Source of the DNA: Anaerolineales bacterium
GTDB taxonomy: Bacteria; Chloroflexota; Anaerolineae; Anaerolineales; RBG-16-64-43
Direction: 5' to 3'
Assembly: GCA_016932475.1 (NCBI GenBank)
Contig: JAFGCU010000001.1
Location: forward strand, 1-43,276
DNA: 43,276 bases
This document shows, piece by piece, positions 1-43,276 of this stretch. How positions within the stretch are numbered: position 1 is the first letter of the stretch; each line of letters begins with the position of its first letter. Position numbers and translations under genes: made by a program. Under the pieces are notes generated by a model. That model saw only the letters and a list, made by a program, of their open reading frames with translations, did no database searches and was not told the origin of the DNA.

Positions 1-35
1 AGATGTTCTCCCGGATGTATTGCGATTAACGCCAT
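1..35 (-). CDS. higA: HigA antitoxin, N-terminal fragment (cut by window edge)
   Basis: Only the first 11 codons are inside the window. They read MALIAIHPGEH, which matches the conserved start of HigA antitoxins (the xxHPGE motif before the XRE helix-turn-helix). The start ATG at 35 lies 9 bases after the higB stop and follows a G-rich ribosome-binding stretch. In this family HigA binds and neutralises HigB and represses the operon through its helix-turn-helix. The toxin-first order is the usual one for higBA. The rest of the gene lies left of the window, so the DNA-binding part cannot be checked. Confidence 0.75.
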   Translation of the reverse strand, partial: MALIAIHPGEH

Positions 36-44
36 GCCGCCCCC

Positions 45-329
45 CTAATGATAGTCGACAATCTCAACGTTTGATGGTCCCGGCGCCCCTTCCAGCCATT
101 CGAAACAAATCCGCCACCGATTGTTAATGCGGATGCTGTACTGCCCCTTCCGGTCGCCAGACAGCGCTTCAAAACGATTCCCGGGCAAAACGGCAAGGTC
201 CTGGAGCACTGCAGCCGCCTCCATCCTGTCGAGCTTGAGGCGTGCCGAGCGCTCAATTGCAGAGAATACTTTCACGTGCTTTCCGGCGGCGAAATCTCTG
301 GTACGCTTGTCTCGGTAGCCAACAATCAT
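45..329 (-). CDS. higB: HigB-type toxin (RelE/ParE superfamily mRNA interferase)
   Basis: This 94-residue protein has the full length of the HigB/plasmid killer family. Recognisable segments are the N-terminal DKRTRDFAAG, the central RKLxxLxxA-like stretch (RLKLDRMEAAA), LPGNRFEALSGDRKGQYSIRIN with the basic cleft, and NNRWRICFEW near the C-terminus, ending in VEIVDYH. Family members are ribosome-dependent mRNA endonucleases acting in the cytoplasm. The cognate higA begins 9 bases downstream, so the pair is probably co-transcribed and intact at least on the toxin side. The ATG at 329 starts almost at the predicted transcription start, so the message may be leaderless. Confidence 0.9.
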   Translation of the reverse strand: MIVGYRDKRTRDFAAGKHVKVFSAIERSARLKLDRMEAAAVLQDLAVLPGNRFEALSGDRKGQYSIRINNRWRICFEWLEGAPGPSNVEIVDYH

Positions 330-340
330 ATCTCAAGATA
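329..340. promoter_or_regulatory. Candidate HigA operator
   Basis: The inverted repeat TATCT-TG-AGATA overlaps the -10 box and the first base of the higB start codon. Autorepression by the HigA-HigB complex at such a palindrome is typical of the family. That this particular repeat is the operator is inferred from its position. Confidence 0.4.
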
Positions 341-363
341 GCGATCATTACCCGTTACGTCAA
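335..363 (-). promoter_or_regulatory. Sigma70-type promoter of higBA
   Basis: On the minus strand TTGACG (363-358) and TATCTT (340-335) are separated by exactly 17 bases, close to the housekeeping consensus. The higB ATG begins 5 bases after the -10 box, so transcription would start at or within the start codon. Confidence 0.7.
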
Positions 364-541
364 GCGTAATAATTGATCGGGATACGTGCGTCTTTTTTTC
401 CATTCGGATTGGAAGATAAACCTCCTGTAAATGCAGCCTGATCAATAGATACCGTTCCAGTAAGTGATTCCCGACTCCCTTAGTACGGCGTGCTCTCCAG
501 AAGGAACGGCCTTTTTTTCAATAGGCGGCCCGGATTTATCC

Positions 542-570
542 TTCCGGCATCGGCGTCCGCCGCATATAAT
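542..570 (+). promoter_or_regulatory. Possible promoter for the cupin-like gene; otherwise empty intergenic region
   Basis: A perfect TATAAT -10 box lies at 565-570, with a poor TTCCGG -35 box 17 bases upstream. The downstream gene starts at 672, giving a leader of about 95 bases. Apart from this and the higBA promoter, the 330-671 interval shows two T-runs (around 393 and 512) but no convincing gene or strong hairpin. Confidence 0.35.
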
Positions 571-671
571 CTTCTTACGCTTTCCAGATAATTTCAGTTT
601 TGTCCGGAACACGCATCCAGGATTCGGGAGAAACTTGGACGCAACGAGTTCTTAGCTCTGAAGGAGATCCT

Positions 672-1247
672 ATGAAGACAGAATCGTCGCGCAGGATGTT
701 TTTGCAGGCAGGATTGAGCCTTCCCGCGGCAGCATTTGTCATCCCTCCGGGGATCCTGGAGGCGGCATTGCAGCAGCCCGGGAAAAAGAAGCCCCCCGTA
801 TTCCAGGAGCCCTCGGGGTACCCGGATACCGGGAAATATGGGAAATACGTGATCAAAGAGCCTTACGCAAAGTATCATCAGCTGGAAAATGTCACGGTCA
901 GCCCCAGGCAGCTCATGGCCGACTGCATTATCACGCACCAGGTGTTTTACAAGCCGGAAGTCATCATAGACTGGCCCCACAAGCATGATTTCGTGGAGAT
1001 CATTGCCTGCCTCGGAACAAATCCGATGGACTGCCGCGAATTCGATGCCGAAATCGAGTGGTGCCTGGGCGAGGAAAGGGAGCCGCACCTGATCCGCGTG
1101 CCGACGGTCGTATCGATGGTGAAGGGCCTGTACCATGGGCCGATCGAGATCAAAAAAATCAACAAGCCCTTCATCTTTCTCGAGGTCATGCTGACGTCCG
1201 GCTACGGCGCGCCGATCATGCTGCCGAAGCCGAAAGCCGGCGCTTAG
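672..1247 (+). CDS. Exported cupin-like protein with twin-arginine signal
   Basis: The 191-residue product begins MKTESSRRMFLQAG, a twin-arginine motif (R7-R8) followed by a hydrophobic stretch to about residue 30, so it is probably exported folded, possibly with a metal bound. The centre has HKHDFVEIIACLG, with H103, H105 and E109 spaced as in cupin motif 1 (HxHxxxE). KGLYHGP supplies H155 in the place of the motif 2 histidine. Together these suggest a small single-domain metal-binding cupin, function unknown. The ATG at 672 is chosen because AAGGAG lies 5 bases upstream. An upstream in-frame start at 600 would add a non-signal extension and has no ribosome-binding site. The gene is alone on its strand and converges with the large minus-strand operon. 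Confidence 0.7.
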   Translation: MKTESSRRMFLQAGLSLPAAAFVIPPGILEAALQQPGKKKPPVFQEPSGYPDTGKYGKYVIKEPYAKYHQLENVTVSPRQLMADCIITHQVFYKPEVIIDWPHKHDFVEIIACLGTNPMDCREFDAEIEWCLGEEREPHLIRVPTVVSMVKGLYHGPIEIKKINKPFIFLEVMLTSGYGAPIMLPKPKAGA

Positions 1248-1329
1248 GGTCCGCGCAAATCCGGAATAACCGTACGGCCTCTGATTTGAATGGATCCTCC
1301 GGATCCCGGCGCCTGACGGATGCCGCGTT

Positions 1330-4300
1330 TTACATGGCCCCGACCAGGTTGACGAACACGCCCTGGTGGTCGTAGCCCAGGTCGGTCAAATCGTCGGAGA
1401 AGTCGGTGAAGTTGTAGCCGGCGCCCGCCTTCAGGCGGCTTCCAAAGTAACGGTAGATCGCGAGCAGCCCGCCGCTGCGGCGCTGGCCGAGATCCGGGAG
1501 GCCGAGCATGCGCGCCTCTACCAGGCTTTCCCAGCCCTTGCGGAAGCGCCAGTCCAGGCGCAGGACCGCCAGATGCGCGGCGTTGTCGAAGAATTCCCGC
1601 TGCTCTCGGTCCAGGCTCACCTGTCCCAGGCGATAGGCGTACTTGCCGCCCACCGACCAGTCCGCGGTGACTTCGCAGGTCAGGTCGAACGAGGCTATGT
1701 GGCTCTTCTGAATGAATTCCGCCGCGGTGTTCCCGAAGCCTGCCTGGTCCGCCGCCGGGACGTTGTAGAAATACGTGTACTTTGCCAGGGCGTTGAGCCG
1801 GTTGTGGCGCACCGGACGGTACGCGTAGCCTGCGACGGCCTCGGTGTAGCCGCCGTCGAAGAACTCGCCGAGCGAGCTGTTGCTGAACGAATGGTTCAGC
1901 TTGCCGACCATGCGCCAGTCCGGCGTCAGCTGGAGCTTGAAGTTGTTGCGGAACAGCCACGTGGTCCGTTCCGTTTCCGCCGCGTCGGGCAGTTCCGAGT
2001 CGTCCCTGCGGAACTCTACGGCGCTCGAGAACTGGAGCGCATCCGTACCGTACCCCAGGCTGAGTCCGGTCGCTTTGCGGTCGGTCCTGGCGCCGCTGCC
2101 TGAATCGAGCAATGATCCCAGCTCCATGCTGGCGCCGACATTCCAGCGTTCCCTTACCACGAGGTTGATTCCGGTGGCGTGCATGAGGCCGGTCTGCGAC
2201 TCGCCGCCCTGGTACCGTTCCTCGAAATAGACGCTGGAGCTGTCCGACAGCCTTCTCTTTACGCCCGAGACCAGGGAGCCCCGCCGGGCCCGCAGGCCGT
2301 TGTCCGTGCGCTCGTTTTCGAGCGCATAGTTCAGATACAGGCTTGTCCGGTCGGAAACCAGGAAGCTGGTGCCGATTTTTCCTCCGCTGCCGAGGTCCCC
2401 GTCGGAGAACTCCGCGTCGATGCTGAACCGTTTCGTCAGGCTGTAGGATCCGCCCGCGCCGAAGCGCCAGTTGTCCTGCCGCCCGCCGCTGGATGCGAGC
2501 GTTTCCTGGGCGAAGCCGTAGGCGCGCCAGGCGGCGCCGGGATCGAAAGTCACCTGCACCACCGCGTCCGTGCGTTCGCCCTGTTGCCGGGTCGGCGCAA
2601 CGGCCGTGGAACGGTCCCTGCGCAGGTCGTTGCGTACGCCCGTGCTCACGCTCCACCGGTCGGTCAGCCGGTAGTCGACGTCCACTTCGATCGCCCGTGT
2701 TTCGAGCCCCTGATCTTCGATCGTCCGGTCGCCCTTGGCCGCAACGCTGAGATGCCCCGTCAGCGGCATCCGCAGCGTGCCGCCGTAATAGTCGGTGTCT
2801 TTGACCGTCGCCTGGCCCGGGGCCGAATAGCCCGCGTCGAGGCTCTGCACATAGAAGGTGAAGCGCCCGTCGCGGCCGGAGAAGAAATCGCCGAACCCGA
2901 CACTGAGATCGGCTCGGTAGGCAAGGGCATTCGCGTCCGTGAACGACGGGTCGTCATACCCATGAAACACGAATCCGCCGTCGTCGGAGCGCAGCGACCT
3001 GGAGACGAGACCTTCGCTCCGGCCCGCCTGCACCTTGAGCCAGGAGTCGGCGCTCATTCTCAGGGTCAGGTCGGCGGCGCCGAGGCTGCTGTCGGCGTCC
3101 CCTTCCTCGTTGGCGCCGGCGGTCAGGCCGAGCCGAACGTGGTCGTTGAACCAGTAGTGGCCCCGGCCGCCGACGGCGAGCGCGTCCAGCTCGTCGAAAC
3201 CCGGCGTGTATTCGTAGCGCACCACCAGGTATACTTCGTCGCCGCTCAAGCCGCTGCTGCGCACCAGCAGGCTGTCTTCGGCTGTGGACGAAAGCGGCTC
3301 TGAAAGGAGGAGCCGGCCCTGCAGGTAGTCGATGTCGTAGTCCGTGACCGGCTGCAGGTTGGTCACGCCCGTGACGATTTTCGAATCCTTGTCGCGGATC
3401 TCGATGCGCACACGCTCGGAGCCCGTCAGGATGTCCTGGTGGCGCAGGAAGTAAAGCGATCCTCCCGTTCCCCGGAATTCCTCGTAGCCCGGCACTGTCC
3501 CGGGTTCGGCGGCGAAGCCGTCGACCTCGATCCGTCGCTCGCCGAAGCCGGTGGCGGATTGGGACTGGTAATGGGCGTTGGCTCCGTAAAGTCCGCGGTC
3601 GACCTGGGCCAGCTCGTTGTCCATGTAACCGACCTTGAAGTTGCCCCACAATCCGTAATTGTCGCCGCGGCCGGCCTTGAGGTAGAACTTGCCCAGAGTC
3701 GGCGCCGTTTCCTCCACGACGCTGTCGTCGCCGAACGTCGGGTAGTAATAATCGGGGTCGATGCGCCGGAACAGGGAATCGGGCGACTTGTCCAGGAAAT
3801 TGCTGAACAGGTCCTCCAGGGGGGCTTCCAGGGTGTCCGCGCTCGCCGTCAGCCGCCAGTTCCCGCCGATCATGCCGTCGGCATAGAACGCGAGCCGGCC
3901 GTCCAGCCGCGAATCGAAGGGCTGTGGGGCGTTTTCGCCCTCGAGCAGTTGCGCCGGCCCGCTTGCGCGGTTTTCGGACAGGGTCAGGTCGGCGACGCCG
4001 ATGTAAAAGAGATCCCTCTGCTTGAACTCCAGGTCGCGAAGATACAGCGAGCCGCCGCCCGCGGCGTCGAGCACCGCCACTTCCACCGTATGCGTGCCCC
4101 TTGGAAGGATCTCCTCGGCGGCGAAGCTGCCCTGCGGGTCGACCGGGACCGGGCGGCCCGCCACCCATACCGTGTAGCCGGAGGGTATGCGGCTGCCCTG
4201 GACCGTCACCGTGCCTCCTTCGAGCGGTATCTCCCGGCGCGCCAGGTCATTTCTGCCGTAGGCGGCCAGCAGGTCCTTCTGAAGCACCTCGTCCGGTGTC

Positions 4301-5922
4301 GCGGTTTTTCCGGGATCCGGCTCGCGCACCAGCCACAGAGGCCGGGCATCCGTTTCGTCATAGTTGCCGTTTGAGTCGTAGGCGCGAAGCAGGTACCGGA
4401 GTTCGTGCCTGGGTCCCGCGGGCGCTTCCGCCGCCGGCTGCCACTCGGCAAAGCCCGAATCGTCGACCGGGATGATTGCAAGCGGCGCCGACTGCAATGA
4501 CTGCGCCGGCTCGAAGATCCGGATTTCGGCGCGCTCGATGAAGCCCGGATAATTGGTGTACATCCGGAAGCGCGCGGCCGATGCAGCGGGGCTGTCGGCG
4601 GGGCCGCCGACAGCTAGGACAGCCGGATGAACGGCCACGGCAAGCCGCGGGCGGGACTCGAGGTTGTCGAAACGGAACCGGATGCCGGCGTCGTCGAGGG
4701 CGACGTCGGTGCAGCGCTGGATGTCGGAAGAACTGCTGTTCAGGTCGTCGACGGGCTTGCCGTCGACCGTGATGTGCATCACGTTCAGCGCGTAGGGGCT
4801 CTTCGGGCGAAGCTCCCGGGTCAGGCGCGTGATGTCCACGCCCTCGTAGTTGTCCAGGGGCAGGGGCTCGTCATAGACGGCCTCGACGCGCACGAACGAT
4901 TTTTCGCCCTGGATGAAGCCGGAGTTCACCACGTCGTCGGACTGGACGTAGCCGCGCCCCTCATGCTCGGCGCGGACGCCCGAAAGAAGCGGGTCCCCGA
5001 GGACGATGTCCATGGCGCGGCGGGCCCGGGCCGCGGAAAGGCCCACGTCGTCGCCGTACACGGACGCGGTGCGGCGGTCGAGGCGTTCGTTTTTCGTGTA
5101 CCCGATAAAGCGCAGCCGCGCGTTGGCCCGGTCCTTGATTTCCGCCAGCGCCCGGCGCAGGTTCTCGGCATACCCGGGCGGAATGTCCGGCACGCCGTTT
5201 TCCAGGTCGAGAGGCGGGATGCCGCCCCAGGAGGGGCTGTAGGTCCGGGTCACGGTCTCCTCGACGTCTTCGGGGCAGAGTTGCGGCTCCTCCGGCAGCT
5301 CCTGGAGAGGGTCGTCATACCAGAACTCCACTTCGATGCGGCGGTTCAATGCCCGTCCCTGGACGGTTTCGTTCGACGCCACCGGCCGGGACGCGCCCCG
5401 GCCGTCGCTTTCGACCGCGGCAGCCGGCAATCCCAGAGTTTCCTGCACGGCCAGCGCGGCGCGGTAGGCCGCCGCCTTCGACATCGCAAGGCGGTCGCCG
5501 TAGATGCTCCGGTCGCGCTCGGTCATCGGAGCGTCTTCGGTGTGCCCGATGAACCGCACCGTCACCCCTTTTTTGTCCTGCAGGTTGGACAGGGCCTGCC
5601 GGACCTGCGCGGCGAAGTTGTCGGGTATGGCCAGGGGCTCGTCCCCGTAGCTCAACGGAACGACGAGGTTCCGGACGCGCGTCCTCGGCGTCCGGCCTTC
5701 CAGGTATCGCAATGTGCAGACGGTCTGCAGGCGGCAGACCTTGATGCGCTTGACGGCATCGGTCCCGTCCGGCTCCAGCGACCATTCGCGGACCGCCCGG
5801 TCTTCGGGAAGATGCCGCTCGGCCGATTCGCCCGGCCTGTCCGTGCCTGTCCGGCCCGGGGCAGCGGAGGCGGCCGTCATTAAAAATCCGAATATCAGGA
5901 GGATATGGAGGCGCTTTCTCAT
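1330..5922 (-). CDS. Outer-membrane beta-barrel protein with two N-terminal OmpA-like domains
   Basis: The 1530-residue protein has a signal peptide (residues 1 to about 21). A clear OmpA-like peptidoglycan-binding domain follows at about 85-202, with FIGHTED and GRALNRRIEVEF. A more divergent copy lies at about 240-352 (FIGYTKNE). After an Ig-like middle region, from about residue 630 there are hundreds of residues of alternating amphipathic strands with short turns rich in Gly, Asp and Asn, as expected for a large barrel. The final strand ends in Met rather than the usual aromatic residue. ATG 5922 is preferred over a GTG at 5937 because GGAGGTG lies 6 bases upstream of 5922 and the GTG falls inside the overlapping gene. 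The start is one base after the stop of the giant DUF11 gene, so translation is probably coupled. A role as outer-membrane anchor or export pore for the giant protein is inferred from this pairing. Confidence 0.8.
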   Translation of the reverse strand: MRKRLHILLIFGFLMTAASAAPGRTGTDRPGESAERHLPEDRAVREWSLEPDGTDAVKRIKVCRLQTVCTLRYLEGRTPRTRVRNLVVPLSYGDEPLAIPDNFAAQVRQALSNLQDKKGVTVRFIGHTEDAPMTERDRSIYGDRLAMSKAAAYRAALAVQETLGLPAAAVESDGRGASRPVASNETVQGRALNRRIEVEFWYDDPLQELPEEPQLCPEDVEETVTRTYSPSWGGIPPLDLENGVPDIPPGYAENLRRALAEIKDRANARLRFIGYTKNERLDRRTASVYGDDVGLSAARARRAMDIVLGDPLLSGVRAEHEGRGYVQSDDVVNSGFIQGEKSFVRVEAVYDEPLPLDNYEGVDITRLTRELRPKSPYALNVMHITVDGKPVDDLNSSSSDIQRCTDVALDDAGIRFRFDNLESRPRLAVAVHPAVLAVGGPADSPAASAARFRMYTNYPGFIERAEIRIFEPAQSLQSAPLAIIPVDDSGFAEWQPAAEAPAGPRHELRYLLRAYDSNGNYDETDARPLWLVREPDPGKTATPDEVLQKDLLAAYGRNDLARREIPLEGGTVTVQGSRIPSGYTVWVAGRPVPVDPQGSFAAEEILPRGTHTVEVAVLDAAGGGSLYLRDLEFKQRDLFYIGVADLTLSENRASGPAQLLEGENAPQPFDSRLDGRLAFYADGMIGGNWRLTASADTLEAPLEDLFSNFLDKSPDSLFRRIDPDYYYPTFGDDSVVEETAPTLGKFYLKAGRGDNYGLWGNFKVGYMDNELAQVDRGLYGANAHYQSQSATGFGERRIEVDGFAAEPGTVPGYEEFRGTGGSLYFLRHQDILTGSERVRIEIRDKDSKIVTGVTNLQPVTDYDIDYLQGRLLLSEPLSSTAEDSLLVRSSGLSGDEVYLVVRYEYTPGFDELDALAVGGRGHYWFNDHVRLGLTAGANEEGDADSSLGAADLTLRMSADSWLKVQAGRSEGLVSRSLRSDDGGFVFHGYDDPSFTDANALAYRADLSVGFGDFFSGRDGRFTFYVQSLDAGYSAPGQATVKDTDYYGGTLRMPLTGHLSVAAKGDRTIEDQGLETRAIEVDVDYRLTDRWSVSTGVRNDLRRDRSTAVAPTRQQGERTDAVVQVTFDPGAAWRAYGFAQETLASSGGRQDNWRFGAGGSYSLTKRFSIDAEFSDGDLGSGGKIGTSFLVSDRTSLYLNYALENERTDNGLRARRGSLVSGVKRRLSDSSSVYFEERYQGGESQTGLMHATGINLVVRERWNVGASMELGSLLDSGSGARTDRKATGLSLGYGTDALQFSSAVEFRRDDSELPDAAETERTTWLFRNNFKLQLTPDWRMVGKLNHSFSNSSLGEFFDGGYTEAVAGYAYRPVRHNRLNALAKYTYFYNVPAADQAGFGNTAAEFIQKSHIASFDLTCEVTADWSVGGKYAYRLGQVSLDREQREFFDNAAHLAVLRLDWRFRKGWESLVEARMLGLPDLGQRRSGGLLAIYRYFGSRLKAGAGYNFTDFSDDLTDLGYDHQGVFVNLVGAM

Positions 5923-5923
5923 A

Positions 5924-8900
5924 CTATTCACCTCCACTCCGGTTCATTAAGCCGGAATGTTCGGGCGGCCCGCCGCGCCGCCAGAAAACTTCATGCTCGA
6001 TCGCAAGCCCGTAACTTTCTTCTGCTTCATTCCAGGCTTCGGTCAGCCGGCGCCTGACCGCCTTGACGCGCTCTTCGACCAGCGCCGCAGTCTCGATGTC
6101 GGCGATATAGGACAGGCGCAGCACCGCCGGCGCTTTGTGCAGTTCCCGGATAAGCAGATCCAGGCGCGGAAGCCACTGGGCGCGGATTTCGGTCTCACCC
6201 GGCTCGAATGCCGCATCGGAGAGGTCGATGCCGACCACCCGGTCGATCGACGCGCCGAAATTGATGGTCAAAGCCTTGCCGCGGGTGGCGCGCCGGATCT
6301 CTACCGGGTCCGTCGAAAGGCGGAATCCGCTCGGCAGGGTCCGGTCGTCGAGCTTCAATACGAAATTGCTGCCGCGCCCTTCGTGAGGCGTGATCGCGCA
6401 GGTGATGTGGTACCGTCCGTACGGATCGGTCGTGGCCTGCAAACCCCTCGGTGTGACAAGGCGCACCCCGGGCAGGCCATCCTCGCCGGCGTCCTGCACG
6501 CGGTTGCGGTTGGCGTCGTTGAAGACCTTGCCGGTCACGTCGGTGCAGTCGAACAAGGGATCCGGCACGACGCGCACGGTGGCGTTCGCCTCGCCGGACA
6601 TTGCGCCGCCGGTCACGCCGTTGGCCACCCGGGCGCGGTTCACGTACTCTCCCTCCGCGACTCCGGCGCCCACGGCGAGCAGCAGCCGCAACGTACGCAC
6701 CTCGGTTCCCGCGATGACGAGACCGCTCCATCGCAGCTCGCGGCCCGCAATTGAAGGCTCGGCCGGCACGCCGTCCATGCGCGCGGACCCTTCCACGTAG
6801 CTGAATCCCGCCGGGAACCGGTCCACGACGCTCGCCTCCGTAAGCAGCAGTCCGGAGATGTTGTTGACCGTGATCACGTAGGGAACCAGCTGGCCCCGGG
6901 TCACGTTGACGAGCGGCGTTGTCTTGGAGATCGCGACCGCGCCGTCGAGCTCGGGATCGATGGGGATGTGGTTGTTGAAAATCTGGCTCGAGCCGGGCGG
7001 CCGGCTGCCGTCCAGCATCAGGCGGATATGGTGGTTCGTGCCGGCGCTGCGCGCCGGTACGGCCGGTGCGGGAGCGAGCTCCGAAGGCTGGATCTCGCAG
7101 AACAGGGCCGTGGCCGGGACCGCATCGGCCGGGCTGCCGGGGCAGGCCGGCACCGAAAAGGCTTCGGCCGGTCCGGCCGGCACGGGAGGAATGATCTGCG
7201 AGGTCCCTGAAAGGTAGGCCGTTCCCGGGGGCGCCTCCACATCGATGATGTAATTCCCTCCGCTCGGGCAGGCCGGGTCGCTGAAGTTGAGGTCGAACTT
7301 GTAGTAGCCGTCCGCAAGCGTCACCTGGCCCTGCTGCGCCGCATCGTCGAAGCAGCCGGCGGGCAGGGGAGAAGCGACATCCGCGTCGAGCAGCGTCAGG
7401 GTCGCTCCGGCGACGGGTATGCGGGCGACCGAGTTGTAGACGACGCCGTTGGGCTGGATGGGCAGGTTCAGTCCCTGCAGGTTCGCGCCCGACGGCAGGA
7501 CGATGTCGCTGATCCGTTGGAGGCCGTTCGTGAAAGGCGAGGCGGCCCTTCCCAGCATCGCGCTGTTCGCGCCGGCGCCGGGTGCGCCAAACCGCAGTTC
7601 GTAGGGGGAGCCGGTCAGGTCGTTCGGCTCCAGGCCCGCGAGGCGGTACGCGCCGCCGGCATCCGTCTGCGTCTCGAGCAGCAGCCGGTCGTCGCGGTAG
7701 AGGCCTACCTGCCAGCCCTCCAGGGCCCGCTCGCCGGCGCCTTGCAACCCGTCGAAATCGGCGTCGTGCCATGCGCGGCCGTTGAGGATGCCGATGCCCG
7801 GCGTGCCGCCGACGTCGATGGAAACGCTCGCGCTCGCGGTCTGCTCCGGATCGTTCCAGTGGACGATTGCCGTATTGGTCACGCGTGTCCCTATCTGGAG
7901 CCCGGGGTCGATCACGGCCCGGAACCGCAGCGTAACCGAGCGGCCAGGCTCAAGGGGACCGTAGGCGTCCGAATAGCGGGCGGTCAGCAGCGAACCGGCG
8001 ACATCGATGCCGTCCGGCAGCCCGTTCATGGTCCAGGAGCCGCCGACGAACGTGAGCTGCCCCGCGACCGGCGTGTCCAGGTCATCCATAATAGCGACCC
8101 CATGCGCCGGGACGGCGGCGAGGTTCGAAACGGTGACGAGATACTCGATGGTGGAACCTGCCAGGGCCGCGCCGCCGCCGACAACGGACACCTGCTTGGT
8201 AATGCTCAGCACCTGTGCGTCGCCGACGACCACGACGGTGGGCTCGGGGCCGGTGGCGGGGTTCCCGTCGCCGTCGGTACGCAAATCCGGCAGTTCGGCC
8301 GTCACGACAACCGCCTGGTTCAAGATGAGCGTCCCGGGCGTGGCATCGTCATCCACGCGCAGGTCGAACTGGACCACCGCAAACTCACCCGGGCTGAGCA
8401 CGCCTTCGCCGGGGCCCGGCAGGGGCGGTGTCCGATCCGGCGAACTTACGTTGAGGCCTCCGACAAGAGCCGAAATGCCGCCGTCGGGCCGGCCCACCGG
8501 CTCGCCGTTGAGCGTCAGGGAATCGGCGACGTAGGTTGCGTGCTGCGGGACGTCGTCGCGAAGCGCGGCGCCGGTGGCCGCGATCGCGCTGTTGTTGTAG
8601 ATCCGGATCGTGTAGCGCAGCACGTCGCCGGGATCGACGATGCCTGCAGTGCCCGCGTCGTAGTCGAGCGCCGCGGATTTCTCGGCGTAGAGCAGCGGCG
8701 CGTTGCCGACCGCGTCGCGCGTCGGATCATCGGCGACGGGCGTGCGGGGATCGTCCGAAGGATGATCGATAATCCCGCCGTCCGGTGCGCTGACGAAGGC
8801 CTGGTTCGAGATCACGGTGCCGTCGAGAGCGTCCGGGTAGACGGCGACGTCGAAAGTGATGGTCGCCACGTTGCTCGCTTCTGCAGTTGCGTCGGCGGGC

Positions 8901-11900
8901 ATGAAGCCGGGCGTCGGGTCTTCGGGCGCGTGGATCGCGATGCCGTCGACGAGCGGCGCAAGCCCGGAGGGTCCGTCGGCCACGGGCGCGCCGTTGAGAG
9001 TCGTGCTGCCTGCGACGTAGGTCGTGTTGGCCGGAATCGCGTCCCGCAGCCGCGCGCCGGTCGCGTGGTCCGTGCCGGTGTTGCGCACCGTGATCGTATA
9101 TCGCAGCCTCTCGCCCGCGAGCAGCACGTTCGGGTCCCCTTCCAGGTAGGCCGGGATCTTTTCCACCTGGAATTGCGGCGCCGACTCTATCCGGATCTGC
9201 GTCGCGTCCTCGTCGCCGAAGATTCTCGGATCATCGGGACCGTTTACGTTGGGATCGTCGCTCAGGGCGATCGGGAAGCCTCCGGTCAAAAGCTGCGCCT
9301 GGTTGTAGACGAAGCTGCCGTCGGCCAAAACCGGCGCAAGCGTCGCTTCGTACTCGACGAGCACGCTGTCGCCCGAGCCTCCGAGGCTCAGGCCGCGGAT
9401 GTCGAGCAGACCGGTGCCGTGAGCGCCCCCGGTGGCGCTCGTGTTCGAAGTGTCCGCGCCTTCAGGGGCCGCGATCACGGTAAGGGTGCCGGGTTCGAAG
9501 GCCGGCTGTCCGGGGCCGTTGCGCGCATCGAGCTCGTCGTGGAGGCTGAACTCCTCGACCGGCACGTCGCGCAGGTTCTCGATGGTGAGGCTGTAGCGAA
9601 GCCGCTCCCCGGGCGTCGCGAGCTCGGCCGGACTCACGTTGCGGCTCACGTTCGCGACCGTCTTCTCGAAGCGCAGCATCGGCAGGTTCACGAGCAGGGT
9701 ATGGGCGTCCTCCTGGTCGAGGGTGCCGACGGTGCCGTCGGTCAGATCACCGTCGTAGCTGCGCGGATCCGTGTCCGCGGCAAGCGGATCGGCGCTGTGC
9801 CAGAGCGTCGCGCCGGCCACGTTGGTGAGCCGGGCGTCCTGTTCGCTGTCGGTATCGAGCCGGGCCTGATAGGCGACGACAAGATGCTGGTCCGGACCGA
9901 TCGCGGCGGCGGGCGTCCGCATCGTAAACGTAAGCGTGCAGTGCGGATCGTTGCCTGCGGCCGGGGTGAATGCGGCGGCGAAATCCGTACCTTCGACGAG
10001 CGCGCCGCCTGCGGCCGTGGTGCCGTCCGCCTCGTACATCTGCGCCGTAAAACCGTCCGGGGCCGCGGCGCACATTCCTCCCGCGGCCGCGCCGTCGGCC
10101 GTGTTGGGCAGCCGGTCGGTGATCGTCACTGCGTAGGCCCGGGCCTGTGTCGTGTTGTGAACGTCCAGGGTAAAGGTTGCGGGAAGGCCGATGCGCATCT
10201 CGGAAGGGCCGCTCTTCAAGAGCGTAAGTTGGGGTTCGTCGATCTGCATCGGGCCGGTCGTGCCGGGCTCGCCCGTGCTGGCGCTCGCGTCATTGCCCTT
10301 GAGGCGGTTGTACGTGTATGCGGCCGTGTTGGTGAATGTGACGCCGGCGGCGTTGGCCGGGACGTTGGTTGCCAGCACCGTGATTTCGATGACCGCGAGC
10401 TGTCCGGCCGGGACGTCGATGCCGTTGACCGGGTCCTCGATTACGAGGTTCGTGTCGGTACCGGTGTTGACCGGCGCCCACGATCCGGGTCCCGAAACCT
10501 TCCTGGCGCCGAGGAAGCGCAGGTCGGCGGTCGCGTCCGCGAGATTGTCCGTGATCGCCACGTCGTAGAGCGGAGCCGGGTGGGGCGCGGCGGGAATGGT
10601 GATCCGGTAGGTGAACGGTTCGCCGATCCCTGCGACCGCCTGTGTGTTTTCCTTCAATGTCGCCGGCGGGGCGGAGGGCGAGGGGACGGCTTCGGCGACA
10701 ACCGGGCCGTAGCAGTAGTCGTCCGGCTGGTGGAAGTTCGGGCAGCCCGCGCCGGTGCGTTCGTAGGCGCTTTCTCCGTCAAGCGAAGTCCAGTCGATCC
10801 AGACGCTGTTGTCGATCGTGGGCCCGGCGACCGGCGCCGCGACAACGTCCATACGGTAGGTCAGCTCGAGGAAGCTGTTCGGCGGCAGATCCAGGCTTTC
10901 GTCTCCGTTGCCGCGGCCCCAGACCAGCGGGCCGGCGGGGGCGCCGTCCGGTTCGCCGGCGAAGCCGGGCACGGGTACGGCGTCGATCGCGGCCGCAGGC
11001 ACGAAGGCGTCCGATAGTTCGAGTTCGATGGGCGGCGTATCGACGATGTTGATGTCGTGAGCGACCGCATCGCCGGTGTTGACGACCGTCAGGAGATACT
11101 CGGCGATGTCGCCGAACTCCAGCGGATCGTCGGGGTTCTTTCCGGGCGTTGCGTTGGTCAGCGTCTTGGTGGCCGTGATGCCGGGTTCGGTGACCGTGAT
11201 CGCGTCCGTGGAGTCGTTCAGGATCTCGGGCATGCCGGTCATGACGTTGAAATACGAGGCATCGACCGCGTTTTGCAGCGTGTCGCCCGCGTCGGTGGCG
11301 AGGTCGTTGTTGATGCGCGCGTTGTAGCGGATTCGGATCGACGGCGTGACCGCCTGCGTCGCGGTGTCGTCCTCGCTGGCGGTGACGATGGTGCCGATAT
11401 CCCAGGTCGCGGCGCCGCTGGCGCCGTCGGCGGGCGAGGCGTTGAACGCGCTTTCGCCCGGGGCCAGGCCGTTGATGCCGGCAATGCCTGTAAACTCGTA
11501 GGTGACGTCGAAAGCGCCGTCGCGCGCGAGGCGGTAGCTTTCGCTTCCCGCCGCCAGGTTGTCGGTGACCACGAGCCCGTTTGTCGTTCCTTCGGGAAGG
11601 GAAATCTCGAGAAGGAAGGGCTTGTGGGCGCCGATGGCGGACGGGAGTGCGGGATCCATGTCCTGCTTCGCGACCGCAACCGTGCCTGTCGCGATTTCGT
11701 CGCTTGCCTCGGCCTCGTAGTCGTTGAGCGTGTCTCCAGTATTCGGCAGAGCGCCGTTGCGCATGCCGCCGGAGCTGCCGTCGGCGCCGATCTCGCCTGC
11801 CGGGTTCAATGCCGTGCTCCGGCCCGGCAGCGACGTCCAGTCCGCCTGAATCGTATTGGCCAGGAGTTCGTCCGGTTCCACCGTACCGTCCACGGTGACG

Positions 11901-14900
11901 GCGAATGAAAACTCGATGGTTTCGTTCGGGGCGACGGTGATGCCGGCGGGCCATGTAAACAGCGGCCGCTCCGGGCCGAAGGTGGTCAGGTCTTCGTCGG
12001 GCGGGTCGGCGCCCGCTACCCGGCCGGCTGCATAGCTCAACTTGATCCCCGAGAGATCGTCGAGCACCCGCAGGTTATAGGCCGTTGCGGTGCCTGTGTT
12101 GGTCGCGGCGACCGTGACGGTCAGCACGTCGCCCGCGTCCGCTTCGCCGGGAGTTATGGTCTTGGAAAGCTCGATGGCGGGCTCGCGGACCAGGACATCC
12201 ACCTGTCCGAAAACGACCTCGACGGGATTTCCCGCCTCGTCGATGTAGCGAACCGTCGCGCTGGTGGCCGGATCGCCGTTCGCCAGGATATCGCCGTCGT
12301 TGGTCAGCGTACTGTTCTCGACGCGCGCGATGAAGCCGATGCTGAAGGAATAGCGGTTGTCCGGCGTCGTCCCCCGGTTGATGCGCCGGTTGCCGAAATC
12401 CCATTCCACCACGCCGCCGCCGCAGGACGGCGTGACGGGCGTCGCCGGCTCGAAGTCCGCGTCCGCGTAGGGGCCGCCCGGACCGAGGTCCAATACCGGC
12501 GCGTCCACGCACGTCAAGCCCGGTGGTAGTTCGTCCCGGATCACGAAGTCGCGCAGCAGCGCGACGGGCAGCAGGGTCGTCAGACGGTACTCGATCTCCT
12601 CGCCGACAACCACTTCCTGCGGCCCGGGGGCGGGCGTTTCGGGCGTGTTCGAGGTGCGCACGATGTGCTTCGGCACCGTGTCCACCGGAAGGATCTCGAG
12701 TGTCGCCACCGCCGGGACGCTTTCGTAGACGCGCGCGCCGCCGATGTCGCCGCCGGGGCGCGGGTCGACGGTCTGATTTCCGGATTCGTTGGCGCCGCCG
12801 GCCAGCGAGTCGTATGCGGCGGCGACGCTGTTGGTGAATGTCTGCATGGGCGCGGCGTCGTTGTCGACGTCCACCCGGTAGTAGAGCCGCACGCTTTCGC
12901 CCGGATCGATGCGCCGGAGGCCGGTGCTGTGCTCATGCCGGAACGTAACCACGCCGTTTCGCCCGGAGGAGCAGTCGCCGCCCGGAGTTCCGGTCACGGT
13001 GCCCTCGGGGGCGGTGTCCGTGCCGCCGTCGGCGTCGTTGTCGAGGCCGTCGCTTTCAAACGGCAGGACGCAGACGAAGCCCGAGGGGTCCAGTGTATCC
13101 GTGACGGCCAGGTCGTACGCGGGCGAACGCGCGATGCCGTCGTCGTCGGCGCGATTGGTTACGGTGATGCGGTAGATGTAGCTGTGATAGGCGTCGCCGC
13201 CGCCGCCCTCCGCGGTCCAGTTGCCGCACGCCGGCCCGGTGCCGAAGCGCGTTTCGTCGCAGACCTCCTTGACGAGCTCGAGAAGGGGCTCGGTAATCGT
13301 CACGTCCTCGCGCCGGATCGACTCGTGCGGGTAGCCGACGGCGTCGGGATCGAGTCGGAAGGGGTGCTCCACGCCGCTCTCGTCGGCGAAGATCGCCGTG
13401 AAGTCCGAGACCAGCACGTTGTTCCCGTTGGCCGCGTGCCGGTTGGGCAGCCCGACCGTGTTGATCGGGACGTTCAGCAGCCGTGTGGTGAAGTCGGCCT
13501 GGAACCACTCGTCGATGCGATCGATGCGCTGCGTCTCGTTGAAACGCCAGGGGATCCGGCCGCCGGGTGCGATCAGGCCGCCGGGGGTCGGCGGCACGGG
13601 GGCCCCGAACAGCGTGATGCCCTGAATCTGGGAAGAACTTGTCAGGTAGGGGTCGGTCGAGGAGAGATAGCCCTGGCCCCCGCTCGGGTCCGCGTCCGTC
13701 CGCGGAATGTCGTCGACGACGACGTCCTCGACGGCGATATAGAGGAAGCCCGGCGTCGCGAAGCCGAACCAGCCCCCGCTGCGCGCCCGGTAGCTGCACT
13801 CTTCGCCGATTTCGACGCGCTCGGCCTGCTTGATAAACGGTCCGGGCTCATAGGCCGGAGGGTCGTTTTCCCGGCACCCGAGGCTTGACTTGATCAGGTT
13901 GAAGCCGATCACTTTCTGGCGCACGCCGTCGAGGCTGTAGTTGTTGGTGCGGTCGAGCTGGCCGTCGGCGCGCGCGATGGGCGCCGGGAACCACAGCGGC
14001 GTGCCGTCGTGAAGGAGAATTTCCCCCACCACGTCGGCGCGCAGCATGAGATCGTCGAGCAGCACGCGCGCGGGGTCGCTGCTTTTGATCACCCCGAAAT
14101 CGAGGTTCAAGGTCTGGCCGGGCCCGATTCCCTGCGGCGCCGGGCAATGATAGACCGTCTGCGTGTCCAGTATGGGCACCGGCTCCACCCACACTTTCCA
14201 GGGGTCGGGCTGAAGCGGCGTGCCGCCCGGCGTCACGGCGCTGCAGCCGGCGGGCGCGCCGGCCACCTCCATGGTCGCGCCGAAGGTGACGAACGCGTGG
14301 TAGCCCGTTGCGGTGTGGCCGCCGTTGTTCGTCAGCCGGACGCGCAGGAGAAGCTGCTGGGTCGGATCGTTGGTAAGAATGAACACATCTCCGGGGTTGT
14401 TGTCGGTGTCCGTGATCGCAACGTCCAGGTCCTCGGGAAACGCTTCAATAGTATTGATGTCGTCGTGGCTCCAGGTGAAATGTCCGGCCCCGTTGTTGCC
14501 CTGCGTCGCGCAGAACGTGTTGTAGTCCACGGTAAGCCGGTTGGAAAGCGGCGTAGCATACGCCGGGTCCATGCCGGCGCCCGTTTCCTCCGGCGTCTCA
14601 TCGAGGTCCGCCGCGAGGTCGTACGGCTCGACCAGATCGCGGTCCTGGCTGATCAGTACGACCGGGAAGGTCAGGGTCACCACGTCGCCGTGGCGCAGCA
14701 TGTTCTCCTGTTCGGGATAGACCGGGTGCGCCGTGCTGCTCCACAGCCGGAAGCGGGGCGCCGTGTTCCGCAACGGATCCAGCGAGGGCGCCGTCAGCAG
14801 GCCCTGCGGATTCTCCCAGGTCAGCCGGTCCACCATTCCGGGATAGACGTTGGTGCCGTAAGCCGGATTGATCGAGCTCTCCCCCGCGACCGGCGTGGAT

Positions 14901-16372
14901 CTCGCGGGCAGGTCCCTGGTCGTGCCGCCCGTCCAGTATGTCGGATCAATGACGTATTGCGGCGGCAGCACATCGTCGAGCTCGATGTCTTTGACCGTGC
15001 CGCCGGTATTGTTCCTGATCGTGAGAACCACCAGGCCGCGAGCCCCGAGCGGCTGGTTCGACACGGTTGCCGTGCCGACGGTGTCGACACCGGTGAATGC
15101 GCGCCGGATATCGAGCTGCGCGTCCTGATCGCCGTGGTGCGTGACCAGCACCCTGGTTTGGGCGGTCGCGGCCGGGATGCCCCCCGCGGCGGGACCGTCC
15201 GCCTCGCAGCCGTACTGGACGTCGTCGACCGTGTTGGTGGTTCCGCCGGCGATGCAGGAGGCGTTGGACGTGATCTTGCCGACCAGATAGACGACGGCGC
15301 TCGTGGATCCCGGCGGGACGTCGATGTCCCGGCTGTTCAGATCGCGCGTGAAGCCGCCGGTCGCGCCGCCGTTGGGAAAGTTCGTGGCGCCCCCCGAACC
15401 GAAGGGGTCGACGACGACCCGGTTGTCGATATGGTTGCCGGCCGCAGTGCAGATATCTCCCGGCGGCACCGCGGCGCCTGCCAGCTCCCCGTTGTTGTCC
15501 GCGATGGCGGAGGCCGCGGCTTCGGAGGAGCATGCGTAGCGGATCTCGAGGTTGCCCGCCTGCATCAAATCGTCGAAGCGCAGGTCCTGCAGCGCCGCAA
15601 GCCCGGTGTTCTGGATCTGGATGCGCCAGATGACGTCGTCGTTGTTGTGGCCGTAGACGTTGTTGGCGTACTGCCCGGACGACTGTCCGGCGTCGGCATT
15701 GCGGCCCTGTTTGATAACGCTGGCTACGGGCTGGCGCAACGGGAGAATTTCGGCGATGGTATCCGTCTCGCATAAGGGTCCGCCGACGCTGTACGAAACA
15801 CTGGCGGTGACGCCCCTGGGCGCGCCGGCCAGGCCTTCTTCGGTGGCGCCGTTCGCCCGGCGCACCTGGTACCGGATTTCCAGGTATCGGGCGGTCCCCT
15901 GGTTCGTACCTGACGGCTCCAGCTCATAACTGCCGAAATCCCAGGTCCACCAGTCTCCGGCGAGCACGGGCGCAGGCGCGGGTGGAGCAGGGGGCAACGG
16001 GCTCAATCCTCCCCCGATTGTGACGGTCGTCGTGCCCGGTATCGGAACCAGGCTTGGGCTGTCAAGGTTATGCCGGATAACGATGTCCGTGATCGGTGGG
16101 CCGACGTTTCCTATGCCGTTATTGTCGTCAAAGTAGTAGACGCGCGCCGTCATCCGGCTCGTGGCGCAGAGCTCGCAGTAGTTGTCGCTGTTGGCCTGGC
16201 TGCCGATATTGGGCAGAACGATTCCGACGTTGGCTAGAGCGGGGCATGTCTCCTGCGCCCGGGCGAGCGCCGGCAGAACGAGAAGGGCCGCCAGCAGCAG
16301 GAGCCCGGCCCTGAGAGCGCACGGGTTCCAGCGACGATCTGTTTTTACAAGGATGAAATTGCCGGGATTCAT
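5924..16372 (-). CDS. Giant DUF11-repeat surface protein with SdrD-like and OmpA-like C-terminal domains
   Basis: At 3482 residues this is the largest gene in the window. A hydrophobic signal segment ends near residue 40 (ALARAQE), preceded by an unusually long basic n-region. Most of the length is a chain of roughly 100-150 residue DUF11-type Ig-like repeats, each with the pattern GDxLxYxIxVxNxGxxxAxxVxxxDxLP and later FxNTA or LxNxA. Near residues 2858-2935 there is an SdrD B-like domain (GRAWHDADFDGLQGAGE), another carboxypeptidase-like fold follows, and a second SdrD-like segment reads GKVFNDANRNRVQDAGEDG. The end (about 3379-3460) looks like a degenerate OmpA-like domain (FEPGETEIR, then SYIADIETAALVEERVKAVR). 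Such repeats build long surface stalks or adhesins in known proteins. Here the OmpA-like end suggests anchoring to peptidoglycan on the periplasmic side. Expression is probably controlled by the c-di-GMP riboswitch immediately upstream. The ribosome-binding site (GAGG) is weak. Confidence 0.85.
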   Translation of the reverse strand: MNPGNFILVKTDRRWNPCALRAGLLLLAALLVLPALARAQETCPALANVGIVLPNIGSQANSDNYCELCATSRMTARVYYFDDNNGIGNVGPPITDIVIRHNLDSPSLVPIPGTTTVTIGGGLSPLPPAPPAPAPVLAGDWWTWDFGSYELEPSGTNQGTARYLEIRYQVRRANGATEEGLAGAPRGVTASVSYSVGGPLCETDTIAEILPLRQPVASVIKQGRNADAGQSSGQYANNVYGHNNDDVIWRIQIQNTGLAALQDLRFDDLMQAGNLEIRYACSSEAAASAIADNNGELAGAAVPPGDICTAAGNHIDNRVVVDPFGSGGATNFPNGGATGGFTRDLNSRDIDVPPGSTSAVVYLVGKITSNASCIAGGTTNTVDDVQYGCEADGPAAGGIPAATAQTRVLVTHHGDQDAQLDIRRAFTGVDTVGTATVSNQPLGARGLVVLTIRNNTGGTVKDIELDDVLPPQYVIDPTYWTGGTTRDLPARSTPVAGESSINPAYGTNVYPGMVDRLTWENPQGLLTAPSLDPLRNTAPRFRLWSSTAHPVYPEQENMLRHGDVVTLTFPVVLISQDRDLVEPYDLAADLDETPEETGAGMDPAYATPLSNRLTVDYNTFCATQGNNGAGHFTWSHDDINTIEAFPEDLDVAITDTDNNPGDVFILTNDPTQQLLLRVRLTNNGGHTATGYHAFVTFGATMEVAGAPAGCSAVTPGGTPLQPDPWKVWVEPVPILDTQTVYHCPAPQGIGPGQTLNLDFGVIKSSDPARVLLDDLMLRADVVGEILLHDGTPLWFPAPIARADGQLDRTNNYSLDGVRQKVIGFNLIKSSLGCRENDPPAYEPGPFIKQAERVEIGEECSYRARSGGWFGFATPGFLYIAVEDVVVDDIPRTDADPSGGQGYLSSTDPYLTSSSQIQGITLFGAPVPPTPGGLIAPGGRIPWRFNETQRIDRIDEWFQADFTTRLLNVPINTVGLPNRHAANGNNVLVSDFTAIFADESGVEHPFRLDPDAVGYPHESIRREDVTITEPLLELVKEVCDETRFGTGPACGNWTAEGGGGDAYHSYIYRITVTNRADDDGIARSPAYDLAVTDTLDPSGFVCVLPFESDGLDNDADGGTDTAPEGTVTGTPGGDCSSGRNGVVTFRHEHSTGLRRIDPGESVRLYYRVDVDNDAAPMQTFTNSVAAAYDSLAGGANESGNQTVDPRPGGDIGGARVYESVPAVATLEILPVDTVPKHIVRTSNTPETPAPGPQEVVVGEEIEYRLTTLLPVALLRDFVIRDELPPGLTCVDAPVLDLGPGGPYADADFEPATPVTPSCGGGVVEWDFGNRRINRGTTPDNRYSFSIGFIARVENSTLTNDGDILANGDPATSATVRYIDEAGNPVEVVFGQVDVLVREPAIELSKTITPGEADAGDVLTVTVAATNTGTATAYNLRVLDDLSGIKLSYAAGRVAGADPPDEDLTTFGPERPLFTWPAGITVAPNETIEFSFAVTVDGTVEPDELLANTIQADWTSLPGRSTALNPAGEIGADGSSGGMRNGALPNTGDTLNDYEAEASDEIATGTVAVAKQDMDPALPSAIGAHKPFLLEISLPEGTTNGLVVTDNLAAGSESYRLARDGAFDVTYEFTGIAGINGLAPGESAFNASPADGASGAATWDIGTIVTASEDDTATQAVTPSIRIRYNARINNDLATDAGDTLQNAVDASYFNVMTGMPEILNDSTDAITVTEPGITATKTLTNATPGKNPDDPLEFGDIAEYLLTVVNTGDAVAHDINIVDTPPIELELSDAFVPAAAIDAVPVPGFAGEPDGAPAGPLVWGRGNGDESLDLPPNSFLELTYRMDVVAAPVAGPTIDNSVWIDWTSLDGESAYERTGAGCPNFHQPDDYCYGPVVAEAVPSPSAPPATLKENTQAVAGIGEPFTYRITIPAAPHPAPLYDVAITDNLADATADLRFLGARKVSGPGSWAPVNTGTDTNLVIEDPVNGIDVPAGQLAVIEITVLATNVPANAAGVTFTNTAAYTYNRLKGNDASASTGEPGTTGPMQIDEPQLTLLKSGPSEMRIGLPATFTLDVHNTTQARAYAVTITDRLPNTADGAAAGGMCAAAPDGFTAQMYEADGTTAAGGALVEGTDFAAAFTPAAGNDPHCTLTFTMRTPAAAIGPDQHLVVAYQARLDTDSEQDARLTNVAGATLWHSADPLAADTDPRSYDGDLTDGTVGTLDQEDAHTLLVNLPMLRFEKTVANVSRNVSPAELATPGERLRYSLTIENLRDVPVEEFSLHDELDARNGPGQPAFEPGTLTVIAAPEGADTSNTSATGGAHGTGLLDIRGLSLGGSGDSVLVEYEATLAPVLADGSFVYNQAQLLTGGFPIALSDDPNVNGPDDPRIFGDEDATQIRIESAPQFQVEKIPAYLEGDPNVLLAGERLRYTITVRNTGTDHATGARLRDAIPANTTYVAGSTTLNGAPVADGPSGLAPLVDGIAIHAPEDPTPGFMPADATAEASNVATITFDVAVYPDALDGTVISNQAFVSAPDGGIIDHPSDDPRTPVADDPTRDAVGNAPLLYAEKSAALDYDAGTAGIVDPGDVLRYTIRIYNNSAIAATGAALRDDVPQHATYVADSLTLNGEPVGRPDGGISALVGGLNVSSPDRTPPLPGPGEGVLSPGEFAVVQFDLRVDDDATPGTLILNQAVVVTAELPDLRTDGDGNPATGPEPTVVVVGDAQVLSITKQVSVVGGGAALAGSTIEYLVTVSNLAAVPAHGVAIMDDLDTPVAGQLTFVGGSWTMNGLPDGIDVAGSLLTARYSDAYGPLEPGRSVTLRFRAVIDPGLQIGTRVTNTAIVHWNDPEQTASASVSIDVGGTPGIGILNGRAWHDADFDGLQGAGERALEGWQVGLYRDDRLLLETQTDAGGAYRLAGLEPNDLTGSPYELRFGAPGAGANSAMLGRAASPFTNGLQRISDIVLPSGANLQGLNLPIQPNGVVYNSVARIPVAGATLTLLDADVASPLPAGCFDDAAQQGQVTLADGYYKFDLNFSDPACPSGGNYIIDVEAPPGTAYLSGTSQIIPPVPAGPAEAFSVPACPGSPADAVPATALFCEIQPSELAPAPAVPARSAGTNHHIRLMLDGSRPPGSSQIFNNHIPIDPELDGAVAISKTTPLVNVTRGQLVPYVITVNNISGLLLTEASVVDRFPAGFSYVEGSARMDGVPAEPSIAGRELRWSGLVIAGTEVRTLRLLLAVGAGVAEGEYVNRARVANGVTGGAMSGEANATVRVVPDPLFDCTDVTGKVFNDANRNRVQDAGEDGLPGVRLVTPRGLQATTDPYGRYHITCAITPHEGRGSNFVLKLDDRTLPSGFRLSTDPVEIRRATRGKALTINFGASIDRVVGIDLSDAAFEPGETEIRAQWLPRLDLLIRELHKAPAVLRLSYIADIETAALVEERVKAVRRRLTEAWNEAEESYGLAIEHEVFWRRGGPPEHSGLMNRSGGE

Positions 16373-16424
16373 TGCCGCCTCGTTCCACTCAAACCGGTAG
16401 GAGTGCCGGCTCGAGCGGACCGGG

Positions 16425-16446
16425 CGGGCCGAGGACGATCGGCCCG
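16425..16446 (-). promoter_or_regulatory. Candidate riboswitch expression-platform hairpin
   Basis: CGGGCCGA and TCGGCCCG form a perfect 8-bp stem with a 6-base loop directly abutting the 3' strand of the riboswitch P1 helix. No U-tract follows, so it is not an ordinary intrinsic terminator. The start codon is 53 bases further on. Control of translation or of Rho access is possible but not shown. Confidence 0.45.
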
Positions 16447-16538
16447 GATTCCGGCGGTCCCGCTGTCGTGGAGCCCTCGCTCTTTAGACCGGTGACTTTG
16501 CGTCGCCGTCTTTCGACGGCTTTGCCTTTGTCGAAATC
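16447..16538 (-). promoter_or_regulatory. Cyclic-di-GMP-I (GEMM-I) riboswitch aptamer
   Basis: The minus-strand RNA contains the hallmark GEMM-I core: a GGCAAAG segment, a perfect 6-bp stem GCCGTC/GACGGC capped by a GAAA tetraloop (16505-16520), then CGACGCAAAGTCACCGGTCTAAAG. The second half carries CGACAGCGGGACCGCCGG, matching the conserved GxxAGCGGGGUUxCCG part of the Vibrio Vc2 aptamer. P1 closes with GATTTC (16538-16533) and GGAATC (16452-16447). It lies 74 bases before the start codon of the giant DUF11 gene and 76 bases after the stop of the TonB-like gene, so it can regulate the surface-protein and barrel genes separately from the motor genes. Whether c-di-GMP turns expression on or off cannot be read from the sequence. 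Confidence 0.92.
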
Positions 16539-16545
16539 GCGTCGA

Positions 16546-16575
16546 AATAAACTTCAGATCTGCTCCTTTTTCCAA
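16546..16575 (-). promoter_or_regulatory. Possible promoter internal to the operon, ahead of the riboswitch
   Basis: TTGGAA (16575-16570) and TTTATT (16551-16546) are 18 bases apart, each matching the sigma70 consensus at four of six positions. The expected start near 16539 coincides with the 5' edge of the riboswitch P1 helix, which raises the plausibility of this otherwise weak match. Confidence 0.4.
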
Positions 16576-16614
16576 ATCCCCTGCCGGCCTGGTTCGCAGC
16601 GCATCCGGCGGGTT

Positions 16615-18132
16615 TTACCCGTCCGACGCCGGCAGGAAGTCGATCGGGTACACGATCGTCAGAGCCTCCACGCCTTCCTTGGCGCCGAAATCGATGGTCC
16701 GGATGCGGCTCACCACCTGGTCGGCCAGGTTCGGGGCATCCATGTCGGTCGACTGCAGCACGCACATGGAAACGCTTCCGTCCGGTTCGATCGTCAGGCG
16801 CAGCACCATCTGACCCTGCAATGTGGGATCGATGCGCAGTTCCCGGTTGTAGAGCCGGTAGAACGCCGATTTGTAGCGGTCGAACACGATCTGTATTTCC
16901 TCGTCGGTGCGGGAAGCCCCCGGCCCGCCGCTTGCCTTCGGGCGTGCTTCGCCGCCGATGGACGCGATCGAGCTGGTCGCGCGGCCTACCTCGACGCCCG
17001 GGATCCCGCCGCCGCCTCCCCCGCCGCTGCCGCCGCCTCCTCCGCCGCGCACGTTGCGGCTCAGCGAGGCGATATTGATGCCGCCGCTTGAACCCGGCGC
17101 GCTGGTCGTCAGCATGGAGCGTGTCGGCATGGATCCCAGGCTGGCCTCATCGGCATCGCCGAAACGCGCATCCGCTCCGAGGCGCGGCGCGACAGCGTCC
17201 ATCGCCAGGCTTGCGATCTGGTTCTTGAATGCCAGGATGCCGGCGTTTGCGGCTTTCCGGGGCAGCGGGCCCGGCGGGGAATCGGCCGAGGTCCCCGGTC
17301 CGACCGGGCCCGGCGGCAGCCCGGGCTGTCCGGGGGGCGGTTCCGGCGCGGCGGCAGACCGTGTCTCCTCCGGGAGCGGTTGCCGGGACGCTTCCTGCGC
17401 TTCGGCGGATTCCGGTTTTTTCCGCTCCGCTGGTTCCCTCTCCGGCGGCTTCGCTTCAGCGGCCGGCGGCGGCGGGACCGGTTTCGACATCTCCTGCCGG
17501 ATAAACTGCGCCAGACGCCGGGGCACGGCATCTTCCTTTTCGAAGCGGCCGGTCAAGGGCAGCCGGATCATCGGGAACAGCAGGCCGAGGATCAGACTGG
17601 CCAGCAGCGACAGTGCCAGGGACTTGCGGAAAAGCCTGTCGTCCTCGCCTCCGCGCGCCCATGCCATCAACTGCAGGCGGGGCGGCAGCGGACTGATATC
17701 CCGTTCGACCACCCATTCGAGCTTGCGGCGCTCCTCCGCTTCCCGGACCTGATACAGGTCCTCGGAAAGGACCTCGAGACCTTCCTCTTCGCGGCCCATC
17801 TCGGCCAGGATTGTCCGGCGCCGCGCGTCGAGCTCGCCGAGCTGCGCCTGGAATGCGCGGATGCGGCTTCGCACCGCCTCGAGCTGCCGCGCGGCTCGTG
17901 CCGGTTCGATCTTCTCCTCATAAAAAAGCGAGGCGGCGCCGAGTTCAGTGAGCTTTTCAAGGGCGCCGCAGGCCTGATCCAGCAGCTCATGGTGCACGCG
18001 CTCCGCGGCAAGGCTCCCGATTTCATCCTCGACGGCGCGCAGATCGGATGCCAGACTCTCCAGTTTTTCGCGAACCTGCCCCACCTGAGAAAGCAGTTCC
18101 TGTTCTTGCAGAGATTTCAAGTCGTCGCTCAT
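16615..18132 (-). CDS. TonB-like energy transducer with AgmX/PglI-type C-terminal domain
   Basis: The 505-residue protein starts with a cytoplasmic, heptad-rich coiled coil (about residues 1-145) and has one membrane segment (about 170-188, SLALSLLASLILGLLFPMI). A Pro/Glu/Lys-rich spacer follows, then a Gly-rich stretch (about 355-375) and a C-terminal domain (about 400-505). That domain contains FDRYKSAFYRLYNRELRIDPTLQG, broken here as FDRYKSAFYRLYNREL then RIDPTLQG, followed by GxMVLRLTIEPDGSV, the pattern of the AgmX/PglI C-terminal (TonB-related) domain. In Myxococcus, proteins with this domain (GltI/GltJ) couple the Agl motor to the periplasm. The gene begins 7 bases after the second ExbD gene, so the four motor genes form one block. 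The long cytoplasmic coiled coil is not found in ordinary TonB. Confidence 0.82.
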   Translation of the reverse strand: MSDDLKSLQEQELLSQVGQVREKLESLASDLRAVEDEIGSLAAERVHHELLDQACGALEKLTELGAASLFYEEKIEPARAARQLEAVRSRIRAFQAQLGELDARRRTILAEMGREEEGLEVLSEDLYQVREAEERRKLEWVVERDISPLPPRLQLMAWARGGEDDRLFRKSLALSLLASLILGLLFPMIRLPLTGRFEKEDAVPRRLAQFIRQEMSKPVPPPPAAEAKPPEREPAERKKPESAEAQEASRQPLPEETRSAAAPEPPPGQPGLPPGPVGPGTSADSPPGPLPRKAANAGILAFKNQIASLAMDAVAPRLGADARFGDADEASLGSMPTRSMLTTSAPGSSGGINIASLSRNVRGGGGGGSGGGGGGGIPGVEVGRATSSIASIGGEARPKASGGPGASRTDEEIQIVFDRYKSAFYRLYNRELRIDPTLQGQMVLRLTIEPDGSVSMCVLQSTDMDAPNLADQVVSRIRTIDFGAKEGVEALTIVYPIDFLPASDG

Positions 18133-18139
18133 ACCTACC

Positions 18140-18637
18140 CTATGTCGATTGCCCGGATTTCTGGACTACGGCCAGCGACACCCGCGTATAGCCGCGCGCC
18201 GTGCAGGTGGAAAGGATCTTTTTCAGAACGCTGAAGGGGATCGACCTGTCGGCGAGAACGGTCACCTCCCGGCTCTCCGCGACCGCCTGGGTGCTCAGGC
18301 CGATGACCCTGTAGCTCAGTTCCTCGAGCCGTAAGCCGATGGGTTCGATTTCGGCGCTTTCATCTGCCCGGATGTCCGCGATGCGCGCGACGGGCACCCC
18401 CTGCACCAGCACCTCGTCTTTTCCGACCAGAATCACGACCGTCTCGCGCGGCTTCTCTTCAACCGCGGATTCCGGAAGCTCGATCTGCTTGGGCTGCTGC
18501 AGCGTCTCCACCGAGCTCTGGTTGACCATCAGGAAAAAAACCAGGATCGTGAACACGTCCATGAGCGAGGTCAAGGGCAGCTTCGGCAGGATTCCTTTGT
18601 GGCGCGTCATGCGCCCGATCCGGCGCGATACTTTCAT
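18140..18637 (-). CDS. ExbD/TolR-family motor protein (second copy, Asp intact)
   Basis: This 165-residue protein has a basic cytoplasmic N-terminus, one membrane segment (LPLTSLMDVFTILVFFLMVN) and a periplasmic ExbD/TolR domain ending in a typical VSLAVV strand. D27 sits in the membrane segment where ExbD D25 and TolR D23 carry protons. Its start overlaps the stop of the preceding ExbD gene (ATGA). It would work with the ExbB-type protein encoded at 19122-19772 to convert proton-motive force into movement of the TonB-like transducer. Confidence 0.88.
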   Translation of the reverse strand: MKVSRRIGRMTRHKGILPKLPLTSLMDVFTILVFFLMVNQSSVETLQQPKQIELPESAVEEKPRETVVILVGKDEVLVQGVPVARIADIRADESAEIEPIGLRLEELSYRVIGLSTQAVAESREVTVLADRSIPFSVLKKILSTCTARGYTRVSLAVVQKSGQST

Positions 18638-19116
18638 GGGGCATCTCCTATCGATATCGCCGGGAACAGGGACGTAAGTATTTTTTCCCCGGCATCATGC
18701 GTTTCGAAGCTCCGGACGGCATCCATGACCTGAATGAGGTGGTCGTAGGGAATATCGGGTTCGAGCAGCACGGAGGCGTCCTCTTTATCCGGGTACCGGC
18801 CCTTGACCGCGACGAGGTAATCCGAGAGTTTCTCCAGATCATAGGCGCCCCCCGTTTTGGGAATCTCCAGGACGACCCGGGAGCCGTCCATGATTTCGAG
18901 CCCCGCGCCGCGCAGGACCACCTCAACACGGAAGGTCGGGGCGGACGGCTCCTCGCTTATGGCGCTAGGCAGGTCGAGCTCCGCGATCGTGATCCGCGAA
19001 AAAACCGCCGTGATGAGCAGAAACGGCACGAGCACGACCATCAGGTTCAGGAAGGTCGTCATCTCGAGCTCGGGCGCTTCCTTGCGGCGCCGCCGGTAGT
19101 GGTGGACTCTTGCCAT
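18634..19116 (-). CDS. ExbD/TolR-family motor protein (first copy, Asp replaced by Asn)
   Basis: The 160-residue protein has the same layout as its neighbour: a basic N-terminus (VHHYRRRRKEAPELE), a membrane segment (MTTFLNLMVVLVPFLLITAV) and a periplasmic domain. The membrane-embedded Asp expected after the MTP-like motif is N24, codon AAC at 19047-19045, so this subunit should not be able to carry protons as known ExbD proteins do. The ATG at 19116 is chosen because the protein begins there in family-like fashion and AGGGAA precedes it. The open frame extends further upstream only as read-through inside the exbB-like gene. The start lies 5 bases after that gene's stop. Confidence 0.88.
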   Translation of the reverse strand: MARVHHYRRRRKEAPELEMTTFLNLMVVLVPFLLITAVFSRITIAELDLPSAISEEPSAPTFRVEVVLRGAGLEIMDGSRVVLEIPKTGGAYDLEKLSDYLVAVKGRYPDKEDASVLLEPDIPYDHLIQVMDAVRSFETHDAGEKILTSLFPAISIGDAP

Positions 19117-19121
19117 GTTCC

Positions 19122-19772
19122 CTACGCCTCCGCTTTGCGTTTCGCGAGCGCCGTGATGACGTTCAGGGCCTTGACGGACGCCATTTCGAGACTGTCCACG
19201 ATCTCGCTTGTCTTGGCGGCGAGCACGGAGTGCGTCACCAGCAACGGGATTGCGGCAATCAGCCCGAACGCGGTCGTGTTCATCGCGACGGAGATGCTCG
19301 CGGAGAGCAGGTCGGCCTTCTCCGCCGGGTTGGCGTTCGCCACCGCGGTGAACGCTTCGATCAGTCCCATGATCGTGCCCAGCAGCCCGAGCAGCGTGGC
19401 GATGCTGGCGCCGAGCGCGACATAAGCCGTGCGCTTCTCCAGCTTCGGTATGATCTCCATCATGCTCTCTTCCATCGCGATCTCGATGTCCTCCCTGCGG
19501 CGCACGGCTCCCTGGCGCGCCAGGCCCATGCCCAGAAGCTGCGACACCGTGGAGTCGTCCTCGCTGGTCATTTTGCGCGCCTTCTCGAAATCCCCGTTTG
19601 AGAGCGCGGGCTGGAGCCTGCTCCACATGCCTTCGTTTTTGCGCCGGACCTGCGCGAGCGTCCAATAGCGCTCGATCGCGATCGCGATACCGACGGCGAA
19701 AACGATCAGAATGGGGTACATGAACGGCCCCCCCGCCACGAAGAATCTCACTATTGCGTACATAGCATCCAT
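19122..19772 (-). CDS. ExbB/TolQ/MotA-family proton channel protein
   Basis: The 216-residue inner-membrane protein has three hydrophobic segments (about 10-33, 116-140, 163-187), as in ExbB, TolQ and AglR. The family core is clear: GLLGTIMGLIEAF with T133 and SVAMNTTAFGLIAAIPLL with T166/T167, the polar residues lining the proton path. The cytoplasmic loop between the first two segments is of normal length. GGAGG lies 8 bases before the ATG at 19772. It forms the stator with the two ExbD proteins. Association with AgmX/PglI-type and TPR genes, rather than with a siderophore receptor, places it nearer the Agl motors than ordinary TonB systems. Confidence 0.92.
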   Translation of the reverse strand: MDAMYAIVRFFVAGGPFMYPILIVFAVGIAIAIERYWTLAQVRRKNEGMWSRLQPALSNGDFEKARKMTSEDDSTVSQLLGMGLARQGAVRRREDIEIAMEESMMEIIPKLEKRTAYVALGASIATLLGLLGTIMGLIEAFTAVANANPAEKADLLSASISVAMNTTAFGLIAAIPLLVTHSVLAAKTSEIVDSLEMASVKALNVITALAKRKAEA

Positions 19773-19795
19773 TTACGAATCCTCCTTCGACTGGA

Positions 19796-19916
19796 CCGGG
19801 ACTCTTTCCCAAGCGAAAAGCGGGAAAAGGAGTTCATCGGGGTCGGAATCGGGGTTTGGTTTTTAAAACCGATTCCGATACCGACGCCGACCCCGAAAAC
19901 GCACTCTGAGTCCCGG
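19796..19916. repeat. Palindromic intergenic element with terminal inverted repeats and period-6 core
   Basis: Perfect 9-base terminal inverted repeats, CCGGGACTC (19796-19804) and GAGTCCCGG (19908-19916), flank an internal imperfect hairpin (19838-19897). The internal arms share CGGGGTCGG and AATCGG/CCGATT pairing with a 12-base bulge. The right arm is a period-6 series (GATTCC GATACC GACGCC GACCCC). It sits between the stop at 20002 and the exbB-like start at 19772. It could be a REP/MITE-like insertion, or an mRNA processing or stability hairpin dividing the operon. Confidence 0.65.
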
Positions 19917-20001
19917 ATGGTTCAAACCGGCTCCGGCCGCGGGCCGGGCCGGCTTCCTGATTACGTCAGGTACATCTCCAAAATCCCTCCGGGCGGTTGT
20001 T

Positions 20002-20379
20002 TCACGGCTTCCTTCCCGACCGGATCTCGTAGTAACGCAGCTCCCGCAGGAACACCTCCTTGTCCACGGGCTGCCGGGAGTCGTCCAGGACGGTTGAAAT
20101 ATCCAGCGAGTCGCCGATCTCCGAGCTCTTCCAGGGAACGATGACAAGCGATTTGGGGGCCTCCTGGTTGCCGAGGATGGACATGCCCGAAATCACCTTC
20201 GCGTCCTGCCGATCCGGGGATTGCGCCCCGCCGGCCTGTTCCGGCCGCGACTCCCTCTGTTCGTTTCTTTCGTTCGCTTGTTCCTGCGGGGCTTCCTTTT
20301 CCGCCTGCGCCGCGGCTGCCGCCGACGTCAGTACGACGCAGGCGGCCAGCAGCAGCGCGCGCGGTACGTTTTTTTTCAT
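20002..20379 (-). CDS. Small secreted protein of the motor operon, function unknown
   Basis: The 125-residue product has a signal peptide ([20 protein letters not shown], cleavage near AAAQA) and a Glu/Gln/Arg-rich linker. A compact C-terminal part follows, with [20 protein letters not shown], then [16 protein letters not shown] and a YYEIRSG end. I recognise no named domain, but the [15 protein letters not shown] segment looks strongly conserved in style and may bind a partner. The ATG at 20379 follows GGAGG and overlaps the stop of the TPR gene (ATGA). Another in-frame start 135 bases upstream is inside that gene and adds no signal peptide. It is likely a periplasmic component of the same envelope complex. 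Confidence 0.72.
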
Positions 20380-21089
20380 TGTGCCTCCTCCGCTGCTGCG
20401 CGCATGCGAATGTCCGCGATCCATTTGGCGGTCTCGACATCGTTCGGAGCGAGCCGGTGGTACGCCTCGTAATGCTCCAGCGCGCACGGGTAATCGCCGA
20501 GATACAGGTCGCAAAGAATGGCCAGGTTCCTGTGCGCGTAGTGAAAGTCGGGAAACTGCGCCAGGGAGGCTTCATAACTCGATCGCGCTTTCCCGAACTC
20601 TCCCTTGCGCCTCTCGACCAGGCCGAGCTCGTTGAGGGCTGCGGGGTGGTGCGGGTTCAGCGTGAGCGCCCGGTTCAGGCTGTCCCGGGCGCGCTCGAGG
20701 TCGCCCGTGCGCGCGTACGCAATGCCGAGATCGATATGCGCGGCCGTTAATTCCGGCGCCTGTTCGGTCACCTCGAGCAGCAAGGCGATGCCCTTCTCGT
20801 ACCGCGCCTCCTCCAGCATACGCACTGCGGCTTCGTAACCGGCGCGAACCGCCTCGGCAACGAGCACCCTCTGCGTTACCGTGAAACCGCCCGGATCCTG
20901 CCGGACGCTCACGACCCCGGGCGGAGGCTCGGCCTGCCCGTCCGGATTCCATGCCTCCCCCGCCTCCGGCGGCACCGCGTCCACGGCGACGGGAACCTTA
21001 TGCGCGCAGCTCACGGTGAGGCTCAGGGCCAGCCAAGGCAGGCTGAGACCGAGCAGTTTCACGGAGAAGGCCGTCTTACCTGTGCGCAT
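20376..21089 (-). CDS. TPR lipoprotein of the motor operon
   Basis: The 237-residue protein has a lipoprotein signal (LSLTVSC, cysteine near residue 28). After a Pro-rich segment it carries at least three tetratricopeptide repeats ([21 protein letters not shown], split as [13 protein letters not shown] and [60 protein letters not shown]). TPR lipoproteins of this size occur in the Glt complex and in Pil systems as assembly scaffolds. The ATG at 21089 overlaps the end of the upstream TPR gene by 14 bases. That start gives a proper signal sequence; the longer open frame upstream does not. Confidence 0.8.
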
Positions 21090-24000
21090 GTTTTTCTCCC
21101 CCCTTGTTTGCGGCCATGGGTTCCGGGTCCGCCGCCCGCTCCGGCTCTTCGGGCAGCGCACCGGCCCGGCCCGGTTCCGGCATGGAATTCCGGGCCGCCG
21201 GCGACCGGTACACGTAACTGTCGATAGCCCCAAGAAAGCCGCCGCTCATTTCCTGCTTCGCGTAGCGGCCCGGCATCAGCTCGGTCAGCCTGCCGAGGCT
21301 CTTCTCGGTCCATTCGTTGAAGACGCCGGCGCGCAGCATTTCGATGTTCTTCTCATGAACGTTTATGGCTTTCTCCTCGAACGGGAACGCCGTCTCATCG
21401 AGGTTCATCTCGAACGCCTCCAGCTCTTCGGGCTCGAGCTCTTCGGGGCGTTCCGAGTCCATCAGGGAGCGGCTGAAATCGAAGTAGGTTTCCGCCATAT
21501 AGTACGTGGCCGCAGCGGTCACGTCGGCGATCTCGTAATCCACCAGAAGGCTCATGGCTTCGATTGTTTTATTCATGCCCTGCTGCTTCTCCTGCAGGCT
21601 GGCCTCGAAAGGTTGGCGCAGCTTCACGGCCGCGTAGTCCCGGTACAGGTGCTCAGCAAGGACCAGCGACGCACGGGCCGCGAGCGTCCGTGTCCGGCCG
21701 GTCCTTTCCGTCCCGGCATCCGCATCGATGCTCACGATTCGCTCCAGCTCCCGGAGATACAGCGATTCCTCGTTCGCAGCCCTGTACATGCCCGCGATCC
21801 TGTTGCGGGTCTCGAGCGCCGTCTCGATCGGCCCGGGGAATTCATGAACATAGAGGTTGTACGCGCGCAGCGCGCCGTCCCGTTCGCCGGATTCCTCGTA
21901 GAGGCCGCCGGCGGCAAGCAGCGCGTCGCCGCGCAGGGCCGGATCTTCGGACTCCGATGCCAGGCGTTCGTATTCCCCGGCCGACTGCGGCAATTGTCCG
22001 TCCTCCCGGTAGGCGAAAGCGATCTGTCGTGTGGCGTCGACGCGCAGTTCGTGCTCCGGATATTCGCGGCGGAATGTGTCGAACACGCTTACGGCTTCCT
22101 TCCAGTTCCGAAGCCGGATCAGCGCGGCTCCCGCGTCGTACTGGGAGGCGGCGCAGATGCCGGATTCAGGCGCCGACGAGCGCACCCGGAGGAAATGGTC
22201 GGCTGCCGCGCGGAAGTCCTGCGCTTCGTTTGCCAGCTCACCCTGCCTGTAGACGGAGGCGGCGAGGTTCTCTACGAGCGCGGAACGCGACTCGTCGCTT
22301 TCCGGGACGGCTGCCAGCACCCGGGCATAGGCCCGTTCGGCTTCGGCGTACTCGCCGAGCTCGAACGAGCCGTGCGCCGTGACGAGCCAGGCGGACTGTT
22401 GAAGCGCCGGCCCCGAGTCCGGGTAGGAAGCGATGACGCGCCGGGCGGAGTCGACGGCGGTGCGGTAATCCTTCATCCCGTACAGATCGTCCGCGGCCGC
22501 CCCAAGGACCGCGGCCGCCTGTTCGTGCTCCGGGAAGGCGTCTGCAAACCGGAGCGAACTTGCGACCGCATCGCGCCTGACGGCTTCCCGCTGCTGCTCG
22601 CTCGCGGCACTCAGCTGCCTGCGGTAGGCATAGACCGCGGCGTATCCCGCTTCCGCCGATTGGGAGTGAGGCGGGTATTCGTAGGCGGTGCGTTCGTACT
22701 GCCCGGCCGCATCCCCGAAATCCCCGTTCTCGAAGAGAAGGTCCGCGAGCTTGCAGTTGATTTCGGGCGAATCGCCGTCGGAAGGGAAGGACTCGAGATA
22801 GTCGCCGTACCACCGGATGGCCTCGCCGTAGCTTGCGAGCTTCTCGTCCTCTTTCCCGGCGCTTTGATATTCGGCGTGGTAATGCGTCGCGAGGTCTTTC
22901 AGGTTGGTTTTGAGGCAGAGGAGCGCTTCCGGAGAGTCTTCGGGGCTGACGTGCCGCCAGTATTCGGCCTGCAGCCCGTACCTGGACGCGAACTCCCGCT
23001 TGGACTCCAGCACGAGCATGGGAAACCCGCCCTTGGTGAAGGTTTCCACCACCTTCATGCTGAAATGCGGCGCGGCCCGGTGGAAAGGATAGAGCCGGAT
23101 GAAAGACCGGAACGTCTTCGCCGCGTCGTCGTAGCGCAGCTTCGCCAGGAAGTGCTCTCCAAGATTGCGGTAAATGCGGTCCTCGTAGGGACGGTTGCCG
23201 GAGGATGAAAAATATTCCGGGACGGCTTCCGGGCCGCCGAGATTGGTGAAGCTCAGGCTGATGACCCGGAAGGTGTCCTCGACGCGGCGCTCCTCCTCCA
23301 CCTCGTGCGTCTCGTCGAAGTCGTAGCCGGTCGAAAGCTTGTAGTCAAGCAGCGCCATGTACCTGTCGAGGGCTTCCTCGTAGAGTTCCTGTTTGTAGAA
23401 CGCCCAGCCGAGCTTGTAGAGGGCGAGCTCGTAGTAAGGGGATTCGTCGCCCAGTTCGATGATGGCGGAGTAGGCGCTCTCGGCGTCGAGGTATTTCCTG
23501 TGAGTGAAGAAAAATTCGCCCCGGCGGAACTGCACTTCGTCTAGGTGTTCGGAGTGCGGATTGGCGCGCACCAGGCGATCCATGGCTTCCATGGCCTCTT
23601 CGGTGCGGCCGATCTCGTCGTACGCCCGCGCCATCTGGTACAGGACCCGGTCGCTGTCTTCGTAACGCGGGTACTCGGTGAGCAGCCGGTTATAGAGGGC
23701 GATCGCCTCGAGGGGGCCCGCGGAAGCCGTTTCATTGCCCGGCGAAAAGGGCGGCGCAGCCGCGGCATCGCCGCCGTCTGCCGGAATGCGGCCCCCGGCG
23801 GTTGTGCGCCGCTCGAATTCCGGATCGGACTCCCGCGGTCCGGCGTTGTCCGTGTGGATCCCGAACTGCTTTTCAAGTTGCAGGTCGGCGAGACGGCGCA
23901 TCGCCTCGGGGGTCATGGTTGTTTCCGGCGTCTCCTCGAGAAAGCGCCGGTAGTGGCGCATCGCCTGATCGAGGCCCTGATCGACCTCGAGTTCCCCGAG

Positions 24001-24132
24001 CTCCCGAGCGCCCGGGCCCGCGTTGTGCAGTTGCGCCAGCGTTCCGGCCGTTGTGGCCGTCTTCACGCTTCGTGTGGCGCAGCCGGCCGTGAAAGCCGAC
24101 GCGAGCATGATGGAGACTATGAATGAACGCAT
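21076..24132 (-). CDS. Large TPR lipoprotein of the motor operon
   Basis: The 1018-residue product has a lipoprotein signal peptide (SAFTAGC, cysteine 18) and many tetratricopeptide-like helix pairs along nearly its whole length. Examples are [38 protein letters not shown] and [19 protein letters not shown]. Such solenoids are protein-binding scaffolds; anchored by lipid they would face the periplasm. Myxococcus Glt and Agl clusters carry similar very long TPR proteins. Its ATG overlaps the stop of the preceding gene (TGATG). No enzymatic domain is visible. Confidence 0.82.
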
Positions 24133-26012
24133 CAGGGCCCTTCCACGCCGGCGCGGGCGCGCGCGGCACGATCGTAGCTGTCGGCCACCCCGTAGCGCGC
24201 CTCGGTCTGCTGGGCCAGCAGGCGCTCTAGGCGGGCCTTGAGGCGGTCGAGGGCGGCTGTCTCGATCCTGTGTCCCTGCCGGGCCATCAAAATATTAACC
24301 CGCGCCTGCGCCCCCTCGACGCGTTCGCGGAGCCTGGAAATCCGGGTGTTGTATCCGACATAGCTGTGCATCGCGGCCTGCCGCGTTCTTACGAAAGCAT
24401 CGTACTGTTGAGTCAAGGAGTTGACTTGCGTATTTAATTCTTTGAGGTGCTCATACGCTGCTGTCAGGCGTTGAGGGTATTCTGTTTCCAGCCGCCACGT
24501 TAGTACGCCGCGCAGTCGCGCCGCCTGCCGCCGAAGCGCATGGGATTCAGGGCTGCCGGAATCGCCCAGTCGCCTTTGAATGCGTTGGAGGATCATGCAT
24601 GCGGTACGCTCATCCGCTGTCGCCAGGTAGTCGGGCCTGGGCGCGGTCAGCATCGCCTGAAAGCGCTCTTCGAGGTGCCTGTGCTGTTCGAGCCGCAGGC
24701 GCATCCGGGAGTCCAGCTTCCTGAACTGCTCATCGATTGAGGGCAGAAGTGGATCGTAGTTCCGTCTGCGAAGCCCGATGATGTCTTCAAAAGCGTCCAG
24801 GCCGGTTGTCCATTCCCTGAGCCTTGCCTGCAGGTCCTCGAGGTCGAGGTAGTTGTCGAGCGCGGTCCGGAAATCGTGGGATGCCATCAACTCCGTCAGG
24901 TAGTAGGTTTCGGGTGCGTCGGGCAGGCTGCGCAGGCGGACGGCCCAGTCTATATCCTGCAGGCCTTCCTTGCGGGCCAGAGCCTTTAAAAACCGCCCAT
25001 CCCTGATGCTTTGGATCGACGCACGGACCTTTTCGACCTGGCCGCTGAACAGCTCGAGTGCGCGGCCGTAGCCGACGGCGGCGCGGCCGTGAAGCTGCAG
25101 GCCGGCATAGGCATGCGGCACGGCGAGTGCGGCTTCCTGGACGGCGGGATCCGTCGGCTCGCGCTCCACCAGGATGCTCCAGGGAACTAGGGCGCGGTCA
25201 TAACACAGGGCAGAGGCTTCGGCCGTTCCGGCCCGCAGCAGGGCCTGGTTCGAAAAAGGGCCTTCGAGCCGGACGCGGTTCAGCGACTGCTTCGCCCGCT
25301 CGAAATCGCCCGATTCGAACAGAAGGGATCCCAGCACCAGGTTTGACTTGTCGCGGATCGCGAGGCCGGCGGGATCGTTCTCTGCGAGCTGTCCGGCGCT
25401 GTCCAGCTGTTCGATCGCCTCCGCCGCTTTTCCCGCCTGCAACAGGGCGATCCCGAGGTTGTAGGCCACAAAACCGGACGGGCTCCCGCCGCCCTGCAGC
25501 TGCTCGAGCACCTCGACGGCCTCGCCCGCCCGGCCCGTTGCCATGCAGAGGCTGGCCCGGAGAAACTCGATGTCGTCCCGGACCTTTTCGGGTACCGCGC
25601 CCTGGATCCGGGAGAGCGCCTGCATCGCGTCGTCGTGCTGGCCCTTCTCGAAGTGAATGCGTGCAAGCCGGAATGCCGCCTCGTTTCGAACGGCCTCGTC
25701 GGCGGCGCCTTCGAGCACGGCCTTGACGGCGCGCCCCGCGCGCTGGTGCATGCGGTAATGGAGCTCGAAATCGCCGACCGAGAATTCGGCGTCGCCGATG
25801 TGGTAATGGAGCGTGTCAAGTTGAGGCTCGTCGAGCCCGCGGTACTGGGCGAGTTCGGCGTCGAGCCGCTCGAGCGCGTCGAAGTACAGTCCCTGGCGGG
25901 CATGATAGAGCGCCTCTCCGAAGTGGAGATCGCGCACGCCGGCCCCCGCGGCGGGAAGCGCCGCCAGTTCCAGGGCCAGGACCAGTCCGATGAGCCGCCT
26001 CGGCGTTCGCAT
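24132..26012 (-). CDS. Periplasmic TPR / coiled-coil protein of the motor operon
   Basis: The 626-residue protein has a signal peptide (LIGLVLALELAALPAAGAG). It then carries a TPR half (to about residue 330, with YNLGIALLQAGKAAEAIEQLD and similar) and a C-terminal half rich in charged heptads (LRERVEGAQARVNILMARQ, LKARLERLLAQQTEARYG), probably a coiled coil. It is exported but has no lipobox. It starts 3 bases after the stop of the upstream gene and ends in a TGATG overlap with the downstream one, so all three are translated as a unit. I infer a periplasmic scaffold role. Confidence 0.78.
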   Translation of the reverse strand: MRTPRRLIGLVLALELAALPAAGAGVRDLHFGEALYHARQGLYFDALERLDAELAQYRGLDEPQLDTLHYHIGDAEFSVGDFELHYRMHQRAGRAVKAVLEGAADEAVRNEAAFRLARIHFEKGQHDDAMQALSRIQGAVPEKVRDDIEFLRASLCMATGRAGEAVEVLEQLQGGGSPSGFVAYNLGIALLQAGKAAEAIEQLDSAGQLAENDPAGLAIRDKSNLVLGSLLFESGDFERAKQSLNRVRLEGPFSNQALLRAGTAEASALCYDRALVPWSILVEREPTDPAVQEAALAVPHAYAGLQLHGRAAVGYGRALELFSGQVEKVRASIQSIRDGRFLKALARKEGLQDIDWAVRLRSLPDAPETYYLTELMASHDFRTALDNYLDLEDLQARLREWTTGLDAFEDIIGLRRRNYDPLLPSIDEQFRKLDSRMRLRLEQHRHLEERFQAMLTAPRPDYLATADERTACMILQRIQRRLGDSGSPESHALRRQAARLRGVLTWRLETEYPQRLTAAYEHLKELNTQVNSLTQQYDAFVRTRQAAMHSYVGYNTRISRLRERVEGAQARVNILMARQGHRIETAALDRLKARLERLLAQQTEARYGVADSYDRAARARAGVEGP

Positions 26013-26015
26013 GGA

Positions 26016-26777
26016 TTACCATTCCCCCAGGGTGATCGGAGCGCCGCCGGCGCCCGGTCCGGCCAGGGTCAGTTCCACCAGCTTCGGCTTCACTTCCTTG
26101 CGGAATGTAAAACGTTCCGCGGGACTGAAATCTTCGCCGCCTTCGAGCTGGCCTTCGACATGCACATCCAGCCGGTGCTCCCCGGTCGCCACGTTGCCGA
26201 CATAGATCCTCTGCACGCCCCCTTTGCGCAGCGCTTCGAGCTCTTTTGCGCTGTAGATGTAGTGCGCGACCGGCTGCCCGTCGATCTCGAGCCTCACGGC
26301 GTCGAGACGCATCCGTTCGCCCTCGGCCAGCGCGACGAAGATTGCAATCTGGGTGCCGGACGGATAGAGCAGCTTTTCCTCCAGTTGCGCGAGTTCCGCG
26401 GCAATTTCCAGAACCTCCGATTTGATTTCCTGCACCTGTTCGTCGAGCCCCCGCATCTCCTGCGGGCTGTTTTCCTGCGACCGGCCTTGGATGCCGCCGA
26501 GGCAAACGAGCAGCGCAAGGGCGACGGCAAGCCCTGCCGGAATCTGCTTGAAGCGCCGTGAGACCCGGCTTTCCTGTGTCGGGCGCCGCAGCTTCCCGCC
26601 GAATTCCGGGGTCTGCGGGCGCGCGCGGCGGTTCCTCCGGGCAGCGCCCATGCCTGTCCCGACGCCCGTGCCGCCGGAAGGGCGGAGCAGGCCGCGAAGG
26701 TGCGGTGCCGGGGCCGACGGCCTCCGAAGGCCGCGCTCGGGATGCTTGTGTGCAGTGATGTTTATACGATCTTTCAT
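26016..26777 (-). CDS. Single-pass membrane protein with basic cytoplasmic tail, first gene of the operon
   Basis: The 253-residue protein has about 78 disordered, Arg/Pro/Gly-rich residues and one membrane segment (about 80-96, AGLAVALALLVCLGG). A short coiled coil follows (about 108-137), then a beta-rich periplasmic domain with AIFVALAEGERMRLDAVRLE and HRLDVHVEGQLEGG. The fold may be Ig-like but I do not recognise a named family. ATG 26777 is preceded by AAGGAAA. A start inside, after the basic tail, would give a conventional signal peptide, so the true N-terminus is uncertain. It is the first gene of the minus-strand block. Confidence 0.68.
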   Translation of the reverse strand: MKDRINITAHKHPERGLRRPSAPAPHLRGLLRPSGGTGVGTGMGAARRNRRARPQTPEFGGKLRRPTQESRVSRRFKQIPAGLAVALALLVCLGGIQGRSQENSPQEMRGLDEQVQEIKSEVLEIAAELAQLEEKLLYPSGTQIAIFVALAEGERMRLDAVRLEIDGQPVAHYIYSAKELEALRKGGVQRIYVGNVATGEHRLDVHVEGQLEGGEDFSPAERFTFRKEVKPKLVELTLAGPGAGGAPITLGEW

Positions 26778-27091
26778 TTTCGTACGTTTCCTTGATGCGT
26801 TCAGGGGGATTTACGCTTGGAGAATTCATGGTTAGAGTCGGATATTACGGCGAAATTGGCTGTGATTGCCGTCACCGTTAAACGAATATTCTCTGAAGGC
26901 GCATTCGGGATGCGTGCGGGAGGGCTGTGGGTGCGTCAATGGATCCCTATGGATCTCAACAGCTTGGCGGATAGGGAATTTCCGGTTCGCCGAGGGGCGT
27001 TTTAAAAGCCCCGACCCGCGGAATATGCAGCCGGACATGCAGTGATAAGAATACGGATTCTCCAGCTGAAATTCACGGAAAAACAGGATAA
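26778..27091. other. Intergenic region upstream of the motor operon
   Basis: No gene is supported here. The operon promoter should lie here; a TAATAT sequence near 26840 on the minus strand is the best -10 candidate but lacks a good -35 box. A GGGGC/GCCCC hairpin with a TTTT/AAAA inner part lies at 26994-27012. I see no second c-di-GMP aptamer in this leader. Confidence 0.4.
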
Positions 27092-27120
27092 CGCCTGCCG
27101 GAAGCCGGAGGCGGGTTTTT
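27092..27120. terminator. Probable terminator hairpin after the pentapeptide gene
   Basis: CGCCT (27092-27096) pairs with AGGCG (27109-27113), and inner CCGG arms enclose a 3-base loop. A T-run (27116-27120) follows on the plus strand, and a more distant T-run follows on the minus strand. The hairpin lies 43 bases past the stop of the pentapeptide-repeat gene, which reads on the minus strand, so its main direction is uncertain. Confidence 0.45.
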
Positions 27121-27156
27121 GCAGGCAATACGTTTGTATATTTTCCCCGGCCGGAA

Positions 27157-27723
27157 TCATCCCTTCGTTTGCATCCCGACATTCTTTTTTCGCAAGGCTT
27201 CATTATGGTCGACGGGCAGGCCAAGCACCTCAAGAATCCCCCTGCCGAAGAATGCGGTTTCCCAGTTTTTGGCCTTCTTTACCTGGGACATGGTAAGCGA
27301 TTTGACATCATTTTCGAGATTCGCCCTGTAGAGGTCGGCTCCAAGGAAAAGCGCTCCGAGAATGAATGAATGGCTGAAATTGGCCTCGCTCAGGTTGGCT
27401 TCGCTCAGGTTGGCTTCGCTGAGATCCGCCTCTGAAAAATCCGCTTCGGCAAGGTTCGCCGCATTGAAGTGGGTTCGTATAAGGTTGGCCTTGTTCAGAT
27501 CGGATCCGTGGAGGTCCGCGTAGCTGAAATCCGTTCCGCGGAGATTCGCATCCCTGAAAAGCGCACCGTCAAATGCCGCATGTTTGAGATCCGCCCTCCT
27601 GAGGTCGGATCCGCTCAGATCCGGCCTGACAACCGGATTTTCCTGTCTCCATCGGTTCCATATTGAGATGTCATGCTTTTCGATGGCTTCGATTAGCCGT
27701 TTGAGATGCTGTTCGTTTGCCAT
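27157..27723 (-). CDS. Pentapeptide-repeat protein
   Basis: The 188-residue cytoplasmic protein has a short N-terminal helical part with the frequent WNRWRQENPVVRPDLSG lead-in. About twenty A(D/N)LxX pentapeptide repeats follow (for example ANLSEANLSEANFS), forming a right-handed beta-helix, and a helical C-terminal tail of about 45 residues. Some pentapeptide proteins mimic DNA and protect gyrase, but most with this lead-in have no known role. ATG 27723 is chosen because GGAGGG precedes it and the family starts there. The longer open frame upstream to 27993 has no such sites. Confidence 0.85.
   Translation of the reverse strand: MANEQHLKRLIEAIEKHDISIWNRWRQENPVVRPDLSGSDLRRADLKHAAFDGALFRDANLRGTDFSYADLHGSDLNKANLIRTHFNAANLAEADFSEADLSEANLSEANLSEANFSHSFILGALFLGADLYRANLENDVKSLTMSQVKKAKNWETAFFGRGILEVLGLPVDHNEALRKKNVGMQTKG
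27380..27424 (-). repeat. Three tandem 15-base repeats within the pentapeptide gene
   Basis: Units at 27380-27394, 27395-27409 and 27410-27424 are nearly identical (TTGGCTTCGCTCAGG type on the plus strand). Each codes for SEANL-like pentapeptides, which suggests recent in-frame duplication. Confidence 0.7.
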
Positions 27724-28084
27724 TGGTTCCCTCCGACAAGACCGGGCGATCCATGCACCGCTACCCGGGACAAGAATGTAGAGTGAAATCCGCTTATTCC
27801 TGTCTTTCCCGCTGTTGTGTATTGTGAGAATCCATGACCGGTATCCTGCATGAATTCCCTCCGCAAAAGAAGGCTTTCGCGCTTCAGGATGCATTGTTCT
27901 GTCTGATAAGCGGTTGCGCTCATTATAAGCGGACATGATGGGTGGGAAAAGGAAAATGTCTTCCTGCACCATTGGCAGGGTCGCAGAGAGCACGGGCAGG
28001 CAGTTTTTAATATTTATGGAGTCGGCATGATTTATCGGATACGACGTACTGTATCCCGCCGCCGCCGGTATCGGCCTCCGGTCC
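27724..28084. other. Intergenic region without a supported gene
   Basis: Open frames here are short or are upstream read-through of the pentapeptide frame. A GGATAC/GTATCC hairpin with an 8-base loop (around 28037-28056) lies after the stop of the regulator gene at 28085, but no T-run follows. I see nothing else. Confidence 0.35.
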
Positions 28085-29197
28085 TCAGATTAGCCGGTCC
28101 CCCGCAATCCGGGTGTCGTAGCCGCCCAGGCCTTCCAGTTCCCTGCGGAAAGCCGCCCGCCCCAGCGTATCCAGAAGGATCTGCACGCCCGGATGGTTCA
28201 GGTTCTGCCTGCGGATCACCAGATCGTAGCGTTCCCGCTCGAGCGGGATGAAATCGAGTCCGAAAACGAACGCGGAGGTTTTCGTGGCCAGGCAGCAGTC
28301 GACCTGGCCGCTCTTTACCATCAATGCGGCCGGCAGATGGCCTGAAGCCGTATCCTGGTAGCCCTGCACATTTCGGACGGGGATGCCGCTGCGGCGCAGG
28401 TGGTTGTCCAGCATCAGGCGGCTTCCGGATCCCGGCTCCCGGTTGACGATCGTCACATCCTCACGGGCCAGGTCTTCGACGCCTTTTATATTTTTGGGAT
28501 TGCCTCGTGCAAGAACCATGCCTTCCTCCCAGAAGGCATAGGAAACCACGGCCACGGAGCCTTTCCGGAACTGTTTTCGAACGGCGGGAAGATTGGATTC
28601 GCCCGTGGCTTCGTCCCTTAAATGGGTTCCGGCGATATGAATCATGGATTGCTTCAGCAGGTCGAGCGATTGCGAGCTGTTCCTGTAGGCCGCGACCGCC
28701 TCAACGCCTTCGCGCTGCAGATGGCGCAGCAGAACGGATATTGCAGGGTCGCATCCGGCGATCAGCAGTCTTTTTCCGAACGGATTTTCATCGTGGAAAA
28801 GCTGCACGCGGGCGCGGCCGTGGCCCCTGCCGGTCTCTATCAGCACCGCATCGGCCGGGGGCAGGCTCCAGGCCATCGGCGAAGGCAGCACCGCGACCAG
28901 GCGGTTGTCGACGTCGCACAGCTGCACGGGCAGGCCGGGCTGGGCGTCCTGGCCCGTCGGCAGCAGATCGGCCTTTTCCGTGCGGACGGGAAATTCGATG
29001 GATTCAAGGCGGAACAGGTCCTCCACCTTTACGTCCAGAGCCTGCGCCAGCTTCAATGCCACCAGCGTATTGGGCACGTAGGCCCCGGTTTCCATTGCAT
29101 AGATCGTCTGCCGTCTCACATCGACTTTTTTCGCCAGTTCGATGACGGTGAGCCCCCGTTTCATTCTGAAGTGCGCGAGTTTGTTCTCAATGGCCAT
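28085..29197 (-). CDS. XRE-family regulator fused to a periplasmic-binding-protein-like domain
   Basis: Residues 4-60 form an XRE helix-turn-helix (LAKKVDVRRQTIYAMETGAY) followed by LKLAQALDVKVEDLF. From about residue 85 the protein resembles the COG1910 molybdate/tungstate-type binding domain, with VSYAFWEEGMVLARGNPKNI, VNREPGSGSRLMLD and ATKTSAFVFGLDFIPLERERYDLVI. It has no signal peptide, so the binding domain is cytoplasmic and probably senses a small ligand, perhaps an oxyanion. No molybdate transporter or molybdoenzyme gene is nearby, so the target is unknown. The ATG at 29197 follows an AAAGGGG stretch. Confidence 0.85.
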   Translation of the reverse strand: MAIENKLAHFRMKRGLTVIELAKKVDVRRQTIYAMETGAYVPNTLVALKLAQALDVKVEDLFRLESIEFPVRTEKADLLPTGQDAQPGLPVQLCDVDNRLVAVLPSPMAWSLPPADAVLIETGRGHGRARVQLFHDENPFGKRLLIAGCDPAISVLLRHLQREGVEAVAAYRNSSQSLDLLKQSMIHIAGTHLRDEATGESNLPAVRKQFRKGSVAVVSYAFWEEGMVLARGNPKNIKGVEDLAREDVTIVNREPGSGSRLMLDNHLRRSGIPVRNVQGYQDTASGHLPAALMVKSGQVDCCLATKTSAFVFGLDFIPLERERYDLVIRRQNLNHPGVQILLDTLGRAAFRRELEGLGGYDTRIAGDRLI

Positions 29198-29273
29198 GTT
29201 CGCCCCTTTGCATCGGGATGGATCCTTTCGGCTACTATACCCTGATATCGGAATTTAATCACAATCCCGTCGG

Positions 29274-29450
29274 TCAGCCCGCGGGAAAACACAGGTATCC
29301 GGCCCGCCTTTCCCTTATGAGATTCATCAGGACGACGTGAAGCAGGAAGGCGACCAGCAGCAGGATCTGGAACCAGCGCCAGTCGACCGGAATGCTGTCC
29401 GCCGCGGGTATCAGGCGCTCATGCATAGGCATTTCAGCCGAAGAAAACAT
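29274..29450 (-). CDS. Short membrane-protein fragment (58 residues), possible gene remnant
   Basis: This small frame encodes a Pro-containing lead (IPAADSIPVDWRWFQ) and one strong membrane helix (ILLLVAFLLHVVLMNLI), then stops after a short basic tail. The lead and helix resemble the first segment of larger multi-pass membrane proteins associated with cytochromes, where the sequence after the MN normally continues with further helices. Only 76 bases separate its stop from the regulator gene, so the remainder is absent. The ribosome-binding site is poor. It is either a truncated relic or a true small membrane protein. Confidence 0.4.
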   Translation of the reverse strand: MFSSAEMPMHERLIPAADSIPVDWRWFQILLLVAFLLHVVLMNLIRERRAGYLCFPAG

Positions 29451-29699
29451 TGCGGGATCCGATTGCAGCGCGGCCCATCGGCGCGCGGCCGTTCAATTCA
29501 AAGCCGATTGTACTACCGAAACAATCCATTCAAAGAAAAATTGTCGGGACGATGCAGCCTGCCCGCAGATGTGTAGTTTGCCGTTTGGAATCTTTGCGGC
29601 GGCGCCGGTTTCGAGACAGGATCCGTAGATTGCGAAGATTGCGCTCCTTTCGGATATCCGTATTTTGAATCCGGGCAAACATCCGGCCCCCGAATATTT

Positions 29700-30455
29700 T
29701 CATGGCCGTTGCGCGCCCGTCGGCGGCGCATCCGCCGCTGCATTCCTGTTCAGGGCTTTGCGCGCTACGCGGGAAACGAACCAGGTTACCGTGATCGTCG
29801 CCGCCAGGCCCGCGGCCAGAAACGCCGTCCGGAGCCAGTCGTGTCCGTTTGCCGGCGCGGCGGCCGCCTCCAGGCCTGTCCTGCCCGCCACTCCCAGGTA
29901 GACATACAGAAGCGTTCCGGGCAGCATGCCCAGCCAGCTTGCCGCCAGGTAATGCCGGAAGGAAACGGCCGTAAGGCCGTACAGATAATTGCTCAGGTTG
30001 AACGGGATCAGCGGACTCAGCCGGAGCAGCAGGATGATTTTCCAGCCTTCCCTGCCGACCGCCCGGTCGACGGCGCCGAATCTGGCGTTGCGTTTCGCCA
30101 TGGAGGATATCCTTTCGCGCGCCAGGTGGCGGGAAACGAGAAACGCCAGGCCAGCCCCCAGTGTGGATCCCGCCGATACGGCCGCGGTGCCCCACAAAAG
30201 GCCGAAGGCAAATCCGGCTCCCACCGTCAGAACGGACCCGGGGACGAAAAGAACCGTGGCCGCCGCATAAGCCAGGACGAAAAATACCAGCCCCTCGGGC
30301 CCGGCGTCGGCAACCCGCCGGTTGAAAGCCTCGAGCCAGGCCTGCAGGGGAAGAAGGCGTACGGCGGCCGTAAGGGCGAGGCCCGCAACCGCAAGCCCCA
30401 AAAGGATTGCCGCGGTTCTTTTGGCTGTCTCCGCGCGTTTTGTCCGTGCCGCCAT
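29700..30455 (-). CDS. TVP38/TMEM64 (VTT/DedA-like) family membrane protein
   Basis: The 251-residue protein has a basic N-terminus, an N-terminal membrane segment, and the VTT core. Visible landmarks are VLFVPGSVLTVGAGFAFG, GSTLGAGLAFLVSRHLAR, the RLSPLIPFNLSNYLYGLT loop and the SWLGMLPGTLLYVYLG segment, followed by a final helix. Members are inner-membrane proteins linked to lipid scrambling or membrane homeostasis in related families. It starts 5 bases after the stop of the flavoprotein gene. The same two families are adjacent or fused in many bacteria, which suggests a shared task. Confidence 0.9.
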   Translation of the reverse strand: MAARTKRAETAKRTAAILLGLAVAGLALTAAVRLLPLQAWLEAFNRRVADAGPEGLVFFVLAYAAATVLFVPGSVLTVGAGFAFGLLWGTAAVSAGSTLGAGLAFLVSRHLARERISSMAKRNARFGAVDRAVGREGWKIILLLRLSPLIPFNLSNYLYGLTAVSFRHYLAASWLGMLPGTLLYVYLGVAGRTGLEAAAAPANGHDWLRTAFLAAGLAATITVTWFVSRVARKALNRNAAADAPPTGAQRP

Positions 30456-30460
30456 GATTC

Positions 30461-31942
30461 CTACCTTCGCCCGAGGCGATAGAGCCAGGCGAACAGTTTT
30501 TGCGCCGCAGGCGTAAGGCGCGTCCGCTGATACCGGTCCCCGATTTTGCGGGCGATCTCGGCCATCGTGGGATAGGCGTGAATCGTTGCGGAAATTTTCC
30601 CTAAGCCGATGCCGTGCTTCATGGCAAGGACGAATTCGTGGATCAGGTCCCCCGCGTGGGCGGCGACCAGCGTCACTCCCAGAATCCGGTCCGATCCTTT
30701 CGCCGCCAGCACTTTAATAAAACCGCCGGCCTCCTCGGACACTACGGCCCGATCCAATTCATCCATCGCCGCGCTGAAAAGGACGTATTCCATGCCGCTG
30801 CGTTTTGCTTCCGTCTCGTTCAGCCCTACGCGGGCCACTTCCGGATCCACGTACGTCGACCAGGGAACCACCGAGTAGTCCATCCGCGCTTTCCAGAAGG
30901 GCAGCAGAATGTTCCGGACGGCCGTCCGCGCCTGGAAATCCGCCACGTGCGTGAACCGGTAGGGCCCGGCAATATCCCCGACCGCAAAAATATGCGGCCG
31001 GCTGGTCTGCAGGTACTGGTTGACCTCGATGACGCTCCGGTTGTACCGGACGCCCGCGGCTTCCAGGTTCAGGCCTTCGACGTTGGGCGTCCGTCCGGCC
31101 GCCACGAGCAGCGCCTCCCCGGAAAGCGCGGCGTCCGCGGAACCGCCCCCGTTCGGCTGCATCGTCACCAGGATCCTGCCGCTGTCGCGGGAAACGGATT
31201 TGAGGGTCGCGCCGGTGACGATGCGGACCCCTTCGGACTTCAGGCGCTCTTGCACGAAAATGGAGACATCGGGATCTTCCTTCAGGAGCAGTCTCGGCCC
31301 GTTTTCGAGAATCGTCGTTTGAACTCCCAGCCGCTGAAAAACCTGGGCCAGTTCGCAGCCGACGGGTCCGCCCCCTATAACGAGGATGGATCCCGGTTTT
31401 TCATTCAGACGGTCGAAAATGGTCTCATTCGTGTAGTAGGGGACATCCGGCAATCCCGGAACATCCGGAAGCGAGGCCCGGCTGCCGGCCGCGATCACGA
31501 AATTTTTCGCCCTGAGCCGGGCTTCTCCGGCCCGGACTTCCCCGGGGGAAAGAAACCGGGCTTCCCCGCGGAACACGTCCACGCCCAGCGACTCGAACCG
31601 CTGCTGCGAGTCGTGCGGCTCGATCTGGGCCCGCCTCCGGCGCATGCGGTCAAAGACCTCGCCGAAATCGAACCGGGCGTCCGTTTCGCGCAGCCCATAA
31701 GCTCCTGCGTTCCGGATCGCGGCTATGGCCCGGGCGGAAGCGATCAGGGCCTTGCTGGGAACGCAGCCGAAGTTCAGGCAGTCGCCCCCCATCCTGTTGC
31801 GTTCGATGAGCGCAACCCTCCCTCCAAGTCCCGCGGTTGCAGCCGCCGCAACCAGGCCCGCGCTCCCGGCCCCAATGACGACCACGTTGTATTTGCCTTC
31901 GCCTTTAGGCATGCCGGATTTTATCGCTGAAGTCGAATGCAT
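30461..31942 (-). CDS. FAD-dependent pyridine nucleotide-disulphide oxidoreductase (mercuric reductase-like)
   Basis: The 493-residue enzyme has an FAD-binding GAGSAG (residues 25-30), the redox-active pair C55/C60 in GGDCLNFGCVPSKA, and a second Rossmann motif (VIGGGPVGCELA). FAD contacts are seen in FAVGDIAG, and HAYPTMAE near the end supplies the His-Glu pair typical of this group. It lacks the N-terminal heavy-metal domain and the C-terminal vicinal cysteines of true MerA, and no mer genes are near, so mercury reduction is unlikely. The dimeric cytoplasmic flavoprotein probably reduces a disulphide substrate with NAD(P)H. ATG 31942 is used; an alternative at 31912 lacks a ribosome-binding site. 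Confidence 0.9.
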   Translation of the reverse strand: MHSTSAIKSGMPKGEGKYNVVVIGAGSAGLVAAAATAGLGGRVALIERNRMGGDCLNFGCVPSKALIASARAIAAIRNAGAYGLRETDARFDFGEVFDRMRRRRAQIEPHDSQQRFESLGVDVFRGEARFLSPGEVRAGEARLRAKNFVIAAGSRASLPDVPGLPDVPYYTNETIFDRLNEKPGSILVIGGGPVGCELAQVFQRLGVQTTILENGPRLLLKEDPDVSIFVQERLKSEGVRIVTGATLKSVSRDSGRILVTMQPNGGGSADAALSGEALLVAAGRTPNVEGLNLEAAGVRYNRSVIEVNQYLQTSRPHIFAVGDIAGPYRFTHVADFQARTAVRNILLPFWKARMDYSVVPWSTYVDPEVARVGLNETEAKRSGMEYVLFSAAMDELDRAVVSEEAGGFIKVLAAKGSDRILGVTLVAAHAGDLIHEFVLAMKHGIGLGKISATIHAYPTMAEIARKIGDRYQRTRLTPAAQKLFAWLYRLGRR

Positions 31943-32147
31943 GGCCTTCGCCCCCTGATCGGTAAATCTTTGAGATCCGTCTCGGTTATGCCGGCGCTTT
32001 GAACCGCCTCCATGGAATGCGCGGCTTCAGCGGCCGATTTCCTGCATTTATTCTCCTGCAGGATCCAAGCAAAACACACGCTTGTTGACAGGGAATATAC
32101 CAGCATTATTTGTCGATCTTCAGCTTCTATGGATTTTCTTTTTTTAA

Positions 32148-32177
32148 TTTACATACCAACCGGTTGGTCTGTATTAT
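32148..32177 (+). promoter_or_regulatory. rdhAB promoter
   Basis: TTTACA (32148-32153) and TATTAT (32172-32177) are 18 bases apart. The spacer is filled by the TetR palindrome. The start of transcription near 32184 leaves a leader of about 77 bases before rdhA. The remainder of the 31943-32260 gap contains a stray TTGACA near 32084 but no gene I can support. Confidence 0.65.
32151..32172. promoter_or_regulatory. TetR operator in front of rdhA
   Basis: The left half-site ACATACCAACC pairs with GGTTGGTCTGT, a 22-base palindrome with one mismatched pair. It is nearly the same as the perfect copy at 35119-35140. It lies exactly between -35 and -10, where bound repressor blocks RNA polymerase. 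Confidence 0.8.
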
Positions 32178-32260
32178 AGTGGCCGGAATCTCAGAGATGC
32201 AAGGGCTTTTGCTCCCAAGAACGGGGGTATTCTTTTGAACAATTAAGAGGAGGCCGGTCC

Positions 32261-33769
32261 ATGTCGGAATCGACTGAAAAAGGGATTTCCCGCCGCGATC
32301 TTTTAAAGCTTGCCGGAGTCGCGGGAGTCGCGGTCCAGGCCGGAGGGCTCGTGGCGGCGGGCATCCGGGCCGGCAGGTCATCGGAAAGCTATACGGGCTG
32401 GGAATCCTTCAACCCCGGCACGCAGTTTTTCGATCGCCGGCCGTTCGAATTTGAAGGCCCCGCCCACCGGCCCGTAAGCGAAGTCCGCCGTCCCAGCCAT
32501 CTGACCGACTACGTTTTCGGGCGGGTCGCGGCTTTCCAGCAGGCCTATCGGGCCCACCCGGCCTGGAAGCCGGGCGAACCTCTTGAAGCTTTAGGCATGA
32601 GCGCCCAGCTTGCGCAATTCTATCGGGATTTCCCGGAACGCCTGGAGTGGGACTTTAAAACTTTTACGGAAACAGTCCCGAACAACAGCAGGGACAAAGA
32701 GAAGTACGGAAACTATTACGTGCTTGCCGAAGCTTACGAGGCCGGGTTTTCCGCGCACGCGGGATTTCTGCGGGGACCCTCCGCGCCGCCCGAAGAGTCC
32801 GATTTCCCCGGCCCGGATCCGTTCGGACGGAAAACAAGGCCCCCCCTGCCTTTCAGGACGCCGGCGCTGGCGGCGGATTTCGTCAAGGAAATGGCCCACC
32901 GCTACGGCGCCACGCTCGCCGCAGTCACCAAGACCAATCCCGACTGGCTCTATTCGGAAGGCTGGCGCGGATGCCCGCCGGATTATGACTTTTCCCGTAT
33001 GCCGGCTCATTGGGAATACGCCGTCGTGATCGGCGTCCCGATGGAGTGGGACGTTGTGCTCTCCAATCCGCAGTTCGGCACCAGCAACGACGCCTACGAC
33101 CGCGTTTCGACGGCCGCGATCCGGCTGGAAGGAATGCTCAAGTTCCTCGGATACCCGGCCCGCTCCCATACGCCGCTCACCAATTACGACCTGATCGTTC
33201 CCCCGCACGCCGTGGAAGCGGGCCTCGGGGAGATCGGGCGCACCGGCTTCTGCATCACGCCGGAAGCCGGCGGGAACTGCCGCATGGCCGTCGTCACGAC
33301 CAATCTGCCCATGGCCGTCGACAAGCCCATCGATTACGGCGTGGCCAGATTCTGCAACAAATGCAAGCTCTGCGCCGAATCCTGCCCGTCGGGATCCATA
33401 TCGATGGCGGATTCCCCGGACGGCATGGTCATTCGCGGCTACGAGCACTGGTACATCAACAACGGTTCCTGCTACAACTTCTGGCGCGAGACCATGGGCC
33501 CCATGGGTTGCCGCCTGTGCGTGGCCGCCTGCCCCTACAGCCGCAAGGACAACTGGATCCACGACCTGGCCAGGGAAATCGATCCGCGCGACCCGACGGG
33601 CGCGGTGAGCAGCGGGCTGCTTTCCATCCAGAAACATGCCTTCGAATACCCCGAGGCTGCCGAATATCACAGGCCGCCCGGGGGCCGCTTCGCGAGCTTC
33701 CGCCCCGAGCCCCCCTATCTGCGGGCTGAGAAATATCTGAACATTCCGATCAACAAACCGGGCAAGTGA
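32261..33769 (+). CDS. rdhA: Reductive dehalogenase catalytic subunit
   Basis: The 502-residue protein has a twin-arginine signal (ISRRDLLKLAG, R11-R12). It carries the corrinoid-dependent dehalogenase core and two C-terminal Fe-S clusters. One is CNKCKLCAESCP (C365, C368, C371, C375). The other is C404 together with CRLCVAACP (C417, C420, C424). Length and layout match respiratory RdhA enzymes, which remove halogen from organic compounds on the outer face of the inner membrane using a cobamide. The substrate cannot be predicted. AGGAGG precedes the ATG, and rdhB follows by 10 bases. A TetR-type operator overlaps the promoter, so expression is probably induced by a small molecule. Confidence 0.93.
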   Translation: MSESTEKGISRRDLLKLAGVAGVAVQAGGLVAAGIRAGRSSESYTGWESFNPGTQFFDRRPFEFEGPAHRPVSEVRRPSHLTDYVFGRVAAFQQAYRAHPAWKPGEPLEALGMSAQLAQFYRDFPERLEWDFKTFTETVPNNSRDKEKYGNYYVLAEAYEAGFSAHAGFLRGPSAPPEESDFPGPDPFGRKTRPPLPFRTPALAADFVKEMAHRYGATLAAVTKTNPDWLYSEGWRGCPPDYDFSRMPAHWEYAVVIGVPMEWDVVLSNPQFGTSNDAYDRVSTAAIRLEGMLKFLGYPARSHTPLTNYDLIVPPHAVEAGLGEIGRTGFCITPEAGGNCRMAVVTTNLPMAVDKPIDYGVARFCNKCKLCAESCPSGSISMADSPDGMVIRGYEHWYINNGSCYNFWRETMGPMGCRLCVAACPYSRKDNWIHDLAREIDPRDPTGAVSSGLLSIQKHAFEYPEAAEYHRPPGGRFASFRPEPPYLRAEKYLNIPINKPGK

Positions 33770-33779
33770 GGAGGTCTGC

Positions 33780-34070
33780 ATGTTTTTCAACGGCGGTTTT
33801 TTCTGGTTCTTGATGGGAATCCTGTCCGTGGTCGTCGTCGCGGCCTTCCGCGCCTTCGCCCGGGACCGCGGCTGGAGGATCGCCTGGTGGAAGGGCCTGT
33901 TCGGGATAGCGGCCTATTTTGTCTTCGCAATGTCTTTCTACGCGTGGGGTACCCTGATTGGCGAAGGCGAGGGGGGCGCCGGATTCAGGATCCTGGTTCT
34001 GGGAATCGTAATTTCACTGGCTTTGGGCGCGGGCTTCTGGAAACTGATAACCGCGAAACCGGCCGACTGA
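33780..34070 (+). CDS. rdhB: Reductive dehalogenase membrane anchor
   Basis: The 96-residue protein has three hydrophobic helices (FFWFLMGILSVVVVAAF, WWKGLFGIAAYFVFAMSFYAW, ILVLGIVISLALGAGFW) and an acidic GEGEGG loop between the second and third. Size and topology match RdhB proteins that tether RdhA to the membrane. GGAGG precedes the ATG at 33780, 10 bases after rdhA, so they are co-translated. No terminator is visible after it. Confidence 0.85.
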   Translation: MFFNGGFFWFLMGILSVVVVAAFRAFARDRGWRIAWWKGLFGIAAYFVFAMSFYAWGTLIGEGEGGAGFRILVLGIVISLALGAGFWKLITAKPAD

Positions 34071-34432
34071 CCGCCCGGCAGGCGTCCCGCGCGTTACCCT
34101 GAGTGCGGACCGGATCTCCCGGATGCTTCCCGCCGCCGCGATTGTATGGCCGACGCGAGGGGGGAGGCCCTGTTTCTTTTTGCCCGAGAGCGGGAGGGAA
34201 GTCAGCCCGCCAAACCTCTGCCTGCGATTCAGCCTCAATTCCGATGTTGATTATCGAAAAGATGCCGTTCTCTTTTTGGCTCAACAGTTTGTCTATCATA
34301 AATCCGACTTCGGCGAAGTTGGATTTGCTCGTGTTAAAGTTCCGAGAACAAATGGAATAGACTTTCCCGGCAAAGGCAATATCGGAATTGAGGTTCAGCG
34401 CATAACGATGAATCCGGTCGGCCGGGTGGAGG
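34071..34432. other. Intergenic stretch between convergent rdhB and tetR, lower in GC
   Basis: About 360 bases without a supported gene. From about 34235 to 34420 the composition is visibly more AT-rich than around it, and open frames run on both strands (plus 34123-34557, minus 33985-34467), but neither has a clear start site, family motif or conserved domain. It may be a remnant of an inserted or decayed gene. No strong intrinsic terminator is visible. Confidence 0.4.
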
Positions 34433-35092
34433 TTACTTTGATTTCTTCTCCCCGGTCGCGGGCGCAACCGGGCCCTTCATTTTCCGCGGGTTCAGGCCTG
34501 CTGCCGGGCCGCCTTGCTCCGCCAGCATGGCCCGAAGGGATTCCAGGCAGGTTTTGAGGGGGCCCTCCTGCTTGGTCAGCCTCGACAGCATGATGCCGCC
34601 TTCGATGCCGGCCACCACCATGCAGGCAAGCCTGGCGGGAGGAAGATCGCGGCGGATTTCCCCGGAATTCTGCCCGGCGCGGATCACGCGCCCGATCCTG
34701 GCGATCCAGTCGTCGAACGTCCGCTTGACGACATCCACGTGGGGCGCAACGGAATCCCCCATTTCGAGCGCCGTGTTTCCCCAGAGACAACCCCCGACAA
34801 AACCGGCATCGCGGTGCTTTTTCAGGGCGGCGGCAAAGAAATTTTCCAGGCTCGCCAGCGGGGCGGAGGCATCCAGGCAGCCGTCCAGGAAAGCGATGAA
34901 GCCGTCGCGCTCGCGGGCGAGGACTGCCAGGCCCAGGTCGTCTTTGCCCGGAAAGTGATGGTACAGGGCGCCCTTCTTCATTCCCGTCGCCTCGAGCACG
35001 GTATTGACGGATGTCCGGGAGAAGCCCCGGCAGCGGGCCAGGCGGGCGGTTTCCGAAAGCAGTTTTTCTCTGGTGGACTCCCCTCTTCGCAT
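34433..35092 (-). CDS. TetR-family regulator of the dehalogenase region
   Basis: The 219-residue protein has the TetR helix-turn-helix at about residues 8-55 (TSVNTVLEATGMKKGALYHHFPGKDDLGLAVL) written here in two parts: TSVNTVLEATGMKKGAL and YHHFPGKDDLGLAV. The C-terminal ligand domain includes GGCLWGNTALEMG and a polar tail. The gene is divergent from the dsrE-like gene and a perfect 22-base palindrome lies between them, so autoregulation is likely. The same palindrome covers the rdhAB promoter. I infer a repressor released by an effector, possibly an organohalide. Confidence 0.9.
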   Translation of the reverse strand: MRRGESTREKLLSETARLARCRGFSRTSVNTVLEATGMKKGALYHHFPGKDDLGLAVLARERDGFIAFLDGCLDASAPLASLENFFAAALKKHRDAGFVGGCLWGNTALEMGDSVAPHVDVVKRTFDDWIARIGRVIRAGQNSGEIRRDLPPARLACMVVAGIEGGIMLSRLTKQEGPLKTCLESLRAMLAEQGGPAAGLNPRKMKGPVAPATGEKKSK

Positions 35093-35115
35093 AAATCCTA
35101 TCGCTCCATTTTTCC

Positions 35116-35145
35116 TTTACATACCAACCGGTTGGTATGTATTAT
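35116..35145 (+). promoter_or_regulatory. Promoter of the dsrE-like / Fe-S unit
   Basis: TTTACA (35116-35121) and TATTAT (35140-35145) with an 18-base spacer copy the rdhAB promoter almost base for base, including the operator in the spacer. The leader to the ATG at 35320 is about 170 bases. Confidence 0.6.
35119..35140. promoter_or_regulatory. TetR operator in the tetR/dsrE intergenic region
   Basis: A perfect 22-base palindrome made of ACATACCAACC and its complement GGTTGGTATGT. It is placed to repress the plus-strand unit and probably tetR itself. Confidence 0.85.
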
Positions 35146-35319
35146 AGCTGCCTGATACCTGCGGATCAAGCTTCTCTCAAGAAAAAGCCTTTCGGGGCAT
35201 TCGGCGGACGATGCGTCATGAACGAGAGCCGTTTTGATCCGGGCCCTTCGGTCCGATCCGATGAAGGGAAGAATCCAGGGCAAAGGATATTTTTTCAGAC
35301 AAAAATTCCAGGAGAATCC

Positions 35320-35754
35320 ATGAGTGGAAGAATTACGCCCCATTTGTTTCCATTTTTAATGGCTGTATTCATCGGCGCTATGGTTCAGGCCGCTTTAGCC
35401 CAAGAAGGGGAAAATCAGCCCGGCAGGCTGGCAGTTCTCTGGACGAGCGGCGACCCCGACGTGGCGCACAACGTTGCCTTTATGTACGCGCATAATGCAA
35501 AAAAGGCGGGCTGGTTCGATGAGGTGACGTTAATAATCTGGGGCCCCTCCCAGCGCATACTCCTTGGGGACAAAGACCTGCAGAAAGAAATCAAGGCCAT
35601 GCAGCAGGACGGTGTTATCGTCGAAGCGTGCATTGCCTGCGCGATGAGGTTCGGCACAGTGGAAGATTTAAAAGCAATCGGCGTTCCGGTGAAGCCGATG
35701 GGGCTGCCATTGACCAATTACCTCAACGATGGATGGAAGATACTGACATTTTAG
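35320..35754 (+). CDS. Exported DsrE/DsrF-like protein
   Basis: The 144-residue product has a signal peptide (FPFLMAVFIGAMVQAALA) and a DsrE-type fold. Landmarks are LAVLWTSGDPDVAHNVAFMY, the conserved cysteines in CIACAMRFG (C104, C107) and the closing MGLPLTNYLNDGWKILTF. DsrE-like proteins handle sulphur or disulphides, though many exported ones are uncharacterised. ATG 35320 is preceded by AGGAG and gives the signal peptide. The open frame reaches back to 35137, but that part overlaps the promoter. It shares the TetR-controlled promoter and precedes a Tat-exported Fe-S protein by 104 bases. Confidence 0.85.
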   Translation: MSGRITPHLFPFLMAVFIGAMVQAALAQEGENQPGRLAVLWTSGDPDVAHNVAFMYAHNAKKAGWFDEVTLIIWGPSQRILLGDKDLQKEIKAMQQDGVIVEACIACAMRFGTVEDLKAIGVPVKPMGLPLTNYLNDGWKILTF

Positions 35755-35858
35755 AGTTCTATGGATGAACCGTCAGATTCGCACCGTTGGATTGTCGTCT
35801 GACCATCAGGAGACAAAGCCATATAAAATATCCCTGTTGGGATTAAGGAGGGAGCGCT

Positions 35859-36830
35859 ATGGTACGGTTGAATAGAAGGAGATTTCTGAAAACCTCGGCC
35901 CGAAGCGCCGCCGCGGCAGGCCTGGCCGGGATCACCGGATTTAAGCTATCGGGAGTTGTAGTTGCCGACGATGCATTGGAAAGCAGTCCGGCGGAGCGGA
36001 TAGAATCATGGATTCAGACGTATACGGCGAACTCGCCCCGGAACTCGCTGAGAAATTCCGAGAATGAAAAAGCCTGGGAGGAGCCCCTGGTAGGATTTTC
36101 CAGGGGGGATGATCCTATTTTCCGTCAGTATAAGGAATACGTCGGACCCTTTCACTGGACCCCGCTGGAAATTTTCCGGCTGACTTTTCCCGATCAATCC
36201 GTCAAAGAGGAGGAATTGACGGTCATATCCTGGATCCTTCCCCACACGGAAGCCATTAAGGCGGACCTGCGCAAGAGAACAAAGGAGCCGTCGGAAAAAT
36301 GGATCCGGGCCCGCCTCTATGGAGAACAGTTCAATGAAGAACTCAGAAAATATTTGGCGGACACTCTTTCGCAAGCCGGGCATCCCGCGATCGCGCCCGT
36401 TCTTTCTCCCCTCAGTAAGTATGAAAACTCGGAACGCTACGGGATGGCGGCGTCATGGTCCGAGAGGCACGCGGCCTACGCTTCCGGTCTTGGAACCTTC
36501 GGTCTTTGTGACGGATTGATTACGGCCAAGGGAAAGGCCGTGCGCTGCGGCTCGGTAGTCGCCAGAATCAGAATTCCCGCCACGCCCCGTCCCTATAACG
36601 ACCATCATGCATACTGCCTGCATTATGCCAAGGGGACCTGCGGCATGTGCGCCGAGCGGTGCGCCGGCAACGCGGTAAGCACGTCCTCCGGACATGACAA
36701 GAACGCGTGCATGAAGCAGTGCACCACGACAATGCGCTATGCCGACGAGCTGGGTCTGAAAGGGGGGTACGGCTGCGGCTTTTGCCAGACCGGGGTGCCC
36801 TGCGAATCGCGGAATCCCCTCCAGGCCTGA
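35859..36830 (+). CDS. Tat-exported Fe-S protein related to epoxyqueuosine reductase and dehalogenases
   Basis: The 323-residue protein begins MVRLNRRRFLKTSARS, a twin-arginine signal. The C-terminal part resembles the COG1600 / QueG-like Fe-S region, with two cysteine sets. The first is C261-x2-C264-x3-C268 with C284 or C288. The second is GCGFCQTGVPC (C306, C309, C315) followed by NP. The GHDKNAC segment between them is typical of stand-alone relatives. The usual Pro after the cluster cysteine is Ala (CAGNAV). The N-terminal half is shorter than in RdhA and no membrane anchor of usual RdhB type follows. AAGGAGGG precedes the start. The substrate is unknown; control with rdhAB suggests a linked redox role. 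Confidence 0.8.
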   Translation: MVRLNRRRFLKTSARSAAAAGLAGITGFKLSGVVVADDALESSPAERIESWIQTYTANSPRNSLRNSENEKAWEEPLVGFSRGDDPIFRQYKEYVGPFHWTPLEIFRLTFPDQSVKEEELTVISWILPHTEAIKADLRKRTKEPSEKWIRARLYGEQFNEELRKYLADTLSQAGHPAIAPVLSPLSKYENSERYGMAASWSERHAAYASGLGTFGLCDGLITAKGKAVRCGSVVARIRIPATPRPYNDHHAYCLHYAKGTCGMCAERCAGNAVSTSSGHDKNACMKQCTTTMRYADELGLKGGYGCGFCQTGVPCESRNPLQA

Positions 36831-36832
36831 TT

Positions 36833-36964
36833 GTGTTTGCCGCTAACGGCTGTCTTCTTGCCGGATTCAAACTTTTCAAGCGGCATTCCCGGGACGGATT
36901 CTTCCGCGTCCTGCGTGTCCTGTTTGGGGGCATCTACTTCGGCGCCGTGCTTGGGGTACGATGA
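36833..36964 (+). CDS. Possible small membrane protein downstream of the Fe-S gene
   Basis: A GTG-start frame begins 2 bases after the Fe-S gene stop and encodes 43 residues with one hydrophobic segment (VLRVLFGGIYFGAVLGV) and basic residues before it. Its position is like that of an anchor subunit and translation could be coupled. The ribosome-binding site is weak and no family is recognised, so it could be a chance frame. Confidence 0.3.
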   Translation: MFAANGCLLAGFKLFKRHSRDGFFRVLRVLFGGIYFGAVLGVR

Positions 36965-37010
36965 CCGCAGTTTTCCTCAACGGTCGCTTCTGCGGGAATA
37001 AGCCGGGGAA

Positions 37011-37748
37011 ATGAGATTATTTACTTCAGCATGGGTGATTTTTTGGATCGGCATACGGGCATTCGGCCAGAGCATCGCGGCCGAACCGCCGGTGAGGATG
37101 CTGGCGCTGGGAGACAGCTATACGATAGGCGCCGGAGTGGCGGTCGAGGAGAGATGGCCGCATCAGTTGGCTTCGCAACTGAATGCCCGCGGGATAAAAG
37201 CGGAAACACCGGACATCATTGCCGTCACCGGGTGGACCACCCAGGCACTGCTGGAAGGAATCGGCCGGCAGCTGGATTGGCGGAAGGACTACAATCTGGT
37301 TTCCATTCTGATCGGGGTCAACAACCATTACAGGGGCGTGCCGATCGATTCCTACGAGCCCGACCTCAGGAAAATCATCGAACTTTCCCTGGATCTGGTG
37401 GGCCGGGACGCCGGGAAGGTCTTCATGCTCTCGATCCCCGATTATGCGTATACCCCCTTCGGCGGAGGGAAAGCGGACATCACGGAGGGAATCAATGCCT
37501 ACAACGGCATCAATTGCCGCGTCGCCGCCGAATACAATATCCCCTATGTAGACGTAACCGCCATTTCCAGAAGGGGGATCCGAGAGCCCGGCCTGGTGGC
37601 CGGTGACGGTCTGCACCCCAGCGGCCGGCAATACGCGCTCTGGGTGGAAGCCATCATGAGCCGTCTGGCTGCCGGTCCCGCAGCGGGACCGGATTCGAAA
37701 AACCAGGCCGATGCCGCGGCCGACAGGGGAAACAAGCCGCCTTTATGA
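37011..37748 (+). CDS. Secreted SGNH/GDSL-type esterase
   Basis: The 245-residue protein has an N-terminal signal segment (WVIFWIGIRAFGQSIAA) and the SGNH hydrolase blocks. These are GDSYTIG with nucleophile S36, a GWTTQ block, LIGVNNHYRG, and DGLHPSG with D199 and H202. The set matches small esterases/lipases that remove acyl groups from sugars or lipids, so the protein probably acts in the periplasm or outside. The Ala/Gly-rich tail contains a near-perfect DNA palindrome (37672-37692), which is coding. The gene is on the same strand as the Fe-S unit, 46 bases after the small frame, and could be in the same transcript. Confidence 0.87.
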   Translation: MRLFTSAWVIFWIGIRAFGQSIAAEPPVRMLALGDSYTIGAGVAVEERWPHQLASQLNARGIKAETPDIIAVTGWTTQALLEGIGRQLDWRKDYNLVSILIGVNNHYRGVPIDSYEPDLRKIIELSLDLVGRDAGKVFMLSIPDYAYTPFGGGKADITEGINAYNGINCRVAAEYNIPYVDVTAISRRGIREPGLVAGDGLHPSGRQYALWVEAIMSRLAAGPAAGPDSKNQADAAADRGNKPPL

Positions 37749-37986
37749 TAAATCCTATAGGTTCGAAGCGGAGTTTGCTGCTGAAGCGCGCCGGGTCGGG
37801 TTCAAGCACCGCCGATCCGCGTTCGAGGCGGCGGCAATCCGCCGTTTCACGTGTGCTTTGGCGGATTCGCTTGGATTTAAAAAAAACCCACGGAATGCCG
37901 GTCAAAAGTTTTCAAATGCGTACGCATCAGGAGGATGCCTTTGGTTTCAAAGAATAGCCGTTTCCGACCCCGAGCCTCACAATAGT

Positions 37987-40900
37987 CTATTGAGTTATAT
38001 ACATGGCATCGTTTGTGCCGACGGCAAGCCGTTTTTTGCTGGATCCCGGCTTTTGCACTGTATGCAGGCTGTCCTTCGACACCCCGCCCAATATCGGCGG
38101 AGAATTCCATATAGTATGGCCGTTTTGTAAATTAATGAGCTTGATGCGCGTTACATATTCCGTAAACGCGTGTTCGTACGTTTCCCCGATCAGCAATGTA
38201 TCATCCCTGCTTCCGGTAGAAGTCATTGCGGAAACCCTTCCGCGCACGGAGAAAGACCTTTTGACATTCAGATTTTTATCGAGCACGACAATATCGCTCG
38301 TTTCTGAAAAATAATTTTCATTTTTTGAAACAATAATCTCGACCGCATGATCGCCGTTAATGTCCTCAATGTATAGAGCTCCCTCATCCATTGCGGGATA
38401 TGAAATTCGCTCCTCGGAATAACCGGAACCGTTTCGGCTATAAACGACCAGGTCGGATCGAGATAATGCAATGATCTCCGGGACCGTATCCCCATCGAGA
38501 TCATGTATCTCAATTCGTATCGGAGCATCCGTCAACTGGCTGCTGCTCCACAACAATGTCCGGTTGAAAGGGTCGTAAAGACGGATAGAAGCGCCCCAAA
38601 CTGCCGCCAGATCGGCATGCCCGTCCCCGTTGATGTCTCCGCAGGCAACATCCCCTGCAGTATTGTAACTTCCGGTCACCGACCATTCGCCCGTGAGGCT
38701 GAACAGATCGTAAGCGGAAACGAAGCCCGTATAGAGCTCAGAGCTTGAAAACAGGACTTCCTCCGTACCGTCCGAATCATAGTCGGCTATACAGAAATCG
38801 AAATTACCGGACCAGTTTGAACCCACTTCAGAGCTAACCTCGACATTTCCGGTATCAAAATTCATGGACAATAGCCGGCTGCCGGCATACCCGCTATCGG
38901 TAGTCGGAACGGCAAAAACGACGCGGCTGTTCCCGTTATCGTTCTCTATGGATATGCCACCGATATAGGGTCCATCCAGCTGGCTTGGGTTTGTATTCCG
39001 AAAATCGATCGCCTGATTCAGAGCATCGAAAACCACCAAAGAATCCTCCCCGCTGGAGCTGAGTCCGGTACCCCAAATGACTTCAAGATTCCCGTCCTGA
39101 TCGGTATCACCCACAGCCAGGCTTTCCGCTCCATGATCCTGCGAACTCACCGACCAGATTTCCGCGGCTGAGCCGGAATCCGCATCATAGGCGGACACAT
39201 CACCCCACTGGCAATCTCCTATAAGGATCTCCTTTTGAGGATCGGCATCCAGATTGGCTGCCGCCACGCTGCAAACGTCACTCTCATCCGTTAAATAAAA
39301 TAACAGCGTTTTCTTAACCGCATCATAGACTGCCGGAGTTTCCCAGCGTCTGTCGGCAATTATCTCTTCCACGCCATCGCCTTCAATATCGGCAACGACA
39401 ATATCCGAACCGAAGGCATCCGAGAAGGCCCATTCATTACTGTGCGTGGCCCCGTCGTATACGTATCCGCCCGCGAAAACCAGCTCCAGCGCGCTGTCGT
39501 TGTCCACATTTCCTATCGCCAGAGCTCTACCCAAATCCAAAATAGGCGTTTGCCACACAAGGTCGAAACTCTCGGCATCTATCACACACGCAACTCTGTC
39601 CATATTGTCGGCATCAAATAGAGCTGCTAATTCGACTTTCCCGTCGTTGTCCAGATCGGCCGCTGCCATGCCCCAACCGCCCACGATTTCTCCGGCTGTG
39701 TGTTCGGAAACGTCCATGCTGGCGGTAACAGTGTTGCCGTTAATGGCTTTGATTTGGGATCCTGTCTGAACATAGATCGTAAACTTTCCGTCGCCGTCCA
39801 AGTCAAGCGGCAGGATGGCATCAATCGAATCACCCGGAGAACGGATTTCATAGGGATACAGCCAGTCCTGGACGTAGGTGCCGTTGTCCCATTCCAACGT
39901 GTAAATAAGGTTCCTGTTGTCGGTCAGGAGTATTTCCGTCACACCGTCATCATCGAAATCCCCCACGTGGATATTTCTTTCTCTATCGGGAACCTCGATT
40001 CCCGAACGGGCGATCGGCGGGTTTATGCCGGGATCCGTTATTGAAAAATTCAGCGGCATTTCCACTTCAGTGACGGCATTGCTCACGGACAAAACAGTCT
40101 CTATGGTTGCCTGTGGAAAATAATCCAGTGCCGGGACCTGCCACTGCAGGATGCCGCTGCTGTCGATTGTCATTGCTGGGATCGGGGGGGATAAACTGTA
40201 GGTAAAAGGCCCCTGGTCCATGTTTGTGGGAGAGACGTCGATTGCAACAAGGTCGCCGGTCGTGTATTGAAAAAATGTTTGGGGCAGGTCGACTTGGGGA
40301 GGATTCAGCAGGATTTGAAGGGTTATCTGTTTTCTGAGCACACCGCCGTAACCGTCATCGGCGACGAGGTCAAAGATATAAATCCCGGCTTCATCCACAA
40401 AGATAACCAGGTTTAAATCGCCGTCAATCGACCAGTCAAACCGGCTCCCGGGGGGGCTTTCAATAAGATCGACGGAGTAATCCAGGAAATCGCAGTCCGG
40501 ATCGGTCACTTCGCGCAGCGAAACGACGACCGCGTCGCAGGATAGGGCTTCGATGCTGTCGTCCATAGCTGCAACCGGAGCATCGTTTGTCCCGGGGTTT
40601 TCGCTCAACCCGGACACTGTCGCGGACATGTAGGCGTTCGGGACCCAGTCCCCATCATCATCCAGCGAGGCGATAAATTTGTCTTCGTCCAAAAATGAAA
40701 CCCGGACGCCGGTGTCCTGCTTTCCGGCTATTTTCATGTAGTCCATGATGGAGAATTCGCTGCTCAGCACCACCTTGCCCAGCTCCGAGTGCCCGACCGT
40801 ACCGGCAACCTTTGTGTATTCTGCGTACGGATAATCTCCCACGGCGATGCCGCTTTCGACTGTCAGGCCGTACGCCTTGATATAAATGCCGCTGTTGATA

Positions 40901-41508
40901 TCCTCGACTTTTATATCGGAGGTCACTGTCTGCCCGATCCCCGAGGGTGAATCCACGTCGATGGTGCCGTTGATTACGGATCCGGAGCTGCCGTTGGGTG
41001 AAGTGGTTTCGAAGTCTTCAAAACTTACCGTGTAGATTATGGGAAATGCGACAAGGTCGGTCTGGTCGATGGTGACCCTTATGATGCCGTCCGATCGAAT
41101 GCCGAACTGGTTATCCACACATTTATCGTAGGTATACAATATCTCTCCCGTGGCGTCGTTTACCGAAATATCGCCGCTTATGGAAACCGCACCGTCGGGA
41201 TTGTCGCAGGCGGACTCTTCGTAAAACCTGCCATCCTCGGCGTAGTACAGAACGTAGTTCGCCAGGTAGGGGAAATCGTACATGACGTTCCGGCTCAGGT
41301 TCATCAAGGCGAAGGAGGTGTCCATGAGCGGGACGGCGTTCCCCCTGGTAATGGCAGTCTGCTGTAGGCCCGGGGTTACAGGGGGCGTGGGAGGGTTCAC
41401 GGGCGGGTTGTTGCCTCCGCCGCTGTTTCCCCCGCTTCCGCCTCCACTCCCGCCACATCCGAAAAGCACCAGGAACACCGCCGCGACCAACAACGATTTA
41501 TGGTTCAT
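37987..41508 (-). CDS. Large lipoprotein with cadherin-like and FG-GAP/VCBS repeats
   Basis: The 1173-residue protein has a lipobox (FLVLFGC, C18), a Gly/Ser then Pro-rich linker (PPVNPPTPPVTP), and an N-terminal beta domain. Cadherin/Ig-like folds follow near 300-500, and about ten FG-GAP/VCBS repeats cover the C-terminal half, with calcium-type loops such as DFDDDGVTE, DLDGDGK, DLDNDGKVE, DINGDGHAD and DLDGDTVPE. These form beta-propellers used for adhesion or carbohydrate binding. ATG 41508 is chosen because the lipobox lies at the proper distance and GGAG precedes it. Base composition is lower in GC than the neighbouring genes, suggesting a different origin. No partner gene is evident. 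Confidence 0.85.
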   Translation of the reverse strand: MNHKSLLVAAVFLVLFGCGGSGGGSGGNSGGGNNPPVNPPTPPVTPGLQQTAITRGNAVPLMDTSFALMNLSRNVMYDFPYLANYVLYYAEDGRFYEESACDNPDGAVSISGDISVNDATGEILYTYDKCVDNQFGIRSDGIIRVTIDQTDLVAFPIIYTVSFEDFETTSPNGSSGSVINGTIDVDSPSGIGQTVTSDIKVEDINSGIYIKAYGLTVESGIAVGDYPYAEYTKVAGTVGHSELGKVVLSSEFSIMDYMKIAGKQDTGVRVSFLDEDKFIASLDDDGDWVPNAYMSATVSGLSENPGTNDAPVAAMDDSIEALSCDAVVVSLREVTDPDCDFLDYSVDLIESPPGSRFDWSIDGDLNLVIFVDEAGIYIFDLVADDGYGGVLRKQITLQILLNPPQVDLPQTFFQYTTGDLVAIDVSPTNMDQGPFTYSLSPPIPAMTIDSSGILQWQVPALDYFPQATIETVLSVSNAVTEVEMPLNFSITDPGINPPIARSGIEVPDRERNIHVGDFDDDGVTEILLTDNRNLIYTLEWDNGTYVQDWLYPYEIRSPGDSIDAILPLDLDGDGKFTIYVQTGSQIKAINGNTVTASMDVSEHTAGEIVGGWGMAAADLDNDGKVELAALFDADNMDRVACVIDAESFDLVWQTPILDLGRALAIGNVDNDSALELVFAGGYVYDGATHSNEWAFSDAFGSDIVVADIEGDGVEEIIADRRWETPAVYDAVKKTLLFYLTDESDVCSVAAANLDADPQKEILIGDCQWGDVSAYDADSGSAAEIWSVSSQDHGAESLAVGDTDQDGNLEVIWGTGLSSSGEDSLVVFDALNQAIDFRNTNPSQLDGPYIGGISIENDNGNSRVVFAVPTTDSGYAGSRLLSMNFDTGNVEVSSEVGSNWSGNFDFCIADYDSDGTEEVLFSSSELYTGFVSAYDLFSLTGEWSVTGSYNTAGDVACGDINGDGHADLAAVWGASIRLYDPFNRTLLWSSSQLTDAPIRIEIHDLDGDTVPEIIALSRSDLVVYSRNGSGYSEERISYPAMDEGALYIEDINGDHAVEIIVSKNENYFSETSDIVVLDKNLNVKRSFSVRGRVSAMTSTGSRDDTLLIGETYEHAFTEYVTRIKLINLQNGHTIWNSPPILGGVSKDSLHTVQKPGSSKKRLAVGTNDAMYITQ

Positions 41509-41655
41509 CGTCACCGCTCCCTGCAGCATCCATCCGCTGCCGGCAGATTATTTCTTACGATTTCCGGGATTCCTGGAGGAATCGTATCACAGGTTCCGGT
41601 AAGGAACTATGAACTCGAATTATGCATGGAACCGGGAATCATGGGAACGGAAACG

Positions 41656-41683
41656 ATTATAGGGAATCCATGGCGGGAAGCAA
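41656..41683 (-). promoter_or_regulatory. Promoter of the FG-GAP lipoprotein gene
   Basis: On the minus strand TTGCTT (41683-41678) and a perfect TATAAT (41661-41656) are 16 bases apart. The leader before the ATG at 41508 is about 140 bases. Confidence 0.55.
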
Positions 41684-41717
41684 AGGGTGTTTCCACCGGA
41701 TCACCCGGGATTTTCCC

Positions 41718-41746
41718 TTCCTCCGTTCCCCCTGGCTGCATATAAT
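41718..41746 (+). promoter_or_regulatory. Possible promoter of the glycosyltransferase gene
   Basis: A perfect TATAAT (41741-41746) has a weak TTCCTC -35 box 17 bases upstream. The glycosyltransferase gene begins about 80 bases downstream, so the position is suitable. Confidence 0.4.
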
Positions 41747-41833
41747 AAAATCCAGTTTCACCGAGGTTTACAGTAGCGGCGCATAATTCAATCGAACCTT
41801 TGAGCCATGCCGACCCCCTGCCCCCGAAATCCC

Positions 41834-42802
41834 ATGACGGACCTGCTCGTCTTCCACCAGGGCGCCCTGGGCGATTTCATTCTCGCCTTTCCGGTGCTGC
41901 GCTCCCTGAGGGTTTGTTTCCGTCGCATCGGCGCGGTCTGCCGCGGCTCTTTCGGAGGCCTGGCGCGCCACCTGGGCCTGATCGAGGAGTCCTTCCCCCT
42001 GGAGGCGGCATGCTTTGCGTCCCTGTATGCCGAAACCCCGGATGAACGCGCGCGAGCCGTCATGCAGCCCTACCCGGCAGTGCTGCTCTTTTCGCGTTCG
42101 AACGAGCTGGAGCGCGCCTGCCGTTCCCTGGGACGGCAATGCGTGGTTCGAATCCCCCCATGGCCGCAGGATCCGGAAACCCGGCACACAACCCGGTTCC
42201 TGGCCGATCGGATTCTTGACAGCCCGTTGATTCCTGAAGACCGGAAACCCGCTTTTGAAAAAGCGCTCTATGCCGCGCCGCTGCGCCCCCGCAGCGGGCG
42301 GTCGCGCCGCATTGCAATGAGTCCGGGGTCGGGGGGCAGGGACAAGCGCTGGCCGCTGGAGCGCTTTCTTGAGGCCGCCCTGCTGCTGCGCTCCAGGGGG
42401 TATAGTATGGAACTTGTCCTCGGCCCTGCCGAAGGCGACCTGGAGGCGCGGCTCCGCGGCGGTTTGCCGGAGGGCATTCTGCTGCGAAAACCGCCGACCC
42501 TGATCGAGCTCGCCCGGCTGCTCGATTCCTGCACCGGCTTCATCGGCAACGATTCCGCCCCGGGCCATCTTGCGGCCTTTCTCGGGGTGCCGACAGCCGT
42601 GGTCTTCGGCCGCTCCGATCCCGAGCGCTGGAAACCGTTCGGACCCTCCGTGGCGGTGGTCGCGGCTCCGCACGGCATGGGCGAAAAAGGGCTGGAGCGC
42701 ATCTCCGCGGCCGCGGTGGTGCGGCGTCTCGATCGCCTTCTGGAGGAAGCGGCGGCTGCCGGGAGCGATTCTTTCCCGCAGGAGGAAAATATGCCCGAAT
42801 AG
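41834..42802 (+). CDS. Family 9 glycosyltransferase (heptosyltransferase-like)
   Basis: The 322-residue protein has both GT9 landmarks. The N-terminal acceptor lobe starts LLVFHQGALGDFILAFPVL, and the C-terminal nucleotide-sugar lobe has SPGSGGRDKRWPLERF and FIGNDSAPGHLAAFLGVP, then FGRSDPERWKPFG. Members transfer heptose or related sugars from ADP- or other nucleotide donors to the lipopolysaccharide core at the inner membrane. The ATG at 41834 fits the family start; an in-frame ATG at 41807 is possible, and neither has a strong ribosome-binding site. No other lipopolysaccharide genes are in the window, so the acceptor is unknown. Confidence 0.88.
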   Translation: MTDLLVFHQGALGDFILAFPVLRSLRVCFRRIGAVCRGSFGGLARHLGLIEESFPLEAACFASLYAETPDERARAVMQPYPAVLLFSRSNELERACRSLGRQCVVRIPPWPQDPETRHTTRFLADRILDSPLIPEDRKPAFEKALYAAPLRPRSGRSRRIAMSPGSGGRDKRWPLERFLEAALLLRSRGYSMELVLGPAEGDLEARLRGGLPEGILLRKPPTLIELARLLDSCTGFIGNDSAPGHLAAFLGVPTAVVFGRSDPERWKPFGPSVAVVAAPHGMGEKGLERISAAAVVRRLDRLLEEAAAAGSDSFPQEENMPE

Positions 42803-42841
42803 CTTCCTGCTGCCGAAGCCAGGCAGCTATTTGCAGGATGC

Positions 42842-42878
42842 AAAAAAACCGGCGGCAACTTTTGGGGCTGCCGCCGGT
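42842..42878 (-). terminator. Intrinsic terminator of the TonB-dependent receptor gene
   Basis: ACCGGCGGCA (42848-42857) and TGCCGCCGGT (42869-42878) form a perfect 10-bp stem with an 11-base loop. On the minus strand the stem runs into seven Ts (42848-42842). It lies 30 bases after the receptor stop codon. Confidence 0.88.
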
Positions 42879-42907
42879 AAAGTGGTTGGAAGAGTTCGCG
42901 CTGAGGC

Positions 42908-43276
42908 TTAGAACACAAACTTCAGGGCGAACTGGATCTGGCGCTGGCTCCCCGGCATGGTCGCAGTCAGTCCGGTCGAGGTGCTGTAGCAGGGCCCCTG
43001 GCCCCCGTTGCAGATCGCGCCGCCGGGGTTGTTGTAGGCGGCCGGATCGGAAAGATACTGGTATCGCGGATCCGTCGGAGCGACCGTGCCGGCGGTGCCC
43101 ATCAGGTAAGCTTGCGAGCCGAACCAGAAGTTGGGATGGTTCAGGACATTGAAAAACTCCGCCCGGAACTGCATGTTGAGCTTCTCGGTCAGGGTGGTGT
43201 CCTTCACGATTGAGAAGTCTATGTTGAAGTAATTGGGATTTTTGAGCGAGTTGCGGCCGGAATTGCCGAGCGTGCC
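42908..43276 (-). CDS. TonB-dependent receptor, C-terminal fragment (cut by window edge)
   Basis: The frame is open to the window edge and reads in from GTLGNSGRNSLKNPNYFNID, so the first listed start codon (GTG at 43207) is internal. Landmarks are LNMQFRAEFFNVLNHPNFWF and a last strand IQFALKFVF ending in Phe, the signal for outer-membrane insertion. This end is typical of the large carboxypeptidase-like-domain receptors abundant in Acidobacteriota. The plug and most of the barrel lie beyond the window, so the transported substrate cannot be inferred. A strong terminator follows 30 bases after the stop. Confidence 0.88.
   Translation of the reverse strand, partial: GTLGNSGRNSLKNPNYFNIDFSIVKDTTLTEKLNMQFRAEFFNVLNHPNFWFGSQAYLMGTAGTVAPTDPRYQYLSDPAAYNNPGGAICNGGQGPCYSTSTGLTATMPGSQRQIQFALKFVF

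Follow-up and report, generated by a model that had tools for sequence, protein, structure and literature searches.

What does a proton-driven envelope motor, of the kind that Myxococcus uses in gliding and spore-coat machines, do beside a gene for a 3482-residue stalk protein? The DNA analysed here, hereafter the window, is a stretch of 43,276 nucleotides and represents the entire contig C78 of a 3.6-Mb metagenome-assembled genome (MAG) labelled Anaerolineales. A previous sequence-only reading had described a row of eleven collinear genes at positions 1330-26777 that couples an Agl/Glt-like motor to a giant DUF11 protein and an outer-membrane barrel under c-di-GMP control, and had suggested that the whole is an undescribed system that deploys, moves or tensions a surface filament. 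We examined the organization of this locus, its distribution in other genomes and the functions that its parts might serve.

Organization of the gene cluster

The eleven genes all reside on the minus strand and are read in one direction, from 26777 to 1330, as follows.

26016-26777, minus: cc1, predicted periplasmic coiled-coil protein with an N-terminal hydrophobic segment; start codon uncertain; same position in many relative loci
24132-26012, minus: periplasmic TPR protein, 626 aa, C-terminal coiled coil, GltC-like position (domains and relatives)
21076-24132, minus: TPR lipoprotein, 1018 aa, GltD-like position (domains and relatives)
20376-21089, minus: TPR lipoprotein, 237 aa, weak GltE/PilW similarity (domain search)
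20002-20379, minus: small secreted protein, 125 aa, without known family; kept in nearly all loci
19122-19772, minus: ExbB/TolQ/MotA-type proton channel subunit, 216 aa (Pfam)
18634-19116, minus: ExbD1, 160 aa, with Asn24 in place of the proton-binding Asp (Pfam and alignment)
18140-18637, minus: ExbD2, 165 aa, Asp27 retained (Pfam and alignment)
16615-18132, minus: AgmX/PglI-type transducer, 505 aa (NCBIfam and relatives)
16450-16536, minus: c-di-GMP-I riboswitch aptamer (RF01051, 84 bits; same site in relatives)
16373-16449, minus: aptamer-to-giant leader with a long GC-rich hairpin abutting the ribosome-binding site
5924-16372, minus: giant, 3482 aa, with signal peptide, DUF11/CLIPPER Ig-like stalk, SdrD_B domains and a conserved C-terminal 410 aa
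1330-5937, minus: protein of OmpA domain plus large outer-membrane beta-barrel; at most 1535 aa, with the ATG at 5922 as probable start

The starts of ExbD1, the small secreted protein and the 237-aa TPR lipoprotein were revised from a reading of the sequence. Pfam domains at the locus include TPR in three proteins, MotA_ExbB (87 bits), ExbD in two proteins (55 and 54 bits) and OmpA in the barrel protein (28.7 bits). Neighbouring genes mostly overlap or lie a few bases apart, with overlaps of 4 nt both between ExbD1 and ExbD2 and between the small secreted protein and the GltE-like lipoprotein, and a gap of 242 nt between the transducer and the giant is the sole long intergenic space in the cluster. 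The domain calls and this tight packing bear out the eleven collinear genes and the parts that the sequence-only reading had assigned to them. No second secretion system was found among the genes of the 25-kb cluster.

A c-di-GMP riboswitch divides the cluster

The 242 nt gap carries a match to RF01051 at 16536-16450 on the minus strand (Rfam covariance model; 84 bits against a cut-off of 35, E 3e-15). The nucleotide that we take, from the structure of the Vc2 riboswitch, to be position 20 of the aptamer is a G, as in the c-di-GMP type; sensing of cGAMP was considered and set aside because this position is not A. In the leader on the 3' side of the aptamer, folding gives a long hairpin adjacent to the ribosome-binding site, and no terminator-like U run or site was found there, which together make translational control the likelier mechanism.

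The riboswitch thus sets a motor block apart from a giant/barrel pair, for which separate control is predicted. The collinearity described earlier stands, and with the riboswitch in the one long gap the eleven genes need not form a single transcript.

Aptamers of the c-di-GMP-I class were confirmed with Rfam at the same transducer-giant junction in other loci (L031, L037, L040, L045, L048, L049, L129, L136, L138, L139, L161, L162, L165, L167 and L170) and were recognized there by pattern match in L032, L041, L050, L054, L080, L130, L131 and G824. Some of these junction aptamers score best as the GGC subclass. In a Desulfuromonadales locus where the giant/barrel pair comes first (L051), two tandem c-di-GMP-I-UAU aptamers reside upstream of the giant at 938-1244, which indicates that the riboswitch tracks the giant and not the motor. 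Rfam searches of Microbulbifer, Alcanivorax and betaproteobacterial loci, of L033, L034, L047, L053, L057 and L058, and of L068, L073, L083, L084, L117 and L145, in some of which the start of the giant is missing, gave no riboswitch match. Because the riboswitch is absent from several branches, c-di-GMP control is not universal: the earlier claim of such control is supported as a prediction for the window and does not extend to the whole family.

The giant protein and its barrel partner

DUF11 has been renamed CLIPPER, an isopeptide-bonded stalk domain of Gram-negative fibrillar adhesins (PMC12617251, PDB 9ifr). Pfam detects DUF11 in six stretches of the giant (142 bits) together with SdrD_B, and a signal peptide is seen in the sequence. 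Lys and Asn residues recur at a spacing of ~100-130 residues, as isopeptide bonds require. Total length ranges from ~980 to >3400 aa between loci and the N-termini vary, whereas the last 410 residues are 50-72% identical across phyla. In the model of the C-terminal end, an Ig domain aligns with the crystal structure of CLIPPER, 9ifr (target TM 0.76), and is accompanied by a domain like SdrD_B and by an alpha/beta end whose secondary structure we read as OmpA-like. Pfam recognizes no adhesive domain in the giant. Searched by sequence against solved structures, the whole giant had no match, and its C-terminus had only matches of SdrD_B type or at chance level.

The barrel part of the partner protein is predicted to have ~40 strands (pLDDT 72, pTM 0.52). 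Structure comparison of this model gives generic large-barrel matches, SprA (8gl6) among them, with SprA chains reaching a TM of only 0.22. The structure-alignment rows are generic TonB-dependent receptors and porins and were not taken as evidence of kinship, and a search of the barrel profile against PDB chains gave no match at E 1, SprA included. A single fused open reading frame (ORF) of >5000 aa in three Myxococcota encodes giant, OmpA domains and barrel, in this order, which argues that giant and barrel act as a single object. A separate observation concerns a distant barrel relative at G544:C2:460723-463989, which lies within an open frame of 11777 aa.

Linkage of the two halves across genomes

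A scan of named genomes for the barrel gave 136 relatives, from which 80 loci were kept. The motor block adjoins the giant/barrel pair in 58 of the 80, as seen directly in the flanks (27 loci), from the position of a transducer that shares contig and strand (29) or as tandem copies (2). In the remaining 22, a contig end or a tandem copy comes before the motor could be reached. Every locus with enough contig therefore has an adjacent motor block (58/58), and none reaches past the giant without one. The sequence-only reading had suggested a gene-neighbourhood search and had named as one refuting case two halves that are neighbours only here; the opposite was found, in several phyla, and the proposed coupling of an Agl/Glt-like motor to a giant stalk and an outer-membrane barrel is upheld by this count.

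The system occurs in Acidobacteriota, Gamma- and Betaproteobacteria, Myxococcota, Desulfuromonadales and Nitrospirae, and complete clusters were examined in Acidobacteriota, Woeseiaceae, Microbulbifer, Alcanivorax, Betaproteobacteria and Myxococcota. Gene order is kept in other phyla, well beyond chance. Three arrangements were encountered: motor followed by giant/barrel; giant/barrel followed by motor, as in Desulfuromonadales L051, L068 and L084 and at the start of Nitrospirae L083; and a divergent form in Methylibium (L102 and L145). Linkage that persists through rearrangement indicates function rather than inherited position. In Microbulbifer, we also observed giant/barrel pairs duplicated in tandem behind a single motor block (L085/L088 and L092/L093).

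Co-occurrence was evaluated in two genome samples. Among 274 Gammaproteobacteria, drawn evenly, 60 carry an AgmX-type domain, but only seven carry the long form of the transducer (E < 1e-40). All seven have a barrel scoring >1500 bits, and such a barrel is present in just eight of the 274 genomes. A transducer at E < 1e-50 was found in six of 247 Acidobacteriota genomes, and the giant and the riboswitch accompany it in all six. The barrel was seen in five of these; in the sixth (G724), the sequence examined begins inside the giant and the barrel side lies outside it.

The converse co-occurrence is weaker. Short-form motor blocks without the giant are common, 53 of the 274 Gammaproteobacteria have only a short or weaker-scoring transducer, and giant-free nine-gene motor blocks with a short transducer exist as second copies in the same genomes (L121-L125 and L127). 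The motor therefore has other uses too. Another cargo gene downstream of the paralogous motor blocks was considered and rejected, as only housekeeping-type genes are located there. Some genomes that lack any AgmX domain (G440, G498, G577 and G597) also contain distant barrel relatives. Distance matrices of the barrel correlate with those of ExbB (r 0.60) and ExbD2 (r 0.73), with none of 5000 permutations as high, and these Mantel correlations partly mirror shared species history.

Probable origin of the contig

Searches of the relatives of the MAG for the barrel or the transducer returned essentially nothing, and so misbinning of the contig was evaluated before the cluster would be called unique to this MAG. 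Neither the source MAG nor 20 relatives yielded an Omp85 protein, no AgmX domain was found among 249 genomes of its class apart from the source contig, and the barrel and transducer were not found in a genome of the same genus. Within the class, the one barrel match (G162, L002) was set aside, being only distantly related and located on a short contig. The contig itself encodes outer-membrane proteins, with a further outer-membrane barrel fragment (PF25183) at its terminus. The closest named relatives of the barrel are mostly Acidobacteriota, and the top identities are 67-76%; the lone 76% match sits in a bin labelled Gemmatimonadota. Tetranucleotide usage of the contig is only mildly atypical. 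An outer-membrane system whose best relatives are acidobacterial, in a MAG whose relatives lack Omp85 and AgmX, suggests that the contig was misbinned and that its true source is probably an acidobacterium.

Genes that flank the cluster in the window are not common to related loci. Upstream of the cluster, 28085-29197 encodes a regulator that joins an HTH to a PBP-like (PF12727) domain. Two 4Fe-4S proteins of twin-arginine type that resemble reductive dehalogenases were noted by eye at 32261-33769 and 35859-36830, with a domain search detecting Fer4 in the first only, and an FG-GAP repeat lipoprotein of 1180 aa (37987-41529) resides in a lower-GC part of the contig.

An apparently lopsided motor

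The AgmX/PglI-type C-terminal domain of the transducer is recognized by NCBIfam model NF033768 (57 bits against a cut-off of 40). The protein consists of a cytoplasmic coiled coil, one transmembrane segment, a Pro/Gly-rich linker and a TonB-like C-terminal domain. Of 56 aligned ExbD1 rows, 55 carry Asn where the proton-binding Asp would stand, and ExbD2 has Asp in 56 of 57, where both totals count the query row twice. AglQ and AglS of Myxococcus are both described with Asp (PMC9389320), and the D28N change in AglQ abolishes proton conductance (PMC3858216). If ExbD1 and ExbD2 form heterodimers, the motor appears to run on one proton site per ExbD pair.

A natural exchange bears on the same parts. 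In a Terriglobia-type subgroup, an orthodox set in which each ExbD has Asp takes the place of ExbB, ExbD1 and ExbD2 (L161, 6690-8290), and the transducer lacks its cytoplasmic coiled coil, whereas the TPR proteins, the giant and the riboswitch are kept. This swap was detailed in G724, and G824, G842, G874, L032 and L080 look alike. An engine that is replaced as the rest of the machine stays argues that a proton engine is needed.

Relation to known systems

The main text of Luciano et al. (2011; PMC3169522) describes an Agl-Glt ‘core complex’ of reported unknown function in Gammaproteobacteria and Geobacter, which is encoded in one cluster and comprises a TolQ-like protein, two TolR-like proteins, a GltG-like transducer, GltC/D/E-like TPR proteins and one gene absent from Myxococcales. 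Matched by architecture, gltC/D/E/G- and aglR/Q/S-type genes are likewise present here in one cluster. That main text mentions neither DUF11 nor Acidobacteria, and its passages on these clusters describe no giant stalk, barrel partner or riboswitch (PMC3169522). A search of open-licence literature found no description of coupling between DUF11 and AgmX or between DUF11 and a c-di-GMP riboswitch. The motor block has thus been known since 2011, and only its coupling to the giant/barrel pair appears to be new; to this extent, the earlier description of the system as undescribed needs to be narrowed.

The Agl-Glt gliding and Agl-Nfs spore-coat machines of Myxococcus share with the present cluster an ExbB, two ExbD proteins, an AgmX-type transducer and TPR lipoproteins (PMC3169522, PMC3858216). 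Their AglQ and AglS both carry Asp, unlike ExbD1 here (PMC9389320), and they are without the giant/barrel pair. The NCBIfam equivalog cut-offs are missed by the proteins of the window (GltC 14.5/450, GltE 39/225, GltG 32.9/650 and GltJ 30.3/450 bits), and ten proteins searched against NCBIfam gave no match to GltA, B, H, I or K at E 0.1, with models that may not cover all five.

The giant resembles CLIPPER adhesins such as Acinetobacter silvestris B9T28_05395 (PMC12617251, PDB 9ifr) in its long secreted Ig-like DUF11 stalk, but here is tied to a motor block, a large outer-membrane barrel and a riboswitch. The SprA-SprB-GldLM systems of type IX secretion and gliding in Bacteroidota also combine a proton motor, a very large barrel and a giant adhesin; however, their motor and transducer differ, and the barrel profile has no sequence relation to solved structures (E 1). 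GldLM drives the type IX secretion system. SPI-4 SiiAB-SiiE likewise pairs a giant Ig-like adhesin with a channel driven by proton motive force (PMF). LapA-type adhesins are under c-di-GMP control. Unlike SiiE and LapA, the present system has no ABC transporter, membrane fusion protein or TolC-like pore in its 25-kb cluster, and its control is predicted to be exerted by a riboswitch.

A possible machine and its alternatives

We assign a probability of about 0.55 to the reading in which the locus specifies a single envelope machine, namely a PMF-powered fibrillar adhesin system, under c-di-GMP control, whose motor most likely works on a barrel-tethered adhesin. ExbB, ExbD1 and ExbD2 would form the inner-membrane motor, and the AgmX-type protein would transmit force across the periplasm, where the TPR proteins, the small protein and the coiled-coil protein might serve as a scaffold. 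The OmpA/barrel protein would act as the station in the outer membrane, with the giant DUF11 (CLIPPER) protein as the fibre, anchored via its conserved C-terminus. The level of c-di-GMP would set synthesis of the giant and the barrel through the riboswitch, and the motor could then erect the tethered adhesin, gate its display or pull after attachment. The earlier idea that a filament is deployed, moved or tensioned is plausible. Gene content, linkage across phyla, the riboswitch, the fusion and the motor features are observed, whereas surface exposure, adhesion, the direction of c-di-GMP control and the role of force are inferred.

More tentatively, and at somewhat less than even odds, we propose that a lopsided proton motor, with Asp in one ExbD and Asn in the other, actively raises, pulls back or puts tension on a giant adhesin gated by c-di-GMP, via a very large barrel, in several diderm phyla. 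Such a device would be neither a pilus nor a gliding motor, and might constitute a previously undescribed class.

The motor could instead supply energy only while the giant is exported or assembled, through the barrel or by it, and leave a passive tether outside. This arrangement is unlikely, although it survives best among the alternatives. The barrel is large, and the generic large-barrel matches to its ~40 predicted strands include SprA (8gl6); the cluster has no other secretion system; and PMF-driven SiiAB is reported to assist SiiE (PMC12607715, PMC5466336). However, barrel relatives occur in very long frames in genomes without the long-form transducer, so that export is apparently independent of the motor, and the Myxococcota fusion of giant and barrel favours permanent tethering.

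Giant-free motor blocks beside housekeeping genes, together with a riboswitch that makes separate regulation of the two halves possible, are what might be expected if the motor block served Tol-Pal-like envelope maintenance and the giant and barrel were a passenger operon that shares its neighbourhood. We consider this improbable, because the halves stay together in all 58 informative loci, in three arrangements and across phyla, and because the long-form transducer and the barrel co-occur in seven of seven Gammaproteobacteria. A gliding machine whose motor would carry adhesins bound to the barrel along the cell, in the manner of Agl-Glt or SprB/GldLM, is least probable: ten proteins of the cluster gave no NCBIfam match to GltA/B/H/I/K at E 0.1, even though its core is homologous to Agl-Glt (PMC3169522) and a giant adhesin is present as in SprB systems.

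Implications

Under the favoured reading of a motor that works on a barrel-tethered adhesin, the Agl/Glt core complex, an orphan in non-gliding bacteria since 2011, gains a probable output in the form of a giant fibrillar adhesin and a large barrel. Many cases also supply a regulator, the c-di-GMP riboswitch. Since carriers include cultured strains of Microbulbifer and Alcanivorax, the function of the core complex is testable. In addition, the Asn-bearing ExbD1 and the natural motor swap bear on the number of proton sites that a 5:2 motor requires.

Follow-up and report, generated by a model that had tools for sequence, protein, structure and literature searches.

Introduction

In Bacteroidetes the motor of type 9 secretion moves the gliding adhesins SprB and RemA, and we know of no c-di-GMP riboswitch in these systems. 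Myxococcus xanthus has an Agl/Glt gliding machine and an Nfs spore-coat machine; according to the available text of Luciano et al. (2011), a core complex of this type occurs in gammaproteobacteria, where its function is unknown and where it is unlikely to drive motility alone (PMC3169522).

Three members of the c-di-GMP-I (GEMM-I) riboswitch class serve here for comparison. As described in the available text of the papers cited, Vc2 of Vibrio cholerae and Cd1 of Clostridioides difficile are both OFF switches, Vc2 at the level of translation by masking the ribosome site and Cd1 at the level of transcription in flagellar genes (PMC9262584), and Vc1 of V. cholerae precedes an adhesin gene (PMC4744006). 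The position of G20 in Vc2 separates the c-di-GMP type from the cGAMP type, G20A being the change used for cGAMP binding (PMC6274999).

In this work we analysed a 43,276-nucleotide stretch of an Anaerolineales genome (hereafter the window), for which a sequence-only reading had proposed a c-di-GMP-I riboswitch in front of a giant surface protein gene. Judged from sequence comparisons, a working c-di-GMP-I riboswitch very probably leads the giant DUF11 gene in an envelope-motor operon that resembles Agl/Glt and moves horizontally. Like the SprB/RemA systems, this operon would couple a proton-driven inner-membrane motor to a giant surface protein, but its motor, transducer and barrel belong to different families. 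The window aptamer shares its family, the GAAA tetraloop, the contacting G and the core with Vc2, Vc1 and Cd1; unlike these three, it has the giant protein of an envelope-motor operon as its target, carries in P3 the signature GCGGGA[CT]CGC, which is lineage-specific among the parsed aptamers, and belongs to a group whose gammaproteobacterial branch stands under a CRP-type promoter. Measured against the open-licence literature, the aptamer class is known; what is new is its constant position, with an Agl/Glt-like machine on one side and a giant surface protein on the other. No on-topic title in that literature joined a c-di-GMP or GEMM riboswitch with DUF11, Acidobacteria, AglR or ExbD, and, the 2011 paper aside, the operon did not appear in the titles or abstract openings of papers on DUF11 with TonB, ExbD or OmpA, on gliding with DUF11, or on the core complex with c-di-GMP.

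Results

The operon lies on the minus strand and begins with a gene which has no match in NCBIfam but was found by tblastn in relatives (26016-26777). It is followed by genes for an exported TPR protein (24132-26012) and a large TPR lipoprotein-like protein (21076-24132), both recognized by Pfam TPR families, a GltE-like TPR lipoprotein (20376-21089; NF033758, 39 bits), a small exported protein conserved with the operon according to tblastn in relatives (20002-20382), a MotA/TolQ/ExbB-like protein (19122-19772; TolQ and ExbB models below cut-off, PDB matches to TolQ/ExbB), two ExbD/TolR-like proteins (18634-19116 and 18140-18637; PF02472) and a TonB/GltG-like transducer with an AgmX/PglI C-terminal domain (16615-18132; NF033768, 57.3 bits, cut-off 40). 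A PDB sequence search with the TonB-like protein returned low-complexity matches only. The last two recognizable genes, which overlap by 14 bases, encode the giant protein (5924-16372; 3482 aa), in which Pfam, the translation, a C-terminal alignment and a structural model show a signal-peptide-like N-terminus, DUF11 repeats, SdrD_B and a conserved C-terminal alpha/beta domain, and its partner (1330-5937; 1535 aa), which has an N-terminal OmpA domain and a large C-terminal beta-barrel (Pfam, translation, model of the last 975 residues).

The clustering of one MotA/TolQ-like protein, two ExbD/TolR-like proteins, a TonB-like transducer and three TPR proteins resembles the Agl/Glt core complex, of which the AgmX/PglI end domain of the transducer is a feature, and horizontal spread is common to the operon and the Agl/Glt/Nfs-type core complex as presented in the available text of PMC3169522. 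Unlike in Agl/Glt, no Glt equivalog cut-off was reached in the operon: on the TPR proteins the GltE model (NF033758) gave 39 bits (cut-off 225) and the GltC model 14.5 bits (cut-off 450). A further difference lies at the end of the operon, where a giant DUF11 protein is followed by an OmpA/barrel protein of 1,500 residues; the available text of PMC3169522 mentions neither for the core complex. From its gene content and model matches the operon looks as if it were built like the Agl/Glt core complex; we do not claim membership.

The stop codon of the TonB-like gene is followed by 79 nt, the aptamer and another 77 nt before the ATG of the giant gene. The only gathering-level Rfam match in the whole 43 kb window (cmscan) was RF01051 (c-di-GMP-I) at 16450-16536 of the minus strand, which comprises P2 and P3, covers model positions 1-87 completely and scores 84 bits (gathering cut-off 35, E 2.9e-15). 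With the closing stem P1, read from the sequence as GATTTCG (16538-16532) paired with CGGAATC (16453-16447), the aptamer extends over 16447-16538, which equals the interval proposed earlier. The features from which the sequence-only reading had recognized a GEMM-I aptamer, the GAAA-capped stem (P2, which has six pairs), GACGCAAAG and CTAAAG, are all there, all core and contact positions are intact, and the covariance-model search, which that reading had named as a check, bore the assignment out. The aptamer does lie inside the motor operon, with the TPR, MotA/ExbB-like, ExbD-like (two) and TonB-like genes upstream of it and on the same strand, which the sequence-only reading had left unstated. 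That it precedes only the last two genes held for the recognizable DUF11 and OmpA/barrel genes; one further ORF (594-1136, 180 residues), for which no Pfam or NCBIfam family was found, lies between the barrel gene and the contig end and could be a third leader-controlled gene.

In an alignment of 21 operon aptamers 97.8% of the cells were paired, and 14 of the 21 pairs showed changes on both sides; these counts lean towards the model, to which the alignment had been fitted. None of 500 shuffles reached either value, and slid structures paired to 23-45%. The E-value and the covariation exclude a chance match. A riboswitch of the upstream TonB-like gene can also be dismissed, because the aptamer lies beyond the stop codon of that gene and reads toward the giant gene. 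All 21 aptamers have a G at the ligand-contact position which we take to be the equivalent of Vc2 G20; the leader RNA would be expected to bind c-di-GMP. In the whole genome (3.65 Mb in 129 contigs, 97.8% complete) RF01051 matched once, at the window aptamer, and there were 17 GGDEF matches.

Relatives were searched with the barrel partner as probe. The GTDB collection contains 136 loci that encode a barrel relative, and we retained the 80 best; on these, tblastn showed that gene set and order are shared by Acidobacteriota and Gammaproteobacteria, and that the giant and barrel genes come first in the cluster in Desulfuromonadales. A covariance model built from 29 aptamers (the window's and its relatives) was run, together with Rfam, over the loci and their genomes. 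The junction between the TonB-like and the giant gene was readable in 35 genomes, including the window's, and contained the aptamer in 18 of them: in the window and in Acidobacteriota (L034, L035, L083), Myxococcota (L186, L188, L189) and Gammaproteobacteria or kin (L040, L043, L044, L048, L051, L052, L053, L057, L172, L173, L181; the records of L053 and L057 bear other names). The 17 aptamers outside the window also reached the Rfam cut-off in the whole-genome search. This recurrence in three phyla, to which a fourth adds tandem aptamers, is in agreement with the proposal that the giant gene is the target. One more junction (L175) gave a weak match of 33 bits, and at the thresholds used the aptamer was not found in the other 16, among them the acidobacterial L036 and L037, whose junctions are just 29-54 nt long. 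With 17 of 35 junctions lacking an intact aptamer, the switch must be dispensable.

In a Desulfuromonadales MAG (L054, 937-1243) two identical 79-nt tandem aptamers, each followed by a terminator-like hairpin and a T-run, stand ahead of the DUF11 giant gene; in L087, where giant and barrel genes also come first, the aptamer was not found. RF01051 matched somewhere in 38 of 50 genomes searched and in 5 of 28 further ones, mostly Microbulbifer and other gammaproteobacteria; in these five the loci surrounding the matches had no TonB-like, giant or barrel match and were not operon-linked. RF01051 did not match in four acidobacterial genomes with a barrel gene (G102, G107, G115, G137); as a TonB-like match was missing there too, these junctions were unreadable. 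The genome of the nearest barrel relative, L032, has no RF01051 match, though the L032 contig breaks off within the partner gene.

A tree of 78 barrel sequences (quick IQ-TREE search, SH-aLRT support only) placed 17 of the 18 aptamer-positive rows in one 37-row clade with support of 100. This clade unites the window and Acidobacteriota with Myxococcota and Woeseiaceae-like gammaproteobacteria, and has 9 negative and 11 unread rows as well. Of the rows outside it, 37 were negative, 3 were unread and only L054 was positive. The aptamer label required 9 state changes on this tree; in 300 shuffles the number averaged 15.9 and never fell below 12. The P3 signature GCGGGA[CT]CGC, located in the 3' strand, was present in 18 of the 21 aligned operon aptamers, the exceptions being L172 and both L054 copies. 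The genome-wide searches yielded 67 aptamer loci, 54 of which were parsed; the signature was seen in five of these, each a second copy of an operon locus that had been counted before, and was absent from the remaining 49. The single clade and the P3 signature suggest that the switch was most likely inherited along with the operon. L056 (4811-5000) and L061 (4561-4760), both scored negative, contain by eye P3-like remnants without the P2 core, as expected of aptamer decay, and in L050 (3055-3330) the aptamer is nearly gone; the clade appears to have seen several losses. The tandem arrangement of L054 looks like a separate gain.

The composition of the operon differs from that of its surroundings. 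GC content is 66.0% in the operon (1330-26777) vs 57.9% in the right flank of the window, and the tetranucleotide correlation with the genome is 0.65-0.78 for the operon and 0.86-0.90 for the flank; 8-kb pieces from ten other stretches of the genome gave 0.94 (sd 0.018, minimum 0.905). The barrel partner gene was found in one of 101 related genomes and in one of 400 genomes sampled from the phylum, that is, only in the window's own. c-di-GMP-I aptamers are present in 35 of the 101 related genomes, including the window's, and those of the relatives differ in P3 type from that of the operon. Most simply, the operon would have brought the switch with it by horizontal gain. A chimeric contig is less likely, because the composition of the flank is closer to that of the genome, but it is conceivable: in the flank, the gene at 30461-31942 had only 29-46% matches, in 12 relatives, and the gene at 37987-41529 (1,180 residues) had no match in the relatives. 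The gene adjoining the far end of the operon (28085-29197) encodes a regulator with a helix-turn-helix and a molybdate-binding-like PBP domain; 32261-33769 encodes a reductive-dehalogenase-like protein with a TAT-type signal and a 4Fe-4S domain (TIGR02486, 155.1 bits, just under the cut-off of 160.35).

In 9 of 11 gammaproteobacterial riboswitch loci the palindrome TGTGA-N6-TCAC was found directly upstream of the aptamer, together with a [GC]ATAGT box whose last base lies 35 nt after the centre of the CRP-type site (36 in L043), a spacing which fits a class II CRP promoter. The exact motif of site and box occurred 11 times in loci L040-L066 (492 kb), each time at the giant-gene leader, and the promoter was kept in L049, L050, L056, L061 and L178, although the aptamer was lost or not found there. 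Because this pattern sits directly upstream of the aptamer, the giant gene of the gammaproteobacterial branch is probably transcribed separately, from a start near the beginning of the aptamer. The CRP-type promoter is absent from the junctions of the window, Acidobacteriota and Myxococcota. No sigma-70-type site was found in the leader region of the window, so the leader there seems to be part of the operon transcript. The only exact CRP-type palindrome of the window, TGTGATTGCCGTCAC at 26861-26875, lies 84 nt upstream of the operon's first gene and has no clear -10 box at class II distance.

Downstream of the window aptamer, folding revealed a 7-bp GC hairpin just 3' of it (16426-16445), a 14-pair hairpin (16384-16419), whose outer extension covers the Shine-Dalgarno stretch and whose 5' side can compete with aptamer P3, and a Shine-Dalgarno-like AACGAGGC 4 nt before the ATG (16377-16384), all on the minus strand. 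In 19 single-aptamer cases the leader between aptamer and start codon was short (42-85 nt). Each leader was folded free and with the aptamer pairs forced, and the mean unpaired probability of the Shine-Dalgarno-like stretch served as readout. Forcing the aptamer lowered access by at least 0.05 in 10 of the 19 leaders listed, raised it in three (L044, L172, L054) and left it unchanged in six, including the window. The clearest falls were seen in Myxococcota (0.30 to 0.02, 0.11 to 0.03 and 0.13 to 0.00) and in L051 (0.88 to 0.38); in the window the value was 0.30 in both states, so that no switching is seen in the computed fold. Only 5 of 20 leaders (L034, L052, L053, L188, L054) competed with the aptamer more strongly than at least 55 of 60 shuffles, and in the window 53 of 60 shuffles were as high or higher; anti-aptamer competition as a general rule was therefore dropped. 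There was no intrinsic terminator on the sense strand at 16300-16700 of the window, and no U-tract terminator was seen in the leaders other than the Desulfuromonadales tandem. In view of these short leaders, and with the tandem as the only one having a U-tract terminator, we infer that control is exerted mostly through ribosome access.

The C-terminal region of the giant protein is conserved (66% mean column identity in 29 sequences), and the DUF11 part varies, the open frame being 2.9 kb long in L083 vs 10.4 kb in the window; the N-terminus was dropped as a search handle because the DUF11 part differs in length and sequence. In a model of the C-terminal 333 residues (pLDDT 86, pTM 0.45) the first two domains match Ig-like domains of Gram-positive adhesins and pilins. 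The last alpha/beta domain had no database match and is OmpA-like by the order of its elements only. The giant protein may thus consist of a variable outer part on a conserved anchor which would meet the barrel and the motor. The model of the last 975 residues of the partner (mean pLDDT 68) has about 34 strands from residue 342 on. Among the matches listed there were only general outer-membrane barrels (best Foldseek E 4e-7, TM at most 0.25 on the query), and the best VIA-align comparison gave Z 14.8 with an rmsd of 6.2 over 335 residues; we therefore claim no barrel family for the partner.

Discussion

According to the mechanism that we propose, the upstream genes would build an inner-membrane motor and a periplasmic TPR/TonB-type transducer, and c-di-GMP would change the yield of the giant protein and, through the gene overlap, that of its barrel partner. 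The yield of the motor would be unaffected, because the riboswitch is located after the motor genes. The same switch occupies the same site in bacteria that are only distantly related, which suggests that cells set the supply of the giant protein separately from the motor. This independence, which had been proposed from the window alone, agrees with the position of the aptamer and with the CRP-type promoter of the gammaproteobacterial branch, whose probable own transcript is the strongest support for control of the giant gene independent of the motor; it has to be narrowed for the window itself, where no separate promoter was found and control would therefore be differential expression within one transcript.

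It is conceivable, though improbable, that the window aptamer is an intact passenger which was brought along by horizontal transfer of the operon and has ceased to control expression. It is the sole c-di-GMP-I aptamer of the genome, the operon is of foreign composition (tetranucleotide correlation 0.65-0.78 vs 0.94, sd 0.018), the partner gene was seen in no other of the 101 related and 400 phylum genomes, no switch could be computed for the window leader, and relatives contain decayed copies. However, the core and all contact positions are intact in the window, its aptamer has the top score in the operon-linked set (with a covariance model that included it), and there are 17 GGDEF matches in this genome. 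We consider it very improbable that the leader senses 3',3'-cGAMP, as GEMM-Ib types do, instead of c-di-GMP: the G which we equate with Vc2 G20 is present in 21 of 21 operon aptamers, and G20A was the change used for cGAMP binding, even if the available text of two papers documents cGAMP-responding members of the class (PMC6274999, PMC9262584).

How the switch acts is a separate question. An attenuator of read-through from the motor genes, as opposed to a translational switch, would be compatible with the hairpin and U-run behind each of the L054 aptamers and with the GC hairpin behind the window aptamer, but such a mechanism is unlikely since the sense strand at 16300-16700 has no terminator-like site and the other leaders comprise only 42-85 nt. 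As for the direction, the folds lean towards OFF, though not in the window, and we slightly favour the reading that high c-di-GMP turns the giant gene off. This direction would suit a motility or surface-dynamics protein better than a biofilm adhesin. The opposite, that c-di-GMP raises the giant protein as it does in the case of Vc1 and the adhesin gene gbpA of V. cholerae, is quite possible: according to the available text of PMC4744006, lowered c-di-GMP reduces Vc1-dependent expression, and the DUF11 and SdrD_B domains of the giant protein are adhesin-like. Against it stand the ten leaders with reduced Shine-Dalgarno access on forcing the aptamer, compared with three in which access rose.

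In a wider perspective we propose, tentatively, that the Agl/Glt-like core complex is a machine for the giant DUF11 protein and the barrel, that the supply of the giant protein is the step under regulation, by c-di-GMP through an ancient riboswitch which moves between phyla with the operon and was acquired once more in Desulfuromonadales, and that the same leader is driven by a CRP-family regulator in Gammaproteobacteria. If this is true, one surface protein of Gammaproteobacteria is under the control of two nucleotide second messengers. The presence of the riboswitch at one junction across phyla, after the machine and before the giant protein, points to the giant protein as the adjustable output. 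In one genome (G135; L182, 1-2466, corresponding to G135:C175:26900-29365) a second DUF11-like gene with a c-di-GMP-I aptamer of its own follows directly after the barrel gene, thus this cluster contains two riboswitched giant genes.
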